From Crocinitomicaceae bacterium (GTDB taxonomy: Bacteria; Bacteroidota; Bacteroidia; Flavobacteriales_D; Parvicellaceae): a stretch of DNA of 54,873 nucleotides. Of this stretch, positions 1 through 54,873 are shown one piece after another. Below the pieces are notes generated by a model, which searched no databases, was not told the DNA's origin, and saw nothing but the letters and a program-made list of their open reading frames with translations. The stretch covers positions 1 through 54,873 of the forward strand of contig PAZE01000007.1 of assembly GCA_002716065.1 (NCBI GenBank), written 5' to 3'. Within the stretch, counting starts at the first letter, position 1. Every line of letters starts with the position of its first letter. The translations under genes and the position numbers were made by a program.

Positions 1-67
1 AGACGAGACTCGAACCCGCGACCCTCAGCTTGGAAGGCTGATGCTCTACCAACTGAGCTACTCCCGC
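1..67 (-). tRNA. tRNA-Gly(TCC), 3' end cut by the window edge
   Basis: Read on the minus strand, the acceptor 5' strand GCGGGAG (67-61) is followed by a D arm GCTC/GAGC, an anticodon loop CTTCCAA with anticodon TCC, and a T arm with TTCGAGT. Only the first two bases of the acceptor 3' strand lie inside the window. About six bases are missing, so the gene is intact but truncated by the window. It should read GGA and GGG. In Bacteroidota this tRNA usually precedes tuf. Confidence 0.95.
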
Positions 68-80
68 TTTTTTCGGACGA

Positions 81-88
81 CAAATGTA
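81..88 (-). promoter_or_regulatory. Candidate -7 element for tRNA-Gly (and downstream tuf)
   Basis: TACATTTG on the minus strand matches the Bacteroidota -7 consensus TAnnTTTG and lies 14 bp before the tRNA-Gly 5' end. A perfect AT-only 18-bp palindrome sits just upstream (93-110). No -33 TTG is visible at the usual 19-21 bp spacing, so this is a partial match. It would allow tRNA-Gly to be transcribed separately from tRNA-Thr and tRNA-Tyr. Confidence 0.4.
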
Positions 89-142
89 ATACTTTTATTT
101 TAAAATAAAATCTTACACGTCATTTATACCGATAATGACTTG

Positions 143-224
143 TGGGGAGAGCAGGATTCGAACCTACGAAGGCGAAGCCATCAGATTTACAGTCTGACCT
201 CGTTGACCGCTTGAGTATCTCCCC
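143..224 (-). tRNA. tRNA-Tyr(GTA)
   Basis: This is an 82-base class II tRNA. Acceptor GGGGAGA (from 224) pairs with TCTCCCC (150-144), with discriminator A at 143. The anticodon loop is CTGTAAA (GTA). A long variable arm (around GATGGCTTCGCCTTCG) and a T loop TTCGAAT follow. The 3' CCA is not encoded; the genome continues CA rather than CCA. Confidence 0.96.
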
Positions 225-261
225 AACATTAATTATGTAAAGAACTTTCTCTTTCTTTATG

Positions 262-335
262 AGCCGATGGAGGGACTCGAACCCACGACCTGCTGATTAC
301 AAATCAGCTGCTCTAGCCAGCTGAGCTACATCGGC
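262..335 (-). tRNA. tRNA-Thr(TGT)
   Basis: This is a 74-base cloverleaf. Acceptor GCCGATG (335-329) pairs with CATCGGC (269-263), with discriminator T at 262. The D arm is GCTC/GAGC, the anticodon loop TTTGTAA (TGT), and the T arm carries TTCGAGT. The gene is the first of the Thr-Tyr-Gly series read leftward and lies just past the hpf terminator. Confidence 0.96.
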
Positions 336-353
336 ATTGTTGAAAATTTCAAC

Positions 354-385
354 AAAAAAAAGACCTTTTCTTTAGAAAAAGGTCT
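354..385 (-). terminator. Rho-independent terminator after hpf
   Basis: Positions 361-385 form a hairpin with arms AGACCTTTTTC / GAAAAGGTCT on the minus strand. A run of T residues follows (complement of 354-361). It lies 53 bp past the hpf stop, so it should end the rpsU-xerC-hpf transcripts before the tRNA genes. Confidence 0.8.
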
Positions 386-390
386 GCAAA

Positions 391-415
391 TGTATAAAAG
401 AATATCTTTTATACA
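391..415. repeat. 10-bp perfect inverted repeat with 5-bp loop
   Basis: TGTATAAAAG at 391-400 and CTTTTATACA at 406-415 are perfect inverted copies around a 5-bp loop. The repeat lies between the hpf stop and the hpf terminator. Its left arm overlaps a minus-strand TACATTTG (394-387) that could be a -7 element. It could be an RNA stem in the hpf 3' UTR or a palindromic operator; the sequence does not decide. Confidence 0.6.
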
Positions 416-437
416 CAGAAATAAAGATATTTTTTCG

Positions 438-737
438 CTATTTAACCAAAAGTTTTCCTTTATGCTTTTTTATCTGACGTCTTAACGCATCAATGGTTTC
501 GTCTGTAGCCTCTTCAAATGTTTTACACTGCTTCTTTGCAAAAAGCTCTTTACCAGGGATATTAAGTTTAATTTCAACAATTTTATTTAAGTTTCTATCG
601 GACTTATCCAATCGTAAAAAAACTTCAGAACCAATAATTTGGTCGTAAAATAAATTTAGTTTAGAAAGTCGTTCCTTGATAAATTTAACTAGCTTTTGAT
701 CTGCATCGAAATGAATTGATTGAAGTTGTACATCCAT
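438..737 (-). CDS. hpf: Ribosome hibernation-promoting factor (HPF/RaiA family, short form)
   Basis: A 99-residue protein of the HPF/YfiA fold. Its start (VQLQSIHFDADQKLVKFI) and its basic C-terminus (RRQIKKHKGKLLVK) fit the short form that lacks the C-terminal dimerisation domain. Members bind the 30S decoding region and make ribosomes inactive when growth slows. It lies 16 bp after xerC on the same strand, last protein gene of the rpsU-xerC-hpf group, with a strong terminator beyond. This order is common in Bacteroidota. The identification rests on family pattern and context; no catalytic residues are expected. Confidence 0.9.
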   Translation of the reverse strand: MDVQLQSIHFDADQKLVKFIKERLSKLNLFYDQIIGSEVFLRLDKSDRNLNKIVEIKLNIPGKELFAKKQCKTFEEATDETIDALRRQIKKHKGKLLVK

Positions 738-753
738 ATGTTTATGTTTTAAT

Positions 754-1641
754 TTAGCCTCGAGGATGGGCTTGTTCGTGAATATTTTTTAATTTCTCAA
801 AAGAATTGTGCGTATAAACCTGAGTTGCTGAAAGATTTTCATGTCCTAAAATTTCTTTAATTGCATTAAGATCTGCCCCATTATTCAACATGTGAGTTGC
901 AAATGTATGTCTTAAAATATGAGGACTCTTTTTATCTATACTTGACACAATACCAATGTAATAATTTACTTTTCTATATACAAATTTTTCATATACTTTA
1001 TTGCCTGAATCTGAAACAATTAGATATTCGTTTACTTTTTCAAACTCGTTGTTTTTAAAGATCTTATATTGCTCAATAAGCTTAGAAAATTCCAAGCTTA
1101 TAGGAATCAATCTTTCTTTATTTCTTTTTCCTAAAACTTTTATAGAATCAGAGTTAATATCTGAATCTTTAAGATTAGTAAGTTCAGACAATCTCATTCC
1201 TGTTTGATAAAATAATCGAATCATTAAATAATCTCGAAAGCCAAAGAAGTCATCTGGAAAAAAACTCCGATCACCAAGCAATAAGATCTCCTTCTGTTTA
1301 ACAAAACTTGGAAGTCGCTTGCTAACTTTAGGGAGCTGGACATTAGCTAAGGGTGATTGACCGACAATGTTATTTTTCTTCAAAAATTTATACAAGGACT
1401 TAATTGAACTTATTTTCCTGCAAACAGAACGGTTGCTAATGTTACTATTCATTAATTCAACAATATAGCTTCTTATGTGAATGTGTTTTACAAACGAAAA
1501 TAAAAGCTCGTACTGCTGTTCTATGAAAGAAGAAAATTGATTAATATCTTTTTGATAAGCTAAAAGAGTGTTCTCAGAATACCTTTTCTCCACTTTCAAA
1601 TAGTGAATAAACTGATTGATATTTTCTAAATTAGTATTCAA
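754..1641 (-). CDS. xerC: Tyrosine recombinase XerC/XerD family
   Basis: A 295-residue site-specific recombinase. The N-terminal SAM-like core-binding domain covers about residues 5-90 (HYLKVEKRYSENTLLAYQKD). The catalytic domain carries the family set: Arg in TGMRLSEL (near 149), Lys in the GKRNKER beta hairpin, His and Arg in HILRHTFATH (near 241-244), His in LGHENL and nucleophile Tyr in QVYTHNSF (near 276). It probably resolves chromosome dimers at dif. XerC versus XerD cannot be told from one sequence. The only good start is TTG at 1641, because no ATG precedes the conserved N-terminus and a stop lies 24 bp upstream in frame. That TTG touches the T-run of the terminator after rpsU, so translation depends on read-through or a start inside that region. 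Confidence 0.9.
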   Translation of the reverse strand: MNTNLENINQFIHYLKVEKRYSENTLLAYQKDINQFSSFIEQQYELLFSFVKHIHIRSYIVELMNSNISNRSVCRKISSIKSLYKFLKKNNIVGQSPLANVQLPKVSKRLPSFVKQKEILLLGDRSFFPDDFFGFRDYLMIRLFYQTGMRLSELTNLKDSDINSDSIKVLGKRNKERLIPISLEFSKLIEQYKIFKNNEFEKVNEYLIVSDSGNKVYEKFVYRKVNYYIGIVSSIDKKSPHILRHTFATHMLNNGADLNAIKEILGHENLSATQVYTHNSFEKLKNIHEQAHPRG

Positions 1642-1670
1642 AAAAAAAGGAGTAGATATCCTCTACTCCT
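1641..1670 (-). terminator. Rho-independent terminator between rpsU and xerC
   Basis: On the minus strand a 9-bp stem (1670-1662 with 1656-1648, AGGAGTAGA / TCTACTCCT) with a 5-base loop is followed by eight T residues (1648-1641). It lies 26 bp after the rpsU stop. It should keep rpsU transcription high and let only some polymerases continue into xerC-hpf. Confidence 0.85.
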
Positions 1671-1695
1671 TTACTACGAAATCTATATAAAAAAG

Positions 1696-1884
1696 TTATT
1701 CTTCAGAATGCATTCTTTCTACATACTCAGCTTTAATAATCTCCTGTCTTCTAAGAACTGATTTCTTAGTAAACTGCTTTCTTTCTCTAAGCTGCTTAAG
1801 AACACCTGTTTTTTCAAATTTTTTCTTGTATTTCTTAAGAGCTCTCTCAATTGATTCGCCTTCTTTTACCGGAATTTGTAACAT
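1696..1884 (-). CDS. rpsU: 30S ribosomal protein bS21
   Basis: A 62-residue, Lys/Arg-rich protein with the bS21 pattern: start MLQIPVKEGESIERALKKYK, then KFEKTGVLKQLRERKQF and KKSVLRRQE. bS21 sits on the 30S platform next to the anti-Shine-Dalgarno end of 16S rRNA; in Bacteroidota ribosomes it helps to hide that sequence. The ATG at 1884 is preceded by ACGCATACAAC with no Shine-Dalgarno. A good -33/-7 promoter lies 33-65 bp upstream and a terminator follows the stop, so a short monocistronic mRNA is expected. Confidence 0.95.
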   Translation of the reverse strand: MLQIPVKEGESIERALKKYKKKFEKTGVLKQLRERKQFTKKSVLRRQEIIKAEYVERMHSEE

Positions 1885-1916
1885 GTTGTATGCGTTTTTA
1901 ATTTTATTAAGGTTTG

Positions 1917-1949
1917 CAAATGTATTATTTTTTAAAACTAAAAAACAAA
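1917..1949 (-). promoter_or_regulatory. rpsU promoter (Bacteroidota type)
   Basis: On the minus strand TTTG (1949-1946) and TACATTTG (1924-1917) are separated by 21 bp and match the -33 and TAnnTTTG -7 elements of the Bacteroidota main sigma factor. Transcription should start near 1910, giving a leader of about 26 bases without a Shine-Dalgarno. Confidence 0.7.
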
Positions 1950-1955
1950 AATTAT

Positions 1956-3098
1956 TTATTTTTTTAATATTTCTCTTGAAATGACCAACTTTTGAATTTC
2001 AGAAGTCCCCTCACCAATAGTCATCAACTTGGCATCCCTTAAAAATTTTTCTGCAGGATATTCCTTGGTATATCCATAGCCACCCATAATTTGAACGGCT
2101 TCATTTCCACATTTGACCGAAACTTCAGAAGCAAAATATTTTGCAAACGAACCTTCTTTTGTCATAGGAAGCTTATTATTTTTTCTGTAGGCTGCCTGAA
2201 AAGTAAGTAGCTCTGCAGCTTGAACTTCAGTTGCCATATCAGCAAGCTTAAAACTAATACCTTGGAACTTTGCAATTGGCTTTCCGAACTGTTCTCGTTC
2301 TAAAGCATATTTAACAGATGCATCTAATGCTCCTCTTGCAATACCACAACTTAAAGAAGCTATAGAAATTCGACCACCATCCAACACCTTCATGGCTTGT
2401 TTAAATCCTTCTCCAACATTACCAATAACATTTTCTTTAGGAACACGAACATTGTCAAAAATCAACTCAGCAGTTTCACTTGCTCTTACACCTAATTTAT
2501 CTTTAATCTGCACAGCAGAAAAGCCTGGTGTACCTTTTTCAATAATGAATGCTGTAATTCCATTACTATCAAGCAACTCACCTGTTCTTATAAGCACCAC
2601 AGCAATATCTCCAGATAATCCGTGAGTAATCCAGTTTTTTGTGCCATTGATTACCCAATGGTCACCATCCTCAACTGCAGTAGTTTTCATTCTCATGGCA
2701 TCTGAACCAGTATTCGCCTCAGTTAAACCCCAAGCACCTATCCATTCACCAGAAGCTAACTTAGGAAGATATTTTTTCTTTTGTTGTTCGTTTCCATGAT
2801 AAAAGATATGTCCAGTACATAAGGAGTTATGAGCGGCAACACTTAATCCTACACCACCACAAACTTTTCCTAGCTCCATCAATACAGTTGCGTATTCAAA
2901 ATAACTGAATCCAGACCCTCCATATTCCTCAGGAACAAATATACCTAACAAGCCCAATTCACCCATTTTTTTCATGGTCTCCAATGGGAAAATTTCATCT
3001 TTATCCCATTTATTAACATTGGGTCTAATTTCTTTTTCAGCAAAATCTTTTACCATTTGCTGAATCATTAGTTGATCTTCAGTTAAATCAAAATTCAT
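1956..3098 (-). CDS. Acyl-CoA dehydrogenase (short/medium-chain type)
   Basis: A 380-residue FAD enzyme that makes the 2,3-double bond of acyl-CoA in beta-oxidation or branched-chain amino acid breakdown. The N-terminal helical domain starts MNFDLTEDQLMIQQMVKDFA. The middle beta domain has GLTEANTGSDA and WVINGTKNWITHG. The C-terminal domain has QIMGGYGYTKEYPAEKFLRD and IGEGTSEIQ, in which Glu363 is at the usual catalytic base position. Length is normal for the family, and the exact substrate cannot be read from the sequence. It starts 11 bp after apt and is the last gene of the long purM operon. No hairpin terminator is visible between its stop and the rpsU promoter. Confidence 0.92.
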   Translation of the reverse strand: MNFDLTEDQLMIQQMVKDFAEKEIRPNVNKWDKDEIFPLETMKKMGELGLLGIFVPEEYGGSGFSYFEYATVLMELGKVCGGVGLSVAAHNSLCTGHIFYHGNEQQKKKYLPKLASGEWIGAWGLTEANTGSDAMRMKTTAVEDGDHWVINGTKNWITHGLSGDIAVVLIRTGELLDSNGITAFIIEKGTPGFSAVQIKDKLGVRASETAELIFDNVRVPKENVIGNVGEGFKQAMKVLDGGRISIASLSCGIARGALDASVKYALEREQFGKPIAKFQGISFKLADMATEVQAAELLTFQAAYRKNNKLPMTKEGSFAKYFASEVSVKCGNEAVQIMGGYGYTKEYPAEKFLRDAKLMTIGEGTSEIQKLVISREILKK

Positions 3099-3109
3099 TC
3101 TTAAAACAT

Positions 3110-3649
3110 TTAAAATTTAATTAGTGAGTCTATATTTTTTGAGTATTTGGTTAAAATATCCCTGCCAGATAAAAAAGCCAGCTCAACAACAAAAGAAAAT
3201 CCAACAACTTGAGCCCCCTGTCTTGTAATAAGCTCAGCTGCAGCTTCGGCAGTACCACCTGTAGCAAGCAAATCGTCATGAATGATAACTTTATCTCCAG
3301 GACCAACAGCATCAACATGCATCTCAATTTCTGCCGAACCATACTCCAAATCGTATTGATAACTCACTGTTTTGAAAGGTAATTTGCCTTTTTTTCGTAT
3401 TAAAACAAAAGCGATATCTCTTTCAATAGCACAAGGAAATCCAAATAAAAAACCTCTACTTTCAATTCCTGCAATATGAGTAACCTGACTAGGTACATGG
3501 TTTGCTAATTGTTTAATAATCTCTTTTGAAAGTTCAGCATTCTTTAAAATTGGGGTAATGTCTTTAAAGACAATTCCCTTTTTGGGGAAATCTTGAACAT
3601 CTCTAATTGTAGAATTGATTTTATCTATTAATTTTTGAGAAACTTCCAA
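3110..3649 (-). CDS. apt: Adenine phosphoribosyltransferase
   Basis: A 179-residue type I phosphoribosyltransferase that makes AMP from adenine and PRPP in purine salvage. It shows the APRT opening DFPKKGIVFKDITPIL, the adenine-side motif GIESRGFLFGFPCA, and the PRPP loop VIIHDDLLATGGTA. Length is typical. The ATG at 3649 directly abuts the stop of the upstream HhH gene (3650), and the next gene starts 11 bp later, so translation coupling within the operon is likely. purM and pyrF in the same operon give it a nucleotide-metabolism context. Confidence 0.96.
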   Translation of the reverse strand: MEVSQKLIDKINSTIRDVQDFPKKGIVFKDITPILKNAELSKEIIKQLANHVPSQVTHIAGIESRGFLFGFPCAIERDIAFVLIRKKGKLPFKTVSYQYDLEYGSAEIEMHVDAVGPGDKVIIHDDLLATGGTAEAAAELITRQGAQVVGFSFVVELAFLSGRDILTKYSKNIDSLIKF

Positions 3650-4726
3650 TTACCTTGTTGTTAAATAAGGTGCAATTTTACGGTATATCTCATCATTTAC
3701 CAAATGCGTTGATTTTATTTTTACAATTGAGTCATATGCTCCATGTTGATTTCTATATGAGACAATAGCATTTGCTAAATTCCAATTAATGTAGGGGTGT
3801 TTTTTTAAAGAATCAATAGAAATTAAATTCACATTTAACTTATCCACAAAAAATGAATCACTTATATAAAAATTTTCTTTTAGCTGCTTAAGAACACTTT
3901 TTTCTAATCCGTAAACCTCATCTAACTGATTAAGCCGCACAAAGCCTCCTAAATTGTTTTTATAGTTTATTATCCTTTTCGACAACACAGGTCCTATACC
4001 ACTAATTTTTTGAAAATCTAATTGGCTAGCACTATTTAACTCAATTGGAGAAAACGACAATTCTTTAGCATTAGAATTGATAATAACATTAAACTCATTA
4101 CAATTTAACGATAGAATTTCAGCTTTGGGGAAAACAATGGAATCTAAGGTTGAAAACTTAGCTTTAATAATAGAATCTGAAGAACCTTTTTCAATATAAT
4201 ATTGAAAGACTCCTTCCTTTTTTATAAAGGACAAATTAGCAAACTCTTTGTTGTATTTATATACTGGAGTATCCGATTGAAAAAGAAAAATTGCATTACA
4301 CAGCTTTTGAATATTCGAATCCTTATCAATTATAAGAATATATGGACTAAGTAGTCTATACATTTGATCACTAACCACATAGCAATTTTTAACATCAAGC
4401 TTAGATTTAAATCCTCCAATCTTTTCTTTATATTTTAATATGGTCTTTACTTGCTTAGTTGAAAAACCAAGTCTCACCCATTCGTCCTTGGAAATAAGAT
4501 TTGGATTAAAATAAAACAATGTATTAGCCTCAAAGTGAGAAGTGTCTTTTGAAGATTGAATTGAGTCACTTTTTTCGTTTAGAAATGGATGAATTATTAA
4601 ATCAAATTTTGAGACTGAATTGGAATTAATTAAATAAAAAACTCCCAAAACACCTAAAACAATAAGCAACACCACAACACCCCTTCTTTGAGATGAAGTA
4701 AATTGAAAAAAATCATTAAGAAACAT
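3650..4726 (-). CDS. Membrane-anchored helix-hairpin-helix (ComEA-like) protein
   Basis: A 358-residue protein. A short cytoplasmic start ending in SQRRG is followed by one membrane helix (residues 16-34, VVVLLIVLGVLGVFYLINS). The outer part has at least two ComEA-type HhH motifs: LGFSTKQVKTILKYKEKIGG near residues 80-100, and the more typical ISGIGPVLSKRIINYKNNLG near 240-265. A third, weaker one lies at the C-terminus (LANAIVSYRNQHGAYDSIVK). HhH modules usually bind DNA without sequence preference. In ComEA they bind incoming DNA in the periplasm, but here a structural role is equally possible. It lies 12 bp after the AGCS gene and abuts apt. Confidence 0.75.
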   Translation of the reverse strand: MFLNDFFQFTSSQRRGVVVLLIVLGVLGVFYLINSNSVSKFDLIIHPFLNEKSDSIQSSKDTSHFEANTLFYFNPNLISKDEWVRLGFSTKQVKTILKYKEKIGGFKSKLDVKNCYVVSDQMYRLLSPYILIIDKDSNIQKLCNAIFLFQSDTPVYKYNKEFANLSFIKKEGVFQYYIEKGSSDSIIKAKFSTLDSIVFPKAEILSLNCNEFNVIINSNAKELSFSPIELNSASQLDFQKISGIGPVLSKRIINYKNNLGGFVRLNQLDEVYGLEKSVLKQLKENFYISDSFFVDKLNVNLISIDSLKKHPYINWNLANAIVSYRNQHGAYDSIVKIKSTHLVNDEIYRKIAPYLTTR

Positions 4727-4738
4727 TAAAATTACGTG

Positions 4739-6328
4739 CTATTTTTTTATAGCATCAAGATATCTTTTGAGTTGTTTTTTAACAACGGGAAATAAAAAGT
4801 ATAAGCCGACCATATTAGGAAATACCATAGCGAAAATCATAGCGTCTGAAAAGCCCCAAATTGACTTCATACTAGCAGCAGCACCAATAACAACAAAAAC
4901 AAGGAAAAGCAATTTATATGTTAAATCTGCAGTTTTGCCTCTTCCGAATAAAAATTTCCAAGACTGCAATCCATAATAGGACCATGATATCATAGTAGAA
5001 ACAGCAAACAAAACAACTGCAACAGTAAGAAAAACATTAGAATAAGGAATATACTGGGCAAAAGCTTTTGATGTTATTCCAGCGCCTTCATATTCTACTC
5101 CATTAATAAGTACAGCCCCTTCACCGTTACCTCCATATTCAAATGCACCACCAAAATTAAAAATAATAATAACCAAGGCAGTCATTGTACAGATAACAAC
5201 CGTATCAATAAATGGTTCCAATAAAGCAACTAATCCTTCAGAAGCAGAATACTTGGTTTTAACAGCAGAATGCGCAATAGAAGCAGAACCTGCACCAGCT
5301 TCATTGGAAAAAGCAGCTCTTTTAAATCCAACCAATAAAACTCCAATAATACCTCCAACACCAATGGCTTTAGGGTTAAATGCTTCAGAAATAATTAACC
5401 CAAATGCATCATCTACCCAGCTAAAATTTGTTATGATAATATACAAACATGCCAATAAATATAATACAGCCATAAATGGAACGATTTTTTCAGTAACAGA
5501 TGCTATTCTTTTAATACCACCTATAATAATTATACCCACTAACACTGCTAAAACAACACCAATTATAGCACCAGCACTAGTGCTTTCCCAACCAAATAAC
5601 TCTTTTAAAACAATAGTAGCTTGATTAGATTGAGCAGCATTTCCACCACCAAAAGAACCACCAATACAAAAGACAGCAAATAATACTGCAGTTACCTTAC
5701 CAAGAACAGCAAAACCCTTTTCTTTAAGACCTTTACTCAAATAATACATTGGACCACCATAAACTGTTCCATCTTCACCCACATCTCTATATTGAACACC
5801 CAAAGTACATTCTACAAATTTGGTTGACATTCCCAATAAACCGCAAACAATCATCCAGAAAGTTGCACCTGGACCACCAAGAGCAATAGCCAATGCAACA
5901 CCTGCAATATTTCCATTTCCAACTGTTCCAGAAACCGCAGTTGCTAGTGCCTGAAAATGAGTTACCTCTCCATCTTTACTCTCATCACTTATGGTATCCT
6001 TAATATCTCCATCAACAGCTAAATCAGAATTTCCAGAACTAGTTTTATCAACATGATCGTACTTACCACGAACAACATTTATGGCTTTAGTGAAATATCG
6101 AATATTAGGGAACCCAAAATATAGCGTAAAAAATAAAGCACTTGAAACCAATAGCATTATAACAAATGGGGCACCATCAAAAACTTCAAAAAATATTATA
6201 CTAGAAAAAAAATCTGAAAAAGGTTTGAAAGCTTGATCAATTTTCTCATCTATACCTAGTTGATTTTCTTGAGTAAATGCAAAAAATGGCAAACAAGCCA
6301 TCAATATACCAGCAACAATTTTTTTCAT
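4739..6328 (-). CDS. Sodium:alanine/glycine symporter (AGCS family)
   Basis: A 529-residue polytopic inner-membrane protein. AGCS signatures include GTVGNGNIAGVALAIALGGP, FWMIVCGLLGMSTKFVE, YGGPMYYLSKGL, GFKRAAFSNEAGAGSASIAH, and about ten further hydrophobic helices. The family takes up alanine or glycine with Na+. The first 19 residues look like a cleavable signal peptide (MKKIVAGILMACLPFFAFTQ) and are followed by a soluble stretch before the first usual helix, an extension absent from E. coli-type members. The gene lies 11 bp after the SDR gene in the long purM operon. The exact amino acid cannot be inferred. Confidence 0.9.
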   Translation of the reverse strand: MKKIVAGILMACLPFFAFTQENQLGIDEKIDQAFKPFSDFFSSIIFFEVFDGAPFVIMLLVSSALFFTLYFGFPNIRYFTKAINVVRGKYDHVDKTSSGNSDLAVDGDIKDTISDESKDGEVTHFQALATAVSGTVGNGNIAGVALAIALGGPGATFWMIVCGLLGMSTKFVECTLGVQYRDVGEDGTVYGGPMYYLSKGLKEKGFAVLGKVTAVLFAVFCIGGSFGGGNAAQSNQATIVLKELFGWESTSAGAIIGVVLAVLVGIIIIGGIKRIASVTEKIVPFMAVLYLLACLYIIITNFSWVDDAFGLIISEAFNPKAIGVGGIIGVLLVGFKRAAFSNEAGAGSASIAHSAVKTKYSASEGLVALLEPFIDTVVICTMTALVIIIFNFGGAFEYGGNGEGAVLINGVEYEGAGITSKAFAQYIPYSNVFLTVAVVLFAVSTMISWSYYGLQSWKFLFGRGKTADLTYKLLFLVFVVIGAAASMKSIWGFSDAMIFAMVFPNMVGLYFLFPVVKKQLKRYLDAIKK

Positions 6329-6339
6329 TTTTTTCTTAC

Positions 6340-7257
6340 TTATATTAAATTATCTAATTCTTTCGTTAATGCTTTTAAACCATCATTAAAAGACAAAGGA
6401 AAATAGCCTAGCTCCTTATTTGCTTTATCTAAAACAAATCCAGTAATAGGTGGTCTTTTAGCGGCTTGATTCAATGAATTGGATTTTATAGGGGTTATAT
6501 TGGTTTTATCTAAACCATAAAAATCAGCTACATTATAAACAAGCTCCAATATACTCATAGAATCTTTACCGCTGAGGTGATAAATGCCATTTTTTTCTTT
6601 TTCAGCAATTAACAGACACCCCTTAGCTAAATCGACAGCATAAGTAGGAGAACGAAACTGATCATCAACAATAGTTAATTCATTCCCAGACTCTAAAGCT
6701 CCCTTAGCCCATAAAACAATGTTGGATCTACTCATGTTTTCAACATGTCCATAAATAATAATTGTACGGGCAATGGACCAATTTTTTAATCCACTATTAA
6801 TTACTATTTTTTCAGAATCATATTTAGACTGCCCGTAAAAACTTAGTGGGTTGGGAAGATCATCCTCAGAGTATGGCCCCGATTTTCCGTCAAAAACAAA
6901 ATCAGTAGATAAATCAATTAAATGTGCCTTATTTTTTTTACACGCAGCGACTAAATTTTTTACCCCATCAACATTCATTGCTATACAGTCTTCTTTTTGA
7001 GACTCGCATGCGTCAACATTGGTCATTGCAGCAGTATTAATAACAACATCAGGGGCAAAACTATTAACCACAGCTTCTACCATTTTTTTATTGGTAATAT
7101 CTAAAGATTGAAAATCAAAATCTTGTCTTGAAGCTACTCTATTCTCACCCTTTGAAGTAGCTAGTAAAACATGATTGGAATGATCTAAAATTAAATGAAT
7201 TAGCTTTTGACCTAGTAGCCCATTTGAACCAGTAATTAAAATTCTTTTCGAGCCCAT
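6340..7257 (-). CDS. NAD-dependent epimerase/dehydratase, dTDP-4-dehydrorhamnose reductase (RmlD)-like
   Basis: A 305-residue extended SDR protein. The Rossmann motif is at the N-terminus (ILITGSNGLLGQKLI), and INTAAMTNVDACE matches RmlD-type proteins. The active-site Tyr-x3-Lys is in YGQSKYDSEKIV, and SIARTIIIYG and VDDQFRSPTYAVDLAKG are typical of the substrate domain. RmlD makes dTDP-L-rhamnose, but no rmlA, rmlB or rmlC is next to it, so another sugar or a housekeeping role is possible. The ATG overlaps the stop of the K+ channel gene by one base (TAATG), which implies coupled translation. Confidence 0.8.
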   Translation of the reverse strand: MGSKRILITGSNGLLGQKLIHLILDHSNHVLLATSKGENRVASRQDFDFQSLDITNKKMVEAVVNSFAPDVVINTAAMTNVDACESQKEDCIAMNVDGVKNLVAACKKNKAHLIDLSTDFVFDGKSGPYSEDDLPNPLSFYGQSKYDSEKIVINSGLKNWSIARTIIIYGHVENMSRSNIVLWAKGALESGNELTIVDDQFRSPTYAVDLAKGCLLIAEKEKNGIYHLSGKDSMSILELVYNVADFYGLDKTNITPIKSNSLNQAAKRPPITGFVLDKANKELGYFPLSFNDGLKALTKELDNLI

Positions 7258-8279
7258 TAAATACCAAAAATACGATTGAGTTGTTTTATCTGCTCAGGAT
7301 TACCCAATACAAACAATTTACTATTAGGGACAATACTTGTTTCATCAGAAGGATTAATTTCATATTCTCCTTTATTATTTTTAAATCCAATAATATTACA
7401 AACTGGAAACTGCTCTTTTAAATCCTTTATACTTTTGTACTGACAATCTTCAGGAATATCTTTAAAATCAATACTCTCCAAATTAATTTCATTTTCCCCT
7501 TGAATTGAAATTTCATCTAAAAATTCCAAAACATCAGGAGTTGCAACCAATTGAGCCATATGAGAACCCCCAAGGGAATCGGGCATAATTACATTGTTAG
7601 CTCCGGCTATTTTTAATTTTTTAACTGTAGATCCATTTGATGCTCTTGAAATAATAGAAAGTCTTTTATTGATTTCTCTAGCTGTTAGCACAACAAATAA
7701 ATTATCTGCATCATATGGTAACGTAGTAATTAAAGCCTTTGCATTTTCAATACCGGCCTTTTGAAGTAAATCATCTTTAGTTGAATCACCTTTAATGCAT
7801 TTAATATTTAATTCTGTTCGAAACTTCTCAATAATTTCAGCATCCTGTTCAATAACTAAAAACTCATGGTGATGCTCACGAAGTGTTTCAACTGCTTTTG
7901 AGCCTACTCTACCGTAACCACAAACAATTACATGATTTTTTAAATCTTTAATTTCTTTCATAAACTTATATTCTTTAAAATATTTACGATAATCACCACT
8001 AACAACATAACCCGTAATTGAAGTAATTGTATAAGCAAAGGTACCAAAACTTGTAATGATAAGGAACGCTGTAAACAACTTTCCAATACTAGAAAGTTCT
8101 TCAACAGTTTCAAAACCTACAGTAGATACCGTAATAATTGTTTGATAGAAAGAATCCAATAAAGACCACCCCTCAATAACCATAAAACCAAGGGTTCCAA
8201 AAAAAATAATCATAAACAGTACTATAAAGGAATATAGTACCTTAGAAAATAATTTAAAATTTAGAAGCATTCTATTCAT
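7257..8279 (-). CDS. Two-helix potassium channel with RCK (TrkA-N/TrkA-C) domains
   Basis: A 340-residue protein with the MthK-like layout. Membrane helix one is near residues 10-35, and a pore loop with filter TVGFE lies in VSTVGFETVEEL. Helix two is near 68-90. The RCK domain begins VIVCGYGRVGSKAVE, with a nucleotide-binding GxGxxG-type turn, and a C-terminal TrkA-C domain ends the protein. It should conduct K+ in the inner membrane, gated by nucleotide or Ca2+. The filter ends in Glu where typical channels have Gly (TVGYG). It sits between the PspC and SDR genes, 9 bp and -1 bp away. Confidence 0.85.
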   Translation of the reverse strand: MNRMLLNFKLFSKVLYSFIVLFMIIFFGTLGFMVIEGWSLLDSFYQTIITVSTVGFETVEELSSIGKLFTAFLIITSFGTFAYTITSITGYVVSGDYRKYFKEYKFMKEIKDLKNHVIVCGYGRVGSKAVETLREHHHEFLVIEQDAEIIEKFRTELNIKCIKGDSTKDDLLQKAGIENAKALITTLPYDADNLFVVLTAREINKRLSIISRASNGSTVKKLKIAGANNVIMPDSLGGSHMAQLVATPDVLEFLDEISIQGENEINLESIDFKDIPEDCQYKSIKDLKEQFPVCNIIGFKNNKGEYEINPSDETSIVPNSKLFVLGNPEQIKQLNRIFGI

Positions 8280-8288
8280 ATCACAAAA

Positions 8289-8531
8289 TTAAATGTCCCA
8301 AACGGATTTTCTTTTACTCTTTTTTTTAAGCTTAAAAAATTCCTTGTGTTCATGGATAAACACCATTATAAGGTAAATTAAAATAGGACTACCTAAAGTT
8401 ACAAAGCTTAGGTAAATGAAAAATAAGCGAATACTACTTGCTTTGATTCCCATCTTTTTGCCCAACCAATCACAAACACCATATGCCCTATTTTCAAAAT
8501 TATTTAAAATCTTGTTTACCATATCTGACAA
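8289..8531 (-). CDS. PspC domain family protein
   Basis: An 80-residue protein with a PspC-type core: residues 4-35 form an amphipathic start (ILNNFENRAYGVCDWLGKKM) and residues 36-60 a hydrophobic helix (LFFIYLSFVTLGSPILIYLI), with a basic C-terminal tail. In Bacteroidota these short stand-alone PspC proteins are common and poorly defined; links to envelope stress are by homology to phage-shock protein C. It lies 2 bp after pyrF and 9 bp before the K+ channel gene. Confidence 0.8.
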   Translation of the reverse strand: MSDMVNKILNNFENRAYGVCDWLGKKMGIKASSIRLFFIYLSFVTLGSPILIYLIMVFIHEHKEFFKLKKKSKRKSVWDI

Positions 8532-8533
8532 CC

Positions 8534-9358
8534 TTAATTAAATATACTATGTTGGGTTAACAAAGCATCCATCTCTTGCTGAATGGCTTCTGCTTTTTGA
8601 CCAGCAACGACATCAAAATTCGTTGAAGAATCAGCATATATAATTCCTCTAGAAGAATTAACCAGCAATCCACATCTATTGTTAAAACCATTTTCAACAA
8701 CTGACTGTAAATCTCCTCCTTGTGCTCCGTAACCAGGTACTAACAAAAAATGATCGGGAATGATTTTTCGAATTGCTTTTAATTCATAGGATTGAGTAGC
8801 ACCTACAACAAACATAATTTGATCTGATGAGCCCCATTGGCTAGTTGTTTTAATAACCTGTTCAAATAATCGATCTCCAGATTCAAGTCTTAAATATTGA
8901 AAATCTTTAGCTCCAACGTTACTGGTGAGCCCTAACACAATAACAGTTTTATCTTTTTTAAGAAATGGTTGAACTGAGTCAGATCCCATATAGGGAGCAA
9001 CAGTAATTGAGTCGAAATTATATTTTTCAAAAAAAGCTTTTGAATAAAGCATAGAAGTATTGCCAATATCTCCTCTTTTAGCATCTGCAATAGTGAAAAT
9101 GTCTTTTGGTATATAATCCAATGTCTTTTGTAAGGAATCCCATCCCTTTGAACCTTCAGCCTCATAAAAAGCTATGTTTGGTTTATAAGCAACACAAAAA
9201 TCTTTAGTTGCGTCAATAATCCTTTTATTAAATTCAAAAATTGGATCTTCTTCTTGCAATAAAAAAGAAGGGATTTTTCCTATATCAGTATCAAGCCCAA
9301 CACATAAAAATGAGCGCTTACGAATAATTTGCTTAACCAATTCTGTACTGTTCATCAT
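8534..9358 (-). CDS. pyrF: Orotidine 5'-phosphate decarboxylase (type 2)
   Basis: A 274-residue enzyme for the last step of UMP synthesis. The type 2 family signatures are the opening FLCVGLDTDIGKIP, YKPNIAFYEAEGSKGW, and the catalytic Asp-Lys-Asp signature FTIADAKRGDIGNTS. The phosphate-binding end LVPGYGAQGGD and LLVNSSRGIIYA are also present. Length fits type 2, which is longer than the E. coli form. The start MM at 9358 overlaps the prfA stop by four bases (ATGA), so translation is probably coupled; a start at the second Met is also possible. Confidence 0.96.
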   Translation of the reverse strand: MMNSTELVKQIIRKRSFLCVGLDTDIGKIPSFLLQEEDPIFEFNKRIIDATKDFCVAYKPNIAFYEAEGSKGWDSLQKTLDYIPKDIFTIADAKRGDIGNTSMLYSKAFFEKYNFDSITVAPYMGSDSVQPFLKKDKTVIVLGLTSNVGAKDFQYLRLESGDRLFEQVIKTTSQWGSSDQIMFVVGATQSYELKAIRKIIPDHFLLVPGYGAQGGDLQSVVENGFNNRCGLLVNSSRGIIYADSSTNFDVVAGQKAEAIQQEMDALLTQHSIFN

Positions 9359-10449
9359 TCTTCAGATTGAATACCTTCTTTTAGTTTTTCAGCATTTTCA
9401 GCCATTTTTAACGCATCTATCATTTCTTGCATATCACCATTAATAAAGTTACTAAGATTATAAATCGTTTTACCAATTCTATGATCTGTAATTCTACCTT
9501 GAGGATAATTATAGGTTCTAATTTTTGCCGATCGATCTCCAGTAGAAACTAGAGATTTTCTGTGCTCAGCTCTTTCTTTGTCTTTTTTTTCAACCTCAGC
9601 CTGATATAGTCTAGATCTTAAAACCTGCAATGCCTTATCATAATTTTTATGTTGTGATCTTCCGTCTTGACATTCTACAACAGTATTAGTAGGAAGGTGA
9701 GTTAATCGCACTGCTGATTCAGTTTTATTCACATGCTGACCACCAGCACCAGATGCACGAAAAGTATCTTTTTTTACATCAGATAAATTTAACTCAAAAT
9801 CTATCTCCTCTGCCTCTGGCAAAACAGCAACAGTAATAGCGGAAGTATGAACCCTACCCTGAGATTCTGTTTCTGGAACTCGCTGAACTCTATGAACACC
9901 AGATTCAAATTTTAATTCACCATAAACCCCTTCTCCTGAAACACTCATTGATATTTCTCTGTAGCCTTTAACACTTCCTTCATTAGAATTAATAAGTTCC
10001 GATTTCCATCCTTTTTCTTTAAAAAACATGGTAAACATTCTATACAAATCCTCAACGAAAATACATGCTTCATCTCCACCTGTTCCAGCCCTTAATTCAA
10101 CTATTACGTCCTTGTTATCATCAGGATCTTTGGGAATTAACAACCATTTAATTTCTTCATCTAGCGTCTCTTTTTTTTGCAATAATTCATCCAACTCCAA
10201 TTTGGCCATCTCCTTAAACTCTTCGTCCGTTTCTGTCTTTAGAATATCTTTCGATGAATCAATGTTAGATAAAATATTTTTATACGAAATATACGTCTTT
10301 ACTATAGGCTCAAGATCTTTGTACTCTCTATTGAGTTTAACATATCTTTTCATATCAGAAATAATTTCAGGGTCAACTATTAACTTTGACACCTCATCAT
10401 ATCTGAAAGATATTTCTTCAAGCTTTTTTAACAACCCTTGATCACTCAT
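9355..10449 (-). CDS. prfA: Peptide chain release factor 1
   Basis: A 364-residue class I release factor for UAA and UAG. The GGQ motif that triggers peptide release is in RASGAGGQHVNKTESAVRLT. The stop-codon tripeptide of RF1 (P-x-T) is PET in VQRVPETESQGRVHTSA, whereas RF2 has SPF there. The helical N-terminal domain (residues 1-100) is complete. It lies 3 bp after purM and overlaps pyrF by four bases. Post-translational methylation of the GGQ Gln needs prmC, which is not in this window. Confidence 0.97.
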   Translation of the reverse strand: MSDQGLLKKLEEISFRYDEVSKLIVDPEIISDMKRYVKLNREYKDLEPIVKTYISYKNILSNIDSSKDILKTETDEEFKEMAKLELDELLQKKETLDEEIKWLLIPKDPDDNKDVIVELRAGTGGDEACIFVEDLYRMFTMFFKEKGWKSELINSNEGSVKGYREISMSVSGEGVYGELKFESGVHRVQRVPETESQGRVHTSAITVAVLPEAEEIDFELNLSDVKKDTFRASGAGGQHVNKTESAVRLTHLPTNTVVECQDGRSQHKNYDKALQVLRSRLYQAEVEKKDKERAEHRKSLVSTGDRSAKIRTYNYPQGRITDHRIGKTIYNLSNFINGDMQEMIDALKMAENAEKLKEGIQSEE

Positions 10450-10452
10450 TTT

Positions 10453-11622
10453 TTAATATTCAAATTTACCTTTATCAGAGAGTATTGTTAAGCAAGTTTT
10501 ATTCGATTTTTCTACTCTTCCAATAACTTGAGCATCCACACCAAAAGATTTACTTATTTCAATTACCTGCGCTGCATCTTCACCATTAACATACAATTCC
10601 ATTCTATGGCCCATATTAAAGACTCTATACATCTCTTTCCAGTTGGTTTTAGATTCTTTTTGAATAAGATCAAACAAAACTGGGACAGGGAATAAATTGT
10701 CTTTTATAACATGTAAATCCTTAATAAAGTGCAAAATTTTAGTTTGTCCTCCGCCACTACAATGCACCATACCATGAACCTTATTTCGCATTTGATCCAA
10801 TACCTTTTTGATAATAGGGGCATATGTTCGTGTAGGAGATAATACCAATTTACCTGCATCAATTGGAGAACCTTCTATCTTATCATTTAATTGCTTAGTT
10901 CCAGAATAAACCAATTCATTGGGCACTGATGGGTCAAAGCTTTCAGGATACTTTTGAGCAAGTAATTTATTAAAGACATCATGTCTTGCAGATGTTAACC
11001 CATTACTACCCATTCCTCCATTAAATTCTGATTCATAGTTAGCAGTTCCACATGAAGAAAGTCCCACTATTACATCACCATCAGAAATAGTTGAATTTGA
11101 AATAACATCCGACCTTTTCATTCTGGAAACAACAGTAGAATCTACAATAATTGTTCTTACCAAATCACCAACATCAGCAGTCTCTCCTCCAGTTGAATAT
11201 ATCTCTATCCCGTAAGATCTTAAATCCGATAAAATTTCCTCAGTACCTTCAATAATTGCTTTTATTACTGATCCGGGTATTAAGTTTTTATTTCTTCCAA
11301 TAGTAGAGGAAAGTAAAATATTATCGGTTGCTCCAACACACAACAAATCATCAACATTCATTATTAATGCATCTTGTGCAATTCCTTTCCAAACAGAAAG
11401 ATCCCCAGTTTCCTTCCAATACATATAGGCTAAAGATGATTTTGTTCCAGCGCCATCAGCATGCATGATAATACAATGGTCGTTAGAATCCCCTAAATAA
11501 TCAGGAACTATTTTACAGAATGCTCCTGGGAACAAACCCTTATCTACATTTTTTATAGCCTCATGCACTTCTTCTTTTCCTGAGCTTACTCCTCTTTGAG
11601 CATAACGATTAGAATCATTCAT
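10453..11622 (-). CDS. purM: Phosphoribosylformylglycinamidine cyclo-ligase (AIR synthetase)
   Basis: A 389-residue PurM-type ATP enzyme that closes the imidazole ring in purine synthesis. It opens RYAQRGVSSGKEEVHEAIKN and has the nucleotide-binding CIIMHADGAGTKSSLAY, the acidic MNVDDLLCVGATDNIL, the GGETADVGDLVRT motif and HGMVHCSGGGQTKIL. Length agrees with the long Bacteroidota form. It is the first gene of the ten-gene operon. A terminator for the upstream OmpA gene ends only 17 bp before its ATG, and no clear -7/-33 pair fits in between, so its promoter is not located. Confidence 0.95.
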   Translation of the reverse strand: MNDSNRYAQRGVSSGKEEVHEAIKNVDKGLFPGAFCKIVPDYLGDSNDHCIIMHADGAGTKSSLAYMYWKETGDLSVWKGIAQDALIMNVDDLLCVGATDNILLSSTIGRNKNLIPGSVIKAIIEGTEEILSDLRSYGIEIYSTGGETADVGDLVRTIIVDSTVVSRMKRSDVISNSTISDGDVIVGLSSCGTANYESEFNGGMGSNGLTSARHDVFNKLLAQKYPESFDPSVPNELVYSGTKQLNDKIEGSPIDAGKLVLSPTRTYAPIIKKVLDQMRNKVHGMVHCSGGGQTKILHFIKDLHVIKDNLFPVPVLFDLIQKESKTNWKEMYRVFNMGHRMELYVNGEDAAQVIEISKSFGVDAQVIGRVEKSNKTCLTILSDKGKFEY

Positions 11623-11638
11623 ATTAAAGTTGGTATAT

Positions 11639-11669
11639 AAAAAAACATCCTACTGGGAGGTAGGATGTT
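11639..11669 (-). terminator. Rho-independent terminator after the OmpA/PorE-like gene
   Basis: On the minus strand a perfect 10-bp stem (11669-11660 with 11653-11644, AACATCCTAC / GTAGGATGTT) with a 6-base loop is followed by seven T residues (to 11639). It lies between the OmpA-like gene stop and the purM start and separates the two units. Confidence 0.9.
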
Positions 11670-11687
11670 AAGTTTTAAAAAAAGTAG

Positions 11688-13715
11688 CTAATCTTGTTCT
11701 GGTGATTTGTAATCAGAACTAAGAACTCTGAACTGTGTTCTTCTGTTTCTTTGATGTGCAGCCTCCTGCTCTTCCTTAGTTCCCATTTTATCAATAGTTT
11801 TACATTCCAAACCATCTGCCCTTGGAGTAGATTCACCATAACCAACAGGAACCATTCTATCGGCAGGGATTCCTTTTGAGATTAAATAATCCACACATGA
11901 TTGAGCTCTTTTCTGAGATAAATCTTTATTATAACGTGAAGAACCTCTACAATCAGTATGTGCTTGAAGCTCGATTACAATATCTGGGTTTTGAATTAAC
12001 GTATTGTATAAATAATCTAAAGAATCTTTAGAATTAATTCTATTGTCAACTAATAAATCCCACTTATCATAAGCATATTGAACTTCAGGAAAATCAATAA
12101 CAAGTGCCTCTCCCTCTTCATTTACAACAGGTTGAAGGAAAACCTCTTCTAAAAATCGTTTCGACTTTTCTTCACCTTTAGTTGAAATGGTATTTCCAGC
12201 CATTAAATACTCCTCTTTAGACACCTCAATCTGATAACTTGTTTCCTTGTTGATGAACCTTTTCTTGTTTTCCTCTTCAAAAACTAATTTACCATCAGCA
12301 TCAGTAGTTCGAACAACCTCACTTCCATCGTCTCCCTTTAATTTAACCGTTACACCAGGAACAGGTTCATTGTCTTCTTTATTAGTAACATAAACCACTA
12401 AAGAGAAAACAATATCTGGAAGATTGAAACTGTATAAATCATCCTTACCTTTACCCCCGTCTCTATTTGAGGTAAAAAATCCTCTTCTTTCATCAGAACC
12501 TCTCTCAAAAATAATCCCAAAATCATGCTCAGCAGAGTTTAATGGATAGCGTAAATTTTCCACATTCTCCCAAATTTTATTCCCAGTATTTTCAGCTTTA
12601 AAAAGATCTAAACCTCCCATGCCAGGGTGGCCGGTTGAAGAAAAGTAAAGTACTTTTTTATCCGTAAGATGAGGGAACATCTCATCACCAGATGTATTAA
12701 TAGTAGAACCTAAATTTACAGGATCTGTCCAAACCTTATCTCTTTTGTTGAATTCACTATACCATAAATCTTTACCTCCATAACCACCTGGTATATCAGA
12801 TGCAAAAATCATTAAATTACCTGTCATATCTAAAGTTGGATGACCACAAGAAGCACTTTGTAATGAATCTGGCTTTAACACTACTTTTTGAGCTTTTTTC
12901 CATCCCTCACCTTGCTTATCAGCATAAAATATATCACAGCCAATATTTGATTTTTTTTCTCTCGGACATCTTGTGAAAAATAATTTATCCCCTTTTTTAG
13001 TTAAAACTGAGGCTCCCTCATTATCCTCTGTGTTAACCGTTAAAGGAAGAGGAATAGGTTCACCCCATTTCCCTTTGTTGTCTCTTGTTGTTACCCAAAG
13101 GTCCATGTAACTTTCACCTGTTCTCATATCAACAGCATCACCTGTAGATCCCTCACGAGAGGAGGAGAAAATAACAGTTTCATGTTTTTTATCTCCCCAT
13201 GCAGAGGAGTAATCATAATGATCAGTATTAATTTGAATTTCATTTTGGACAAAATGCTTTGTTGGCTCATCCATCCAAGCAATAGCTTTTTCACATGATT
13301 CTGCTCCTAACTTAGCCAATTTAGAATTAGCATCTATGGTTAAATATTTATTGTAATTTTCTTTAGCAGCCTTATAGTCTCCTTGTTCCTTAAGGACATC
13401 TGCAAGATGAATGTAAAGTTCAGGATTATCCTTGTCAAATTTAAGCATTATACATCTGTTGTAAAATGTTTGAGCTTGAGCTGGCTCAACCATAAATCTA
13501 TAACACTCTGCAATTTGATAATTTATTCTTGCTTTTTCTGCGGGTTTCTTTTCCTTTACTTCTGCTTTTTTATACAACTCTATAGCTGTAAAAAAAGATT
13601 CATTCATAAATGCAGCGTCAGCTTCTTTGGCAAAATTCTTTTGTGATATACCAATAGCAGAAAAATACATTAATGCAGTAAGGCATAATATCAACTTCAT
13701 TTCATAAGACTTCAT
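11688..13715 (-). CDS. PorE-like TPR / PD40 propeller / CRD / OmpA protein
   Basis: The open frame begins at 13802, but the signal peptide begins at Met 13715 (MKSYEMKLILCLTALMYFSA), so this start is chosen (675 residues). A second Met at 13700 is possible. Domains in order: TPR (25-135); PD40/WD40-like propeller (165-430) with repeated strands such as VIFSSSREG and LMIFASDIPGGYGGKDLWYS; carboxypeptidase regulatory-like fold (435-510); OmpA peptidoglycan-binding domain (545-665) with ELQAHTDCRGS, LSQKRAQSCVDYL and NRRTQFRV. This order is that of PorE of Porphyromonas gingivalis, a T9SS part that tethers the machine to peptidoglycan. P. gingivalis PorE is a lipoprotein; no good lipobox is seen here. 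OmpA/PD40 paralogues are common in the phylum, so PorE itself is an inference. Confidence 0.8.
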   Translation of the reverse strand: MKSYEMKLILCLTALMYFSAIGISQKNFAKEADAAFMNESFFTAIELYKKAEVKEKKPAEKARINYQIAECYRFMVEPAQAQTFYNRCIMLKFDKDNPELYIHLADVLKEQGDYKAAKENYNKYLTIDANSKLAKLGAESCEKAIAWMDEPTKHFVQNEIQINTDHYDYSSAWGDKKHETVIFSSSREGSTGDAVDMRTGESYMDLWVTTRDNKGKWGEPIPLPLTVNTEDNEGASVLTKKGDKLFFTRCPREKKSNIGCDIFYADKQGEGWKKAQKVVLKPDSLQSASCGHPTLDMTGNLMIFASDIPGGYGGKDLWYSEFNKRDKVWTDPVNLGSTINTSGDEMFPHLTDKKVLYFSSTGHPGMGGLDLFKAENTGNKIWENVENLRYPLNSAEHDFGIIFERGSDERRGFFTSNRDGGKGKDDLYSFNLPDIVFSLVVYVTNKEDNEPVPGVTVKLKGDDGSEVVRTTDADGKLVFEEENKKRFINKETSYQIEVSKEEYLMAGNTISTKGEEKSKRFLEEVFLQPVVNEEGEALVIDFPEVQYAYDKWDLLVDNRINSKDSLDYLYNTLIQNPDIVIELQAHTDCRGSSRYNKDLSQKRAQSCVDYLISKGIPADRMVPVGYGESTPRADGLECKTIDKMGTKEEQEAAHQRNRRTQFRVLSSDYKSPEQD

Positions 13716-14042
13716 CATCCGTAAAAAATTTTTTATTAAAATAAGGACAATTGCGAAAATAACGAAATATTTCTTTGGATAAAACACAAAATTTAAATTC
13801 ATAAGAAAAAAAGATGAATTTATCTACACAAAAGCAACCTTAACAGGGTTAATTAAAAACTAAACAATAGTTAAAAGCTATTTTAATAAAACAGAATATA
13901 ATTTTGCAATAAAAATGAATGTTAAAATTTTATTTCTAATTAAAACTGCAAAAAATCAAAATTCGTCAACTAAAAAAATATTATCCAAAAAAAATGCCAA
14001 AACTTTTTTTGGCATTTCTAAAAAACTGTGGAAATTAAAATC
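13716..14042. other. 327-bp intergenic region between glnA and the PorE-like gene
   Basis: The region is very AT-rich. It holds the glnA terminator (13987-14017) and presumably the promoter of the PorE-like gene, for which no convincing -33/-7 pair was found (TATTTTCG-like sequence near 13754-13761 only). A plus-strand TAATTTTG at 13899-13906 precedes a 43-codon Lys-rich frame (13915-14046) that runs through the terminator and into the glnA stop. I do not accept that frame as a gene. Confidence 0.6.
13987..14017 (-). terminator. Rho-independent terminator after glnA
   Basis: On the minus strand an 11-bp stem (14017-14007 with 14002-13992, AAATGCCAAAA / TTTTGGCATTT) with a 4-base loop ends in eight T residues to 13987. 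It lies 26 bp past the glnA stop. Confidence 0.9.
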
Positions 14043-15053
14043 TTAAACCTTGGCTGATTTTACTGTTTTAATAATTCTAGCCGCTATTTTATAAGGATCA
14101 CCATTTGAAGCTGGTCTTCGATCTTCCAACCATCCTTTCCATCCATTCTCAACAGTAATTATTGGAATTCTAATAGAAGCTCCTCTGTCGGAAACACCAT
14201 AACTAAACTCATTTATAGAAGCTGTTTCATGCAATCCAGTTAAACGTTGATCATTGTATTCTCCATAGACAGCAATATGATCTTTTACAACAGGCTCAAA
14301 AGCTTGACAAACCTTTTCATAAACCTCTTTGGAACCACAAGTTCTTAGTAATGAGTTTGAAAAATTTGCGTGCATACCAGAACCATTCCAATCCCCTTTA
14401 ATTGGCTTAGGATGATATTCAATATAGTAGCCAAAATCTTCAGTCAATCTATCTAATAAATATCTAGCAACCCATATTTCATCACCTGCTTTTTTTGCTC
14501 CTTTAGCAAATAATTGAAACTCCCATTGCCCACTGGCAACTTCCTGATTTATTCCTTCAAAATTAATTCCAGCCTCCAAACACAAATTAGCATGTTCCTC
14601 TACAAAATCTCTACCATGTGTATTTCTTCCACCAACAGAACAATAGTATAATCCTTGTGGACCAGGGTATCCACCAACAGGAAAACCTAAAGGCAGTTGA
14701 GTATCCTTATCCATAATAAAATACTCTTGTTCAAAACCAAACCAAAAGTCGTTATCGTCATCATCAATAGTAGCCCTAGCATTTGACTCATGAGGAGATC
14801 CATCAGGATTCATCACTTCAGTCATAATTAAATACCCATCAATACGTGCAGGATCGTTAAAAATAGCAACTGGCTTTAACAAACAATCAGACGAATTACC
14901 CTCAGCCTGTTTTGTAGAACTACCATCAAAAGACCATACAGGAACGTCTTCTAATTTTCCACTAAAATCGTCAATAAGTTTAGTTTTACTCCTCATGTTT
15001 TGAGTTGGATAGTAACCATCTAACCATATGTACTCTAATTTTGATTTAGCCAT
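14043..15053 (-). CDS. glnA: Glutamine synthetase, type II (GSII)
   Basis: A 336-residue enzyme joining ammonia to glutamate with ATP. It is the short, eukaryote-like GSII form rather than the 450-residue GSI or 700-residue GSIII. Visible motifs are YIWLDGYYPTQNMRSKTK and WSFDGSSTKQAEG in the beta-grasp N-domain, FGFEQEYFI with metal-binding Glu, GQWEFQLF, GDWNGSGMHANFS, and the late SIRIP and EDRRPASNGDPY. There is no adenylylation-type Tyr loop as in GSI. It is monocistronic by its own promoter (15079-15110) and terminator. Bacteroidota often keep GSIII too, which is not in the window. Confidence 0.95.
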   Translation of the reverse strand: MAKSKLEYIWLDGYYPTQNMRSKTKLIDDFSGKLEDVPVWSFDGSSTKQAEGNSSDCLLKPVAIFNDPARIDGYLIMTEVMNPDGSPHESNARATIDDDDNDFWFGFEQEYFIMDKDTQLPLGFPVGGYPGPQGLYYCSVGGRNTHGRDFVEEHANLCLEAGINFEGINQEVASGQWEFQLFAKGAKKAGDEIWVARYLLDRLTEDFGYYIEYHPKPIKGDWNGSGMHANFSNSLLRTCGSKEVYEKVCQAFEPVVKDHIAVYGEYNDQRLTGLHETASINEFSYGVSDRGASIRIPIITVENGWKGWLEDRRPASNGDPYKIAARIIKTVKSAKV

Positions 15054-15078
15054 TTTTTAGAACTATTTATTTAATGGA

Positions 15079-15110
15079 CAAAAATAAATTTATTTGAAAT
15101 GAAATAACAA
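15079..15110 (-). promoter_or_regulatory. glnA promoter (Bacteroidota type)
   Basis: On the minus strand TTG (15110-15108) and TATTTTTG (15086-15079) are separated by 21 bp and match the -33 and TAnnTTTG -7 elements. The start of transcription would be near 15072, giving a leader of about 18 bases. Confidence 0.65.
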
Positions 15111-15154
15111 TTGAATAGGATTTGTTTTTAATAAAAAAAAATATTTTTCAACAA

Positions 15155-16084
15155 TCACAAAACAAGCAAGAGGTAAGCAAGATAAAAAGCTACTAAAAAG
15201 ACACCCATTAGTCTTCCAATTTTTTTAGAAAAAATCAATATGGGCCCAATAACTATAGAAATAAAAATCAACCAATAAACATCAAAACAGAAAAAAGAAT
15301 CAAAAACATCGATTGGGACCACAATTGAAGTTAACCCTAGCACAGCCAAGAGATTAAAAATGTTTGAACCTATCAAATTTCCTATTGAAATACCAGGTTG
15401 ATTTCTTAATGCAGCAACACATGAAGCAACCAGCTCTGGCAAAGATGTGCCAAATGCAACAATGGTAACACCAACAACAGCTTCTGACAACCCTAAAACA
15501 TCTTTAGCAACTAACACTGCACTCTCCACCATTAATTCAGCACCATAATATAAACCAAAGGCACCAAAGGGAAGGTATAATAATATTGAAACTAGCAACC
15601 CAACATTAGAAGAATTATTTTCAAAATCTTCTTTGTCATTTTTCCCAAAACAGAAAGCATAAATTAAGTAACCAATTAAAGCTCCAAATAAAATACAACC
15701 TTCCCAAAAAACAATTTTAGCATCAGTAATTGAAAAAACTATAAAAAGCAATGTTGCTAAAAGCATTGCAACCCAGTTGAACAATAAGTTTGATTTATCT
15801 ACTGAAATTGGAAGAATTAAAACTGTAGCCCCTAAAACCAAAGCTAAATTAGCAATATTAGACCCCACAACATTACCAATTGCTAAATCTGGACTCCCTA
15901 GTACAGCAGCCTGAAGACTCACCAAAAGCTCTGGAGCAGATGTGCCAAAAGAGACAATTGTCAATCCAATAACAAGAGGAGAAATACGAAAATAGTGGGC
16001 AAAAGAAACAGCACCTCTAACCAACAACTCACCACCAACAATTAAAATAAGAAGACCTAATATGAGCTCAAAAAACACCAACAT
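15155..16084 (-). CDS. Calcium/sodium antiporter (CaCA family, YrbG-like)
   Basis: A 309-residue inner-membrane exchanger with ten predicted helices in two inverted halves. Each half carries an alpha repeat: GLTIVSFGTSAPELLVSLQA with GNVVGSNIANLALVLG near residues 40-85, and GVTIVAFGTSLPELVASCVA with GNLIGSNIFNLLAVLG near 205-255. The GTSxPE and GSNxxN motifs bind Na+ and Ca2+ in this family. It probably exports Ca2+ in exchange for Na+. It lies 3 bp after the tatA-like gene, so the two are co-transcribed. Confidence 0.92.
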   Translation of the reverse strand: MLVFFELILGLLILIVGGELLVRGAVSFAHYFRISPLVIGLTIVSFGTSAPELLVSLQAAVLGSPDLAIGNVVGSNIANLALVLGATVLILPISVDKSNLLFNWVAMLLATLLFIVFSITDAKIVFWEGCILFGALIGYLIYAFCFGKNDKEDFENNSSNVGLLVSILLYLPFGAFGLYYGAELMVESAVLVAKDVLGLSEAVVGVTIVAFGTSLPELVASCVAALRNQPGISIGNLIGSNIFNLLAVLGLTSIVVPIDVFDSFFCFDVYWLIFISIVIGPILIFSKKIGRLMGVFLVAFYLAYLLLVL

Positions 16085-16087
16085 AGC

Positions 16088-16324
16088 TTACTTTGGCATT
16101 TTAAATTTATCCTTGATATCTTTAATTTCATCAGCGTTTTCAAATGCAGACTTTTTAATATCATTCTGAATTTCTTGAGAAGCGTCCTTAATCTGTCGCA
16201 TTCCACGTCCTAATGTTCTAGCAATTTTAGGAATACTCTTGGAACCAAAAAACAACAACACTACAATAAACACAAAAATAAGTTCACCAGCACTTATTCC
16301 ATCAAGCAGTAGAAATGTTTTCAT
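16088..16324 (-). CDS. tatA: Twin-arginine translocase TatA/TatE-type subunit
   Basis: A 78-residue protein with the TatA layout: a short periplasmic start, one membrane helix (ELIFVFIVVLLFFG, residues 14-27), the conserved hinge FFGSKSIPKIARTLGRGMRQ and an amphipathic helix with acidic and Lys-rich tail. TatA oligomers form the path for folded proteins with twin-arginine signals. TatC is not in this window. A TACATTTG element at 16337-16330 would put the transcription start almost on the ATG (16324), so the mRNA could be leaderless, but no -33 element is seen. Confidence 0.9.
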   Translation of the reverse strand: MKTFLLLDGISAGELIFVFIVVLLFFGSKSIPKIARTLGRGMRQIKDASQEIQNDIKKSAFENADEIKDIKDKFKMPK

Positions 16325-16336
16325 AAAAACAAATGT

Positions 16337-16362
16337 AAAAAAAAGCCCTCTATGAGGGCTTT
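16337..16362 (-). terminator. Rho-independent terminator after secDF
   Basis: On the minus strand a 9-bp GC-containing stem (16362-16354 with 16350-16342, AAAGCCCTC / GAGGGCTTT) with a 3-base loop runs into a T tract to 16337. It lies 10 bp past the secDF stop and separates it from tatA. Confidence 0.9.
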
Positions 16363-16371
16363 ATATTAAAA

Positions 16372-19300
16372 TTATTTCTCTTTGGAGGGCAACTGAACAA
16401 GAGACTTTGTTAAATCCACCACAGATGGGGTAGCTATACAAACTGATGAATATGTTCCAACAAGAACACCTACCATAAGAGCGAAAGAGAAGCCTTTAAT
16501 TGATTCTCCACCAAAAATAAATATGGTTAACAATACTAAAAACGTACTAAAAGAAGTATTTAATGTTCTAGAAAGTGTACTGTTTAACGCATTATTTACT
16601 ACCTCATTTTGATTTGCTCTTTTATGCAATGTAGTATACTCACGAATTCTATCAAAAACAACTACCGTATCATTAATAGAATAACCAACAACAGTTAAAA
16701 TGGCTGCAATAAAAGCCTGATCTATTTCCATTGAAAAGGGAACAAAATTATACAACAATGAAAATAAGCCTAGCACCACAAGAACATCATGAAACATGGC
16801 AACTAGTGCTCCCAAACCGAATTGCCATTTTTTAAATCTAAAAGCGATATATATAAATATAATAACCAGTGAAAATACAATTGCCAAAATAGATCCATAA
16901 ACCAATTCATCAGAAATTTGCGAATCTACTCTTCTAGATGTTTTAATGGTAAATGTTTTATCACCAGAATTATCATTTTCAGAGTTAGCGTATCCCAAAC
17001 CAGCGAAAGCTGATGTAATGGCATCATCTACCATTTCACTAGCAGTTTTTTCAGCATCTTGAGCAGGAACATAATCATTCAAATATTTAGTAGTAATTTC
17101 TAATGTAAATGAATTGTCAACTGTTTTTATTTCAGGGAAAACCTTCATACTATCGGCATCCATAGTCAACGAAGCATCTGCAATTGCATTTACAACATCC
17201 TTCTTATTGGGAGCTTCAGAAAACTCAACCCTGTATGTTCTACCACCAGTAAATTCTACACCACCATCTAGCCCCCTCATAAACAAAGAAGTAATTCCAG
17301 CAATGACAATCAATGAAGAAATTGTGTAATAAAATTTTCTTTTAGACAAAAACTGAATTGAAGTATTTGAAAATAATCCTTCAGTTATTTTATTTGAAAA
17401 TGATAAGTCCCACTTACTATCTAACATAAAGGTGAAAATAAGTCGAGTGATAAATATAGCACTAAACAAAGAAGTAAATACACCAACAATTAGTGTGGTA
17501 GCAAAACCTTGAATTGGACCAGAACCAAAATAAGCTAATACTACTGCAGTTAATAAAGAAGTAATATTCGCATCTATGATAGCAGAATACGCATGCTTAT
17601 AACCGTCCTGTATTGCTAATTTTATTCCTTTACCTTTTCTTAATTCCTCACGAACTCTTTCATAAATAAGCACATTGGCATCAACAGACATACCAATAGT
17701 AAGTACTAAACCAGCAATACCGGGAAGTGTCAATGCAGCACCCATAGAAGCTAACGTACCTACAATAAAGAATATGTTGGCAATTAACGCAACATTGGCA
17801 ACTAAACCAGCTTTGTTGTAATAAAAAATCATATAGATTAAGACCAACCCAAATGCAAAAACAAATGACCATAGTCCTGAAGAAATGTTTTCCTTACCTA
17901 AAGAAGGACCAACAATAGCCTCATCCACAATAACAGCAGGAGCAGGAAGAGAACCAGCTTTTAGAATGTTTGCTAAATCTTGTGCTTCCTCAATAGTTTC
18001 AAAACCACCAGAAATTTCAGTATTTCCACCTGCAATTTTTGTTCTAATATAGGGGGCTGAATAAATTTGATTATCTAAAACAACAGCAATAAGTTTACCT
18101 GTTTTTTCACCAGTCCAATCTTCCCATATATTGGCAGCTCGCGACTTAAATAACAAAAACACCGCAGGGTTACTCATCTGATCAAAACTCTGTTCAGCCA
18201 ATTTAATATCTTCACCATCAAGCTTTGGTTTACCAGAGCTAGGCACCTCAACAGCCATTAAGGCATATCCTTCTATTTTCTCATTACCAAAGTTGTACTC
18301 TTCAGACTTATTCATCCAAAGAAATTTCACTTTTTTCAAAGGAAAAATGTTTTTTGCTTCCGCACCCCTTAGCATAGCATTAACCTTTGCTGTATCTGCA
18401 CTTTTAGCTACACCAATATATGGACTATTGTTTGAGTGAATAAAATATAAACTGCCATCAAGTAATGGTTTTTGAAGCTTAGTAGAATCAAGTAGTGCCA
18501 ATTCCATTTCCCTAGCAAGTACTAAAGAGTCATAAACAGCTTTATCAGCGTAATATACTTCTTGTTCAGTTTCTGATAATAAAGCAACAGAATCCTCAGG
18601 AATCTCAGTAAAATCTGAATCAATGGCTAGATCCTCATCCAACTCATTTGATTTTCTTTTCTTTATAGCCTTATCCAGCTCTAAAAAAGAATTGGTCCAA
18701 TCTTTATGAGCTCCATCCCAAAACTCTAAACTTGCCGTAGATTGCAATAATTTACGAATTCGATTTTTATCTTTCGCTCCAGGCAATTCAATTTGCAACC
18801 TTCCTGAAATTGGATTTCGCTGAATGTTTGGCTGACTAACACCAAACTTATTGATTCTCGATTCAATAATTCGTTGTGTTTTATCAATAGCATTACTACT
18901 TAATGTCTTAAGCTCCTCAATAATTTGGTCATTGTTCCAATCAATTTTAAATAAATCCTTATTTGCTGAATTAAAATAAGACATTGATGGGTTTTCAGGG
19001 TTAATGGCTTTAAAATGGGCATAAAATAAACCGATGAAATCATCAGCAGCAGCTTCGCCAAATGATCTACCACTTTTAAAATCTTCTAAAGCAGCTTGAA
19101 AAGGCTCCTTGAAAGATGGATTCTGTGGATTGCCAGCTAAATTTCGAACCAAATCTGAAATAGAAACCTCCAAGGTTACAGACATTCCTCCTTGAAGATC
19201 TAATCCCAATCCCAGTTGCTGGTCTTTACACTTTTGATAAGAAATTCCTAGTACAGGATAAGCTTCGTCTTCACCATGATCAGCTAAGTATTTTTGTTCA

Positions 19301-19542
19301 TAATCAGCCTGTACCTTAAGCTTTGCTTTTTCTGAAACAGATGAATCTGTGTACAATTGAACAACTTCATTATCGATAACGGCCTCTTCAGCTTCTGAGT
19401 TAATTAATGAATTGTATTTTTCTACTCCGTAGTCTTTGGCTGCTTTTTCTATTCCACTTGTTGCCCAAGAAAAAGACAACTGATATATACAAGCAAGTAC
19501 TAACAATATGGTTAATACCCATATAAATCCTTTGTTACGCAT
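16372..19542 (-). CDS. secDF: Fused protein translocase subunits SecD-SecF
   Basis: A 1056-residue fusion of SecD and SecF, a form usual in Bacteroidota. It uses proton flow to help Sec export and possibly lipoprotein and T9SS precursor flow into the periplasm. The SecD part has an N-terminal helix (residues 8-25), LGLDLQGGMSVTLEV, DKTQRIIESRINKFGVSQPN in the first periplasmic domain, and the transport helix Asp in GMSVDANVLIYERVREE (near 617). The SecF part starts near 737 and has DGGVEFTGGRTYRVEF and VVGYSINDTVVVFDRIREYT. A low-complexity charged stretch lies at about residues 280-350 inside the SecD periplasmic domain. Its own promoter and terminator mark a single-gene unit. Confidence 0.96.
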   Translation of the reverse strand: MRNKGFIWVLTILLVLACIYQLSFSWATSGIEKAAKDYGVEKYNSLINSEAEEAVIDNEVVQLYTDSSVSEKAKLKVQADYEQKYLADHGEDEAYPVLGISYQKCKDQQLGLGLDLQGGMSVTLEVSISDLVRNLAGNPQNPSFKEPFQAALEDFKSGRSFGEAAADDFIGLFYAHFKAINPENPSMSYFNSANKDLFKIDWNNDQIIEELKTLSSNAIDKTQRIIESRINKFGVSQPNIQRNPISGRLQIELPGAKDKNRIRKLLQSTASLEFWDGAHKDWTNSFLELDKAIKKRKSNELDEDLAIDSDFTEIPEDSVALLSETEQEVYYADKAVYDSLVLAREMELALLDSTKLQKPLLDGSLYFIHSNNSPYIGVAKSADTAKVNAMLRGAEAKNIFPLKKVKFLWMNKSEEYNFGNEKIEGYALMAVEVPSSGKPKLDGEDIKLAEQSFDQMSNPAVFLLFKSRAANIWEDWTGEKTGKLIAVVLDNQIYSAPYIRTKIAGGNTEISGGFETIEEAQDLANILKAGSLPAPAVIVDEAIVGPSLGKENISSGLWSFVFAFGLVLIYMIFYYNKAGLVANVALIANIFFIVGTLASMGAALTLPGIAGLVLTIGMSVDANVLIYERVREELRKGKGIKLAIQDGYKHAYSAIIDANITSLLTAVVLAYFGSGPIQGFATTLIVGVFTSLFSAIFITRLIFTFMLDSKWDLSFSNKITEGLFSNTSIQFLSKRKFYYTISSLIVIAGITSLFMRGLDGGVEFTGGRTYRVEFSEAPNKKDVVNAIADASLTMDADSMKVFPEIKTVDNSFTLEITTKYLNDYVPAQDAEKTASEMVDDAITSAFAGLGYANSENDNSGDKTFTIKTSRRVDSQISDELVYGSILAIVFSLVIIFIYIAFRFKKWQFGLGALVAMFHDVLVVLGLFSLLYNFVPFSMEIDQAFIAAILTVVGYSINDTVVVFDRIREYTTLHKRANQNEVVNNALNSTLSRTLNTSFSTFLVLLTIFIFGGESIKGFSFALMVGVLVGTYSSVCIATPSVVDLTKSLVQLPSKEK

Positions 19543-19576
19543 TGAACTATATTAAAATTTAACAAAATTAGGGCAG

Positions 19577-19607
19577 CAAATATAGAATTTCATCTCATTA
19601 TAAACAA
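19577..19607 (-). promoter_or_regulatory. secDF promoter (Bacteroidota type)
   Basis: On the minus strand TTG (19607-19605) and TATATTTG (19584-19577) are spaced by 20 bp and match the -33 and TAnnTTTG -7 elements. The leader would be about 28 bases. It is a housekeeping-type promoter, unlike the divergent plus-strand site at 19656-19681. Confidence 0.7.
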
Positions 19608-19655
19608 CATTATTTCAAGTTGTTATAATTTATTAGTGGATTGCTCTATTTTGGA

Positions 19656-19681
19656 GCAACTTAAACACTCTATTAGCCGTC
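19656..19681 (+). promoter_or_regulatory. Candidate ECF-sigma promoter, site A (FG-GAP operon)
   Basis: GCAACTT (19656-19662) and CGTC (19678-19681) are separated by 15 bp, with TATAAA following. This is the AAC / CGTC layout of ECF sigma promoters. It is one of three such sites in the window (with 23831-23855 and 38280-38305), all intergenic and on the strand of the gene they precede. The start codon of the FG-GAP gene is 38 bp beyond the CGTC. No direct test exists here; the call rests on shared sequence, spacing and position. Confidence 0.6.
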
Positions 19682-19718
19682 TATAAATAGTTAAGCATAA
19701 AAATTAAAAAACCACATT

Positions 19719-21932
19719 TTGAAACAACTCACTTTAATATTTGCTTTAATAACAGCTTTAATCAATTATGGCCAAAATTCTTTTTTCAAAAGAGTAGACA
19801 CTATAAGTGTTGTAAATTTTGGAGATACCTTAACAGCTCCTTGGGTTGGCGGGATAAATGCAGCTCAATTTTCTACAATTGATTTAAACAATGACAACCA
19901 GGAAGATCTTTTTATTTTTGACAGAACAGGAAATAAAATAATTACGTATATAAATTCCAATGGAAAATACATCTACAATTCTGCTTATGAAAACTTGTTT
20001 CCTGATTTAAACTATTGGGTTCTTCTAAGAGATTTTGACAATGATGGTAAAAAAGATATTTTTTCCTATGTATCTGGGGGAATTGGTGTCTGGAAAAATA
20101 AAAGTAGCGCTAACGAACTATCTTTTGAAAAAATAACGGACCCTTATTTAACTTCCTATCAGTTTGGAAATATGACAAACTTATTTGTTTCTAAGGTAGA
20201 CATTCCAGACATTAATGATATTGACGGAGACGGAGATTTGGATGTGTTAACTTTTGGTGTTTTAGGAAATAGATTGGAATATCATCAAAATTTTTCTGTT
20301 GAAAATGGGTATTCCAGTGATAGTCTTATTTATGAAATTAAAAATGCTTGCTGGGGACATTTTCTAGAAACGGGGTTTAACACCAACACTTGTATTCTAT
20401 TTGATACATGTGGGAACAACGTTGCCAACCCTCACTTACCAATTATTAATGCTGAAAAACATACAGAACCTGCTTCAAAACATGCTGGGTCCACTGTGTT
20501 ATCAATTGATTTAAACAACGACAATGTGAAAGACTTAATACTTGGAGATGTATCATTTAGTAATGTTGTCGCTTTATACAATGACAATTCTGGTGTAAAT
20601 GCCAACACTTCATTTATTAGTCAAGATACTGTATTCCCATCCAACACCGTACCTGTTGACATACATGTATACCCAGGAGCGTTTTACGAGGACATAAATC
20701 TTGATGGAACAAAAGATTTAATTGTAAGCCCTAATAGCGACAACGAAACAGAAAATAAAGAAAGCGTTTGGTATTATCAAAACTTTGGAACCAACACCCT
20801 TCCTTCTTTCAATTTGATAGCTAAAAACGAATTTCAAAATGAAATGATTGAGGTTGGGAAATCCTCTCACCCTGTCTTCTTTGATTACAACAACGATGGT
20901 TTAATGGATTTTTTTGTTGCCAACTTTGGTGAATTTAACCTTAACACTTCCAACAATTATATAAGCTCCATTTCACTTTATGAAAATACGGGTACCATAA
21001 TTGCTCCAAAATTTGATTTAATAACTAATGATTTTCAAAATATTTCATCTTTAAATATTGAAAAAGGGCTTTATCCGTGTTTTGCTGATTTAGATAACGA
21101 TGGAGACAACGACATGCTGTTAGGAGATTTTTCTGGACACCTTCATTATTTTGAAAACACCTCATCCTCACTTTCTTCTTTTAATCTTATATTAATGAAT
21201 CCTCAACTACAAGACAATGACGGCAATGTTATTGACATAGGTGATGCAGCAATTCCAGAATTGTATGATTTAGATAATGATGGCGATTTAGATCTTATTG
21301 TTGGAGAAGCACTTGGCACTATAAATTATTTTGAAAATATTGGCACTACATCTTCACCCCTATTTAGATTAATTTCTGAAGAATTTGGCAATATTGATGT
21401 TAAAGAATGGTGGAACTTTTATGGATTTAGCATACCTAAATTTTTTAGAAACCAACAAAATGAATTGGAATTGTATGTTGGTGCTGAAAGTGGATACATA
21501 TTAAAATATGGAAATATTGAAAACAATCTCAGTGGAACATTTAATCTTTTAGATACTCTTCTAGAAACTAATATTGGACCTAATGCATCTCCCTCATTTT
21601 CATATTTAAATGGAGATACTATTGTTGATCTAATTTTAGGTAATGAAAGAGGAGGTGTATGCCTTTTTCTGGGAACAACAGAAAATCCACTTTCAATTTC
21701 AGCTTTTAACGCACCAACAAAACTAAAATTGTTCCCAAACCCTTGCTCATCAGTATTATCGATTCCATTATCCAACTCTTTTAACTACAGCATATACAAC
21801 ACAATTGGACAAAAAGTGCTGTCTGGAAATGGCAATGGTGAAATTAATGTATCTCAATTAAAAAGAGGCATTTACATTATCCAAATTGAAGATAATTTTA
21901 ATAACTTTATTTCTAGGTTTATTAAAAATTAA
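19719..21932 (+). CDS. Secreted FG-GAP/VCBS repeat protein with T9SS type A sorting domain
   Basis: A 737-residue surface or secreted protein. The start is TTG at 19719, because no ATG precedes the signal peptide (KQLTLIFALITALINYGQ). It holds at least seven FG-GAP/VCBS strands with Ca2+-binding Asp-rich loops, for example DFDNDGKKDIF, DIDGDGDLDVLTFG, DLDNDGDNDMLLGD and DLDNDGDLDLIVGE, which suggest an integrin-like beta propeller. The C-terminal 70 residues (from LKLFPNPCSS, near 668) are a T9SS type A sorting domain with KRGIYIIQI. It is first in an operon with a lipoprotein gene 3 bp on and a DCC-family gene after that. A candidate ECF promoter precedes it. The ligand or function is unknown. 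Confidence 0.88.
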   Translation: MKQLTLIFALITALINYGQNSFFKRVDTISVVNFGDTLTAPWVGGINAAQFSTIDLNNDNQEDLFIFDRTGNKIITYINSNGKYIYNSAYENLFPDLNYWVLLRDFDNDGKKDIFSYVSGGIGVWKNKSSANELSFEKITDPYLTSYQFGNMTNLFVSKVDIPDINDIDGDGDLDVLTFGVLGNRLEYHQNFSVENGYSSDSLIYEIKNACWGHFLETGFNTNTCILFDTCGNNVANPHLPIINAEKHTEPASKHAGSTVLSIDLNNDNVKDLILGDVSFSNVVALYNDNSGVNANTSFISQDTVFPSNTVPVDIHVYPGAFYEDINLDGTKDLIVSPNSDNETENKESVWYYQNFGTNTLPSFNLIAKNEFQNEMIEVGKSSHPVFFDYNNDGLMDFFVANFGEFNLNTSNNYISSISLYENTGTIIAPKFDLITNDFQNISSLNIEKGLYPCFADLDNDGDNDMLLGDFSGHLHYFENTSSSLSSFNLILMNPQLQDNDGNVIDIGDAAIPELYDLDNDGDLDLIVGEALGTINYFENIGTTSSPLFRLISEEFGNIDVKEWWNFYGFSIPKFFRNQQNELELYVGAESGYILKYGNIENNLSGTFNLLDTLLETNIGPNASPSFSYLNGDTIVDLILGNERGGVCLFLGTTENPLSISAFNAPTKLKLFPNPCSSVLSIPLSNSFNYSIYNTIGQKVLSGNGNGEINVSQLKRGIYIIQIEDNFNNFISRFIKN

Positions 21933-21935
21933 CTC

Positions 21936-22331
21936 ATGTTTTCTCCCCTCAAAGGATTTCTTTTAGTTTGTCTTGGAATATTTATTATATCGTGCTCTAA
22001 AACTGCTGGCCCCAATGGAAAAGCGACAGTACATGTTCATCTAATTAAAACGCTAAACAATAACTTTGCTATGAATCTTGCCAATACTAATGTTATGGTT
22101 AATTACAATAGCTCTTCCTTCCCAGGAACTACAGCTTCAGGAGACAACAATGTTCAAACCAATGAAAACGGGTTAGCTGAATTCAATAATCTCAAAAGAG
22201 GAGATTATTATTTTTTTGTAATCTCATCTATCAATGATACTTTATTTTCTGGTGGACAACACGTTTGTATTGAAAGCAGAAAAGGAGAACAACACATTGT
22301 AATTGATATTGGTGAAGAAAATCCGTATTAA
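21936..22331 (+). CDS. Small lipoprotein, function unknown
   Basis: A 131-residue protein. Residues 1-20 are a lipoprotein signal with lipobox IISC (FLLVCLGIFIISC), so Cys20 is the likely lipid site. The mature part is beta-rich and has a carboxypeptidase-regulatory-like pattern (ATVHVHLIKTL, NENGLAEFNNLKRGDYYFFV), as seen in many Bacteroidota surface lipoproteins. It starts 3 bp after the FG-GAP gene, which suggests that the two proteins work at the same surface. Its stop overlaps the first base of the DCC-family gene. No closer family is recognised. Confidence 0.75.
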   Translation: MFSPLKGFLLVCLGIFIISCSKTAGPNGKATVHVHLIKTLNNNFAMNLANTNVMVNYNSSSFPGTTASGDNNVQTNENGLAEFNNLKRGDYYFFVISSINDTLFSGGQHVCIESRKGEQHIVIDIGEENPY

Positions 22332-22732
22332 TCGACAAAACATCTAACATATTAATTTTTGATGATGATTGTATTTTTTGCAATCAAGCAGTAAAATTTA
22401 TTTTAGAAAACGATCGATCAAAATCCATTTATTTCACTGGATCAAGTTCAAAAAAAGCTATTGAATTGATTAACAAGTACCAACTTAAAGGGGTGCCTAA
22501 TGAAACAATCATATTAATATCAAATAATAAGGTTTATCTTTTTTCAGATGCTGTCCTAAAAACAGCTCAACTAATGAAGGGACTATTTCCATTATTAATT
22601 CTAACAAAAATTATTCCCTTGTTTATTCGTAACTTTATATATAAAGCTATTGCCAAAAGACGAAAAAGACTATTGAAAAACAATTGTGATATTTCTAAAG
22701 AATATTCCAATCACCCTAGAATTATAACCTAA
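22331..22732 (+). CDS. DCC-family (DUF393) thiol-disulfide protein with a non-standard start
   Basis: The first ATG/GTG/TTG in this frame gives only 88 residues from 22466, but homologous sequence extends upstream. From 22331 the frame reads IDKTSNILIFDDDCIFCNQAVKF in two pieces: NILIFDDDC then IFCNQAVKF. It thus includes the DxxCxxC motif that names the DCC family. An in-frame TGA at 22313 and the absence of any ATG, GTG or TTG between it and the motif leave ATC (22331, overlapping the TAA of the lipoprotein gene by one base), ATA or ATT as start. From ATC the length is 133 residues, right for the family. A sequencing error in the start codon is the alternative. A bidirectional terminator follows. 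Confidence 0.75.
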   Translation: MDKTSNILIFDDDCIFCNQAVKFILENDRSKSIYFTGSSSKKAIELINKYQLKGVPNETIILISNNKVYLFSDAVLKTAQLMKGLFPLLILTKIIPLFIRNFIYKAIAKRRKRLLKNNCDISKEYSNHPRIIT

Positions 22733-22754
22733 AAAGGAGCCGGGGCTCCTTTTT
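22731..22754. terminator. Bidirectional terminator between the DCC gene and mdh
   Basis: AAAAAGGAGC (22731-22740) and GCTCCTTTTT (22745-22754) form a 10-bp stem with a 4-base loop. Flanking A and T runs serve both strands. It stands between convergent genes and overlaps the stop codon of the DCC gene. Confidence 0.9.
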
Positions 22755-22775
22755 TAACAAAAAACAGAAACTTTT

Positions 22776-23705
22776 TTAAAGAGAACTTAAAGCGTCATTC
22801 ATTTTGCTAACCGCCTGAGCACTTTTAGCAAACAACTCTTTTTCATTTTCGTTAAGCTGGACATCAATAATGTTTTCCCATCCATTTTTCCCCACTACAA
22901 CTGGCACACCTATACATATATCAGACTCTCCATATTCCCCCTCTAATAATACAGAGCAAGGAATAATTCTCTTTTGATCATTTAAAATACTATCTACTAA
23001 ATAAGAAACAGCAGCTCCAGGAGCATACCATGCTGAAGTTCCCAGCATTCCAGTTAATGTTTTCCCCCCAACCATAGTAGCTGCAGCAACATCATTTAAT
23101 TTATCAGCAGATAAAAAATCACTAACAGGCAAACCATTATAAGTTGCCAATCTAGTTAAAGGAATCATTGTAGTATCTCCATGTCCACCAATTACCATAC
23201 CATGAATATCACTTGAAGGCTTTTGTAAAGCAATAGATAAATACGTCTTAAATCTTGCACTATCTAATGCACCTCCCATTCCAATAATTCTATTTTTTGG
23301 TAATCCACTTTCCTTAAGAGCTAGGTAAGTCATTGTATCCATTGGATTTGAAACAATAACAATTATTGCATTTGGAGAGTGTTGTAAAATATTTTCAGTT
23401 ACTGATTTTACTATTCCTGCATTAACACCAATCAACTCTTCTCTAGTCATTCCAGGTTTTCTTGGGACTCCACTTGTAATAACAACCACGTCACTATTTG
23501 CAGTCTTCTTATAGTCATTAGTACTACCGATAATTTTCGTGTTAAACCCTAAAAGAGTAGAAGTTTGTGTCATATCTAGAGCTTTACCTTCAGCATAATT
23601 TTCTCTGATATCCAATAAAACCACTTCACTTGCAATTCTTTTGTATGCAATAGCATCAGCACAGGTAGATCCAACGTTACCTGCTCCTACAATAGTTACT
23701 TTCAT
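22776..23705 (-). CDS. mdh: Malate dehydrogenase
   Basis: The open frame extends to 23885, but the protein begins with MKVTIVGAGNVGST at 23705, so the 60-residue extension is rejected. The resulting 309 residues are the normal length of the LDH-like MDH type. It converts malate to oxaloacetate with NAD+ in the TCA cycle. Motifs are the NAD site GAGNVGS, substrate Arg residues in GVPRKPGMTREEL, VSNPMDTMTYLAL, and the catalytic His in GGHGDTTMIP. It is the only minus-strand gene inside the surface-protein island. A TACTTTCG sequence (23731-23724) is a near match to a -7 element. Confidence 0.96.
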   Translation of the reverse strand: MKVTIVGAGNVGSTCADAIAYKRIASEVVLLDIRENYAEGKALDMTQTSTLLGFNTKIIGSTNDYKKTANSDVVVITSGVPRKPGMTREELIGVNAGIVKSVTENILQHSPNAIIVIVSNPMDTMTYLALKESGLPKNRIIGMGGALDSARFKTYLSIALQKPSSDIHGMVIGGHGDTTMIPLTRLATYNGLPVSDFLSADKLNDVAAATMVGGKTLTGMLGTSAWYAPGAAVSYLVDSILNDQKRIIPCSVLLEGEYGESDICIGVPVVVGKNGWENIIDVQLNENEKELFAKSAQAVSKMNDALSSL

Positions 23706-23830
23706 GTTTTTTATTTTTTTTTGCGAAAGTAAAAATTCAAATTCTTCTATCCTATTTTTAGGTTTTAAATATTCTAATATTATTTTAGTACGAGAGTTTG
23801 AGCTTAAAGAAAATTTTTCTTTAGGACTCG

Positions 23831-23855
23831 GCAACTTATCAATAGTGCTAACGTC
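23831..23855 (+). promoter_or_regulatory. Candidate ECF-sigma promoter, site B (autoregulatory)
   Basis: GCAACTT (23831-23837) and CGTC (23852-23855) are separated by 14 bp; a G at 23830 extends the -35 to GGCAACTT. The ATG of the ECF sigma gene follows 15 bp after the CGTC, giving a leader of only about 9 bases. Self-transcription is the usual behaviour of ECF sigma factors. The site shares its elements with sites 19656-19681 and 38280-38305. Confidence 0.65.
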
Positions 23856-23870
23856 ATCTATACAACAACA

Positions 23871-24446
23871 ATGAAACTGTCTCAAAGAGAGCTTGAAAAA
23901 ATAGTTAAAAAATGTAAGAGGCGAGATCGTTTAAGTCAACGTAAAATATATGAACTGTTTTATGTTAAAATGATGTCAGTTTGTTACAGGTACGCTAGAG
24001 ATGAGGATGAAGCTAAAGACATTTTGCAAGATGGTTTTATAAAAGTTTTTGAAAAAATTGACAACTATAGCTTTGAAGGCTCGTTTGAAGGCTGGATGAG
24101 AAGAATTATTGTGAATACCGCTATTGACACATACCGTAAAAGAAAAAGGGAATTATCTCAAAACGAAGAACTCTACAAAAACACCTACAAGGAGTTTAAC
24201 GAATATGATGATACTGATTATAATCCTTATGAATCTATTTCCATAAAGGATGTTGTTGGTGCAATGCAACTTTTGTCTCCTGCTTATCGGGCCGTTTTCA
24301 ACCTATACATAATGGAAGGCATGACACATAAAGAAATTGCAGCTTCGTTGGAAATAAGTGAAGGCACTTCAAAATCGAATTTGGCCAAAGCAAAGGCCAA
24401 CGTTAAAAAAATGTTAAGTGAAAAGTTAAATAAGAGTTATGAATAA
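23871..24446 (+). CDS. ECF-type RNA polymerase sigma factor
   Basis: A 191-residue sigma-70 family protein with only regions 2 and 4. Region 2 (about 20-95) has YRYARDEDEAKDILQDGFIK and FEGWMRRIIVNTAIDTYRKR. Region 4 (about 130-185) has LSPAYRAVFNLYIMEGMTH and EIAASLEISEGTSKSNLAKA, a helix-turn-helix for the -35 element. It resembles the ECF group common in Bacteroidota, which includes SigP, the sigma factor of T9SS genes in P. gingivalis; orthology is not claimed. Its last eight bases overlap the next gene, which encodes a membrane protein. A matching AAC/CGTC promoter lies just upstream, suggesting self-activation. Confidence 0.95.
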   Translation: MKLSQRELEKIVKKCKRRDRLSQRKIYELFYVKMMSVCYRYARDEDEAKDILQDGFIKVFEKIDNYSFEGSFEGWMRRIIVNTAIDTYRKRKRELSQNEELYKNTYKEFNEYDDTDYNPYESISIKDVVGAMQLLSPAYRAVFNLYIMEGMTHKEIAASLEISEGTSKSNLAKAKANVKKMLSEKLNKSYE

Positions 24447-25746
24447 GCTAGATCCATTTGAGGAATTAATCAGCAAAAAACTACAAAATCACAAAGTGGA
24501 TTTTAGCTACGATTCATGGGATGCTATTGAAAAAAAGCTCCCCAAAGCAAAAAACACCACTGCTTTTGTTGTTGCTGTAGGAATTATTTCTATTGCAGCT
24601 GTTTCATTTTTTATTTTAAAATACAACACCCCTAATTCAAAAGCTATTATTTCCTCTGAAAAGACCATTAGCAAAAAACCACATTCTACAGAATCAACCA
24701 ACCTAAAAACTATTGACTTAGCACCAGAAAAACCTGAGCAACAAAACCACTCAATTAGTGCAATAGAAAATTCTACTGACCCCAAAAATGAAAAAGGAGA
24801 GTCTAAAAAAATAAAACCAATTACTCCCTCTTCTAACATAAAAAATACGGAGCAACCAATTAAACATTATAATGAAAATAATAAGGTGCTTAAAGTTGAA
24901 AAAATAGAAGCTAAAAAACCGGTTTCTTTAGCCACTAACGACATACAGCAAGCTCAGCAAGACAATTCTTTACCTTTAGCAGAATTTACTGTAAATAAAA
25001 CTACAGTTTGCTGTTATGAAACTATAAGTTTCTTTACTGATAAAAACAGAAATATTTCCTACTATTGGGATTTTGATGATGGAAATTCTAGCATTGTTTC
25101 TTCTCCTACTCACCAATTTAATGAACCAGGAAATTATATTATTACTTTAAAAGCTAGTAATAAAGACAACCCCAATGAATTTGCTATTTCTCAGCCTATA
25201 TCTATTACTGTATATCCTACACCTACTGCAAACTTTAATTATGAAAAAATTGTAGAAGATGGGTTGCCATGTATTTCTTTTACAAGTTCAGCTTCTTCAA
25301 CTAACACTGTGAAATGGAATTTTGGTGACGGTAGTAGTTCTTCATTATTTGATGTTATACATCATTACAACAAAAAGGGAATTTATCAAGTTTCTTTTGA
25401 ACAAACCAATTCCTACAATTGTATTGCCTCAAACACTCAAGCTGTTGAAATCCTTGAAGACTTTAATTTATTTGCACCAAATTCATTCACACCAGATGGA
25501 GACGGAATAAACGATACATTTATTCCTGAATCGTTAAAGTTAATGAATGTTGACTTTACAATGAATATCTATAATAAACAAGGTAAGCTTATTTTCAAAA
25601 CCAAAAACGTTAACCAACCTTGGAATGGAATCAACCAAAATAACGGTCAGAAGTGTAGCCAAGGATCTTATATTTGGTTTGTTCAATTGGTTAATAAAAA
25701 TGGTGAAACTGAGCAGTATAACGGGGCTCTTCTTTTACTTAATTAA
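24439..25746 (+). CDS. Sigma-linked membrane protein with PKD domains and T9SS type B C-terminal domain
   Basis: A 435-residue protein. Residues 1-38 are charged and lack a signal peptide (DPFEELISKKLQNHKVDFSY, then DSWDAIEKKLPK), a pattern seen in the cytoplasmic part of ECF-linked Bacteroidota membrane proteins. One membrane helix follows (about 40-60, FVVAVGIISIAAVSFFIL). A Lys/Pro/Ser-rich linker covers about 61-175. Two PKD domains follow (about 178-258 with YYWDFDDGNSS, and 262-345 with VKWNFGDGSSS). The end is a gliding-motility-associated type B CTD (from FAPNSFTPDGDGINDTF to residue 435). It overlaps the sigma gene by 8 bp, so I infer a regulator of that sigma factor. A signal-anchored CTD protein is unusual. 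An alternative is that residues 1-60 act as a long signal peptide. Confidence 0.85.
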   Translation: MNKLDPFEELISKKLQNHKVDFSYDSWDAIEKKLPKAKNTTAFVVAVGIISIAAVSFFILKYNTPNSKAIISSEKTISKKPHSTESTNLKTIDLAPEKPEQQNHSISAIENSTDPKNEKGESKKIKPITPSSNIKNTEQPIKHYNENNKVLKVEKIEAKKPVSLATNDIQQAQQDNSLPLAEFTVNKTTVCCYETISFFTDKNRNISYYWDFDDGNSSIVSSPTHQFNEPGNYIITLKASNKDNPNEFAISQPISITVYPTPTANFNYEKIVEDGLPCISFTSSASSTNTVKWNFGDGSSSSLFDVIHHYNKKGIYQVSFEQTNSYNCIASNTQAVEILEDFNLFAPNSFTPDGDGINDTFIPESLKLMNVDFTMNIYNKQGKLIFKTKNVNQPWNGINQNNGQKCSQGSYIWFVQLVNKNGETEQYNGALLLLN

Positions 25747-25837
25747 ACAACGCTATAAAGTTTTTGGCAGTTGCTTTAATTTTCTTATTTTTAATTAATA
25801 GTTATGAATTACTTTACTGCGAAAAACTATTTATAAA

Positions 25838-26317
25838 ATGCTCCCCTACAGACTATCTTTCTCGTTGATTTTATTTTTATTTACTCCTATTCTTTTTTTA
25901 TCTCAAGTTGATTTAAGTACAATAAAATCCAATACATCAACTAAAACAAATTGGAAAAAATACACAAAACAAGAAGGTATTTTAATCGAGTATTCCTTTC
26001 AGCAAGATAACCCAACAAGATCCTATAAAGGAGAATATTTACTTTTAAGAATAACCAATTCGAGTAATCTAAATCGTCATATATCCTGGGATTTCTCTGC
26101 TATATACAATAGTGAACGTTGTCTAAATTGTGATTCTAACAATGAAGAACTTCATTTTGAAAATACTGTAAAAGCTAATTCCTCTTTAACTGGCAACATT
26201 AACAACAATAAAAAAGGTCCTTTGGTTATCTTCCATAAATTCACAGATGAAAATTACAAAGGTAAAAGAGCTTTAGAGTGGCAATCTTTTGAATTGAAAA
26301 AATTGCACATTAAATAA
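25838..26317 (+). CDS. Secreted protein of unknown function
   Basis: A 159-residue protein with a signal peptide (residues 1-23, LSFSLILFLFTPILFLSQ) and a beta-rich mature part. It has two close cysteines (CLNCDSNNEE) that may form a disulfide or bind metal. No family is recognised. It ends 10 bp before the giant adhesin gene and so is probably co-transcribed with it. The 91 bp upstream contains no hairpin and no clear promoter of either type seen elsewhere in the window, so transcription may come from the sigma-factor operon. Confidence 0.65.
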   Translation: MLPYRLSFSLILFLFTPILFLSQVDLSTIKSNTSTKTNWKKYTKQEGILIEYSFQQDNPTRSYKGEYLLLRITNSSNLNRHISWDFSAIYNSERCLNCDSNNEELHFENTVKANSSLTGNINNNKKGPLVIFHKFTDENYKGKRALEWQSFELKKLHIK

Positions 26318-26327
26318 CCCTTTCAAT

Positions 26328-29300
26328 ATGAAAAAATTAGTATCTATAGTTCTTTTTGTTTGGGTTTTTTGTTCTGCTTCATTTACTCAATGCTGCACGT
26401 TTACTTTAAGTATGTTTGATTCCTTTGGCGATGGATGGAATGGAGGGTCACTAACAGTTAATGTTGCAGGAACCAACTTTGGTCCCTACAGTGCTTCTGG
26501 TTCAGGTTCTCAAAGTACATTTACTGCTTGTCCAGGTGATTTAATAACCTTAACATATTCATCTGGAGCATGGGAAGGGGAAAACACTTATTCTCTTTTA
26601 GATCCCAACGGGGCCGTTCTTTTTTCTGATGGCCCAAATCCAACTACTGGTACTGTTTTTAATACCAATGCATTTTGTCCTCCTAATTGCTTTGACGGAA
26701 TTCAAAATGGAAATGAAACTGGAATCGATTGTGGTGGATCCTGCCCTCCATGTCATTGTTCTGATGGGATTCAAAACAATGGAGAAACTGGAGTCGATTG
26801 TGGTGGACCATGTCCAAACAGCTGTCCTGTTCCATGTAACGTTAGTGCATCTTACAGTATATTAAGTGGTGCTGGAGGTGCTTGTGGAAATACTGTTAAC
26901 TACAATCAAACTATTACCATATCTAATCCTAACCTGGGGTATTCAAACGACTTCATTTTTACTTCGGTTCCTACCACTGCGCTAAGTGCTGGCACACTTA
27001 CCATAAATGCTATGGGAGATTTAAATTCTGCTAACGAAATATGGACAATTTTATCTGAACTCGGAGCTACAATTACAACTCTTGGAGCTAGTGGTAGCCA
27101 ATGTTCATCAGTATTAACCATTACCATTCCATTATCAATTGCTGATTTAAATGCATGGGCTGCTGATGGAACCATTATTTTTCAAGGTGTTGATTTAAGC
27201 TCATCCAATGTAAATCCCAATTTATGTGGAAACGAATACATGGAAATGACTCTATCTTATGATGGGTGTACTCCAGAATTAAGCTGTAATGGTGGAACAG
27301 TTCAATTAACTGCTATTGGTCAAGGACAATATAGTTTTGCATTAAACAATGATTTTGACTTAGGATTCGCTGGAACAGGATGGAATGCTTCACCTGCTGC
27401 TACTTTCACCAATCCATGTGACCCATCTGTTGACGGTGGAACGTACATGTGGATGGGAGATATGACTGCAGCACCAAGAAATTTAGAAACGAATCCATTG
27501 GATGTTTCATGTGGGGGAGAGATTTGTTTTTACCTAGATTTTGCCACACAAGGAAATGCATCTCCTTGTGAAGGCCCAGATTTACCAAGCGAAGGTGTTT
27601 ACCTTCAATTTTCAACTGATGGAGGAGCAACTTGGACAACCATAAATTACTTTGATCCTACAGCAGGGAACTACACTAGTTGGGCTCAATATTGTTTTCC
27701 AATTCCACCAGCAGCTCAAACCAATAACACCATTTTCTCTTGGTGGCAAGGAGGAAGTAGTGGAACCATTTATGATCATTGGGGAATTGATAATGTTACC
27801 ATTACTAGCTTAGTTAATTGTGATCCCTATACCTACGACTGGAGTCACATTCCAGGAACAAATAATGATTCAACTACAGTTGTAAATGTCACCCAAACTT
27901 CTACGTATACTGTTACCTATACCAATGGAACCGATACTTGTTCTACTTCTATAACGGTTACTGTTCCTGATGGACCTATTATTGCTGGTAATGTTATAAC
28001 AAATGAAACTTGTCCTGGAGATTGTGATGGTAGCGCATCAAGTTCCGTAACCAATTCAGCTGGTACACCTCCCTACTCTTACCTTTGGAGCAATAATGCC
28101 ACTACAACAAATGTAAATAACTTATGCCCAGGAGATTATATTATTACAGTAACTGATGACAACAACTGTACACATAGTGATACCATAACCATAAATCCTG
28201 GTGTTGTTTTAACTCCAACTATATCTCCAGTTGCAGCACAATGCTTAAACAGTAATTTATTCTCTTTTAGCAGTGCTAACTCAACAATTAGTTCTGGGAG
28301 CATAAGTTCATACAATTGGGATTTTGGTGATGGAACCGGATCATCAACTTCTGCGAACCCAACCTATTCATATGCAAATGCTGGAAGTTATGTAGTTACT
28401 TTAACAATAAGTGATGGAAATTGTACAGAAAGCACTAGCATTAATGTAACTATATGGGAGAACCCTTCTGCTTCAGCAATTCCCTCTGATGAAACGTGTT
28501 TTAACACATGTGATGGAGCTATTGATTTAACTGTAATAGGTTCTGGTGGATATACCTATTCTTGGAATAATGGCGCAGGAAACCAAGAAGATCCTAATGG
28601 ATTATGTCCTAACACATATGATGTTTTAATAACAGATATAAACGGCTGCCAAACTACAGCTTCAGCAATAATTAATGGACCTACTTTATTATCAACATCT
28701 ATTTCAGGAACTGACGTATCCTGTAATAATTCTTGCGATGGCAGCAGTACGGTTAACGCTAGCGGAGGAAGTCCAGGATACACTTATCTTTGGAATGACC
28801 CAAATGCTCAAACTACTGCAACTGCTTCTAACCTTTGTGCTGGATCATATATTGTTTCTGTAATTGATAATAACGGATGTAATTCTTCTGCAAATATTAC
28901 AATTAATGAACCCAGTATTTTATCTGCTTCAATAAATTCATCTGATGTTTCATGTAATGGTTTATGCGATGGTAGTGCTACAGTAACAGCTAATGGAGGA
29001 ACTCCGGGATATACTTACCTTTGGGATGACCCTAATACCCAAACTACTGCAACTGCTTCTAACCTTTGTGCTGGAGTCTTTACAGTAACCATAACTGATA
29101 ATAATGGTTGTACTCAAACTTCAAGTGTTACCATTAATGAACCCAGTATTTTGTCTGCCTCAATAGTCGGCTCTGATGTTTCTTGCTTTAACTCATGCGA
29201 TGGCAGCTCTACAGTAACAGCTAGTGGAGGATCTCCTGGGTATTCTTATCTTTGGAATGATCCAAATGCACAAACAACTGCTACTGCAACTAATCTTTGT

Positions 29301-32300
29301 GCTGGGACATTCAACGTAACCATTTCCGACAACAACGGTTGTACTCAAACCTTAACTACAACCATTAACGAACCAACATTACTAACCAATTCTATTTCAA
29401 GCAATGACGGCTCATGTAATAATAGTTGTGATGGTACTGCAACTGTTAATACAAGTGGAGGAACCCCAGGGTATTCCTATCAATGGAATGATCCAGCTTT
29501 TCAAACTACAGCAACTGCAACAAATCTTTGTGCTGGATCTTACTCTGTGATTGTCACTGACAATAACGGTTGTATTCAAAATTCCTCTATTACAATTAAT
29601 GAACCATCTGCAATAAATCTTACCACATCAAGTATAAATTCAAATTGCGGAAATAATGATGGCCAAGTATCTGTAATCGCTAGTGGAGGAACTGCAGGAT
29701 ATACTTACCTTTGGGACGACCCTAATACATCAACATCAGCTACCGTAAACAATCTAATTGCTGGAACTTACATTGTTACTGTAACAGATGCTAATGGATG
29801 TACAGAAATTGCCACAGCTACTATTAGTGACAATGGATCGGGGACTGCATCAATATCAATTAACAATAACATAAGTTGTAATTCCCTATGTAATGGAAGT
29901 GCCTCAGCAACAATTGTGGGGGGGGCTGGTCCATTTACTTACTTTTGGAACAATGGAGAAACGACTTCTACAGCATCGAGTTTATGTGCTGGGACAATTT
30001 CAGTAGATATTACAGATGCTAACGGTTGTGTTGTAACTGTAAGTGATTTAATTACTGAGCCCAATATACTTTCCTCAGCAATAACCTCATTCGATGATGT
30101 AACATGTAACAGCTTATGCGATGCTGTGGCAACTGTAAATGTTTCTGGTGGAACTCTCGGATACACTTATTTATGGAATGATCCTTCGGCACAAACTACA
30201 GCATCTGCCAATAATCTTTGTGCAGGAAATTATACAGTAGACATAACAGATGCTAATGGATGTACTACTTCGGCATCGGTAACCATTAACGAGCCAACTG
30301 CAATAAACACCTCAATTATTGGAACTGATGTATTGTGCAACAATGCTTGTGATGGAAGTGCAGATCTAACCGTTTCAGGTGGAACTCCAGGATATACTTA
30401 CCTTTGGGATGACCCAAACTCAACTAGTTCTGAAGACATTTCAGCTTTATGTGCTGGAAATTATTCTGTTACCATAACAGATGCTAATGGGTGTACTGGA
30501 ACAGAAAACATTACCATTAATCAACCTACTGCACTTGTTCTTACACCATCATCAGTTAACTCAAATTGTGGAAATAGTGATGGGCAAGTAAGTGTTCAGG
30601 TAAATGGAGGAACTCCAAATTATTCTTATTTATGGAATGATCCTTCAGCTTCTACCACTTCTGCAGTAAATAATCTTTTAGCTGGAAATTATTCTGTTAT
30701 CGTTACCGACAATAATGGCTGTACTCAAAACACCTCTATAACTATTTCTGATAACAGCCCCGCAAGTATATCCCATACTCAAGTAGATATTTTATGTAAT
30801 GGTGGAAATAATGGAGCTATTGATGTTACATTGAATGGTGGGAATTCTCCATTTACCTACAACTGGATTGGTCCGTCTGGATTTACATCTAATGCTCAAG
30901 ACCTTACAGGACTCACGGCCGGCACTTATGATTTAACATGTATAGATGCTGTTAATTGTATTGTAAATTTAAGTGTTACAATATCCGAACCTTCACCAAT
31001 TATTTTATCAACCAATGGTATAAATGCAACTTGCTTTTTAGGTAATGATGGAGAAGTTTCAGTTTCTGCTTCTGGTGGAATGCCTGGTTTTTCATACAAT
31101 TGGTATAATAATGTCACTTTAACAACCAATGTAGGAATTGGCACCAACATAACCAATTTAACTGCTGGAACATATTATGTAAACGTTACTGACGCGAATG
31201 GTTGTACTGTAAATGATAACATTACCATTTCAGAGCCAAACGAAATCATTGTAACCACTTCATCTATTGATGCAACATGTGGTCAATCAAATGGATTAAT
31301 AAGTGTTTCTGGGACTTCAGGAGGAAGCGGGATATATGTTTCTGAAATTTGGCAAGATGCAAACGGAAATACAATTACTAACACTACCAGTGTTAGTGCT
31401 GGATCGTATTATGTAACTGTCACGGATGACAATGGATGTACTGGAAATGGTATTGCCAACGTTTCTGATTTATCTGGGCCTATTGGTCAAATAGATGGTT
31501 ATGGAGATGCCAGTTGTTATGGTTCATGTGATGGCTTTGCCAATATTGTTGTCGGTGGCGGAACCCCTAACTATACCTATGTATGGCAACCACAACCTGG
31601 TAGTGGTCAGGGAACAACTTCGGCAACAAATCTATGTGCTGGAATTTACACTATAGATATCACCGATGCCAATGGATGTGCTACAAGTGTAATTGTGAAC
31701 ATTAATGAACCTGCTCAACTTAGCCTTACACTAGCTTCCAGTTCAGATGCTTCTGGATCTGGTATATGTGATGGACAAGCAACAATTTCAACTTCTGGAG
31801 GATCACCTAACTATTCTTATTTTTGGTTTGATGATTGTAATTTAACTTTACCAAATACATCCATTAACGGAACTTCAGTAAATAATTTATGTGCTGGCAC
31901 TTACGGGGTTCTTGTTACAGACAACAACAATTGTCCCGATACACTTTGTATAACAATAAATGAACCCAATCCAATTATTATTTCAGTAACTGGAAATGAT
32001 GTTTTATGCAAAAATGACTGTAATGGTTCTGCAACGGCATCTGTAATTGGGGGAGTTGCTCCATTCAATTACCAATGGTATTCTACAGCAACTAACCAAT
32101 CAATTAATCAAAATTCAATTACTGCTTCAAACTTATGTTCAGGAACCTACTATGTTGTTGTTACAGATGCTAATGGTGTTTCTATGACAAGTTCTAATTT
32201 TACTGTAAATGAACCTCCTATTTTAGCTGCCAATACTAGTGTAATTTCCAACTATAATGGTCAAGATATATCCTGTTTTGGTGCTTGTGATGGAGCTGTC

Positions 32301-35300
32301 GAAGTTATCCCTATTGGGGGTACCTCACCCTACACCTATCAATGGAGTGTTAATGCCAATTCCCAAAATACACCAATTGCCATAAACTTGTGTGCCGGTA
32401 CTTATGATGTTACTGTAACTGATGCAAATGGATGTATTTCCAATGTAAATATTTCTTTAACCCAACCTATTGACCTCACCAATTCAAATACTTCATCTGA
32501 TGTATCATGTAATGGATTTTGTGATGGAACAATTTCTTCAAATTCCTTAGGGGGCACAACTCCCTACTCTTATTTATGGAACAATTCTAATTTTAGCACC
32601 ACATCATCAATTTCCAACTTGTGTCCAGGAACTTACAGCGTTACTATTACGGATGCTAATGGTTGTTCAACTATTGAAACATCAACAATAACAGAACCAA
32701 ATCAATTGGTAATTTCAGCAACAAGTACAGGCTCTAACTGTAACCAAAATGATGGAAGTGCAACAGTTAGTATAGTTTTTGGAACTCCACCTTACAGCTT
32801 TCAATGGGATAATAATGCTGGAGCTCAAACAACCGCAACGGCAACTAATTTGTTTTCTGGCTGCTATGATGTTATTATAAATGAAGGAAATGGTTGTATA
32901 GACACTGTAAATGTTTGTGTAACAGATCTAGGTGCACCTACGGTTTCTATTTTAACACAGACTGATGTTTCTTGCTATAATTCGTGTGATGGATTTGCTC
33001 AAATTCAAGTTTTTGGAGGGGCTCCACCTGTTCAATACAATTGGTACGATCAAAACAATCAACCTATAAATCAAACTACAGCAAGTGCATTTAATTTATG
33101 TGCAGGCACCTATATTGGAGAAATGACCGATTCAAATGGTTGTCAAGCATCAGTAAATGTAATTATCAATGAGCCCTTAGAGCTAAATGGAATAATTTCA
33201 GCTAATTCGTCCGTGACTTGTTTTGGTGATTGCGATGGAACAGTAACGGTAACTGCATCATCTGGCACAGCTCCTTACAACTATCAATGGAACGATCCAA
33301 ATTTTCAAACTACAGCTAATGCTAGCAACTTGTGTCCAGGAAATTATTCTGTAACTATTACTGACAACAACAACTGTTCATTTACTATTCCCACTACAAT
33401 AGGTGAACCAGATCAAATACAATTAACTGTAAATTCAACAGATGCATACTGTAATACTAATTCCGGAAGTGCTAATGTTATTTTAAATAATGGCGGTGTT
33501 AATCCAATTACATATTTATGGACACCTTCTGGTCAAACAACAAGCTCAGCAACAAATTTAAATCCTGGTAATTATGCCTTAACTTTAACAGATGCTAACG
33601 GATGTACAGCAAATAGCTCTACAACAGTAGGGAATATTCCTCCAGGAACAGCTTCAATTTCTAATTTAACCAATACATTGTGTCCAGGATCTTGTGATGG
33701 AACAGCTACTGTTTCAATGAGTGGCACAGCAACTGCTCCATTTATATACGAATGGTTTACCAATAGTGGATTAAGCATTGGTCAGGATTCTATTACAGCT
33801 ATTAATTTATGTGCTGGATACTATTATTGTGTAGTTACAGATGCTAATGGGTGTATCTCTTTCACTAACCAGTTTGATATTTCTGAGCCGGCACCATTAT
33901 CATTAGTTGTTGACACAGATTCCTCCAATTGTTATGCATCCTGTAATGGACAAGCAGTTGCTACTGTAAGTGGTGGAACAGGTTCCTACCAATATCAATG
34001 GGATGATCCGTTATTACAAATTACCCAAACTGCATTCAATTTATGTGCTGGAACATACACAATATTAGCTACTGACAATAATGGTTGTACAATTTCTTCG
34101 CAAGTAAATATTGAACAACCCAACTCATTAATTCTAGATTCAACAGTTATTAATGCAAATTGTGGTCTCTCTAATGGTGAAGGGTGTGTCAACGTAATTG
34201 GTGGGATTGCTCCGTACAACTATTTATGGCCAAATAACGCAACTACTAGTTGCTTAAATGGATTGGCAGCAGGATCATACTTAGTAGAAGTTACTGATGC
34301 AAACAATTGCTCACAAAACATAGTAGTTGAAATCTCTGACATAGACGGACCCATTGCATCGATAATAAGTGTTACAAATACTAGCTGTTATGGAAGCTGT
34401 GATGGAAGCGCCACTGTTGATATGATTGGTGGAAGCGGAACATTTTTTACTGTACAGTGGGATTCTAGTGCCTTTAATCAAACAACACCCAGTGCATCCA
34501 ACCTTTGCGCTGGGACATATACAGTAAACATTACAGATGATATTGGTTGTAGCTCATCAGCAGCAGTTACCATTAACCAACCTGATACTATTCAATACAT
34601 TAGAAATAAAACAAATCCTACATGTTTTGGATACTGTGATGGTCAAATGTGGGTAAGTCTTGTTGGGGGAACTCCTCCATACTCATTTGATTGGAGAGAT
34701 AACGCAAATAATTCTTTAGGGGTAAACAACGATTCTATTTCTGGAATATGTTCGGGAAATTACATAGTAATAATAACAGATGCCAATGGCTGTGTAGTAA
34801 TAGCTGATTTTGTTTTAACAGACCCACCACAAGTGTCTGCAAGTATAACCACCAACTCTGTTTCCTGTTATAATTTATGTGATGCTTCTGCAACTGTAAC
34901 ACCATCAACAGGATTTGGTCCATTCACTTATGTTTGGGGGAGCAATACTGGCTCTCAAACAACTCAAACAGCCACTGGTTTGTGTGCAGGAAATTACACA
35001 GTTACAGTAACAGATTCTGATGGTTGTACTAACACAGCTCAAACAACAATAACTGAACCTACCCAATTGACTTGTTCAATTACTAATTTCAATAACCTCT
35101 CATGTAATAATTCATGTGATGGTTTTGCTCAAGTTGATGCACTTGGAGGAACGCCAGGGTATACCTATATATGGAATAATAACGGTGGAATAAATCAATC
35201 CGCATCAGGTCTTTGCGCTGGAAATTATACTGTAACAGTTATAGATGCCAACAATTGTACGAGCACTTCAACTGTAACTATTTCTGAACCTAATCCACTT

Positions 35301-38273
35301 GTTGCTGTTTCCAGCTCAATAGATTTGTTGTGCTTCAACATTTGTACTGGAGAGGCTAACGTTAATGTTTCAGGTGGAACTTTGCCATATAGCTATCAGT
35401 GGGACGACCCAAATTTCACTACTGCAAATAACGTAGCTAATCTATGTGCTGGAACATATTCATGTGTAATAACAGACTCCAATAATTGCTCTTTTACTGA
35501 AACTATTCAAATCACTCAACCAACTGAACTTTCCATGTCAGTTTCAATAACAGATGCCAATTGTGGACAGAGCAACGGGCAGATATGTATGAGTCCAACG
35601 GGAGGAACAGCACCTTTTACTTATCAGTGGAATGACCCTTTTAATCAAACATCTGCATGTGCCACAAACCTATTATCTAACTGCTATAATGGAGAAATAT
35701 TAGACGCTAATGGTTGTTTAATAGATAGTGTAATTTGTGTTAATGATATTTCTGGTCCTAACGTATCTTTAGTAAACTCAACAGATGTAACCTGTTATGG
35801 CTATCAGAATGGAGTAATTCAAATTAATGTAGTTGGTGGAACTGGAGGTAATTCAATTTCTTGGTTTGATAATGCTGGTAATATTCTTTCAAGTGGAAAC
35901 AATCAAACTATTTTATCAACGCTTAATGGCGGTTGCTATTCAATTCAAGCAGTTGATAATGCTGGTTGCATATCTTCTATAACCACGTGCATTAACGAAC
36001 CCAACTTATTAACCTCATCTATAGCAAATTTCTCTGAAGTAAGCTGCTATCAGTTTTGTGATGGAAATGCCACTGCAATAGCAACTGGAGGGGTTATTTC
36101 ATCTTCATACAACTATTCATGGAATGATCCTAATGCACAAAACACACCAACTGCTAATGGGTTATGCGCAGGAAACTATTCAGTTACCATTACAGATGAT
36201 AATAATTGTTCTTCTACTTCTAATATAGTTATTGGTTCACCCACTCAACTTTCTACAAATGTGAGCTCTTTTGCTGATGCATTATGTTATAACTCCTGCG
36301 ATGGCATAATAGAAGTGTCATCATCAGGTGGAACTTCTCCATATAACTATACTTGGAATAACGGTACAACAAGCTCCATAAATACCAATTTATGTGATGG
36401 CAATTATACTGTTATTGTTGTGGACGCCAATGGATGCTTAGATTCTGTTTCACAGTTAATTAATGAGCCAACACCTTTACAAGCAACCATCAATACCATT
36501 AATTCTACTTGTGGAGATTGCAATGGTCAAGCTACCGTTCAAGTTTCGGGTGGAACAAGTGGTTATTCTTACAATTGGTTTAATTTGGGAAGTTCGCCTA
36601 TCCCAAATTCAAATATTGGACTATGTCCTGGAAGTTTTCAAGTAGAAGTGATTGACCTCAACAATTGTACAGCTATTTTCACAGATACAATTATTGATGA
36701 TAGCAGTCCAACAATTGATAATATTGGTTTTACAAGTCCACTTTGCAATGGACTAAGTAACGGAAGTGCTTTTGTGGAAGTTTCAGGTGGGACATTGCCC
36801 TATACTTATCTTTGGGATGATCCCGCTCAGCAACAGGTTGATAGTGCTGTTGCTTTGCAAGCTGGCATCTACTGTATAAATGTAACCGATGCAAATGGAT
36901 GTATAACTACAAATTGTGTTAACGTAACTGAACCCAATCCATTAAATGGCGTTCCCGATCTTCCAGATACAATATGTTATGGAGATTCTACCCAAATATG
37001 GGCGAGTGGACAAGGCGGGACTTTCCCTTATACAATAAATTGGTCCAATACATCTCTAAGTGGATTTGGCCCCATAACAGTTGCTCCTTCAAGCACTACA
37101 GATTATTGCTTTACCGTTACTGATGATAACGGTTGTATATCTCCTACTTCATGTGTTACAATAAGTGTTACACCACCGCTTTCTTTATCTGTTACACCAA
37201 GCATGAATATTTGTAGTGGTGGTAATGTAGATGTACAAGCAATTGCTTCTGGTGGAGACACTTCAAATTACAATTATAATTTTGCTTGGACGGATGAAAA
37301 CAATTTTTACATCCCTTCAGTTGAAAATGGAGACACATCCACCATTAACATAGGACCAAATACGGTGAGTTGGTTTTATATTGTTTTATCTGATGGATGT
37401 TCTATTGATGCAATTGATTCAACAGAAATTGGCATAAACCCCAACCCTCAAGCTCTAATAATTGCTACTGACTCTATAAATTGCGCCCCACTAAACACCC
37501 AGTTTATTGTTAATTCAGATATAGGAGATTATTTTGATTTTGATATTGACTGTGATGGAATTAGTGATTATTCCGGAACAAGTAATAATTTAACTTACAC
37601 TTTTGCAAATAGTGGTCTATTTGATGTTTGCGTTAGAGTTACCAATTCATCTACTGGTTGTTTTACAGATCTATCTATTCCTAATATGATTCAAGTTTTT
37701 GATAATCCAAATGCCTATTTTACTACAAACACCAATCAATCAACAATACTAAATCCATCTATTGAAATAACTGATGGGTCAATCGGTGGATATAACTACA
37801 GTTGGGATTTTGGTGACAATTCTTCAATTTTCGGAACAATTAATGATGTAATTAATGACAGCACTACGACAGGCTTAATGACCAATCTAACTCACCTATA
37901 CGGTGACACAGGAATTTTCACCATAACACTCATCATTTCTGATAACAACGGTTGTACTGATAGTTACCAACAAACCATTAGCATTGAAGGAGACTATATC
38001 GTATTTACTCCATCTGCATTTACACCAAATGGTGATGGCAGAAATGATATCTTTATTCCTGAAGGAATTGGTATTAGCAGAGATCATTACGAATTTTATG
38101 TCTTTAATCGCTGGGGAGAACTTATTTTCGAATCCTACAACCCTTCAGTTGGTTGGGATGGAACCTATAAAGGTAAGCTCGTTAAATTAGACGCTTATGT
38201 ATGGCTATTAAGAACATGGGATAACAACCAACATCCTCACGAATACATGGGTCATGTTACTGTAGTTCGATAA
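26328..38273 (+). CDS. Giant SprB-like T9SS adhesin with about 37 SprB repeats
   Basis: A 3981-residue protein. In order: signal peptide (1-20, ending SASFTQ); Cys/Gly-rich beta domain with DSFGDGWNG (24-118); two copies of DGIQNxxETGxDCGG (120-160); an MAM-like segment (about 335-495, CFYLDFATQG to HWGIDNVTI); SprB repeat 1 (553-626); PKD (628-714, YNWDFGDGTG); SprB repeats 2-37 (about 715-3536); Ig/PKD-like modules (3537-3890, YSWDFGDNSS); type B CTD (3893-3981, FTPSAFTPNGDGRNDIF). SprB of Flavobacterium johnsoniae is a 6497-residue mobile adhesin moved by the gliding motor and exported by T9SS with SprF. Size, repeats and a nearby sprF-like gene support the same class. Whether this cell glides cannot be seen from the window. 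Confidence 0.93.
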   Translation: MKKLVSIVLFVWVFCSASFTQCCTFTLSMFDSFGDGWNGGSLTVNVAGTNFGPYSASGSGSQSTFTACPGDLITLTYSSGAWEGENTYSLLDPNGAVLFSDGPNPTTGTVFNTNAFCPPNCFDGIQNGNETGIDCGGSCPPCHCSDGIQNNGETGVDCGGPCPNSCPVPCNVSASYSILSGAGGACGNTVNYNQTITISNPNLGYSNDFIFTSVPTTALSAGTLTINAMGDLNSANEIWTILSELGATITTLGASGSQCSSVLTITIPLSIADLNAWAADGTIIFQGVDLSSSNVNPNLCGNEYMEMTLSYDGCTPELSCNGGTVQLTAIGQGQYSFALNNDFDLGFAGTGWNASPAATFTNPCDPSVDGGTYMWMGDMTAAPRNLETNPLDVSCGGEICFYLDFATQGNASPCEGPDLPSEGVYLQFSTDGGATWTTINYFDPTAGNYTSWAQYCFPIPPAAQTNNTIFSWWQGGSSGTIYDHWGIDNVTITSLVNCDPYTYDWSHIPGTNNDSTTVVNVTQTSTYTVTYTNGTDTCSTSITVTVPDGPIIAGNVITNETCPGDCDGSASSSVTNSAGTPPYSYLWSNNATTTNVNNLCPGDYIITVTDDNNCTHSDTITINPGVVLTPTISPVAAQCLNSNLFSFSSANSTISSGSISSYNWDFGDGTGSSTSANPTYSYANAGSYVVTLTISDGNCTESTSINVTIWENPSASAIPSDETCFNTCDGAIDLTVIGSGGYTYSWNNGAGNQEDPNGLCPNTYDVLITDINGCQTTASAIINGPTLLSTSISGTDVSCNNSCDGSSTVNASGGSPGYTYLWNDPNAQTTATASNLCAGSYIVSVIDNNGCNSSANITINEPSILSASINSSDVSCNGLCDGSATVTANGGTPGYTYLWDDPNTQTTATASNLCAGVFTVTITDNNGCTQTSSVTINEPSILSASIVGSDVSCFNSCDGSSTVTASGGSPGYSYLWNDPNAQTTATATNLCAGTFNVTISDNNGCTQTLTTTINEPTLLTNSISSNDGSCNNSCDGTATVNTSGGTPGYSYQWNDPAFQTTATATNLCAGSYSVIVTDNNGCIQNSSITINEPSAINLTTSSINSNCGNNDGQVSVIASGGTAGYTYLWDDPNTSTSATVNNLIAGTYIVTVTDANGCTEIATATISDNGSGTASISINNNISCNSLCNGSASATIVGGAGPFTYFWNNGETTSTASSLCAGTISVDITDANGCVVTVSDLITEPNILSSAITSFDDVTCNSLCDAVATVNVSGGTLGYTYLWNDPSAQTTASANNLCAGNYTVDITDANGCTTSASVTINEPTAINTSIIGTDVLCNNACDGSADLTVSGGTPGYTYLWDDPNSTSSEDISALCAGNYSVTITDANGCTGTENITINQPTALVLTPSSVNSNCGNSDGQVSVQVNGGTPNYSYLWNDPSASTTSAVNNLLAGNYSVIVTDNNGCTQNTSITISDNSPASISHTQVDILCNGGNNGAIDVTLNGGNSPFTYNWIGPSGFTSNAQDLTGLTAGTYDLTCIDAVNCIVNLSVTISEPSPIILSTNGINATCFLGNDGEVSVSASGGMPGFSYNWYNNVTLTTNVGIGTNITNLTAGTYYVNVTDANGCTVNDNITISEPNEIIVTTSSIDATCGQSNGLISVSGTSGGSGIYVSEIWQDANGNTITNTTSVSAGSYYVTVTDDNGCTGNGIANVSDLSGPIGQIDGYGDASCYGSCDGFANIVVGGGTPNYTYVWQPQPGSGQGTTSATNLCAGIYTIDITDANGCATSVIVNINEPAQLSLTLASSSDASGSGICDGQATISTSGGSPNYSYFWFDDCNLTLPNTSINGTSVNNLCAGTYGVLVTDNNNCPDTLCITINEPNPIIISVTGNDVLCKNDCNGSATASVIGGVAPFNYQWYSTATNQSINQNSITASNLCSGTYYVVVTDANGVSMTSSNFTVNEPPILAANTSVISNYNGQDISCFGACDGAVEVIPIGGTSPYTYQWSVNANSQNTPIAINLCAGTYDVTVTDANGCISNVNISLTQPIDLTNSNTSSDVSCNGFCDGTISSNSLGGTTPYSYLWNNSNFSTTSSISNLCPGTYSVTITDANGCSTIETSTITEPNQLVISATSTGSNCNQNDGSATVSIVFGTPPYSFQWDNNAGAQTTATATNLFSGCYDVIINEGNGCIDTVNVCVTDLGAPTVSILTQTDVSCYNSCDGFAQIQVFGGAPPVQYNWYDQNNQPINQTTASAFNLCAGTYIGEMTDSNGCQASVNVIINEPLELNGIISANSSVTCFGDCDGTVTVTASSGTAPYNYQWNDPNFQTTANASNLCPGNYSVTITDNNNCSFTIPTTIGEPDQIQLTVNSTDAYCNTNSGSANVILNNGGVNPITYLWTPSGQTTSSATNLNPGNYALTLTDANGCTANSSTTVGNIPPGTASISNLTNTLCPGSCDGTATVSMSGTATAPFIYEWFTNSGLSIGQDSITAINLCAGYYYCVVTDANGCISFTNQFDISEPAPLSLVVDTDSSNCYASCNGQAVATVSGGTGSYQYQWDDPLLQITQTAFNLCAGTYTILATDNNGCTISSQVNIEQPNSLILDSTVINANCGLSNGEGCVNVIGGIAPYNYLWPNNATTSCLNGLAAGSYLVEVTDANNCSQNIVVEISDIDGPIASIISVTNTSCYGSCDGSATVDMIGGSGTFFTVQWDSSAFNQTTPSASNLCAGTYTVNITDDIGCSSSAAVTINQPDTIQYIRNKTNPTCFGYCDGQMWVSLVGGTPPYSFDWRDNANNSLGVNNDSISGICSGNYIVIITDANGCVVIADFVLTDPPQVSASITTNSVSCYNLCDASATVTPSTGFGPFTYVWGSNTGSQTTQTATGLCAGNYTVTVTDSDGCTNTAQTTITEPTQLTCSITNFNNLSCNNSCDGFAQVDALGGTPGYTYIWNNNGGINQSASGLCAGNYTVTVIDANNCTSTSTVTISEPNPLVAVSSSIDLLCFNICTGEANVNVSGGTLPYSYQWDDPNFTTANNVANLCAGTYSCVITDSNNCSFTETIQITQPTELSMSVSITDANCGQSNGQICMSPTGGTAPFTYQWNDPFNQTSACATNLLSNCYNGEILDANGCLIDSVICVNDISGPNVSLVNSTDVTCYGYQNGVIQINVVGGTGGNSISWFDNAGNILSSGNNQTILSTLNGGCYSIQAVDNAGCISSITTCINEPNLLTSSIANFSEVSCYQFCDGNATAIATGGVISSSYNYSWNDPNAQNTPTANGLCAGNYSVTITDDNNCSSTSNIVIGSPTQLSTNVSSFADALCYNSCDGIIEVSSSGGTSPYNYTWNNGTTSSINTNLCDGNYTVIVVDANGCLDSVSQLINEPTPLQATINTINSTCGDCNGQATVQVSGGTSGYSYNWFNLGSSPIPNSNIGLCPGSFQVEVIDLNNCTAIFTDTIIDDSSPTIDNIGFTSPLCNGLSNGSAFVEVSGGTLPYTYLWDDPAQQQVDSAVALQAGIYCINVTDANGCITTNCVNVTEPNPLNGVPDLPDTICYGDSTQIWASGQGGTFPYTINWSNTSLSGFGPITVAPSSTTDYCFTVTDDNGCISPTSCVTISVTPPLSLSVTPSMNICSGGNVDVQAIASGGDTSNYNYNFAWTDENNFYIPSVENGDTSTINIGPNTVSWFYIVLSDGCSIDAIDSTEIGINPNPQALIIATDSINCAPLNTQFIVNSDIGDYFDFDIDCDGISDYSGTSNNLTYTFANSGLFDVCVRVTNSSTGCFTDLSIPNMIQVFDNPNAYFTTNTNQSTILNPSIEITDGSIGGYNYSWDFGDNSSIFGTINDVINDSTTTGLMTNLTHLYGDTGIFTITLIISDNNGCTDSYQQTISIEGDYIVFTPSAFTPNGDGRNDIFIPEGIGISRDHYEFYVFNRWGELIFESYNPSVGWDGTYKGKLVKLDAYVWLLRTWDNNQHPHEYMGHVTVVR
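27985..36935 (+). repeat. Tandem SprB-repeat coding array, about 37 units of about 240 bp
   Basis: Hand alignment gives about 37 units of 71-85 codons. The core pattern is SCxxxCDG, then SGGTPGYTYLW, NLCAG, VTVTDANGC and INEP. A PKD module interrupts between units 1 and 2. Neighbouring units 3 and 4 share a 36-base identical stretch (28809-28844 and 29040-29075, offset 231 bp), a sign of recent duplication or gene conversion. Most other units are well diverged at the DNA level. Some units end in ISDxxGP in place of INEP, roughly every third to sixth unit. Confidence 0.9.
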
Positions 38274-38279
38274 ATTAAG

Positions 38280-38305
38280 GCAACTTTACACATCTTAAGT
38301 GCGTC
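38280..38305 (+). promoter_or_regulatory. Candidate ECF-sigma promoter, site C (CTD protein/sprF operon)
   Basis: GCAACTT (38280-38286) and CGTC (38302-38305) are separated by 15 bp, with TAAT following; G at 38279 gives GGCAACTT as in site B. It begins 7 bp after the stop of the giant adhesin gene and is 53 bp before the next ATG. Together with sites A and B it defines the proposed regulon. Confidence 0.6.
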
Positions 38306-38312
38306 TAATTTT

Positions 38313-38320
38313 TACTTTTG
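38313..38320 (+). promoter_or_regulatory. Possible housekeeping -7 element
   Basis: TACTTTTG matches TAnnTTTG and lies 38 bp before the ATG at 38359. No -33 TTG is present at 19-21 bp upstream. It overlaps the region where transcription from the ECF-type site would start (about 38312), so the two may be alternatives. Confidence 0.35.
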
Positions 38321-38358
38321 AGATAACACGAAAAAATTAAACTTATATTATCTACACA

Positions 38359-38694
38359 ATGAGAAACCTAACCCTTATAATTACTATTGTTCTACTTTCA
38401 ATTGACCTAACTTCTCAAGAGGATAGAAAGTTTTGTCAATTTATTATGACTAATGTTGAAAATAGAGCTAAAACCTTGGAAATTGATGCTTTTGTCAGAA
38501 AACAAGAAGGCGTATTTATTTCAAGAGCTGATTTGAATTCAAAAAAATATTTACTTATTTACAACAGTAATTCATCCATTGATATTGATTTAATTAAAAA
38601 TTGGATGATGGAACTAAAAGTCGAATTAAAATGTATTCGTGAAGGTATTTATGGGGTTGATAAAATTTTAGATCAAAAACCAGATTGTGAATAA
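38359..38694 (+). CDS. Small secreted protein of unknown function
   Basis: A 111-residue protein with a signal peptide (residues 1-19, LTLIITIVLLSIDLTSQ) and a short alpha/beta mature part of about 90 residues with three cysteines (FCQF, LKCIRE, DCE). No family is recognised. It stands between the giant adhesin and the second CTD protein. Its stop overlaps the GTG start of the latter by 8 bp (38687-38694), a strong sign of one operon with coupled translation. A role in assembly of the neighbouring surface proteins is possible but only by context. Confidence 0.65.
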   Translation: MRNLTLIITIVLLSIDLTSQEDRKFCQFIMTNVENRAKTLEIDAFVRKQEGVFISRADLNSKKYLLIYNSNSSIDIDLIKNWMMELKVELKCIREGIYGVDKILDQKPDCE

Positions 38695-40510
38695 ACTTTT
38701 ATTTACCATATTAGCAGTACTTTTTTACAGCACTTTACTTTCTCAGTGGGGAGATTGCACCAACTCAACAGATGCTTGCACAAATCCATCCTTTAATGTA
38801 ACACCTTCTGGCTTTGGGAATATCGAAGAGTTCACTACAACTTCTACTATTTCTAACCCGCAAACCAATCCAAATCCAATCCCAGGAAACATGGGTTGTT
38901 TACTAGCTGGTGAACTAAACAGCACATGGCTATTAATCAACGTATCCTCCTCTGGAACACTTGAATTCAGCATGGGAACTGCTGGTACTAACAATTGTTT
39001 TGACTGGATAATGTGGCCCTACGATCCCACACAAACATGTACAGAAATTCTAAATAACAACTGGCCGCCTATAGCATGTAACTGGAATGGAATGTGCACT
39101 GGAATTACAGGAATGGCTAATCCGGGAAATTTACCCGCTGGCGGTGACCCTAGTGATTTCGAGATGGGATTAAATGTCAATGCTGGAGACCAATTTATGA
39201 TTTGTTTTTCTAATTTTAGTTCTGCATCGACAAATGTGCCTTTAGACTTTTTCGGCACAGCCACAGTTTCATGTGGAAATGCTTTTGGAGCAACTATTTG
39301 TTATGGTGATACAGCTACAATTTATGCTGTTGCTGGTATTAACTATACCTGGGACACTTCCATTGCTGGTTTTATTGGAACTAATGCTACTGGAGACACT
39401 GCATATGTAAATCCTACTGTAACAACTAATTATTTAGTAACTATTGATTTTGGTCTCATTGGAATACAAGTTGACACAGCTACAGTTGAGGTTTTACCCC
39501 CCTTGAATTCAAGTGTTATTTCGGTAAGTGAAACCTGCTTAGACAGTGCAGATGGAAGTCTCACAATAGCAACTTCAATCGGATTACCTCCAATAGATTT
39601 CTCAATTATTGGTCCAACAACATCATCTACAAATCAAACTGGTATATTTAACAATCTTGAGGCAGGCAATTACACCATTTCTGTAACTGATGCTAATGGA
39701 TGTACAGAAAACATTACAGCAACTGTAGACCCTGGGCCATTTTGTTGTAATTTTTCAGCTGAACTTATTGCTGACACCGTTCAATGTCAGAATGATTGTA
39801 CTGGAGAAATCTACCTTAACTTAACAAATGCTATTGATCCAATCACAATCGAATGGTACAAAGAAAGTATTCTATCCAACGATTTATTAATTGGCAATAA
39901 CGTAGACACCATTTACAATTTATGCCCAGGAAATTATTACGCCATAGTTACCGACAGCACACTTTGCCCTTCAGGAGATACTGTAGTAGTTTTTTCTCAG
40001 GAAATATACCCAACTATTTCCACTATGAATGATACTATTATTACTGCTGGTTTAGATTACATTATATGGGCAAATGGAGATGGAAACATAACATGGACTC
40101 CTTCAACATATTTAAGTTGTACAAATTGTGATACTGCCTTTAGTATTGGGACCGAAACAATACAATACATTGCTACCGTTACTGATTCTTTGGGGTGTGA
40201 AATGACAGACACTGTGCTTATAGAAGTTATAATTAATCCATTGTTTGTTCCTTCAGGCTTTTCTCCTAACGGGGATGGGTTAAATGACATCCTTAAAGTT
40301 ATTGGTGGTGGAACCTCATTCTTTAATTTTATAATTTATGATAAATGGGGGAATGTTGTTTTTGAAACCAATGATATTTCCATTGGTTGGGATGGCACTT
40401 ATAAGGGAGTAGATTTACCATCTGATGTTTTCATTTATGTTGTTGAAGCAAGTTTTACCAACTCTCAAGTCGTTAAATTATCTGGTGATGTTACACTATT
40501 TAGAAAATAA
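38687..40510 (+). CDS. Secreted SprB-repeat protein with T9SS type B C-terminal domain
   Basis: A 607-residue protein starting at GTG 38687 with signal peptide KLLFTILAVLFYSTLLSQ. A Cys/Trp/Asn-rich N-terminal domain (20-205; WGDCTNSTDAC, FDWIMWPYDPTQTC, AGDQFMICFSNFSS) resembles a secreted beta-sandwich found in many Bacteroidota surface proteins. Then come an Ig-like strand set (ICYGDTATIYAV), one clear SprB repeat (EAGNYTISVTDANGC), one degenerate repeat (NLCPGNYYAIVTDS) and the type B CTD (from FVPSGFSPNGDGLNDIL, about 522-607). It shares its CTD type with the giant protein and precedes the sprF-like gene, so it may be a companion cargo. Specific function is unknown. Confidence 0.88.
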   Translation: MNKLLFTILAVLFYSTLLSQWGDCTNSTDACTNPSFNVTPSGFGNIEEFTTTSTISNPQTNPNPIPGNMGCLLAGELNSTWLLINVSSSGTLEFSMGTAGTNNCFDWIMWPYDPTQTCTEILNNNWPPIACNWNGMCTGITGMANPGNLPAGGDPSDFEMGLNVNAGDQFMICFSNFSSASTNVPLDFFGTATVSCGNAFGATICYGDTATIYAVAGINYTWDTSIAGFIGTNATGDTAYVNPTVTTNYLVTIDFGLIGIQVDTATVEVLPPLNSSVISVSETCLDSADGSLTIATSIGLPPIDFSIIGPTTSSTNQTGIFNNLEAGNYTISVTDANGCTENITATVDPGPFCCNFSAELIADTVQCQNDCTGEIYLNLTNAIDPITIEWYKESILSNDLLIGNNVDTIYNLCPGNYYAIVTDSTLCPSGDTVVVFSQEIYPTISTMNDTIITAGLDYIIWANGDGNITWTPSTYLSCTNCDTAFSIGTETIQYIATVTDSLGCEMTDTVLIEVIINPLFVPSGFSPNGDGLNDILKVIGGGTSFFNFIIYDKWGNVVFETNDISIGWDGTYKGVDLPSDVFIYVVEASFTNSQVVKLSGDVTLFRK

Positions 40511-41576
40511 AATCTTCGGAGTTTTTTTCTTGATTCTACTTTCATTTAGTTTAAATGGACAAGACTACCAGTTTTCACAATTTAATAAAGCCCCATTACT
40601 AATAAATCCTGCCAATGCTGGAATGGGAAAAGGATACAATAGATTTAACTTGATTTATCATACCCAACATCCTACATCAAATTTTGTTTTTCAGAACTAT
40701 CATTTTTCAGCTGACGGACCTATTTTTTCTCATAAAATGAATACCTCCAGGGGATATCTTGGATTAGGCTTTCATGCTTTTCAGGAAAAAAGTGCAAATA
40801 CTTTTTCTAAATTGGATATTGGTATTACCCTATCTTCTTACGTAGATATAGACGATAATAATCAGCTTTCATTTGGATTTCAAACAGATTTTATACAACA
40901 CACTATAAACACTTCTTCAGTACAATGGGCAAGCCAATACAACAATTCATTGGGAGGTCATGACCCAACAATAAATTCTGGTGAAGCTTTCTTTTCTAAT
41001 TCACTTATTACTTTTAACACCGCAACAGGGTTGTTGTGGAAAAATAGCACGAAAGATCAAAATTTATCTGGAATTGACATTGCCTCCTTTCAAATTGGCT
41101 ATGGAGCATTTAATTTATTTAAACCTAGAAAAATTTCTTTACTTGCTAATGACAGAGCTTTTGTTAGACATGTAATACATGGTAGAGGATTATTTGCAAT
41201 TCAAGAGCTTAAATACGGAATTGCCCCACAATTTTTAATTCAAAAACAAGGGCCTCATTTCGATGCAACTGCTGGTGCAGATGTTAAATATTACGTTAAA
41301 GGAGATACAAAATATACTGGCTTTGTAAGAGAATGTAATTTAGGAATGGGCTTATTTTACAGATACAACGATGCTATTATACCTAAATTCAGTATTCAGA
41401 TTAATGATTTAAACATCTCTTTATCTTATGATTTAAGTGTAGGACCAGTAAACAACTTTAATGGAACTGTTGGTGGGTTTTCAATTGGAATTCAATACAA
41501 CGACACGTATGGTGTTTTATTCAATCAAGGAAACATGCACGTTGTAAATCGATCAAGAAAGATGAGAAAACTTTAG
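40488..41576 (+). CDS. PorP/SprF family T9SS membrane protein
   Basis: The frame is open from 40425, but the signal peptide (NKIFGVFFLILLSFSLNG) fits a start at ATG 40488, which overlaps the CTD gene by 23 bp; 362 residues result. The mature protein begins QDYQFSQFNKAPLLINPANA, the hallmark PorP/SprF opening. It continues as an outer-membrane beta barrel with many alternating strands (YLGLGFHAFQEKSAN, QLSFGFQTDF). In F. johnsoniae SprF is needed to bring SprB to the surface, and type B CTD cargos in general are paired with a neighbouring PorP/SprF protein. It is the last gene of the island; gyrB converges with only 4 bp between stops. Confidence 0.9.
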   Translation: MLHYLENKIFGVFFLILLSFSLNGQDYQFSQFNKAPLLINPANAGMGKGYNRFNLIYHTQHPTSNFVFQNYHFSADGPIFSHKMNTSRGYLGLGFHAFQEKSANTFSKLDIGITLSSYVDIDDNNQLSFGFQTDFIQHTINTSSVQWASQYNNSLGGHDPTINSGEAFFSNSLITFNTATGLLWKNSTKDQNLSGIDIASFQIGYGAFNLFKPRKISLLANDRAFVRHVIHGRGLFAIQELKYGIAPQFLIQKQGPHFDATAGADVKYYVKGDTKYTGFVRECNLGMGLFYRYNDAIIPKFSIQINDLNISLSYDLSVGPVNNFNGTVGGFSIGIQYNDTYGVLFNQGNMHVVNRSRKMRKL

Positions 41577-41580
41577 AATA

Positions 41581-43539
<1,959 letters not shown>

Positions 43540-43549
43540 TTACCTGTTA

Positions 43550-43557
43550 CAAAGATA
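43550..43557 (-). promoter_or_regulatory. Candidate -7 element of gyrB
   Basis: TATCTTTG on the minus strand (43557-43550) is an exact TAnnTTTG match, 25 bp before the gyrB ATG. The closest TTG upstream (43587-43585) is at a 27-bp spacing, too long for a good -33. Supercoiling-sensitive control would be expected for gyrB but is not visible in the sequence. Confidence 0.4.
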
Positions 43558-43639
43558 ATAATATACCCATAATTACAGTAGCTACAACTCCGTAAAAAAC
43601 GGTAGTTTTCAACATTTTTACAGGGAGGAATTTGAATTG

Positions 43640-45370
43640 TTAAAAAGTAAAGGTTGCGCCTCCAAATATATTAATTGACTGAACCGGATAATTGGTCCAC
43701 CTTTGATACTTTTTAGCAGCGAAATTATTGAAATTAATAAAGGCTGATATTCGTTTATTGTATCGATATTCTAAGCCTAAATTCATGTCAATAAATGGCT
43801 TTAGTTGGTATTCATACCTATTATTGGAAAATTCATACTCAGAGGGATCTAAGTTAACTGGTTCTATGTAAGAGAAGGCAGCCCTTGATCCAATTAGAAA
43901 AATACTACTTTTTACAATAATCTTGTCTGCTAAATCATACCATCCAGAAAAGGTAAATTTATAGTTGGGCATTTGCCATGCTTTATTTGCTTCATCCCTT
44001 AAACTATAAATGAAGAATTCCCCTTTTGAAAATAATTTTAACTTTTCAGACTTCTTATATGAAATCTGACCAGCAAAAGTTGTTCTGTCCATATTGTCAT
44101 ACATGAGCTGAAATTTATTTTCATAAGATGATATGGTATCTGGGATAAAAAAGTACATGTCATTTAACTTTTCAAAACCTGCTGAAAGATTAAATGTTAT
44201 GTTATTGCTAACAGATCCTCGAATACCACCAAATAGGTGAATTCGTTGATTGGTGTTTTGTATAGTATCATCATCAGAAATAAATGGATTGATTATTCTT
44301 AAGGTATTTAAATTATTTCTTTTAAGCCCTCCATTAACACCTAAGTAAGGAATAAATAAATCATTAAATAGACTATAACTACACTCTAGATCTGGATAGA
44401 AATAAAATTTGGCCTGATAATCAATATTACTCTGCATAGACAATCCAGCCTTTGCTTTCCAATTTTTACCTCTCGAAAAAATATGTGGATTTGCCTTTAC
44501 AATTGCATTAGTGGAAGACATGTTATCGGTTGATTCCCATTGACCATTATTAATCCACTGAGCTTGATTTAGATTATTTACATCTACTTCAATTGACGCT
44601 ATAAACTCTTCTTTTTTTAAGAATTTACCTACCTGAGCTCCTATTAAAAAATAATTTTCAATGCTACCAGAAGCATTGTTTAAAAAATGATAATCCATCC
44701 AGCCCTTATAATTTAGTTTAGATGTATCCCTACCAACATTTCTTTTTTTAAACTCCGTAGAAAACTCAATTAAATTATACGCTTGCCTTGTAGTATCTGA
44801 ATTATCGATATACTCTTGAGGAACAATTAAGGAGTCTTGAGAGAAACCATAATAATGAAAAACGTCTCTTGAATAACTTAATCCAACGAGCAAATCTTGC
44901 TTGTCTAAAAAATGCTTGTAAAAGCCTCCTATTTTATTTTCAGAAAATTGATTTATGCCAACATCTTTAATATTCCCTAAAGCACTATGATGAAATGCAT
45001 TTGCCCCCCAACTATTTAACTTAGATCTAGTAGAATTATAATTTACTTCGAAAAATGGCATAATATAGGTGCCTGCTGCTCCTTTAACATAGCCACTGTA
45101 AAGTTTATCTAGAGGTTCTACAATTTTAAGTTTTGCAGCTTTAATAGGAACTGCATTAAAATCAGTTTCATGTTTTTTAGGTTCTAAATAATACTTAACC
45201 TCAGAAATTTTAACAGTTGAATCAATAGTTTTTGGAAGCTCTTGATTTTTCTCTGTTTTTGCTATTGTTCTTCGACCAGTACCTATTCCTAGGTAAGTAT
45301 CATGAGTAGAGTTTTGCCCAACAACAAAATGAAAAGCAAAAAAACAAACTATAAATACGCTATTCTTCAT
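43640..45370 (-). CDS. Outer-membrane beta-barrel protein, function unknown
   Basis: The open frame extends to 45514, but a signal peptide begins at ATG 45370 (MKNSVFIVCFFAFHFVVGQ), so the protein has 576 residues. A short Thr/Lys/Glu-rich segment precedes many amphipathic strands rich in Tyr, Asn and Phe (GYVKGAAGTYIMPFFEVNYN, YFYPDLECSYSLFNDLF, GLEYRYNKRISAFINFNNF). The final residues GGATFTF end in Phe, as outer-membrane barrels do for BAM recognition. It looks like a TonB-receptor-type barrel without a plug. Its start overlaps the stop of the TPR gene by 11 bp; the pair likely acts together at the envelope. Confidence 0.78.
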   Translation of the reverse strand: MKNSVFIVCFFAFHFVVGQNSTHDTYLGIGTGRRTIAKTEKNQELPKTIDSTVKISEVKYYLEPKKHETDFNAVPIKAAKLKIVEPLDKLYSGYVKGAAGTYIMPFFEVNYNSTRSKLNSWGANAFHHSALGNIKDVGINQFSENKIGGFYKHFLDKQDLLVGLSYSRDVFHYYGFSQDSLIVPQEYIDNSDTTRQAYNLIEFSTEFKKRNVGRDTSKLNYKGWMDYHFLNNASGSIENYFLIGAQVGKFLKKEEFIASIEVDVNNLNQAQWINNGQWESTDNMSSTNAIVKANPHIFSRGKNWKAKAGLSMQSNIDYQAKFYFYPDLECSYSLFNDLFIPYLGVNGGLKRNNLNTLRIINPFISDDDTIQNTNQRIHLFGGIRGSVSNNITFNLSAGFEKLNDMYFFIPDTISSYENKFQLMYDNMDRTTFAGQISYKKSEKLKLFSKGEFFIYSLRDEANKAWQMPNYKFTFSGWYDLADKIIVKSSIFLIGSRAAFSYIEPVNLDPSEYEFSNNRYEYQLKPFIDMNLGLEYRYNKRISAFINFNNFAAKKYQRWTNYPVQSINIFGGATFTF

Positions 45371-48300
45371 TTTCGTCAGTATTAGAATCTTCAGTTGGAT
45401 TTTCGTTTTCAGACTCTTGAACTTCTTGCTCGTTAAACAAATCTCCATCTTTTGGATCGGTATTCTCAAAATCAATTTCAACCTCTTTAGTATCAAATTG
45501 CTCTTCTTCAGCATTTTCTAAAGCTACAATTGCATCTATTTTTTCTTGAGCCATTTTTACTAGCTCAGCCTTTGAATCTCCATTATAATTATCTACAATA
45601 CTCTGCAAGCTATGCTTAGCATTAAAATAATCTCCAAGAGCAACAAAATTATCTCCAAGTAAAATAATACCCTTAGCCAACCAATAATCGTAAGATGGTT
45701 TTTGTTGTACTAGCTCCATTATTTCATTCTCACAAAGCTCATAATTCCCCTGAGTATACAATATTTCGCATTTATAGTATTTTGCCTGAGCGGCCTCAAC
45801 ACTTTTAGTTAGTTTAGTAGTGGAATCTAATACAGATAGTGCCAAATCAAATTGCTGCAACTCTTTTAATGAGACTCCTTTGTAAAGCATTGCCTGAACA
45901 AAAATATGCTCTTGCACATCAACCATTGATGTAGTTTTTGTAGCATACTCAACGGCAGAAGAGTAACTATTTAAATTCCAAAAAGCTTTTAACTGCCCAA
46001 TTATTGATATTTTTAAATCCTCATCTGAAACAGCAACTTTTTCTAACGTGGAATAATGTCCTAAAGCTTGATTGTAATCCTTTAAATCGTAACTTATATT
46101 CCCAGCATACCTCAATACTTCAGTATAATAATTATTATTGGGTTTACTTGCAACAAAATTATAGTGCGTAAGTGCTTCAGATAATTCACCATTTGCATAC
46201 AAACAGTTTCCAATATAATAGTGTGCACTAATTTGATGTCTTGGGGTTTCGATGTTCGTAAGATATTCAGCTCCTTTAAGTAATTGAAGCTCACAGTCTC
46301 CAGCATCTCTAGCTTGTTGAACTGGAATCCATAGAATAGAATCTCGCTCACTTTGAGAAACTTCTATTCCCTTAGAATTTAACCAATCGTAGTAGTCAGG
46401 CAAATTATCTCTTCCAGCATACACCTCTTTCATTAATTCAATTGCTAGTGTATTCTCAGCTTCAGCATCTGGATATTGAGCCAAAACCTGAAGAAAATAA
46501 TTCTCCGCCTGATCATAATTTTTATCCTTTAAGTAAATTCCTCCTATTTCAACAAGGGCACTTGAAACAAAACTATTTGTTGGATAAGCAGAAATAAAGT
46601 CTTTATAAGAATCAATAGCTTTTTGATTTTCACCCAAATTATTGTAAGTCTGAGCTAAATTTAGCAATGACATTACTTGATAGTTAGAATTTGGATATAA
46701 TCTGGTAAGCTCAGAAAGAGTAGCTACCTTACCGTCATAATTCTGAACAAGCCCCTGAGCAGTAGCTTTTTGGTAATAAGCATAACTTAAGTTCCCCTGA
46801 TTAGTAGCTATTGCATTATCGTAATATTCAATTGCAAGCAGATCATTTTTTAAGATAAAATAACAATCTGCAGTTCTTAAATAAGCATCTTTTAGATTTT
46901 CTTTTGAAACCTGATCTGCCTGCTGAAGATAGTTTCTAAATGAAGTTACACTTCGATTAAGATATTCTTGTCTTTGGATTTCTGACAAGCTTGATTTATT
47001 AGAAGATTTAAAAGGTTTTGCTTTTTTAAAATAGCAGTAGCCAATATTGTAATCTGCCTCACGATATTGTGTAGTTAAAACAGCTCCTGGTTCAAGCTTA
47101 TATTCCAAATAATACTGAATAGCTTTATCAAACTGATCTAGATGATAGCTACACTCAGCTTTCCAAAAAACACTAATTGAATTTAGGCTTTTATCAACAG
47201 GATATTTTTTCACACTAGCAAAATGATCTCTTGCTAATTGGAAAGATTGATTGTGATAAAGCTCAACGGCTCGATTAAAAACAATCGTTTGATAAGCAAC
47301 CTTTAACCTACTGTCCTTACTTGCTATTTTGTCTAATGAAGTTAATGCGTCATCATAATTTTTTGTGGTCATATATACCTTAATAAGAAATTCATAGGCC
47401 TGATCAACATCCGATGACTCTGGATAAAGGTCTATAAATTCATGAAAAGCATCGATAGCTTCATCATAAGGATTATAGCTTAATTCATAGGCAAGTTTTG
47501 CATAGTTAAAAAGAGCGTTTTGTTTTATTTCAGGATCAAAATCCAACTTACTAGCCGCCTGAAAAGCATTTCTTGCGTAATCTTTTTCATCTAATTTTAA
47601 ATAACAATCTGCCATGTGGTAATAAGCAGTTTGAGACATGCCATCTTTTTTGGTAGCCACCCTTCTAAGATACATCACCGCTTTTTCAAAGTGCTGTGTC
47701 CTATAAAAAGCATAACCAACCTGATAATTATCCTCTCTAGTTGCCTTTACAGATTTTTTGAACTCTTTGAAATATGGAATAGAATTAGCGTACTGTTCAT
47801 TATAGTAATAGGCGTCAGCAATAAGCTTAGCAAATTCACCTTTTCTTTTTTCAATAACTGAATCTAAATATGGTGGGGCATACTCAATAAGAAGATCATA
47901 TTTTTTTTGTTTATGATATATCTGAGTAACATAGTATGGAACGATAGCCTTAAACATCTTGTTGGATGCAATCTTCATAAACCCTTCCAAAGCAGTTTGT
48001 AAATTTCCTTCATCATATGCAATGTGAGAGTAGTAATAAGTGGCTGGAATCTTATAATCAGATTCAACTGAGAGAACTTCTTTAAAATGGGGCTTGGAAA
48101 GCTGTTGTTTTTTCTTATAAAAATAAGCATACGCCAATTTAAAGTGAAATTCAATCCTTTCTTTATCAGTGAGATCATAAGGATCTATTAGAGAGAAAAA
48201 CTCGATTACTTTATTGAATCGTTTAACTCTATAATTATGTCTTCCTAGTTGGAAAAAAACTTTTTTTGACTTTGGATGATCAGGATGATCAAGAACAAAT

Positions 48301-48575
48301 CTTTTTAACAATACCTCGGCATCTAAATGAAAAAGTTCGAGTGCACAAACTGCATGATAAAATTCTGCATCCACCCTAAGTTCATCTTTAGCATTCTCAA
48401 TGCTATTGATAACGGAACTAAACTTTTCCTGAGCTGCACTATACAACAACTTATCAAAAAGCTCCTGCCCATCTCTATAGTCTTTATAACTGTCGGTGAA
48501 AATCATTGTTTTCTGGGCATTAAAGCTGCCTACAGAAAAAAACAACACCATAAAAACAATCAAATAATTTTTCAT
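45360..48575 (-). CDS. Large periplasmic TPR protein
   Basis: A 1071-residue protein with signal peptide (MKNYLIVFMVLFFSVGSFNA) and tetratricopeptide repeats over nearly all of residues 25-1010. Examples are VFFQLGRHNYRVKRFNKVIE, TAYYHMADCYLKLDEKDYA and SALVEIGGIYLKDKNYDQAE. The last 50 residues are very acidic (Glu/Asp/Asn-rich). It is probably a periplasmic scaffold; the overlap with the barrel gene and the single operon suggest that it supports that barrel. No specific family name is offered. The 198 bp between its start and the divergent ftsE contains no clear promoter pair. Confidence 0.82.
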   Translation of the reverse strand: MKNYLIVFMVLFFSVGSFNAQKTMIFTDSYKDYRDGQELFDKLLYSAAQEKFSSVINSIENAKDELRVDAEFYHAVCALELFHLDAEVLLKRFVLDHPDHPKSKKVFFQLGRHNYRVKRFNKVIEFFSLIDPYDLTDKERIEFHFKLAYAYFYKKKQQLSKPHFKEVLSVESDYKIPATYYYSHIAYDEGNLQTALEGFMKIASNKMFKAIVPYYVTQIYHKQKKYDLLIEYAPPYLDSVIEKRKGEFAKLIADAYYYNEQYANSIPYFKEFKKSVKATREDNYQVGYAFYRTQHFEKAVMYLRRVATKKDGMSQTAYYHMADCYLKLDEKDYARNAFQAASKLDFDPEIKQNALFNYAKLAYELSYNPYDEAIDAFHEFIDLYPESSDVDQAYEFLIKVYMTTKNYDDALTSLDKIASKDSRLKVAYQTIVFNRAVELYHNQSFQLARDHFASVKKYPVDKSLNSISVFWKAECSYHLDQFDKAIQYYLEYKLEPGAVLTTQYREADYNIGYCYFKKAKPFKSSNKSSLSEIQRQEYLNRSVTSFRNYLQQADQVSKENLKDAYLRTADCYFILKNDLLAIEYYDNAIATNQGNLSYAYYQKATAQGLVQNYDGKVATLSELTRLYPNSNYQVMSLLNLAQTYNNLGENQKAIDSYKDFISAYPTNSFVSSALVEIGGIYLKDKNYDQAENYFLQVLAQYPDAEAENTLAIELMKEVYAGRDNLPDYYDWLNSKGIEVSQSERDSILWIPVQQARDAGDCELQLLKGAEYLTNIETPRHQISAHYYIGNCLYANGELSEALTHYNFVASKPNNNYYTEVLRYAGNISYDLKDYNQALGHYSTLEKVAVSDEDLKISIIGQLKAFWNLNSYSSAVEYATKTTSMVDVQEHIFVQAMLYKGVSLKELQQFDLALSVLDSTTKLTKSVEAAQAKYYKCEILYTQGNYELCENEIMELVQQKPSYDYWLAKGIILLGDNFVALGDYFNAKHSLQSIVDNYNGDSKAELVKMAQEKIDAIVALENAEEEQFDTKEVEIDFENTDPKDGDLFNEQEVQESENENPTEDSNTDENEE

Positions 48576-48773
48576 ACTACAACAAGGATATAATCTAAAT
48601 AAAATTAGACAACCTAAAGATAGAAAGGTGAAGTGCTAAGGAGTTGACCTATTCTATTAATTTTCAACGCTAGAGTGTTTAAATTATTTTAATAACTTAA
48701 AAGAAGAAATGTCGTCTTTAATTTTCTTTTTAGCATCTTTAACAATCGTTTAAGTATGATTACACACTAAATA

Positions 48774-49451
48774 ATGAATTTTATAAAGCTTAACCAGGTT
48801 GATATTTTCCAAAGAGAGAAACTCGTTTTAAAGGATATTAATCTATCCATTAACCAAGGTGAGTTTATCTATTTAGTTGGTAAGACAGGTAGCGGAAAAA
48901 GCAGCCTTTTAAAAGCATTATACGGAGATATTATGGTTAAAAATGGAACATTAACCGTTTTAGATCAAAGTTTAATTAACATCAGCAAAAGAAAAATTCT
49001 TTCCCTTAGAAGAAAGCTTGGAATAATTTTTCAAGATTTTCAACTTTTATCTGACCGATCAGTAAAAGACAACATCAAATTCATTATGAAGGCAACTGGT
49101 TGGAAAGGGAAAAGCAAAATAAATAATGCAATAGATGAATTGTTGTCTAAAGTAAATATGCTTGAAAAAGCAAATCAATTTCCCTATCAACTTTCAGGTG
49201 GGGAGCAACAACGAATTGCAATAGCAAGGGCACTGATAAACAATCCAAATGTTATTCTAGCTGATGAGCCCACAGGAAATCTAGACCCTCAAACAAGCGA
49301 GGAAATTATTAGTCTTCTTTTTGAAATATGCGGAAATGGAAAAACAATTGTAATGGCTACTCATGACTATGATATCATCAATAAATTTCCTTCAACTACC
49401 TATAAATGTGATCAGCAAAAAATTGAAAAAGTTCAAACGGTAGTCCAATAA
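48774..49451 (+). CDS. ftsE: Cell division ATP-binding protein FtsE
   Basis: A 225-residue ABC ATPase. The Walker A motif is [13 protein letters not shown] (near 36-48), the Q-loop is in IIFQDFQLL, the ABC signature [15 protein letters not shown], Walker [13 protein letters not shown], and the switch His is in MATHDYDII. The short length and Walker B region fit FtsE rather than LolD, which also belongs to this group. FtsEX links septal peptidoglycan hydrolysis to division. ftsX is not adjacent, unlike in many bacteria. murB lies about 2.3 kb away. The stop lies 7 bp from the converging glycosyltransferase gene with no hairpin between. Confidence 0.85.
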
Positions 49452-49458
49452 ATTAACT

Positions 49459-50583
49459 TTATATCCATTCAATTAATTTATTTGCCTGAATTAAATTATC
49501 AAATTCTCTTGCATAGGTTTCTCTTTCAATCAAATCATCAGCACCAAATTTAAGGTTACTTGTTTCAATTATTTTATCTTTCCATTGTTGAGCAGAGTCA
49601 CAAATAATAGCTGTTTTTAAAATCTTCTTTGAAGGCATCAATTGAGGACTTATCAAACAATATCTTCCATTAAACAAAGCAAATAATAACTTTAATTTTA
49701 TTCCTGTAGATTGAAAAGAAGGCAAAACATTCATATGCGCTTTTTGAACCAATTCAGCAAGTTCAAGTTCACTAGGATTGGAAACTATTGTAACATTAGC
49801 TGAATTCATTTTAAGCAGCTCTTTGCAGGGAGATTTACCTGCAACAATAAGAGGGATTTCTAAACTATCAAACACTTCATTAACTAAAAACTTAACCGCT
49901 TTTACATTTTCAGCAACCGACAAATTCCCATGATATAAGGCATAATTACCTCGACCTAATAAAGAAAAGACTTTGTTATTTGAATGAAAAGCAGGAATGA
50001 ATATGGCCTTTGAATATCTATTTTCAAAATAGCTAAAGTCATTTGGAGAAATACAAAAAATCCCAGATGAATGGGCAAGCACATTCTCCTGATTTTGCAA
50101 CTTATATGCCTCTAACCTATAATAAATTTTCTTTAAAAAAGAACTTTCAGCACTTGCTAGTTCCTGATAATAATGATGTTCAATATTATGTGCCCTGAAA
50201 AAAACTTTTTTTCCTTTTAGTTTTAAAAAAGGGATATACCAACTGCAGTGCAACCCTTCTAAAAGGACAGGAGAATCATCTTTAAGCAAATTGGCAAGTA
50301 GCTGCTTATTTATTCTAGTATTTACAACAAAAGGCTTTCTACTGAGCAGATGCAAAAAAGATTTTTTTCTTTTATAATAAGTTACTTTATCACACAACTC
50401 AAGTAATTCAGAGCTCTCTTTTCTTCCGTATTGAAAACAATGAAGATGAATTGAAACCCCTAATTCGCACAACGCTTTTATCTTAAAAAAAACATCTACC
50501 ACTCCGCCATAGTCAGCAGGGAAAGGAATATCAAATGAAACTATATGTATTTTTTTAATCAAATCCTGAATATAAATCAACAA
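49459..50583 (-). CDS. Glycosyltransferase (GT4-like)
   Basis: A GT-B fold protein of up to 374 residues. The N-terminal domain has KIHIVSFDIPFPADYGG and KIKALCELGVSIHLHCFQYG, and the linker has VFFRAHNIEHHYYQEL. The C-terminal domain has YALYHGNLSVAENVKAVKFL and a late GIKLKLLFALFNGRYCLIS, where the usual acceptor Glu motif is weak. ATG 50583 overlaps the upstream gene by 29 bp. A TTG at 50562 (8-bp overlap, giving MIKKIHIVS) fits the family start better, so the true start is open. Sugar and acceptor are unknown. It pairs with the second glycosyltransferase as a small envelope-glycan unit. Confidence 0.82.
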   Translation of the reverse strand: MLIYIQDLIKKIHIVSFDIPFPADYGGVVDVFFKIKALCELGVSIHLHCFQYGRKESSELLELCDKVTYYKRKKSFLHLLSRKPFVVNTRINKQLLANLLKDDSPVLLEGLHCSWYIPFLKLKGKKVFFRAHNIEHHYYQELASAESSFLKKIYYRLEAYKLQNQENVLAHSSGIFCISPNDFSYFENRYSKAIFIPAFHSNNKVFSLLGRGNYALYHGNLSVAENVKAVKFLVNEVFDSLEIPLIVAGKSPCKELLKMNSANVTIVSNPSELELAELVQKAHMNVLPSFQSTGIKLKLLFALFNGRYCLISPQLMPSKKILKTAIICDSAQQWKDKIIETSNLKFGADDLIERETYAREFDNLIQANKLIEWI

Positions 50584-51676
50584 GCTTTTCTACTTCAGAC
50601 TCCCAGTTTAATTTCTTAATTGCACTTTCTAAAGATGACGAAAATTCATTATTTTTTTTCTTTAAAATAGCGTGATTAATGGTATTTAGTAGCGTCTTTG
50701 GATCATGAGACTCACAAACAAGACCTATATCGTACTGCCTTACCAACATTGAAACTTCCTTGAGATCACTACAAACAACTGGAATTTGAGCTTTCAGATA
50801 ATCAAATATTTTATTAGGAAGACTAAATCTATAATTGATATTTGTATCCTTATCTAAGCTAACACCTAAATCAGAATTCATCGTGTACTGCATCATTTGT
50901 TTATAGGGTATTTTTCCAGTAAACAAAACTTTGTTCTGAAGATCCTTTTGATTAGCTCTAGTTTTTAAAATTTGTATTACATCTCCGCTTCCTACAACAC
51001 ATAAAAATAAATTATTCGAAAGAGCAATTGCTTCTAACAACTCCTCAGCGCCCCTATCTATATTAATACCAGCCCCTTGTAAAATAACCACCCCTTTATT
51101 GTTTGGCAAACTCAAACTTTCTCTAGTTTCAACCTTAACAATATTTTCTCTTAAAGGCAGATTCCTTAACACCTTTACTGAAACATTGTATTTATTTTGA
51201 TATAAATCTGCAATAGAAGAATTTACAGTAAACACATTAGTTAGATTTGGGAAAATTCGTTCTTCAATTCTCTCCCATACTTTTCTTACAACTGGTCGAT
51301 GCTGTATTTCAGGAACTCCAGTGAAATACTCATGTGAATCATACACAATTCTTTTGTTTTTAATTTTCGCTACCAACCAATTTGCCAAAAGCGTATCTAA
51401 ATCATTAGCGTGATAAACATCCCCTTTTGTAAAAAGGAGAAAAACAAATAACCTGAAATTGTATGAAGCATAAAAAAGAAACCCTTTATTAAACAACAAC
51501 TTAAATCTTCTTGTCAAATAAGGTCTTTCCAGGTGTGTGCTATCCTTTAGTTTTCTTCCAACTAAAAGAACATTATACCCGCAATTATGTAAAGACATAC
51601 ACACCTTACTCACCCTTTGATCATAGGATAAATCATTGGTAACAGATACAATTATTTTCTTTTGCTTTATACTCAA
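50555..51676 (-). CDS. Glycosyltransferase family 4 protein
   Basis: A 373-residue GT-B enzyme. The N-terminal half starts KKIIVSVTNDLSYDQRVSKV and has DVYHANDLDTLLANWLVA and RIVYDSHEYFTGVPE, typical of GT4 proteins. The C-terminal nucleotide-sugar domain has VVILQGAGINIDRGAEELLE, VLFTGKIPYKQMMQYT and FSLPNKIFDYLKAQIPVVCS. It is likely to transfer a sugar to a lipid-linked glycan or surface polysaccharide. It is the first gene of a two-gene unit divergent from murB. Confidence 0.88.
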   Translation of the reverse strand: MSIKQKKIIVSVTNDLSYDQRVSKVCMSLHNCGYNVLLVGRKLKDSTHLERPYLTRRFKLLFNKGFLFYASYNFRLFVFLLFTKGDVYHANDLDTLLANWLVAKIKNKRIVYDSHEYFTGVPEIQHRPVVRKVWERIEERIFPNLTNVFTVNSSIADLYQNKYNVSVKVLRNLPLRENIVKVETRESLSLPNNKGVVILQGAGINIDRGAEELLEAIALSNNLFLCVVGSGDVIQILKTRANQKDLQNKVLFTGKIPYKQMMQYTMNSDLGVSLDKDTNINYRFSLPNKIFDYLKAQIPVVCSDLKEVSMLVRQYDIGLVCESHDPKTLLNTINHAILKKKNNEFSSSLESAIKKLNWESEVEKLVDLYSGFD

Positions 51677-51745
51677 TAGATTTCTAAATTAAGCTATTCA
51701 CTAATTATATATATCAAATATTTTTTTTTATTGATATTTCCTTAA

Positions 51746-51774
51746 CAAATTTATATTTAGGTTTGTTGTGACAA
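51746..51774 (-). promoter_or_regulatory. Possible promoter of the glycosyltransferase pair
   Basis: On the minus strand TTG (51774-51772) and TAAATTTG (51753-51746) are 18 bp apart, slightly shorter than at the other promoters here. The leader would be about 64 bases. On the plus strand the same stretch holds a weak murB element (TTG 51731-51733, TATATTTA 51752-51759), so the two promoters would overlap. Confidence 0.35.
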
Positions 51775-52787
51775 TGGATAAAAATAAATCTCTTTTCAAA
51801 TACAATACATTTGGTATTGATGTAGTGGCCAAGTATTTTGTAAGTTTTTCTTCATTAGATGAACTTCAAAATGTAACAGCTACTAATTCATTTAAATTAG
51901 AAAAATTATTAATTCTTGGTGGTGGTAGCAATATTCTGTTAACAAAAGATTTTGATGGTATTGTATTAAAAAACAACATTAAAGGAATTAATATTCTAAA
52001 AGAAACCAAAAATGATGTAGCACTTGAAATAGGAGCTGGTGAAAATTGGCACCAATTGGTGATGTATTGCATTGATAAAAACTATGGTGGCATTGAAAAC
52101 CTTAGTTTAATCCCTGGAAATGTTGGTGCTGCTCCAATGCAAAATATTGGTGCTCACGGAGTAGAATTAAAAGACACCTTTGTTTATCTAGAAGCATTCA
52201 ATATTAGAGACAGAAAAATTGAAATTTTCAAAAATAAAGACTGTGAATTTGGATATAGAGAGAGTATTTTTAAAAAAGAATTGAAAAACAAATACATTAT
52301 TACTAAAGTAGTTCTTAAACTCAGCAAGCATTCTCATAAAATCAACACCAATTACGGAGATATTCAAAAAGAGCTAGAAGCTTTAAAGATTACAAATCCA
52401 TCAATTAAAGATGTTAGTAATGCAGTAATTAAAATACGAAAAAGCAAGCTTCCCGATCCTGAACAAATTGGCAACAGCGGAAGCTTTTTTAAAAACCCCG
52501 TTATCAGCAAGACTATTTTTAATCAAATAATACTAAAACACCCTAATATCGCGCACTATGTTCTTGATAACAATAATGTGAAAATCGCTGCTGGTTGGTT
52601 AATTGAAAATGCTGGATGGAAAGGCAAAACCATTTCAACCTATGGCGTTCATAAAAAACAAGCCTTGGTATTGGTGAATTATGGGGGAACATCGGGAAAA
52701 GATATCTATGAGCTAAGCTGCAAAATAATTAAGGATATTAAGGAAAAATTTAATATTGAATTAGAGAGGGAGGTTAATGTGATATGA
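51774..52787 (+). CDS. murB: UDP-N-acetylenolpyruvoylglucosamine reductase (MurB type I)
   Basis: An FAD enzyme that makes UDP-N-acetylmuramate for peptidoglycan. A GTG lies at 51768, but the ATG at 51774 (MDKNKSLFKYNTFGID) is the better start; 337 residues. The FAD site has LLILGGGSNILL, then SLIPGNVGAAPMQNIGAHG, and GYRESIFKKELK carries the Tyr-Arg pair. The catalytic Ser is in NSGSFFKNPVI, AGWLIENAGWKGK follows, and a C-terminal Glu is in ELEREVNVI. The Tyr loop places it in type I, as in E. coli. Its stop TGA directly abuts the stop of the converging gene at 52788. Confidence 0.95.
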   Translation: MDKNKSLFKYNTFGIDVVAKYFVSFSSLDELQNVTATNSFKLEKLLILGGGSNILLTKDFDGIVLKNNIKGINILKETKNDVALEIGAGENWHQLVMYCIDKNYGGIENLSLIPGNVGAAPMQNIGAHGVELKDTFVYLEAFNIRDRKIEIFKNKDCEFGYRESIFKKELKNKYIITKVVLKLSKHSHKINTNYGDIQKELEALKITNPSIKDVSNAVIKIRKSKLPDPEQIGNSGSFFKNPVISKTIFNQIILKHPNIAHYVLDNNNVKIAAGWLIENAGWKGKTISTYGVHKKQALVLVNYGGTSGKDIYELSCKIIKDIKEKFNIELEREVNVI

Positions 52788-54239
52788 TTAATATAAATTA
52801 ACTCTAACTACACGACTTTCTGTTTTTTGCTCATTCTGAAAAAGTAAAAATATATTTTTTCCATTTTTAGCCAGTAAATTAGGAATCATTCCCATTTTAT
52901 CTCCTTTAAAGCCATAGATTTTATCTATTTTTTTGTCGATAGTCTGCCCTAGTTTATCAAAACTAATTCTGTTGGTTTTGATAAATGTGTTGGTATTCAT
53001 TTGCTCTGGCTTTTTTAGCTTATAGTTTATAGAATTATAAATAATATTTAGCTCTTTATCGTCAACAAAAGAAATGAAAGACGCCCAGCTTCCTTGTTTA
53101 CTAAATAGCTCATATTGATTATAAACAAAAGGTGAAGACCATATAAAGTTACCTGTTTTACTAAACTTCACCGCCACTAAGCCTTTTCTAAAGTGCTCAG
53201 AACCAATCTTTAATTGTGACCTAAATAAATGTCCAGCAACCAAAAAGAAATTTCCAGATGTATCGGTTAAAAGTTTATTTATTTTAAAATTATCTAAACC
53301 AAAACCTTTAATTTTTATTTCTTTTTTAGATTTAAACGCTCCTACAGTTTTCTCAGTCAAAAAAACTTCTTTTTTAAATTCTGGATGTACAGAGTGATTA
53401 AACCTCATAGAAAAAACTCCTTCATAATTTAAATGAATTGGTGATTTAAAAAACCCAAATACATTTAACTCTCCCTTATCATTTGCTAGGTATCTCAAAG
53501 AAACAACATCTCTGGAGCGTAAACCAATTTTAGCTTCTTCAACATCACTCCCTTTTAAGTGAAAAATATAATATTGGGTTTTTTTATGAAAATGTTTTTT
53601 GATTACATATACCGACCCATCATCAGAGATAACAGGGAAATTTATTCTTTTATGTTTGTATAAAACATCTAATGTTTTGTTCACAATTTGAATTAATTTC
53701 AACCGCTCATCAAAAAGGATTAAGGTGAATTTTTCATGTTTTTGTTTTTCATATGGATGCTCTACCAACAGAACAACCTTTTTTGAATTTTTGCTTACTG
53801 ATAGCTTAAAGTTTACTTTATATCCACCTATATTCTTAAAACTAGTAAGCACATAAGGATTAGCTAGCTGTCCATTAGAATTAACCTTTTGAACCATTAG
53901 CTCTTGTTGACCCTCAGCATTTGTTTTGCTAAAAAACAAATATGGCTTATTGTCTACAACTAATGAACTGACAAACGAATTTGAAGGAAAAGATAAATCT
54001 ACTTGAGATTTAACAATAAGGTTAGAATCTAAAAAAACAAATTTAAAGGGATTTTTCGATTTTTTTTTCCCTAGAACTAAACCATAATTAGCATCAAGAC
54101 AATAAAAATCTAAGGGTTTAGATTCTGGAAAATTTTCAAAAACACTACCATAAATACACGTAGTATCTTGAGCATTTATTTCATTAGTTAAGCAAAATAA
54201 AACAAGTAGAGTTGCAAAACAGTTACACCAACATTTCAT
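52788..54239 (-). CDS. Secreted protein of unknown function, possible beta propeller
   Basis: A 483-residue protein with signal peptide (CFATLLVLFCLTNEINAQ). The mature part is a long series of short beta strands with recurrent patterns such as KPYLFFSKTNAEGQQELMVQ, GSVYVIKKHFHKKTQYYIFH and TSGNFFLVAGHLFRS, which fits a beta propeller. Basic residues are frequent. No family is recognised. It lies 31 bp after the TSP3-OmpA gene on the same strand and is probably co-transcribed, hinting at an envelope role. There is no sorting domain of the T9SS type at its end. Confidence 0.7.
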   Translation of the reverse strand: MKCWCNCFATLLVLFCLTNEINAQDTTCIYGSVFENFPESKPLDFYCLDANYGLVLGKKKSKNPFKFVFLDSNLIVKSQVDLSFPSNSFVSSLVVDNKPYLFFSKTNAEGQQELMVQKVNSNGQLANPYVLTSFKNIGGYKVNFKLSVSKNSKKVVLLVEHPYEKQKHEKFTLILFDERLKLIQIVNKTLDVLYKHKRINFPVISDDGSVYVIKKHFHKKTQYYIFHLKGSDVEEAKIGLRSRDVVSLRYLANDKGELNVFGFFKSPIHLNYEGVFSMRFNHSVHPEFKKEVFLTEKTVGAFKSKKEIKIKGFGLDNFKINKLLTDTSGNFFLVAGHLFRSQLKIGSEHFRKGLVAVKFSKTGNFIWSSPFVYNQYELFSKQGSWASFISFVDDKELNIIYNSINYKLKKPEQMNTNTFIKTNRISFDKLGQTIDKKIDKIYGFKGDKMGMIPNLLAKNGKNIFLLFQNEQKTESRVVRVNLY

Positions 54240-54270
54240 ATCGGAACTAAAAATAGCTCAGGTAACTCTA

Positions 54271-54873
54271 TTATTCAAATAAAATTGTCATTTCTACTCT
54301 TCTGTTTTGCTGTCTTCCTTCTTTTGTATTGTTGTCAGCAACAGGCTTTTCTTCACCAAAATACTGAACAATTATTCTTTCAGATTTAACCCCTCGTTGT
54401 TCCAAATAAAAACCAACAGCTTGAGACCTTTTCTTAGATAAAATTAAATTCGACTTAGCTGAACCTACATTATCTGTATGACCAGCTATTATAATTTTCC
54501 ATTCCGATTTCTTAATTAACAGATTAGCTAATTCTTCCAATGAAGGGAATGAAACATCTTTAATAATATCTTTACCAGATTCAAATTCAAGATTTTCGAA
54601 GGCAGTATTTAAGATCTCTTGTTCTTCTTCTTCAATTACCGGACATCCATTATTAGACTTTGGACCAGGTGTATTCACACAATCATCATCCTTATCTAGT
54701 ACACCATCTCCATCAGTATCTGTATATGGACAACCGTTATTTGATTTTGGACCAGAATTGTTAGGACAATCATCGTCCTTATCCAATATTCCATCTCCAT
54801 CAGTATCCGGCCATGGGCACCCTCTATTGTCCTTAGGACCAGGTTTTGTAGGACATTCATCTAGGTAATCAAA
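54271..54873 (-). CDS. OmpA-family protein with TSP type 3 repeats, 5' end outside the window
   Basis: The frame stays open to the window edge, so only the last 200 codons are seen. It shows three copies of a Ca2+-binding thrombospondin type 3 unit (DTDGDGVLDKDDDC, with GPKSNNGCP between), an acidic linker (VIEEEEQEIL), then an OmpA peptidoglycan-binding domain with IIIAGHTDNVGSAKSN, LSKKRSQAVGFYLEQRGV and RRVEMTILFE. The missing N-terminus is likely an eight-strand outer-membrane barrel, as in Flavobacteria OmpA/OprF proteins. It would tie the outer membrane to the cell wall. Confidence 0.88.
   Translation of the reverse strand, partial: FDYLDECPTKPGPKDNRGCPWPDTDGDGILDKDDDCPNNSGPKSNNGCPYTDTDGDGVLDKDDDCVNTPGPKSNNGCPVIEEEEQEILNTAFENLEFESGKDIIKDVSFPSLEELANLLIKKSEWKIIIAGHTDNVGSAKSNLILSKKRSQAVGFYLEQRGVKSERIIVQYFGEEKPVADNNTKEGRQQNRRVEMTILFE

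Follow-up and report, generated by a model that had tools for sequence, protein, structure and literature searches.

A candidate ECF sigma regulon of T9SS surface proteins with a putative anti-sigma factor that carries a T9SS sorting domain

The window analysed here, a stretch of 54,873 nucleotides from the draft genome of a Crocinitomicaceae bacterium (2.33 Mb, 56 contigs, 84.9% complete), holds three copies of an ECF-type promoter sequence. The explanation we consider quite likely is that the ECF sigma factor encoded behind one of them drives its own operon and two T9SS surface-protein operons, and that it is held by an anti-sigma factor ending in a T9SS sorting domain. Sequence comparison shows the sites and how far they are conserved, what class of genes lies downstream and in what order the domains of the second gene product stand; from there we infer that the state of the T9SS controls release of the sigma factor. 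The most testable new claim is that a T9SS sorting domain has been built into an anti-sigma factor.

Three promoter-like sites and their genes

The sequence-only reading had placed GCAACTT-N14/15-CGTC at three positions in the window, and a search of both strands returned exactly these three matches, at the same coordinates and on the same strands. All are intergenic, each points at the next gene, and the distance from CGTC to the start codon is 37, 15 and 53 nt for sites 1, 2 and 3, respectively. The accompanying hand estimate was well under 0.1 chance matches; dinucleotide shuffles (n=100) gave a mean of 0.01 and never three. The names proposed for the genes behind the sites (FG-GAP cargo, ECF sigma and CTD-protein/sprF) are upheld by Pfam and NCBIfam, and the features are as follows.

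19656-19681, + strand: site 1, GCAACTT-N15-CGTC, promoter-like, 5' of the FG-GAP operon
19719-21932, + strand: 737-aa protein (TTG start) of FG-GAP repeats ending in a type-A T9SS sorting domain (Pfam FG-GAP_3 2.7e-23, Por_Secre_tail 1.2e-11)
21936-22331, + strand: small lipoprotein-like protein in the FG-GAP transcription unit (ORF, conserved neighbour)
22776-23705, - strand: malate dehydrogenase, divergent neighbour outside the regulon (Pfam/NCBIfam; synteny kept)
23831-23855, + strand: site 2, GCAACTT-N14-CGTC, promoter-like, putatively autoregulatory, 5' of the sigma gene
23871-24446, + strand: ECF sigma factor, 191 aa (Sigma70_r2, Sigma70_r4_2, TIGR02937)
24439-25746, + strand: putative anti-sigma factor, 435 aa (PKD_4 5.4e-23, CHU_C 1.2e-17, TIGR04131 over cut-off)
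25838-26317, + strand: secreted-looking protein, 159 aa (orthologue in G010)
26328-38273, + strand: SprB-repeat protein with CHU_C sorting domain, 3981 aa (27 SprB repeats, CHU_C)
38280-38305, + strand: site 3, GCAACTT-N15-CGTC, promoter-like, 5' of the CTD-protein/SprF operon
38359-38694, + strand: secreted-looking protein, 111 aa
38687-40510, + strand: CHU_C/type-B sorting-domain protein, 607 aa, GTG start (CHU_C 4.2e-13, TIGR04131)
40425-41576, + strand: PorP/SprF-family protein (PF11751 1.4e-28, TIGR03519); homologues suggest a start near 40488

The sigma protein consists of sigma regions 2 and 4 only (PF04542 and PF08281, with TIGR02937 over its cut-off). Behind site 2 the unit runs past the sigma gene into that of the putative anti-sigma factor, and the operon probably continues via the gene for the 159-aa protein into that for the 3981-aa SprB-repeat protein. 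An ORF on the minus strand (22776-23885) that overlaps site 2 was set aside as a spurious TTG extension of malate dehydrogenase, which most likely starts at the ATG at 23705, since its homologues are 309-310 aa long. Several features of the neighborhood are recorded here for their own sake: malate dehydrogenase lies divergent to the sigma gene in the majority of the family genomes, and SecDF adjoins the FG-GAP operon (window 16372-23705), both being cases of conserved synteny with no obvious functional link, while three tRNA genes, one of them cut by the window edge, lie on the minus strand at 1-335.

The pattern search was extended to the whole draft genome, as had been proposed, and within this 84.9% complete assembly it returned only the three exact sites and no fourth, the reversed control pattern giving 2 matches. 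Looser patterns in the same genome (CGTT, other third bases, and various spacings of GCAACY) matched about as often as the controls and brought in no further members; sites 1 and 3 themselves carry a spacer one base longer than usual. Around sites 1 and 2, a scan for sigma-70 promoters stayed at the level of shuffled sequence. A link to por/gld core genes, for which the sequence-only reading had proposed a test, did not emerge, as no exact site lies 5' of any of them in the draft genome. Given that only three exact sites occur there, the regulon looks, in terms of sequence matches, like a small and local subset of the organism's surface proteins: 25 CHU_C matches over the cut-off are found in the genome, and three of them belong to the locus in the window.

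Conservation and reach of the sites in relatives

Matches to the sigma protein, some of them paralogues, occur in 33 of the 39 family genomes, and the orthologues have (A/G)GCAAC(C/T) followed by CGT(C/T) directly 5' of the sigma gene at an approximately constant distance from its start. This was quantified with 77 orthologues from named genomes (Flavobacteriales MAGs, Crocinitomix, Brumimicrobium, Fluviicola and Vicingus, a collection which partly overlaps the family set): GCAAC-N15-17-CGT lies about 40 nt upstream of the sigma gene in 68 of the 77, with positions from -70 to +10 of the start accepted, and the corresponding rate in shuffled sequence is 0.16%. The spacing between GCAAC and CGT is 16 in 61 of these 68 sites. 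CGT is followed by C or T; GCAAC is followed by C in 93% of the orthologue sites and by T in the genus of the window. Such conservation argues for the autoregulation that had been proposed for the sigma gene. Conservation of all three sites had been put forward as a check, and it is strong for site 2 only, the other two being kept in some relatives and not everywhere. Site 1 is retained 5' of the FG-GAP orthologue in G010 and G011, is reduced to a GCAAT near-match in genus g9 and is absent in genus g3; site 3 is retained 5' of the 111-aa orthologues in five genomes of three genera (G010, G001, G002, G003 and G025) and has been lost in G004.

A search of the 39 family genomes with GGCAACY-N14/15-CGTC gave 74 matches where the reversed control gave 39, and in genus g8 the two counts were 34 and 7. 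We examined 69 distinct sites with the right spacing and tallied their classes by hand; many are orthologous, and the counts are hence not independent. The largest class comprises 26 sites 5' of an operon with a sorting-domain protein as its first or second gene product, followed by 11 sites 5' of the sigma gene and 11 in coding DNA; a further 9 precede secreted proteins cut off by a contig end, 6 a conserved RNA candidate of about 95 nt, 3 other large secreted proteins and 1 a PorP/SprF-like gene, and 2 are at contig ends. Pfam searches on 18 of the downstream proteins found CHU_C in 14 and Por_Secre_tail in 2. When the spacing was shifted by five bases, 26 matches were obtained, 25 of them coding and none 5' of cargo. 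Right-spaced sites outside coding DNA thus stand almost exclusively before the sigma gene, T9SS cargo or the small RNA, and the surface-protein regulon that had been suggested from the window is, as far as sequence comparison can take it, well supported. The targets in the family are cargo, with no por/gld core genes found among the regulon members. The strict pattern revealed no wider regulon in Crocinitomix, Brumimicrobium and some others, and in the GC-rich genome G048 its matches were at chance level.

Small secreted-looking proteins of approximately 110-170 aa recur directly 5' of giant sorting-domain genes in the regulon (window 25838-26317 and 38359-38694; loci L101, L105 and L352), and it is possible that they are dedicated partners of the giant proteins.

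The RNA candidate was recognized at six sites with no matching ORF nearby, each of which is followed by the conserved stretch with the invariant core TTTTATATTTTCCTTG. Its two hairpins, one of them 5' and the other terminator-like, enclose the invariant core UUUUAUAUUUUCCUUG. Searching with the core gave ten loci in genera g2, g7 and g8 (L114 559-690, L121 537-670, L375 1423-1557, L378 1431-1552 and six more), in each of which the same ECF-type promoter lies about 35-55 nt 5' of the core. Five copies had folding z-scores of -3.6 to -6.1, each folding into two hairpins, and the five loci searched against Rfam gave no match. RNAalifold found no consensus pairs, a result probably due to terminator stems that fail to line up in the alignment. 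No targets emerged from a search with exact 13-nt complements of the core, and no copy of the core occurs in the genome of the window.

The protein encoded behind the sigma gene

The ECF sigma factor with its own promoter, as described by the sequence-only reading, stands, but that reading had missed the sorting-domain gene behind it. The sigma gene shares its last 8 nt with this gene, whose product consists of two N-terminal helices, a membrane helix, a disordered tether of about 110 residues, a pair of PKD domains and a type-B T9SS sorting domain, the last with a TIGR04131 score of 39.7 (cut-off 35) and CHU_C over its cut-off. Roughly 36 charged residues, as judged by eye, precede the membrane helix. 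In an AlphaFold model the N-terminus forms two short helices, followed by a transmembrane helix at 48-61 and by no structure at 62-175; the PKD and C-terminal domains are modelled confidently, whereas confidence is low at 37-175 and in the N-terminal part. The gene order, the overlap and this topology are the reasons why we infer that the gene probably encodes an anti-sigma factor. Pfam found no known anti-sigma domain in the N-terminus, and a fold search of the PDB returned PKD and Ig-like proteins with no anti-sigma match.

The arrangement recurs well beyond the window. In 69 of 80 named loci the ORF after the sigma gene ends in a sorting domain, as judged by an HMM of our own trained on eight CHU_C domains from the organism's genome, and these ORFs nearly always have an N-terminal tryptophan motif and a transmembrane segment. 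Across 17 orthologues the mean pairwise identity is highest in the sorting domain (0.54), followed by the N-terminus (0.40), the PKD domains (0.35 and 0.30) and the tether (0.16), which is charged and 103-125 residues long. The protein carries the C-terminal type-B sorting domain that marks type-B cargo, and its N-terminus looks like a signal anchor and not like the cleavable signal peptide of such cargo. Full-text searches, with subscription papers and supplements outside their reach, turned up no description of a T9SS sorting domain within an anti-sigma factor.

Explanation, alternatives and known systems

In the explanation we prefer, the ECF sigma factor would read (A/G)GCAAC(C/T)-N14-16-CGT(C/T) promoters, and its targets in its own genome would be the sigma operon and two further T9SS surface-protein operons. 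The N-terminal helices of the putative anti-sigma factor would hold the sigma at the inner membrane, the disordered tether would cross the periplasm, and the sorting domain would reach the T9SS at the outer membrane, where its engagement, blockage or processing would release the sigma. Production of surface cargo would then follow the condition of the T9SS, and either direction of the signal would fit. As the putative anti-sigma factor ends in the export tag of the surface proteins, the cell may sense its own secretion machine. A broader formulation, which we hold only tentatively and somewhat short of even confidence, would make this a widespread device of the Flavobacteriales, with an anti-sigma factor that is itself a T9SS substrate on a tether. 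The T9SS at the outer membrane would catch its sorting domain while its other end keeps hold of the cytoplasmic sigma; the occupancy or function of the T9SS, read mechanically or by cleavage, would adjust transcription of surface cargo, and a sigma-dependent small RNA would join in some lineages.

It is also conceivable that the regulon is real and that the second protein acts as an ordinary anti-sigma factor sensing the periplasm, with a CHU_C domain that is merely structural or ligand-binding and never meets the T9SS. The signal anchor, unlike the start of ordinary cargo, would be consistent with this, as would C-termini that read ..GALLLLN or ..GAILLLK where GHVTLIR/K is common in cargo. 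However, the sorting domain is conserved above the PKD domains and is so widely kept among the loci, and the regulon members carry a sorting domain of the same type; we therefore regard this alternative as doubtful, if deserving of serious consideration. Further questions concern which sigma factor, if any, reads the sites. The genome contains at least two paralogous ECF genes; a second ECF gene there (G000, contig C18, 58899-59408) is also followed by a gene for a TM-PKD-CHU_C protein, as was likewise noted at L173, and the CGT-box promoters of Flavobacterium psychrophilum may be common to several ECFs (PMC9723704). Some other ECF sigma factor, or more than one, might accordingly read the sites while the adjacent one is incidental, yet the CGT(C/T) site accompanies the orthologue of the window's sigma across genera, and relatives of the nearest paralogue have a different conserved site, TGCAACC-N16-AGTCTA, with 11 of its 15 matches in the family 5' of the paralogue gene. 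A -35 common to both pairs and a -10 peculiar to each speak for assigning the CGTC sites to the window's sigma and leave the involvement of another factor improbable. The view that the three sites arose as chance matches without promoter function would agree with the control-level counts of looser patterns, but sits poorly with an expectation of 0.01 exact matches per window and with sites that are all intergenic, co-directional, 15-53 nt before a gene and conserved in relatives; we consider it very improbable indeed.

Enterobacterial sigmaE and RseA form an autoregulated ECF system with a membrane anti-sigma factor, envelope targets and sigmaE-dependent small RNAs. All of these have putative counterparts here, the small RNA in some relatives only, and no homology is claimed. 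A further parallel is found in F. psychrophilum, where SM6 promoters are ECF-type with a CGT -10 box, and CGT-box promoters drive T9SS components (GldN and PorU), an ECF/anti-sigma operon and the regulatory RNA Rfp11 (PMC9723704). The box, the ECF/anti-sigma operon, the regulatory RNA and the T9SS link are the features that the comparison covers, and they are common to both systems, whereas T9SS component genes are targets there. With the predicted promoter sequence, surface-protein regulons might be traced in dozens of genomes.

In Porphyromonas gingivalis, the PorXY-SigP-PorA system likewise has an ECF sigma factor that upregulates its own gene and is linked to the T9SS, SigP controlling the T9SS machinery genes through PorXY (PMC4800418, PMC7712824); PorA has been presented as the first case of a sorting-domain protein that takes part in regulating T9SS genes, and as confined to Porphyromonas (PMC7712824). 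Both systems thus have a self-upregulating ECF sigma, a T9SS link and a sorting-domain protein in the signal path. SigP, however, targets the machinery, whereas the window's sigma would target cargo genes, no exact site in its draft genome standing before por/gld/spr core genes, and the sorting-domain protein of the window is, unlike PorA, itself the putative anti-sigma factor. Outside Porphyromonas, the way in which cells match the output of T9SS cargo to their capacity for secretion would become directly testable through a single gene that links the T9SS sorting signal with a sigma factor.

The architecture of the putative anti-sigma factor resembles that of the Dma proteins of Bacteroides thetaiotaomicron, dual membrane-spanning anti-sigma factors paired with ECF21 sigma factors (Das), which have an N-terminal sigma-binding part, one transmembrane helix, a long disordered tether and an outer-membrane beta-barrel end (PMC13088901). 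The protein of the window also adjoins an ECF gene and has the N-terminal, predicted cytoplasmic helices, the transmembrane helix and the long disordered tether, a likeness in the order of the parts. Its C-terminal portion, however, is made up of PKD domains and a type-B sorting domain of the T9SS, and because the defining barrel is absent we have not filed it as a Dma. Dma2 has been linked to vesicle production and PUL expression (PMC13088901), whereas the window's protein is linked to T9SS surface proteins. By analogy it may nonetheless work like a Dma, and an anti-sigma factor with a sorting domain would extend the Dma concept to the sensing of secretion.
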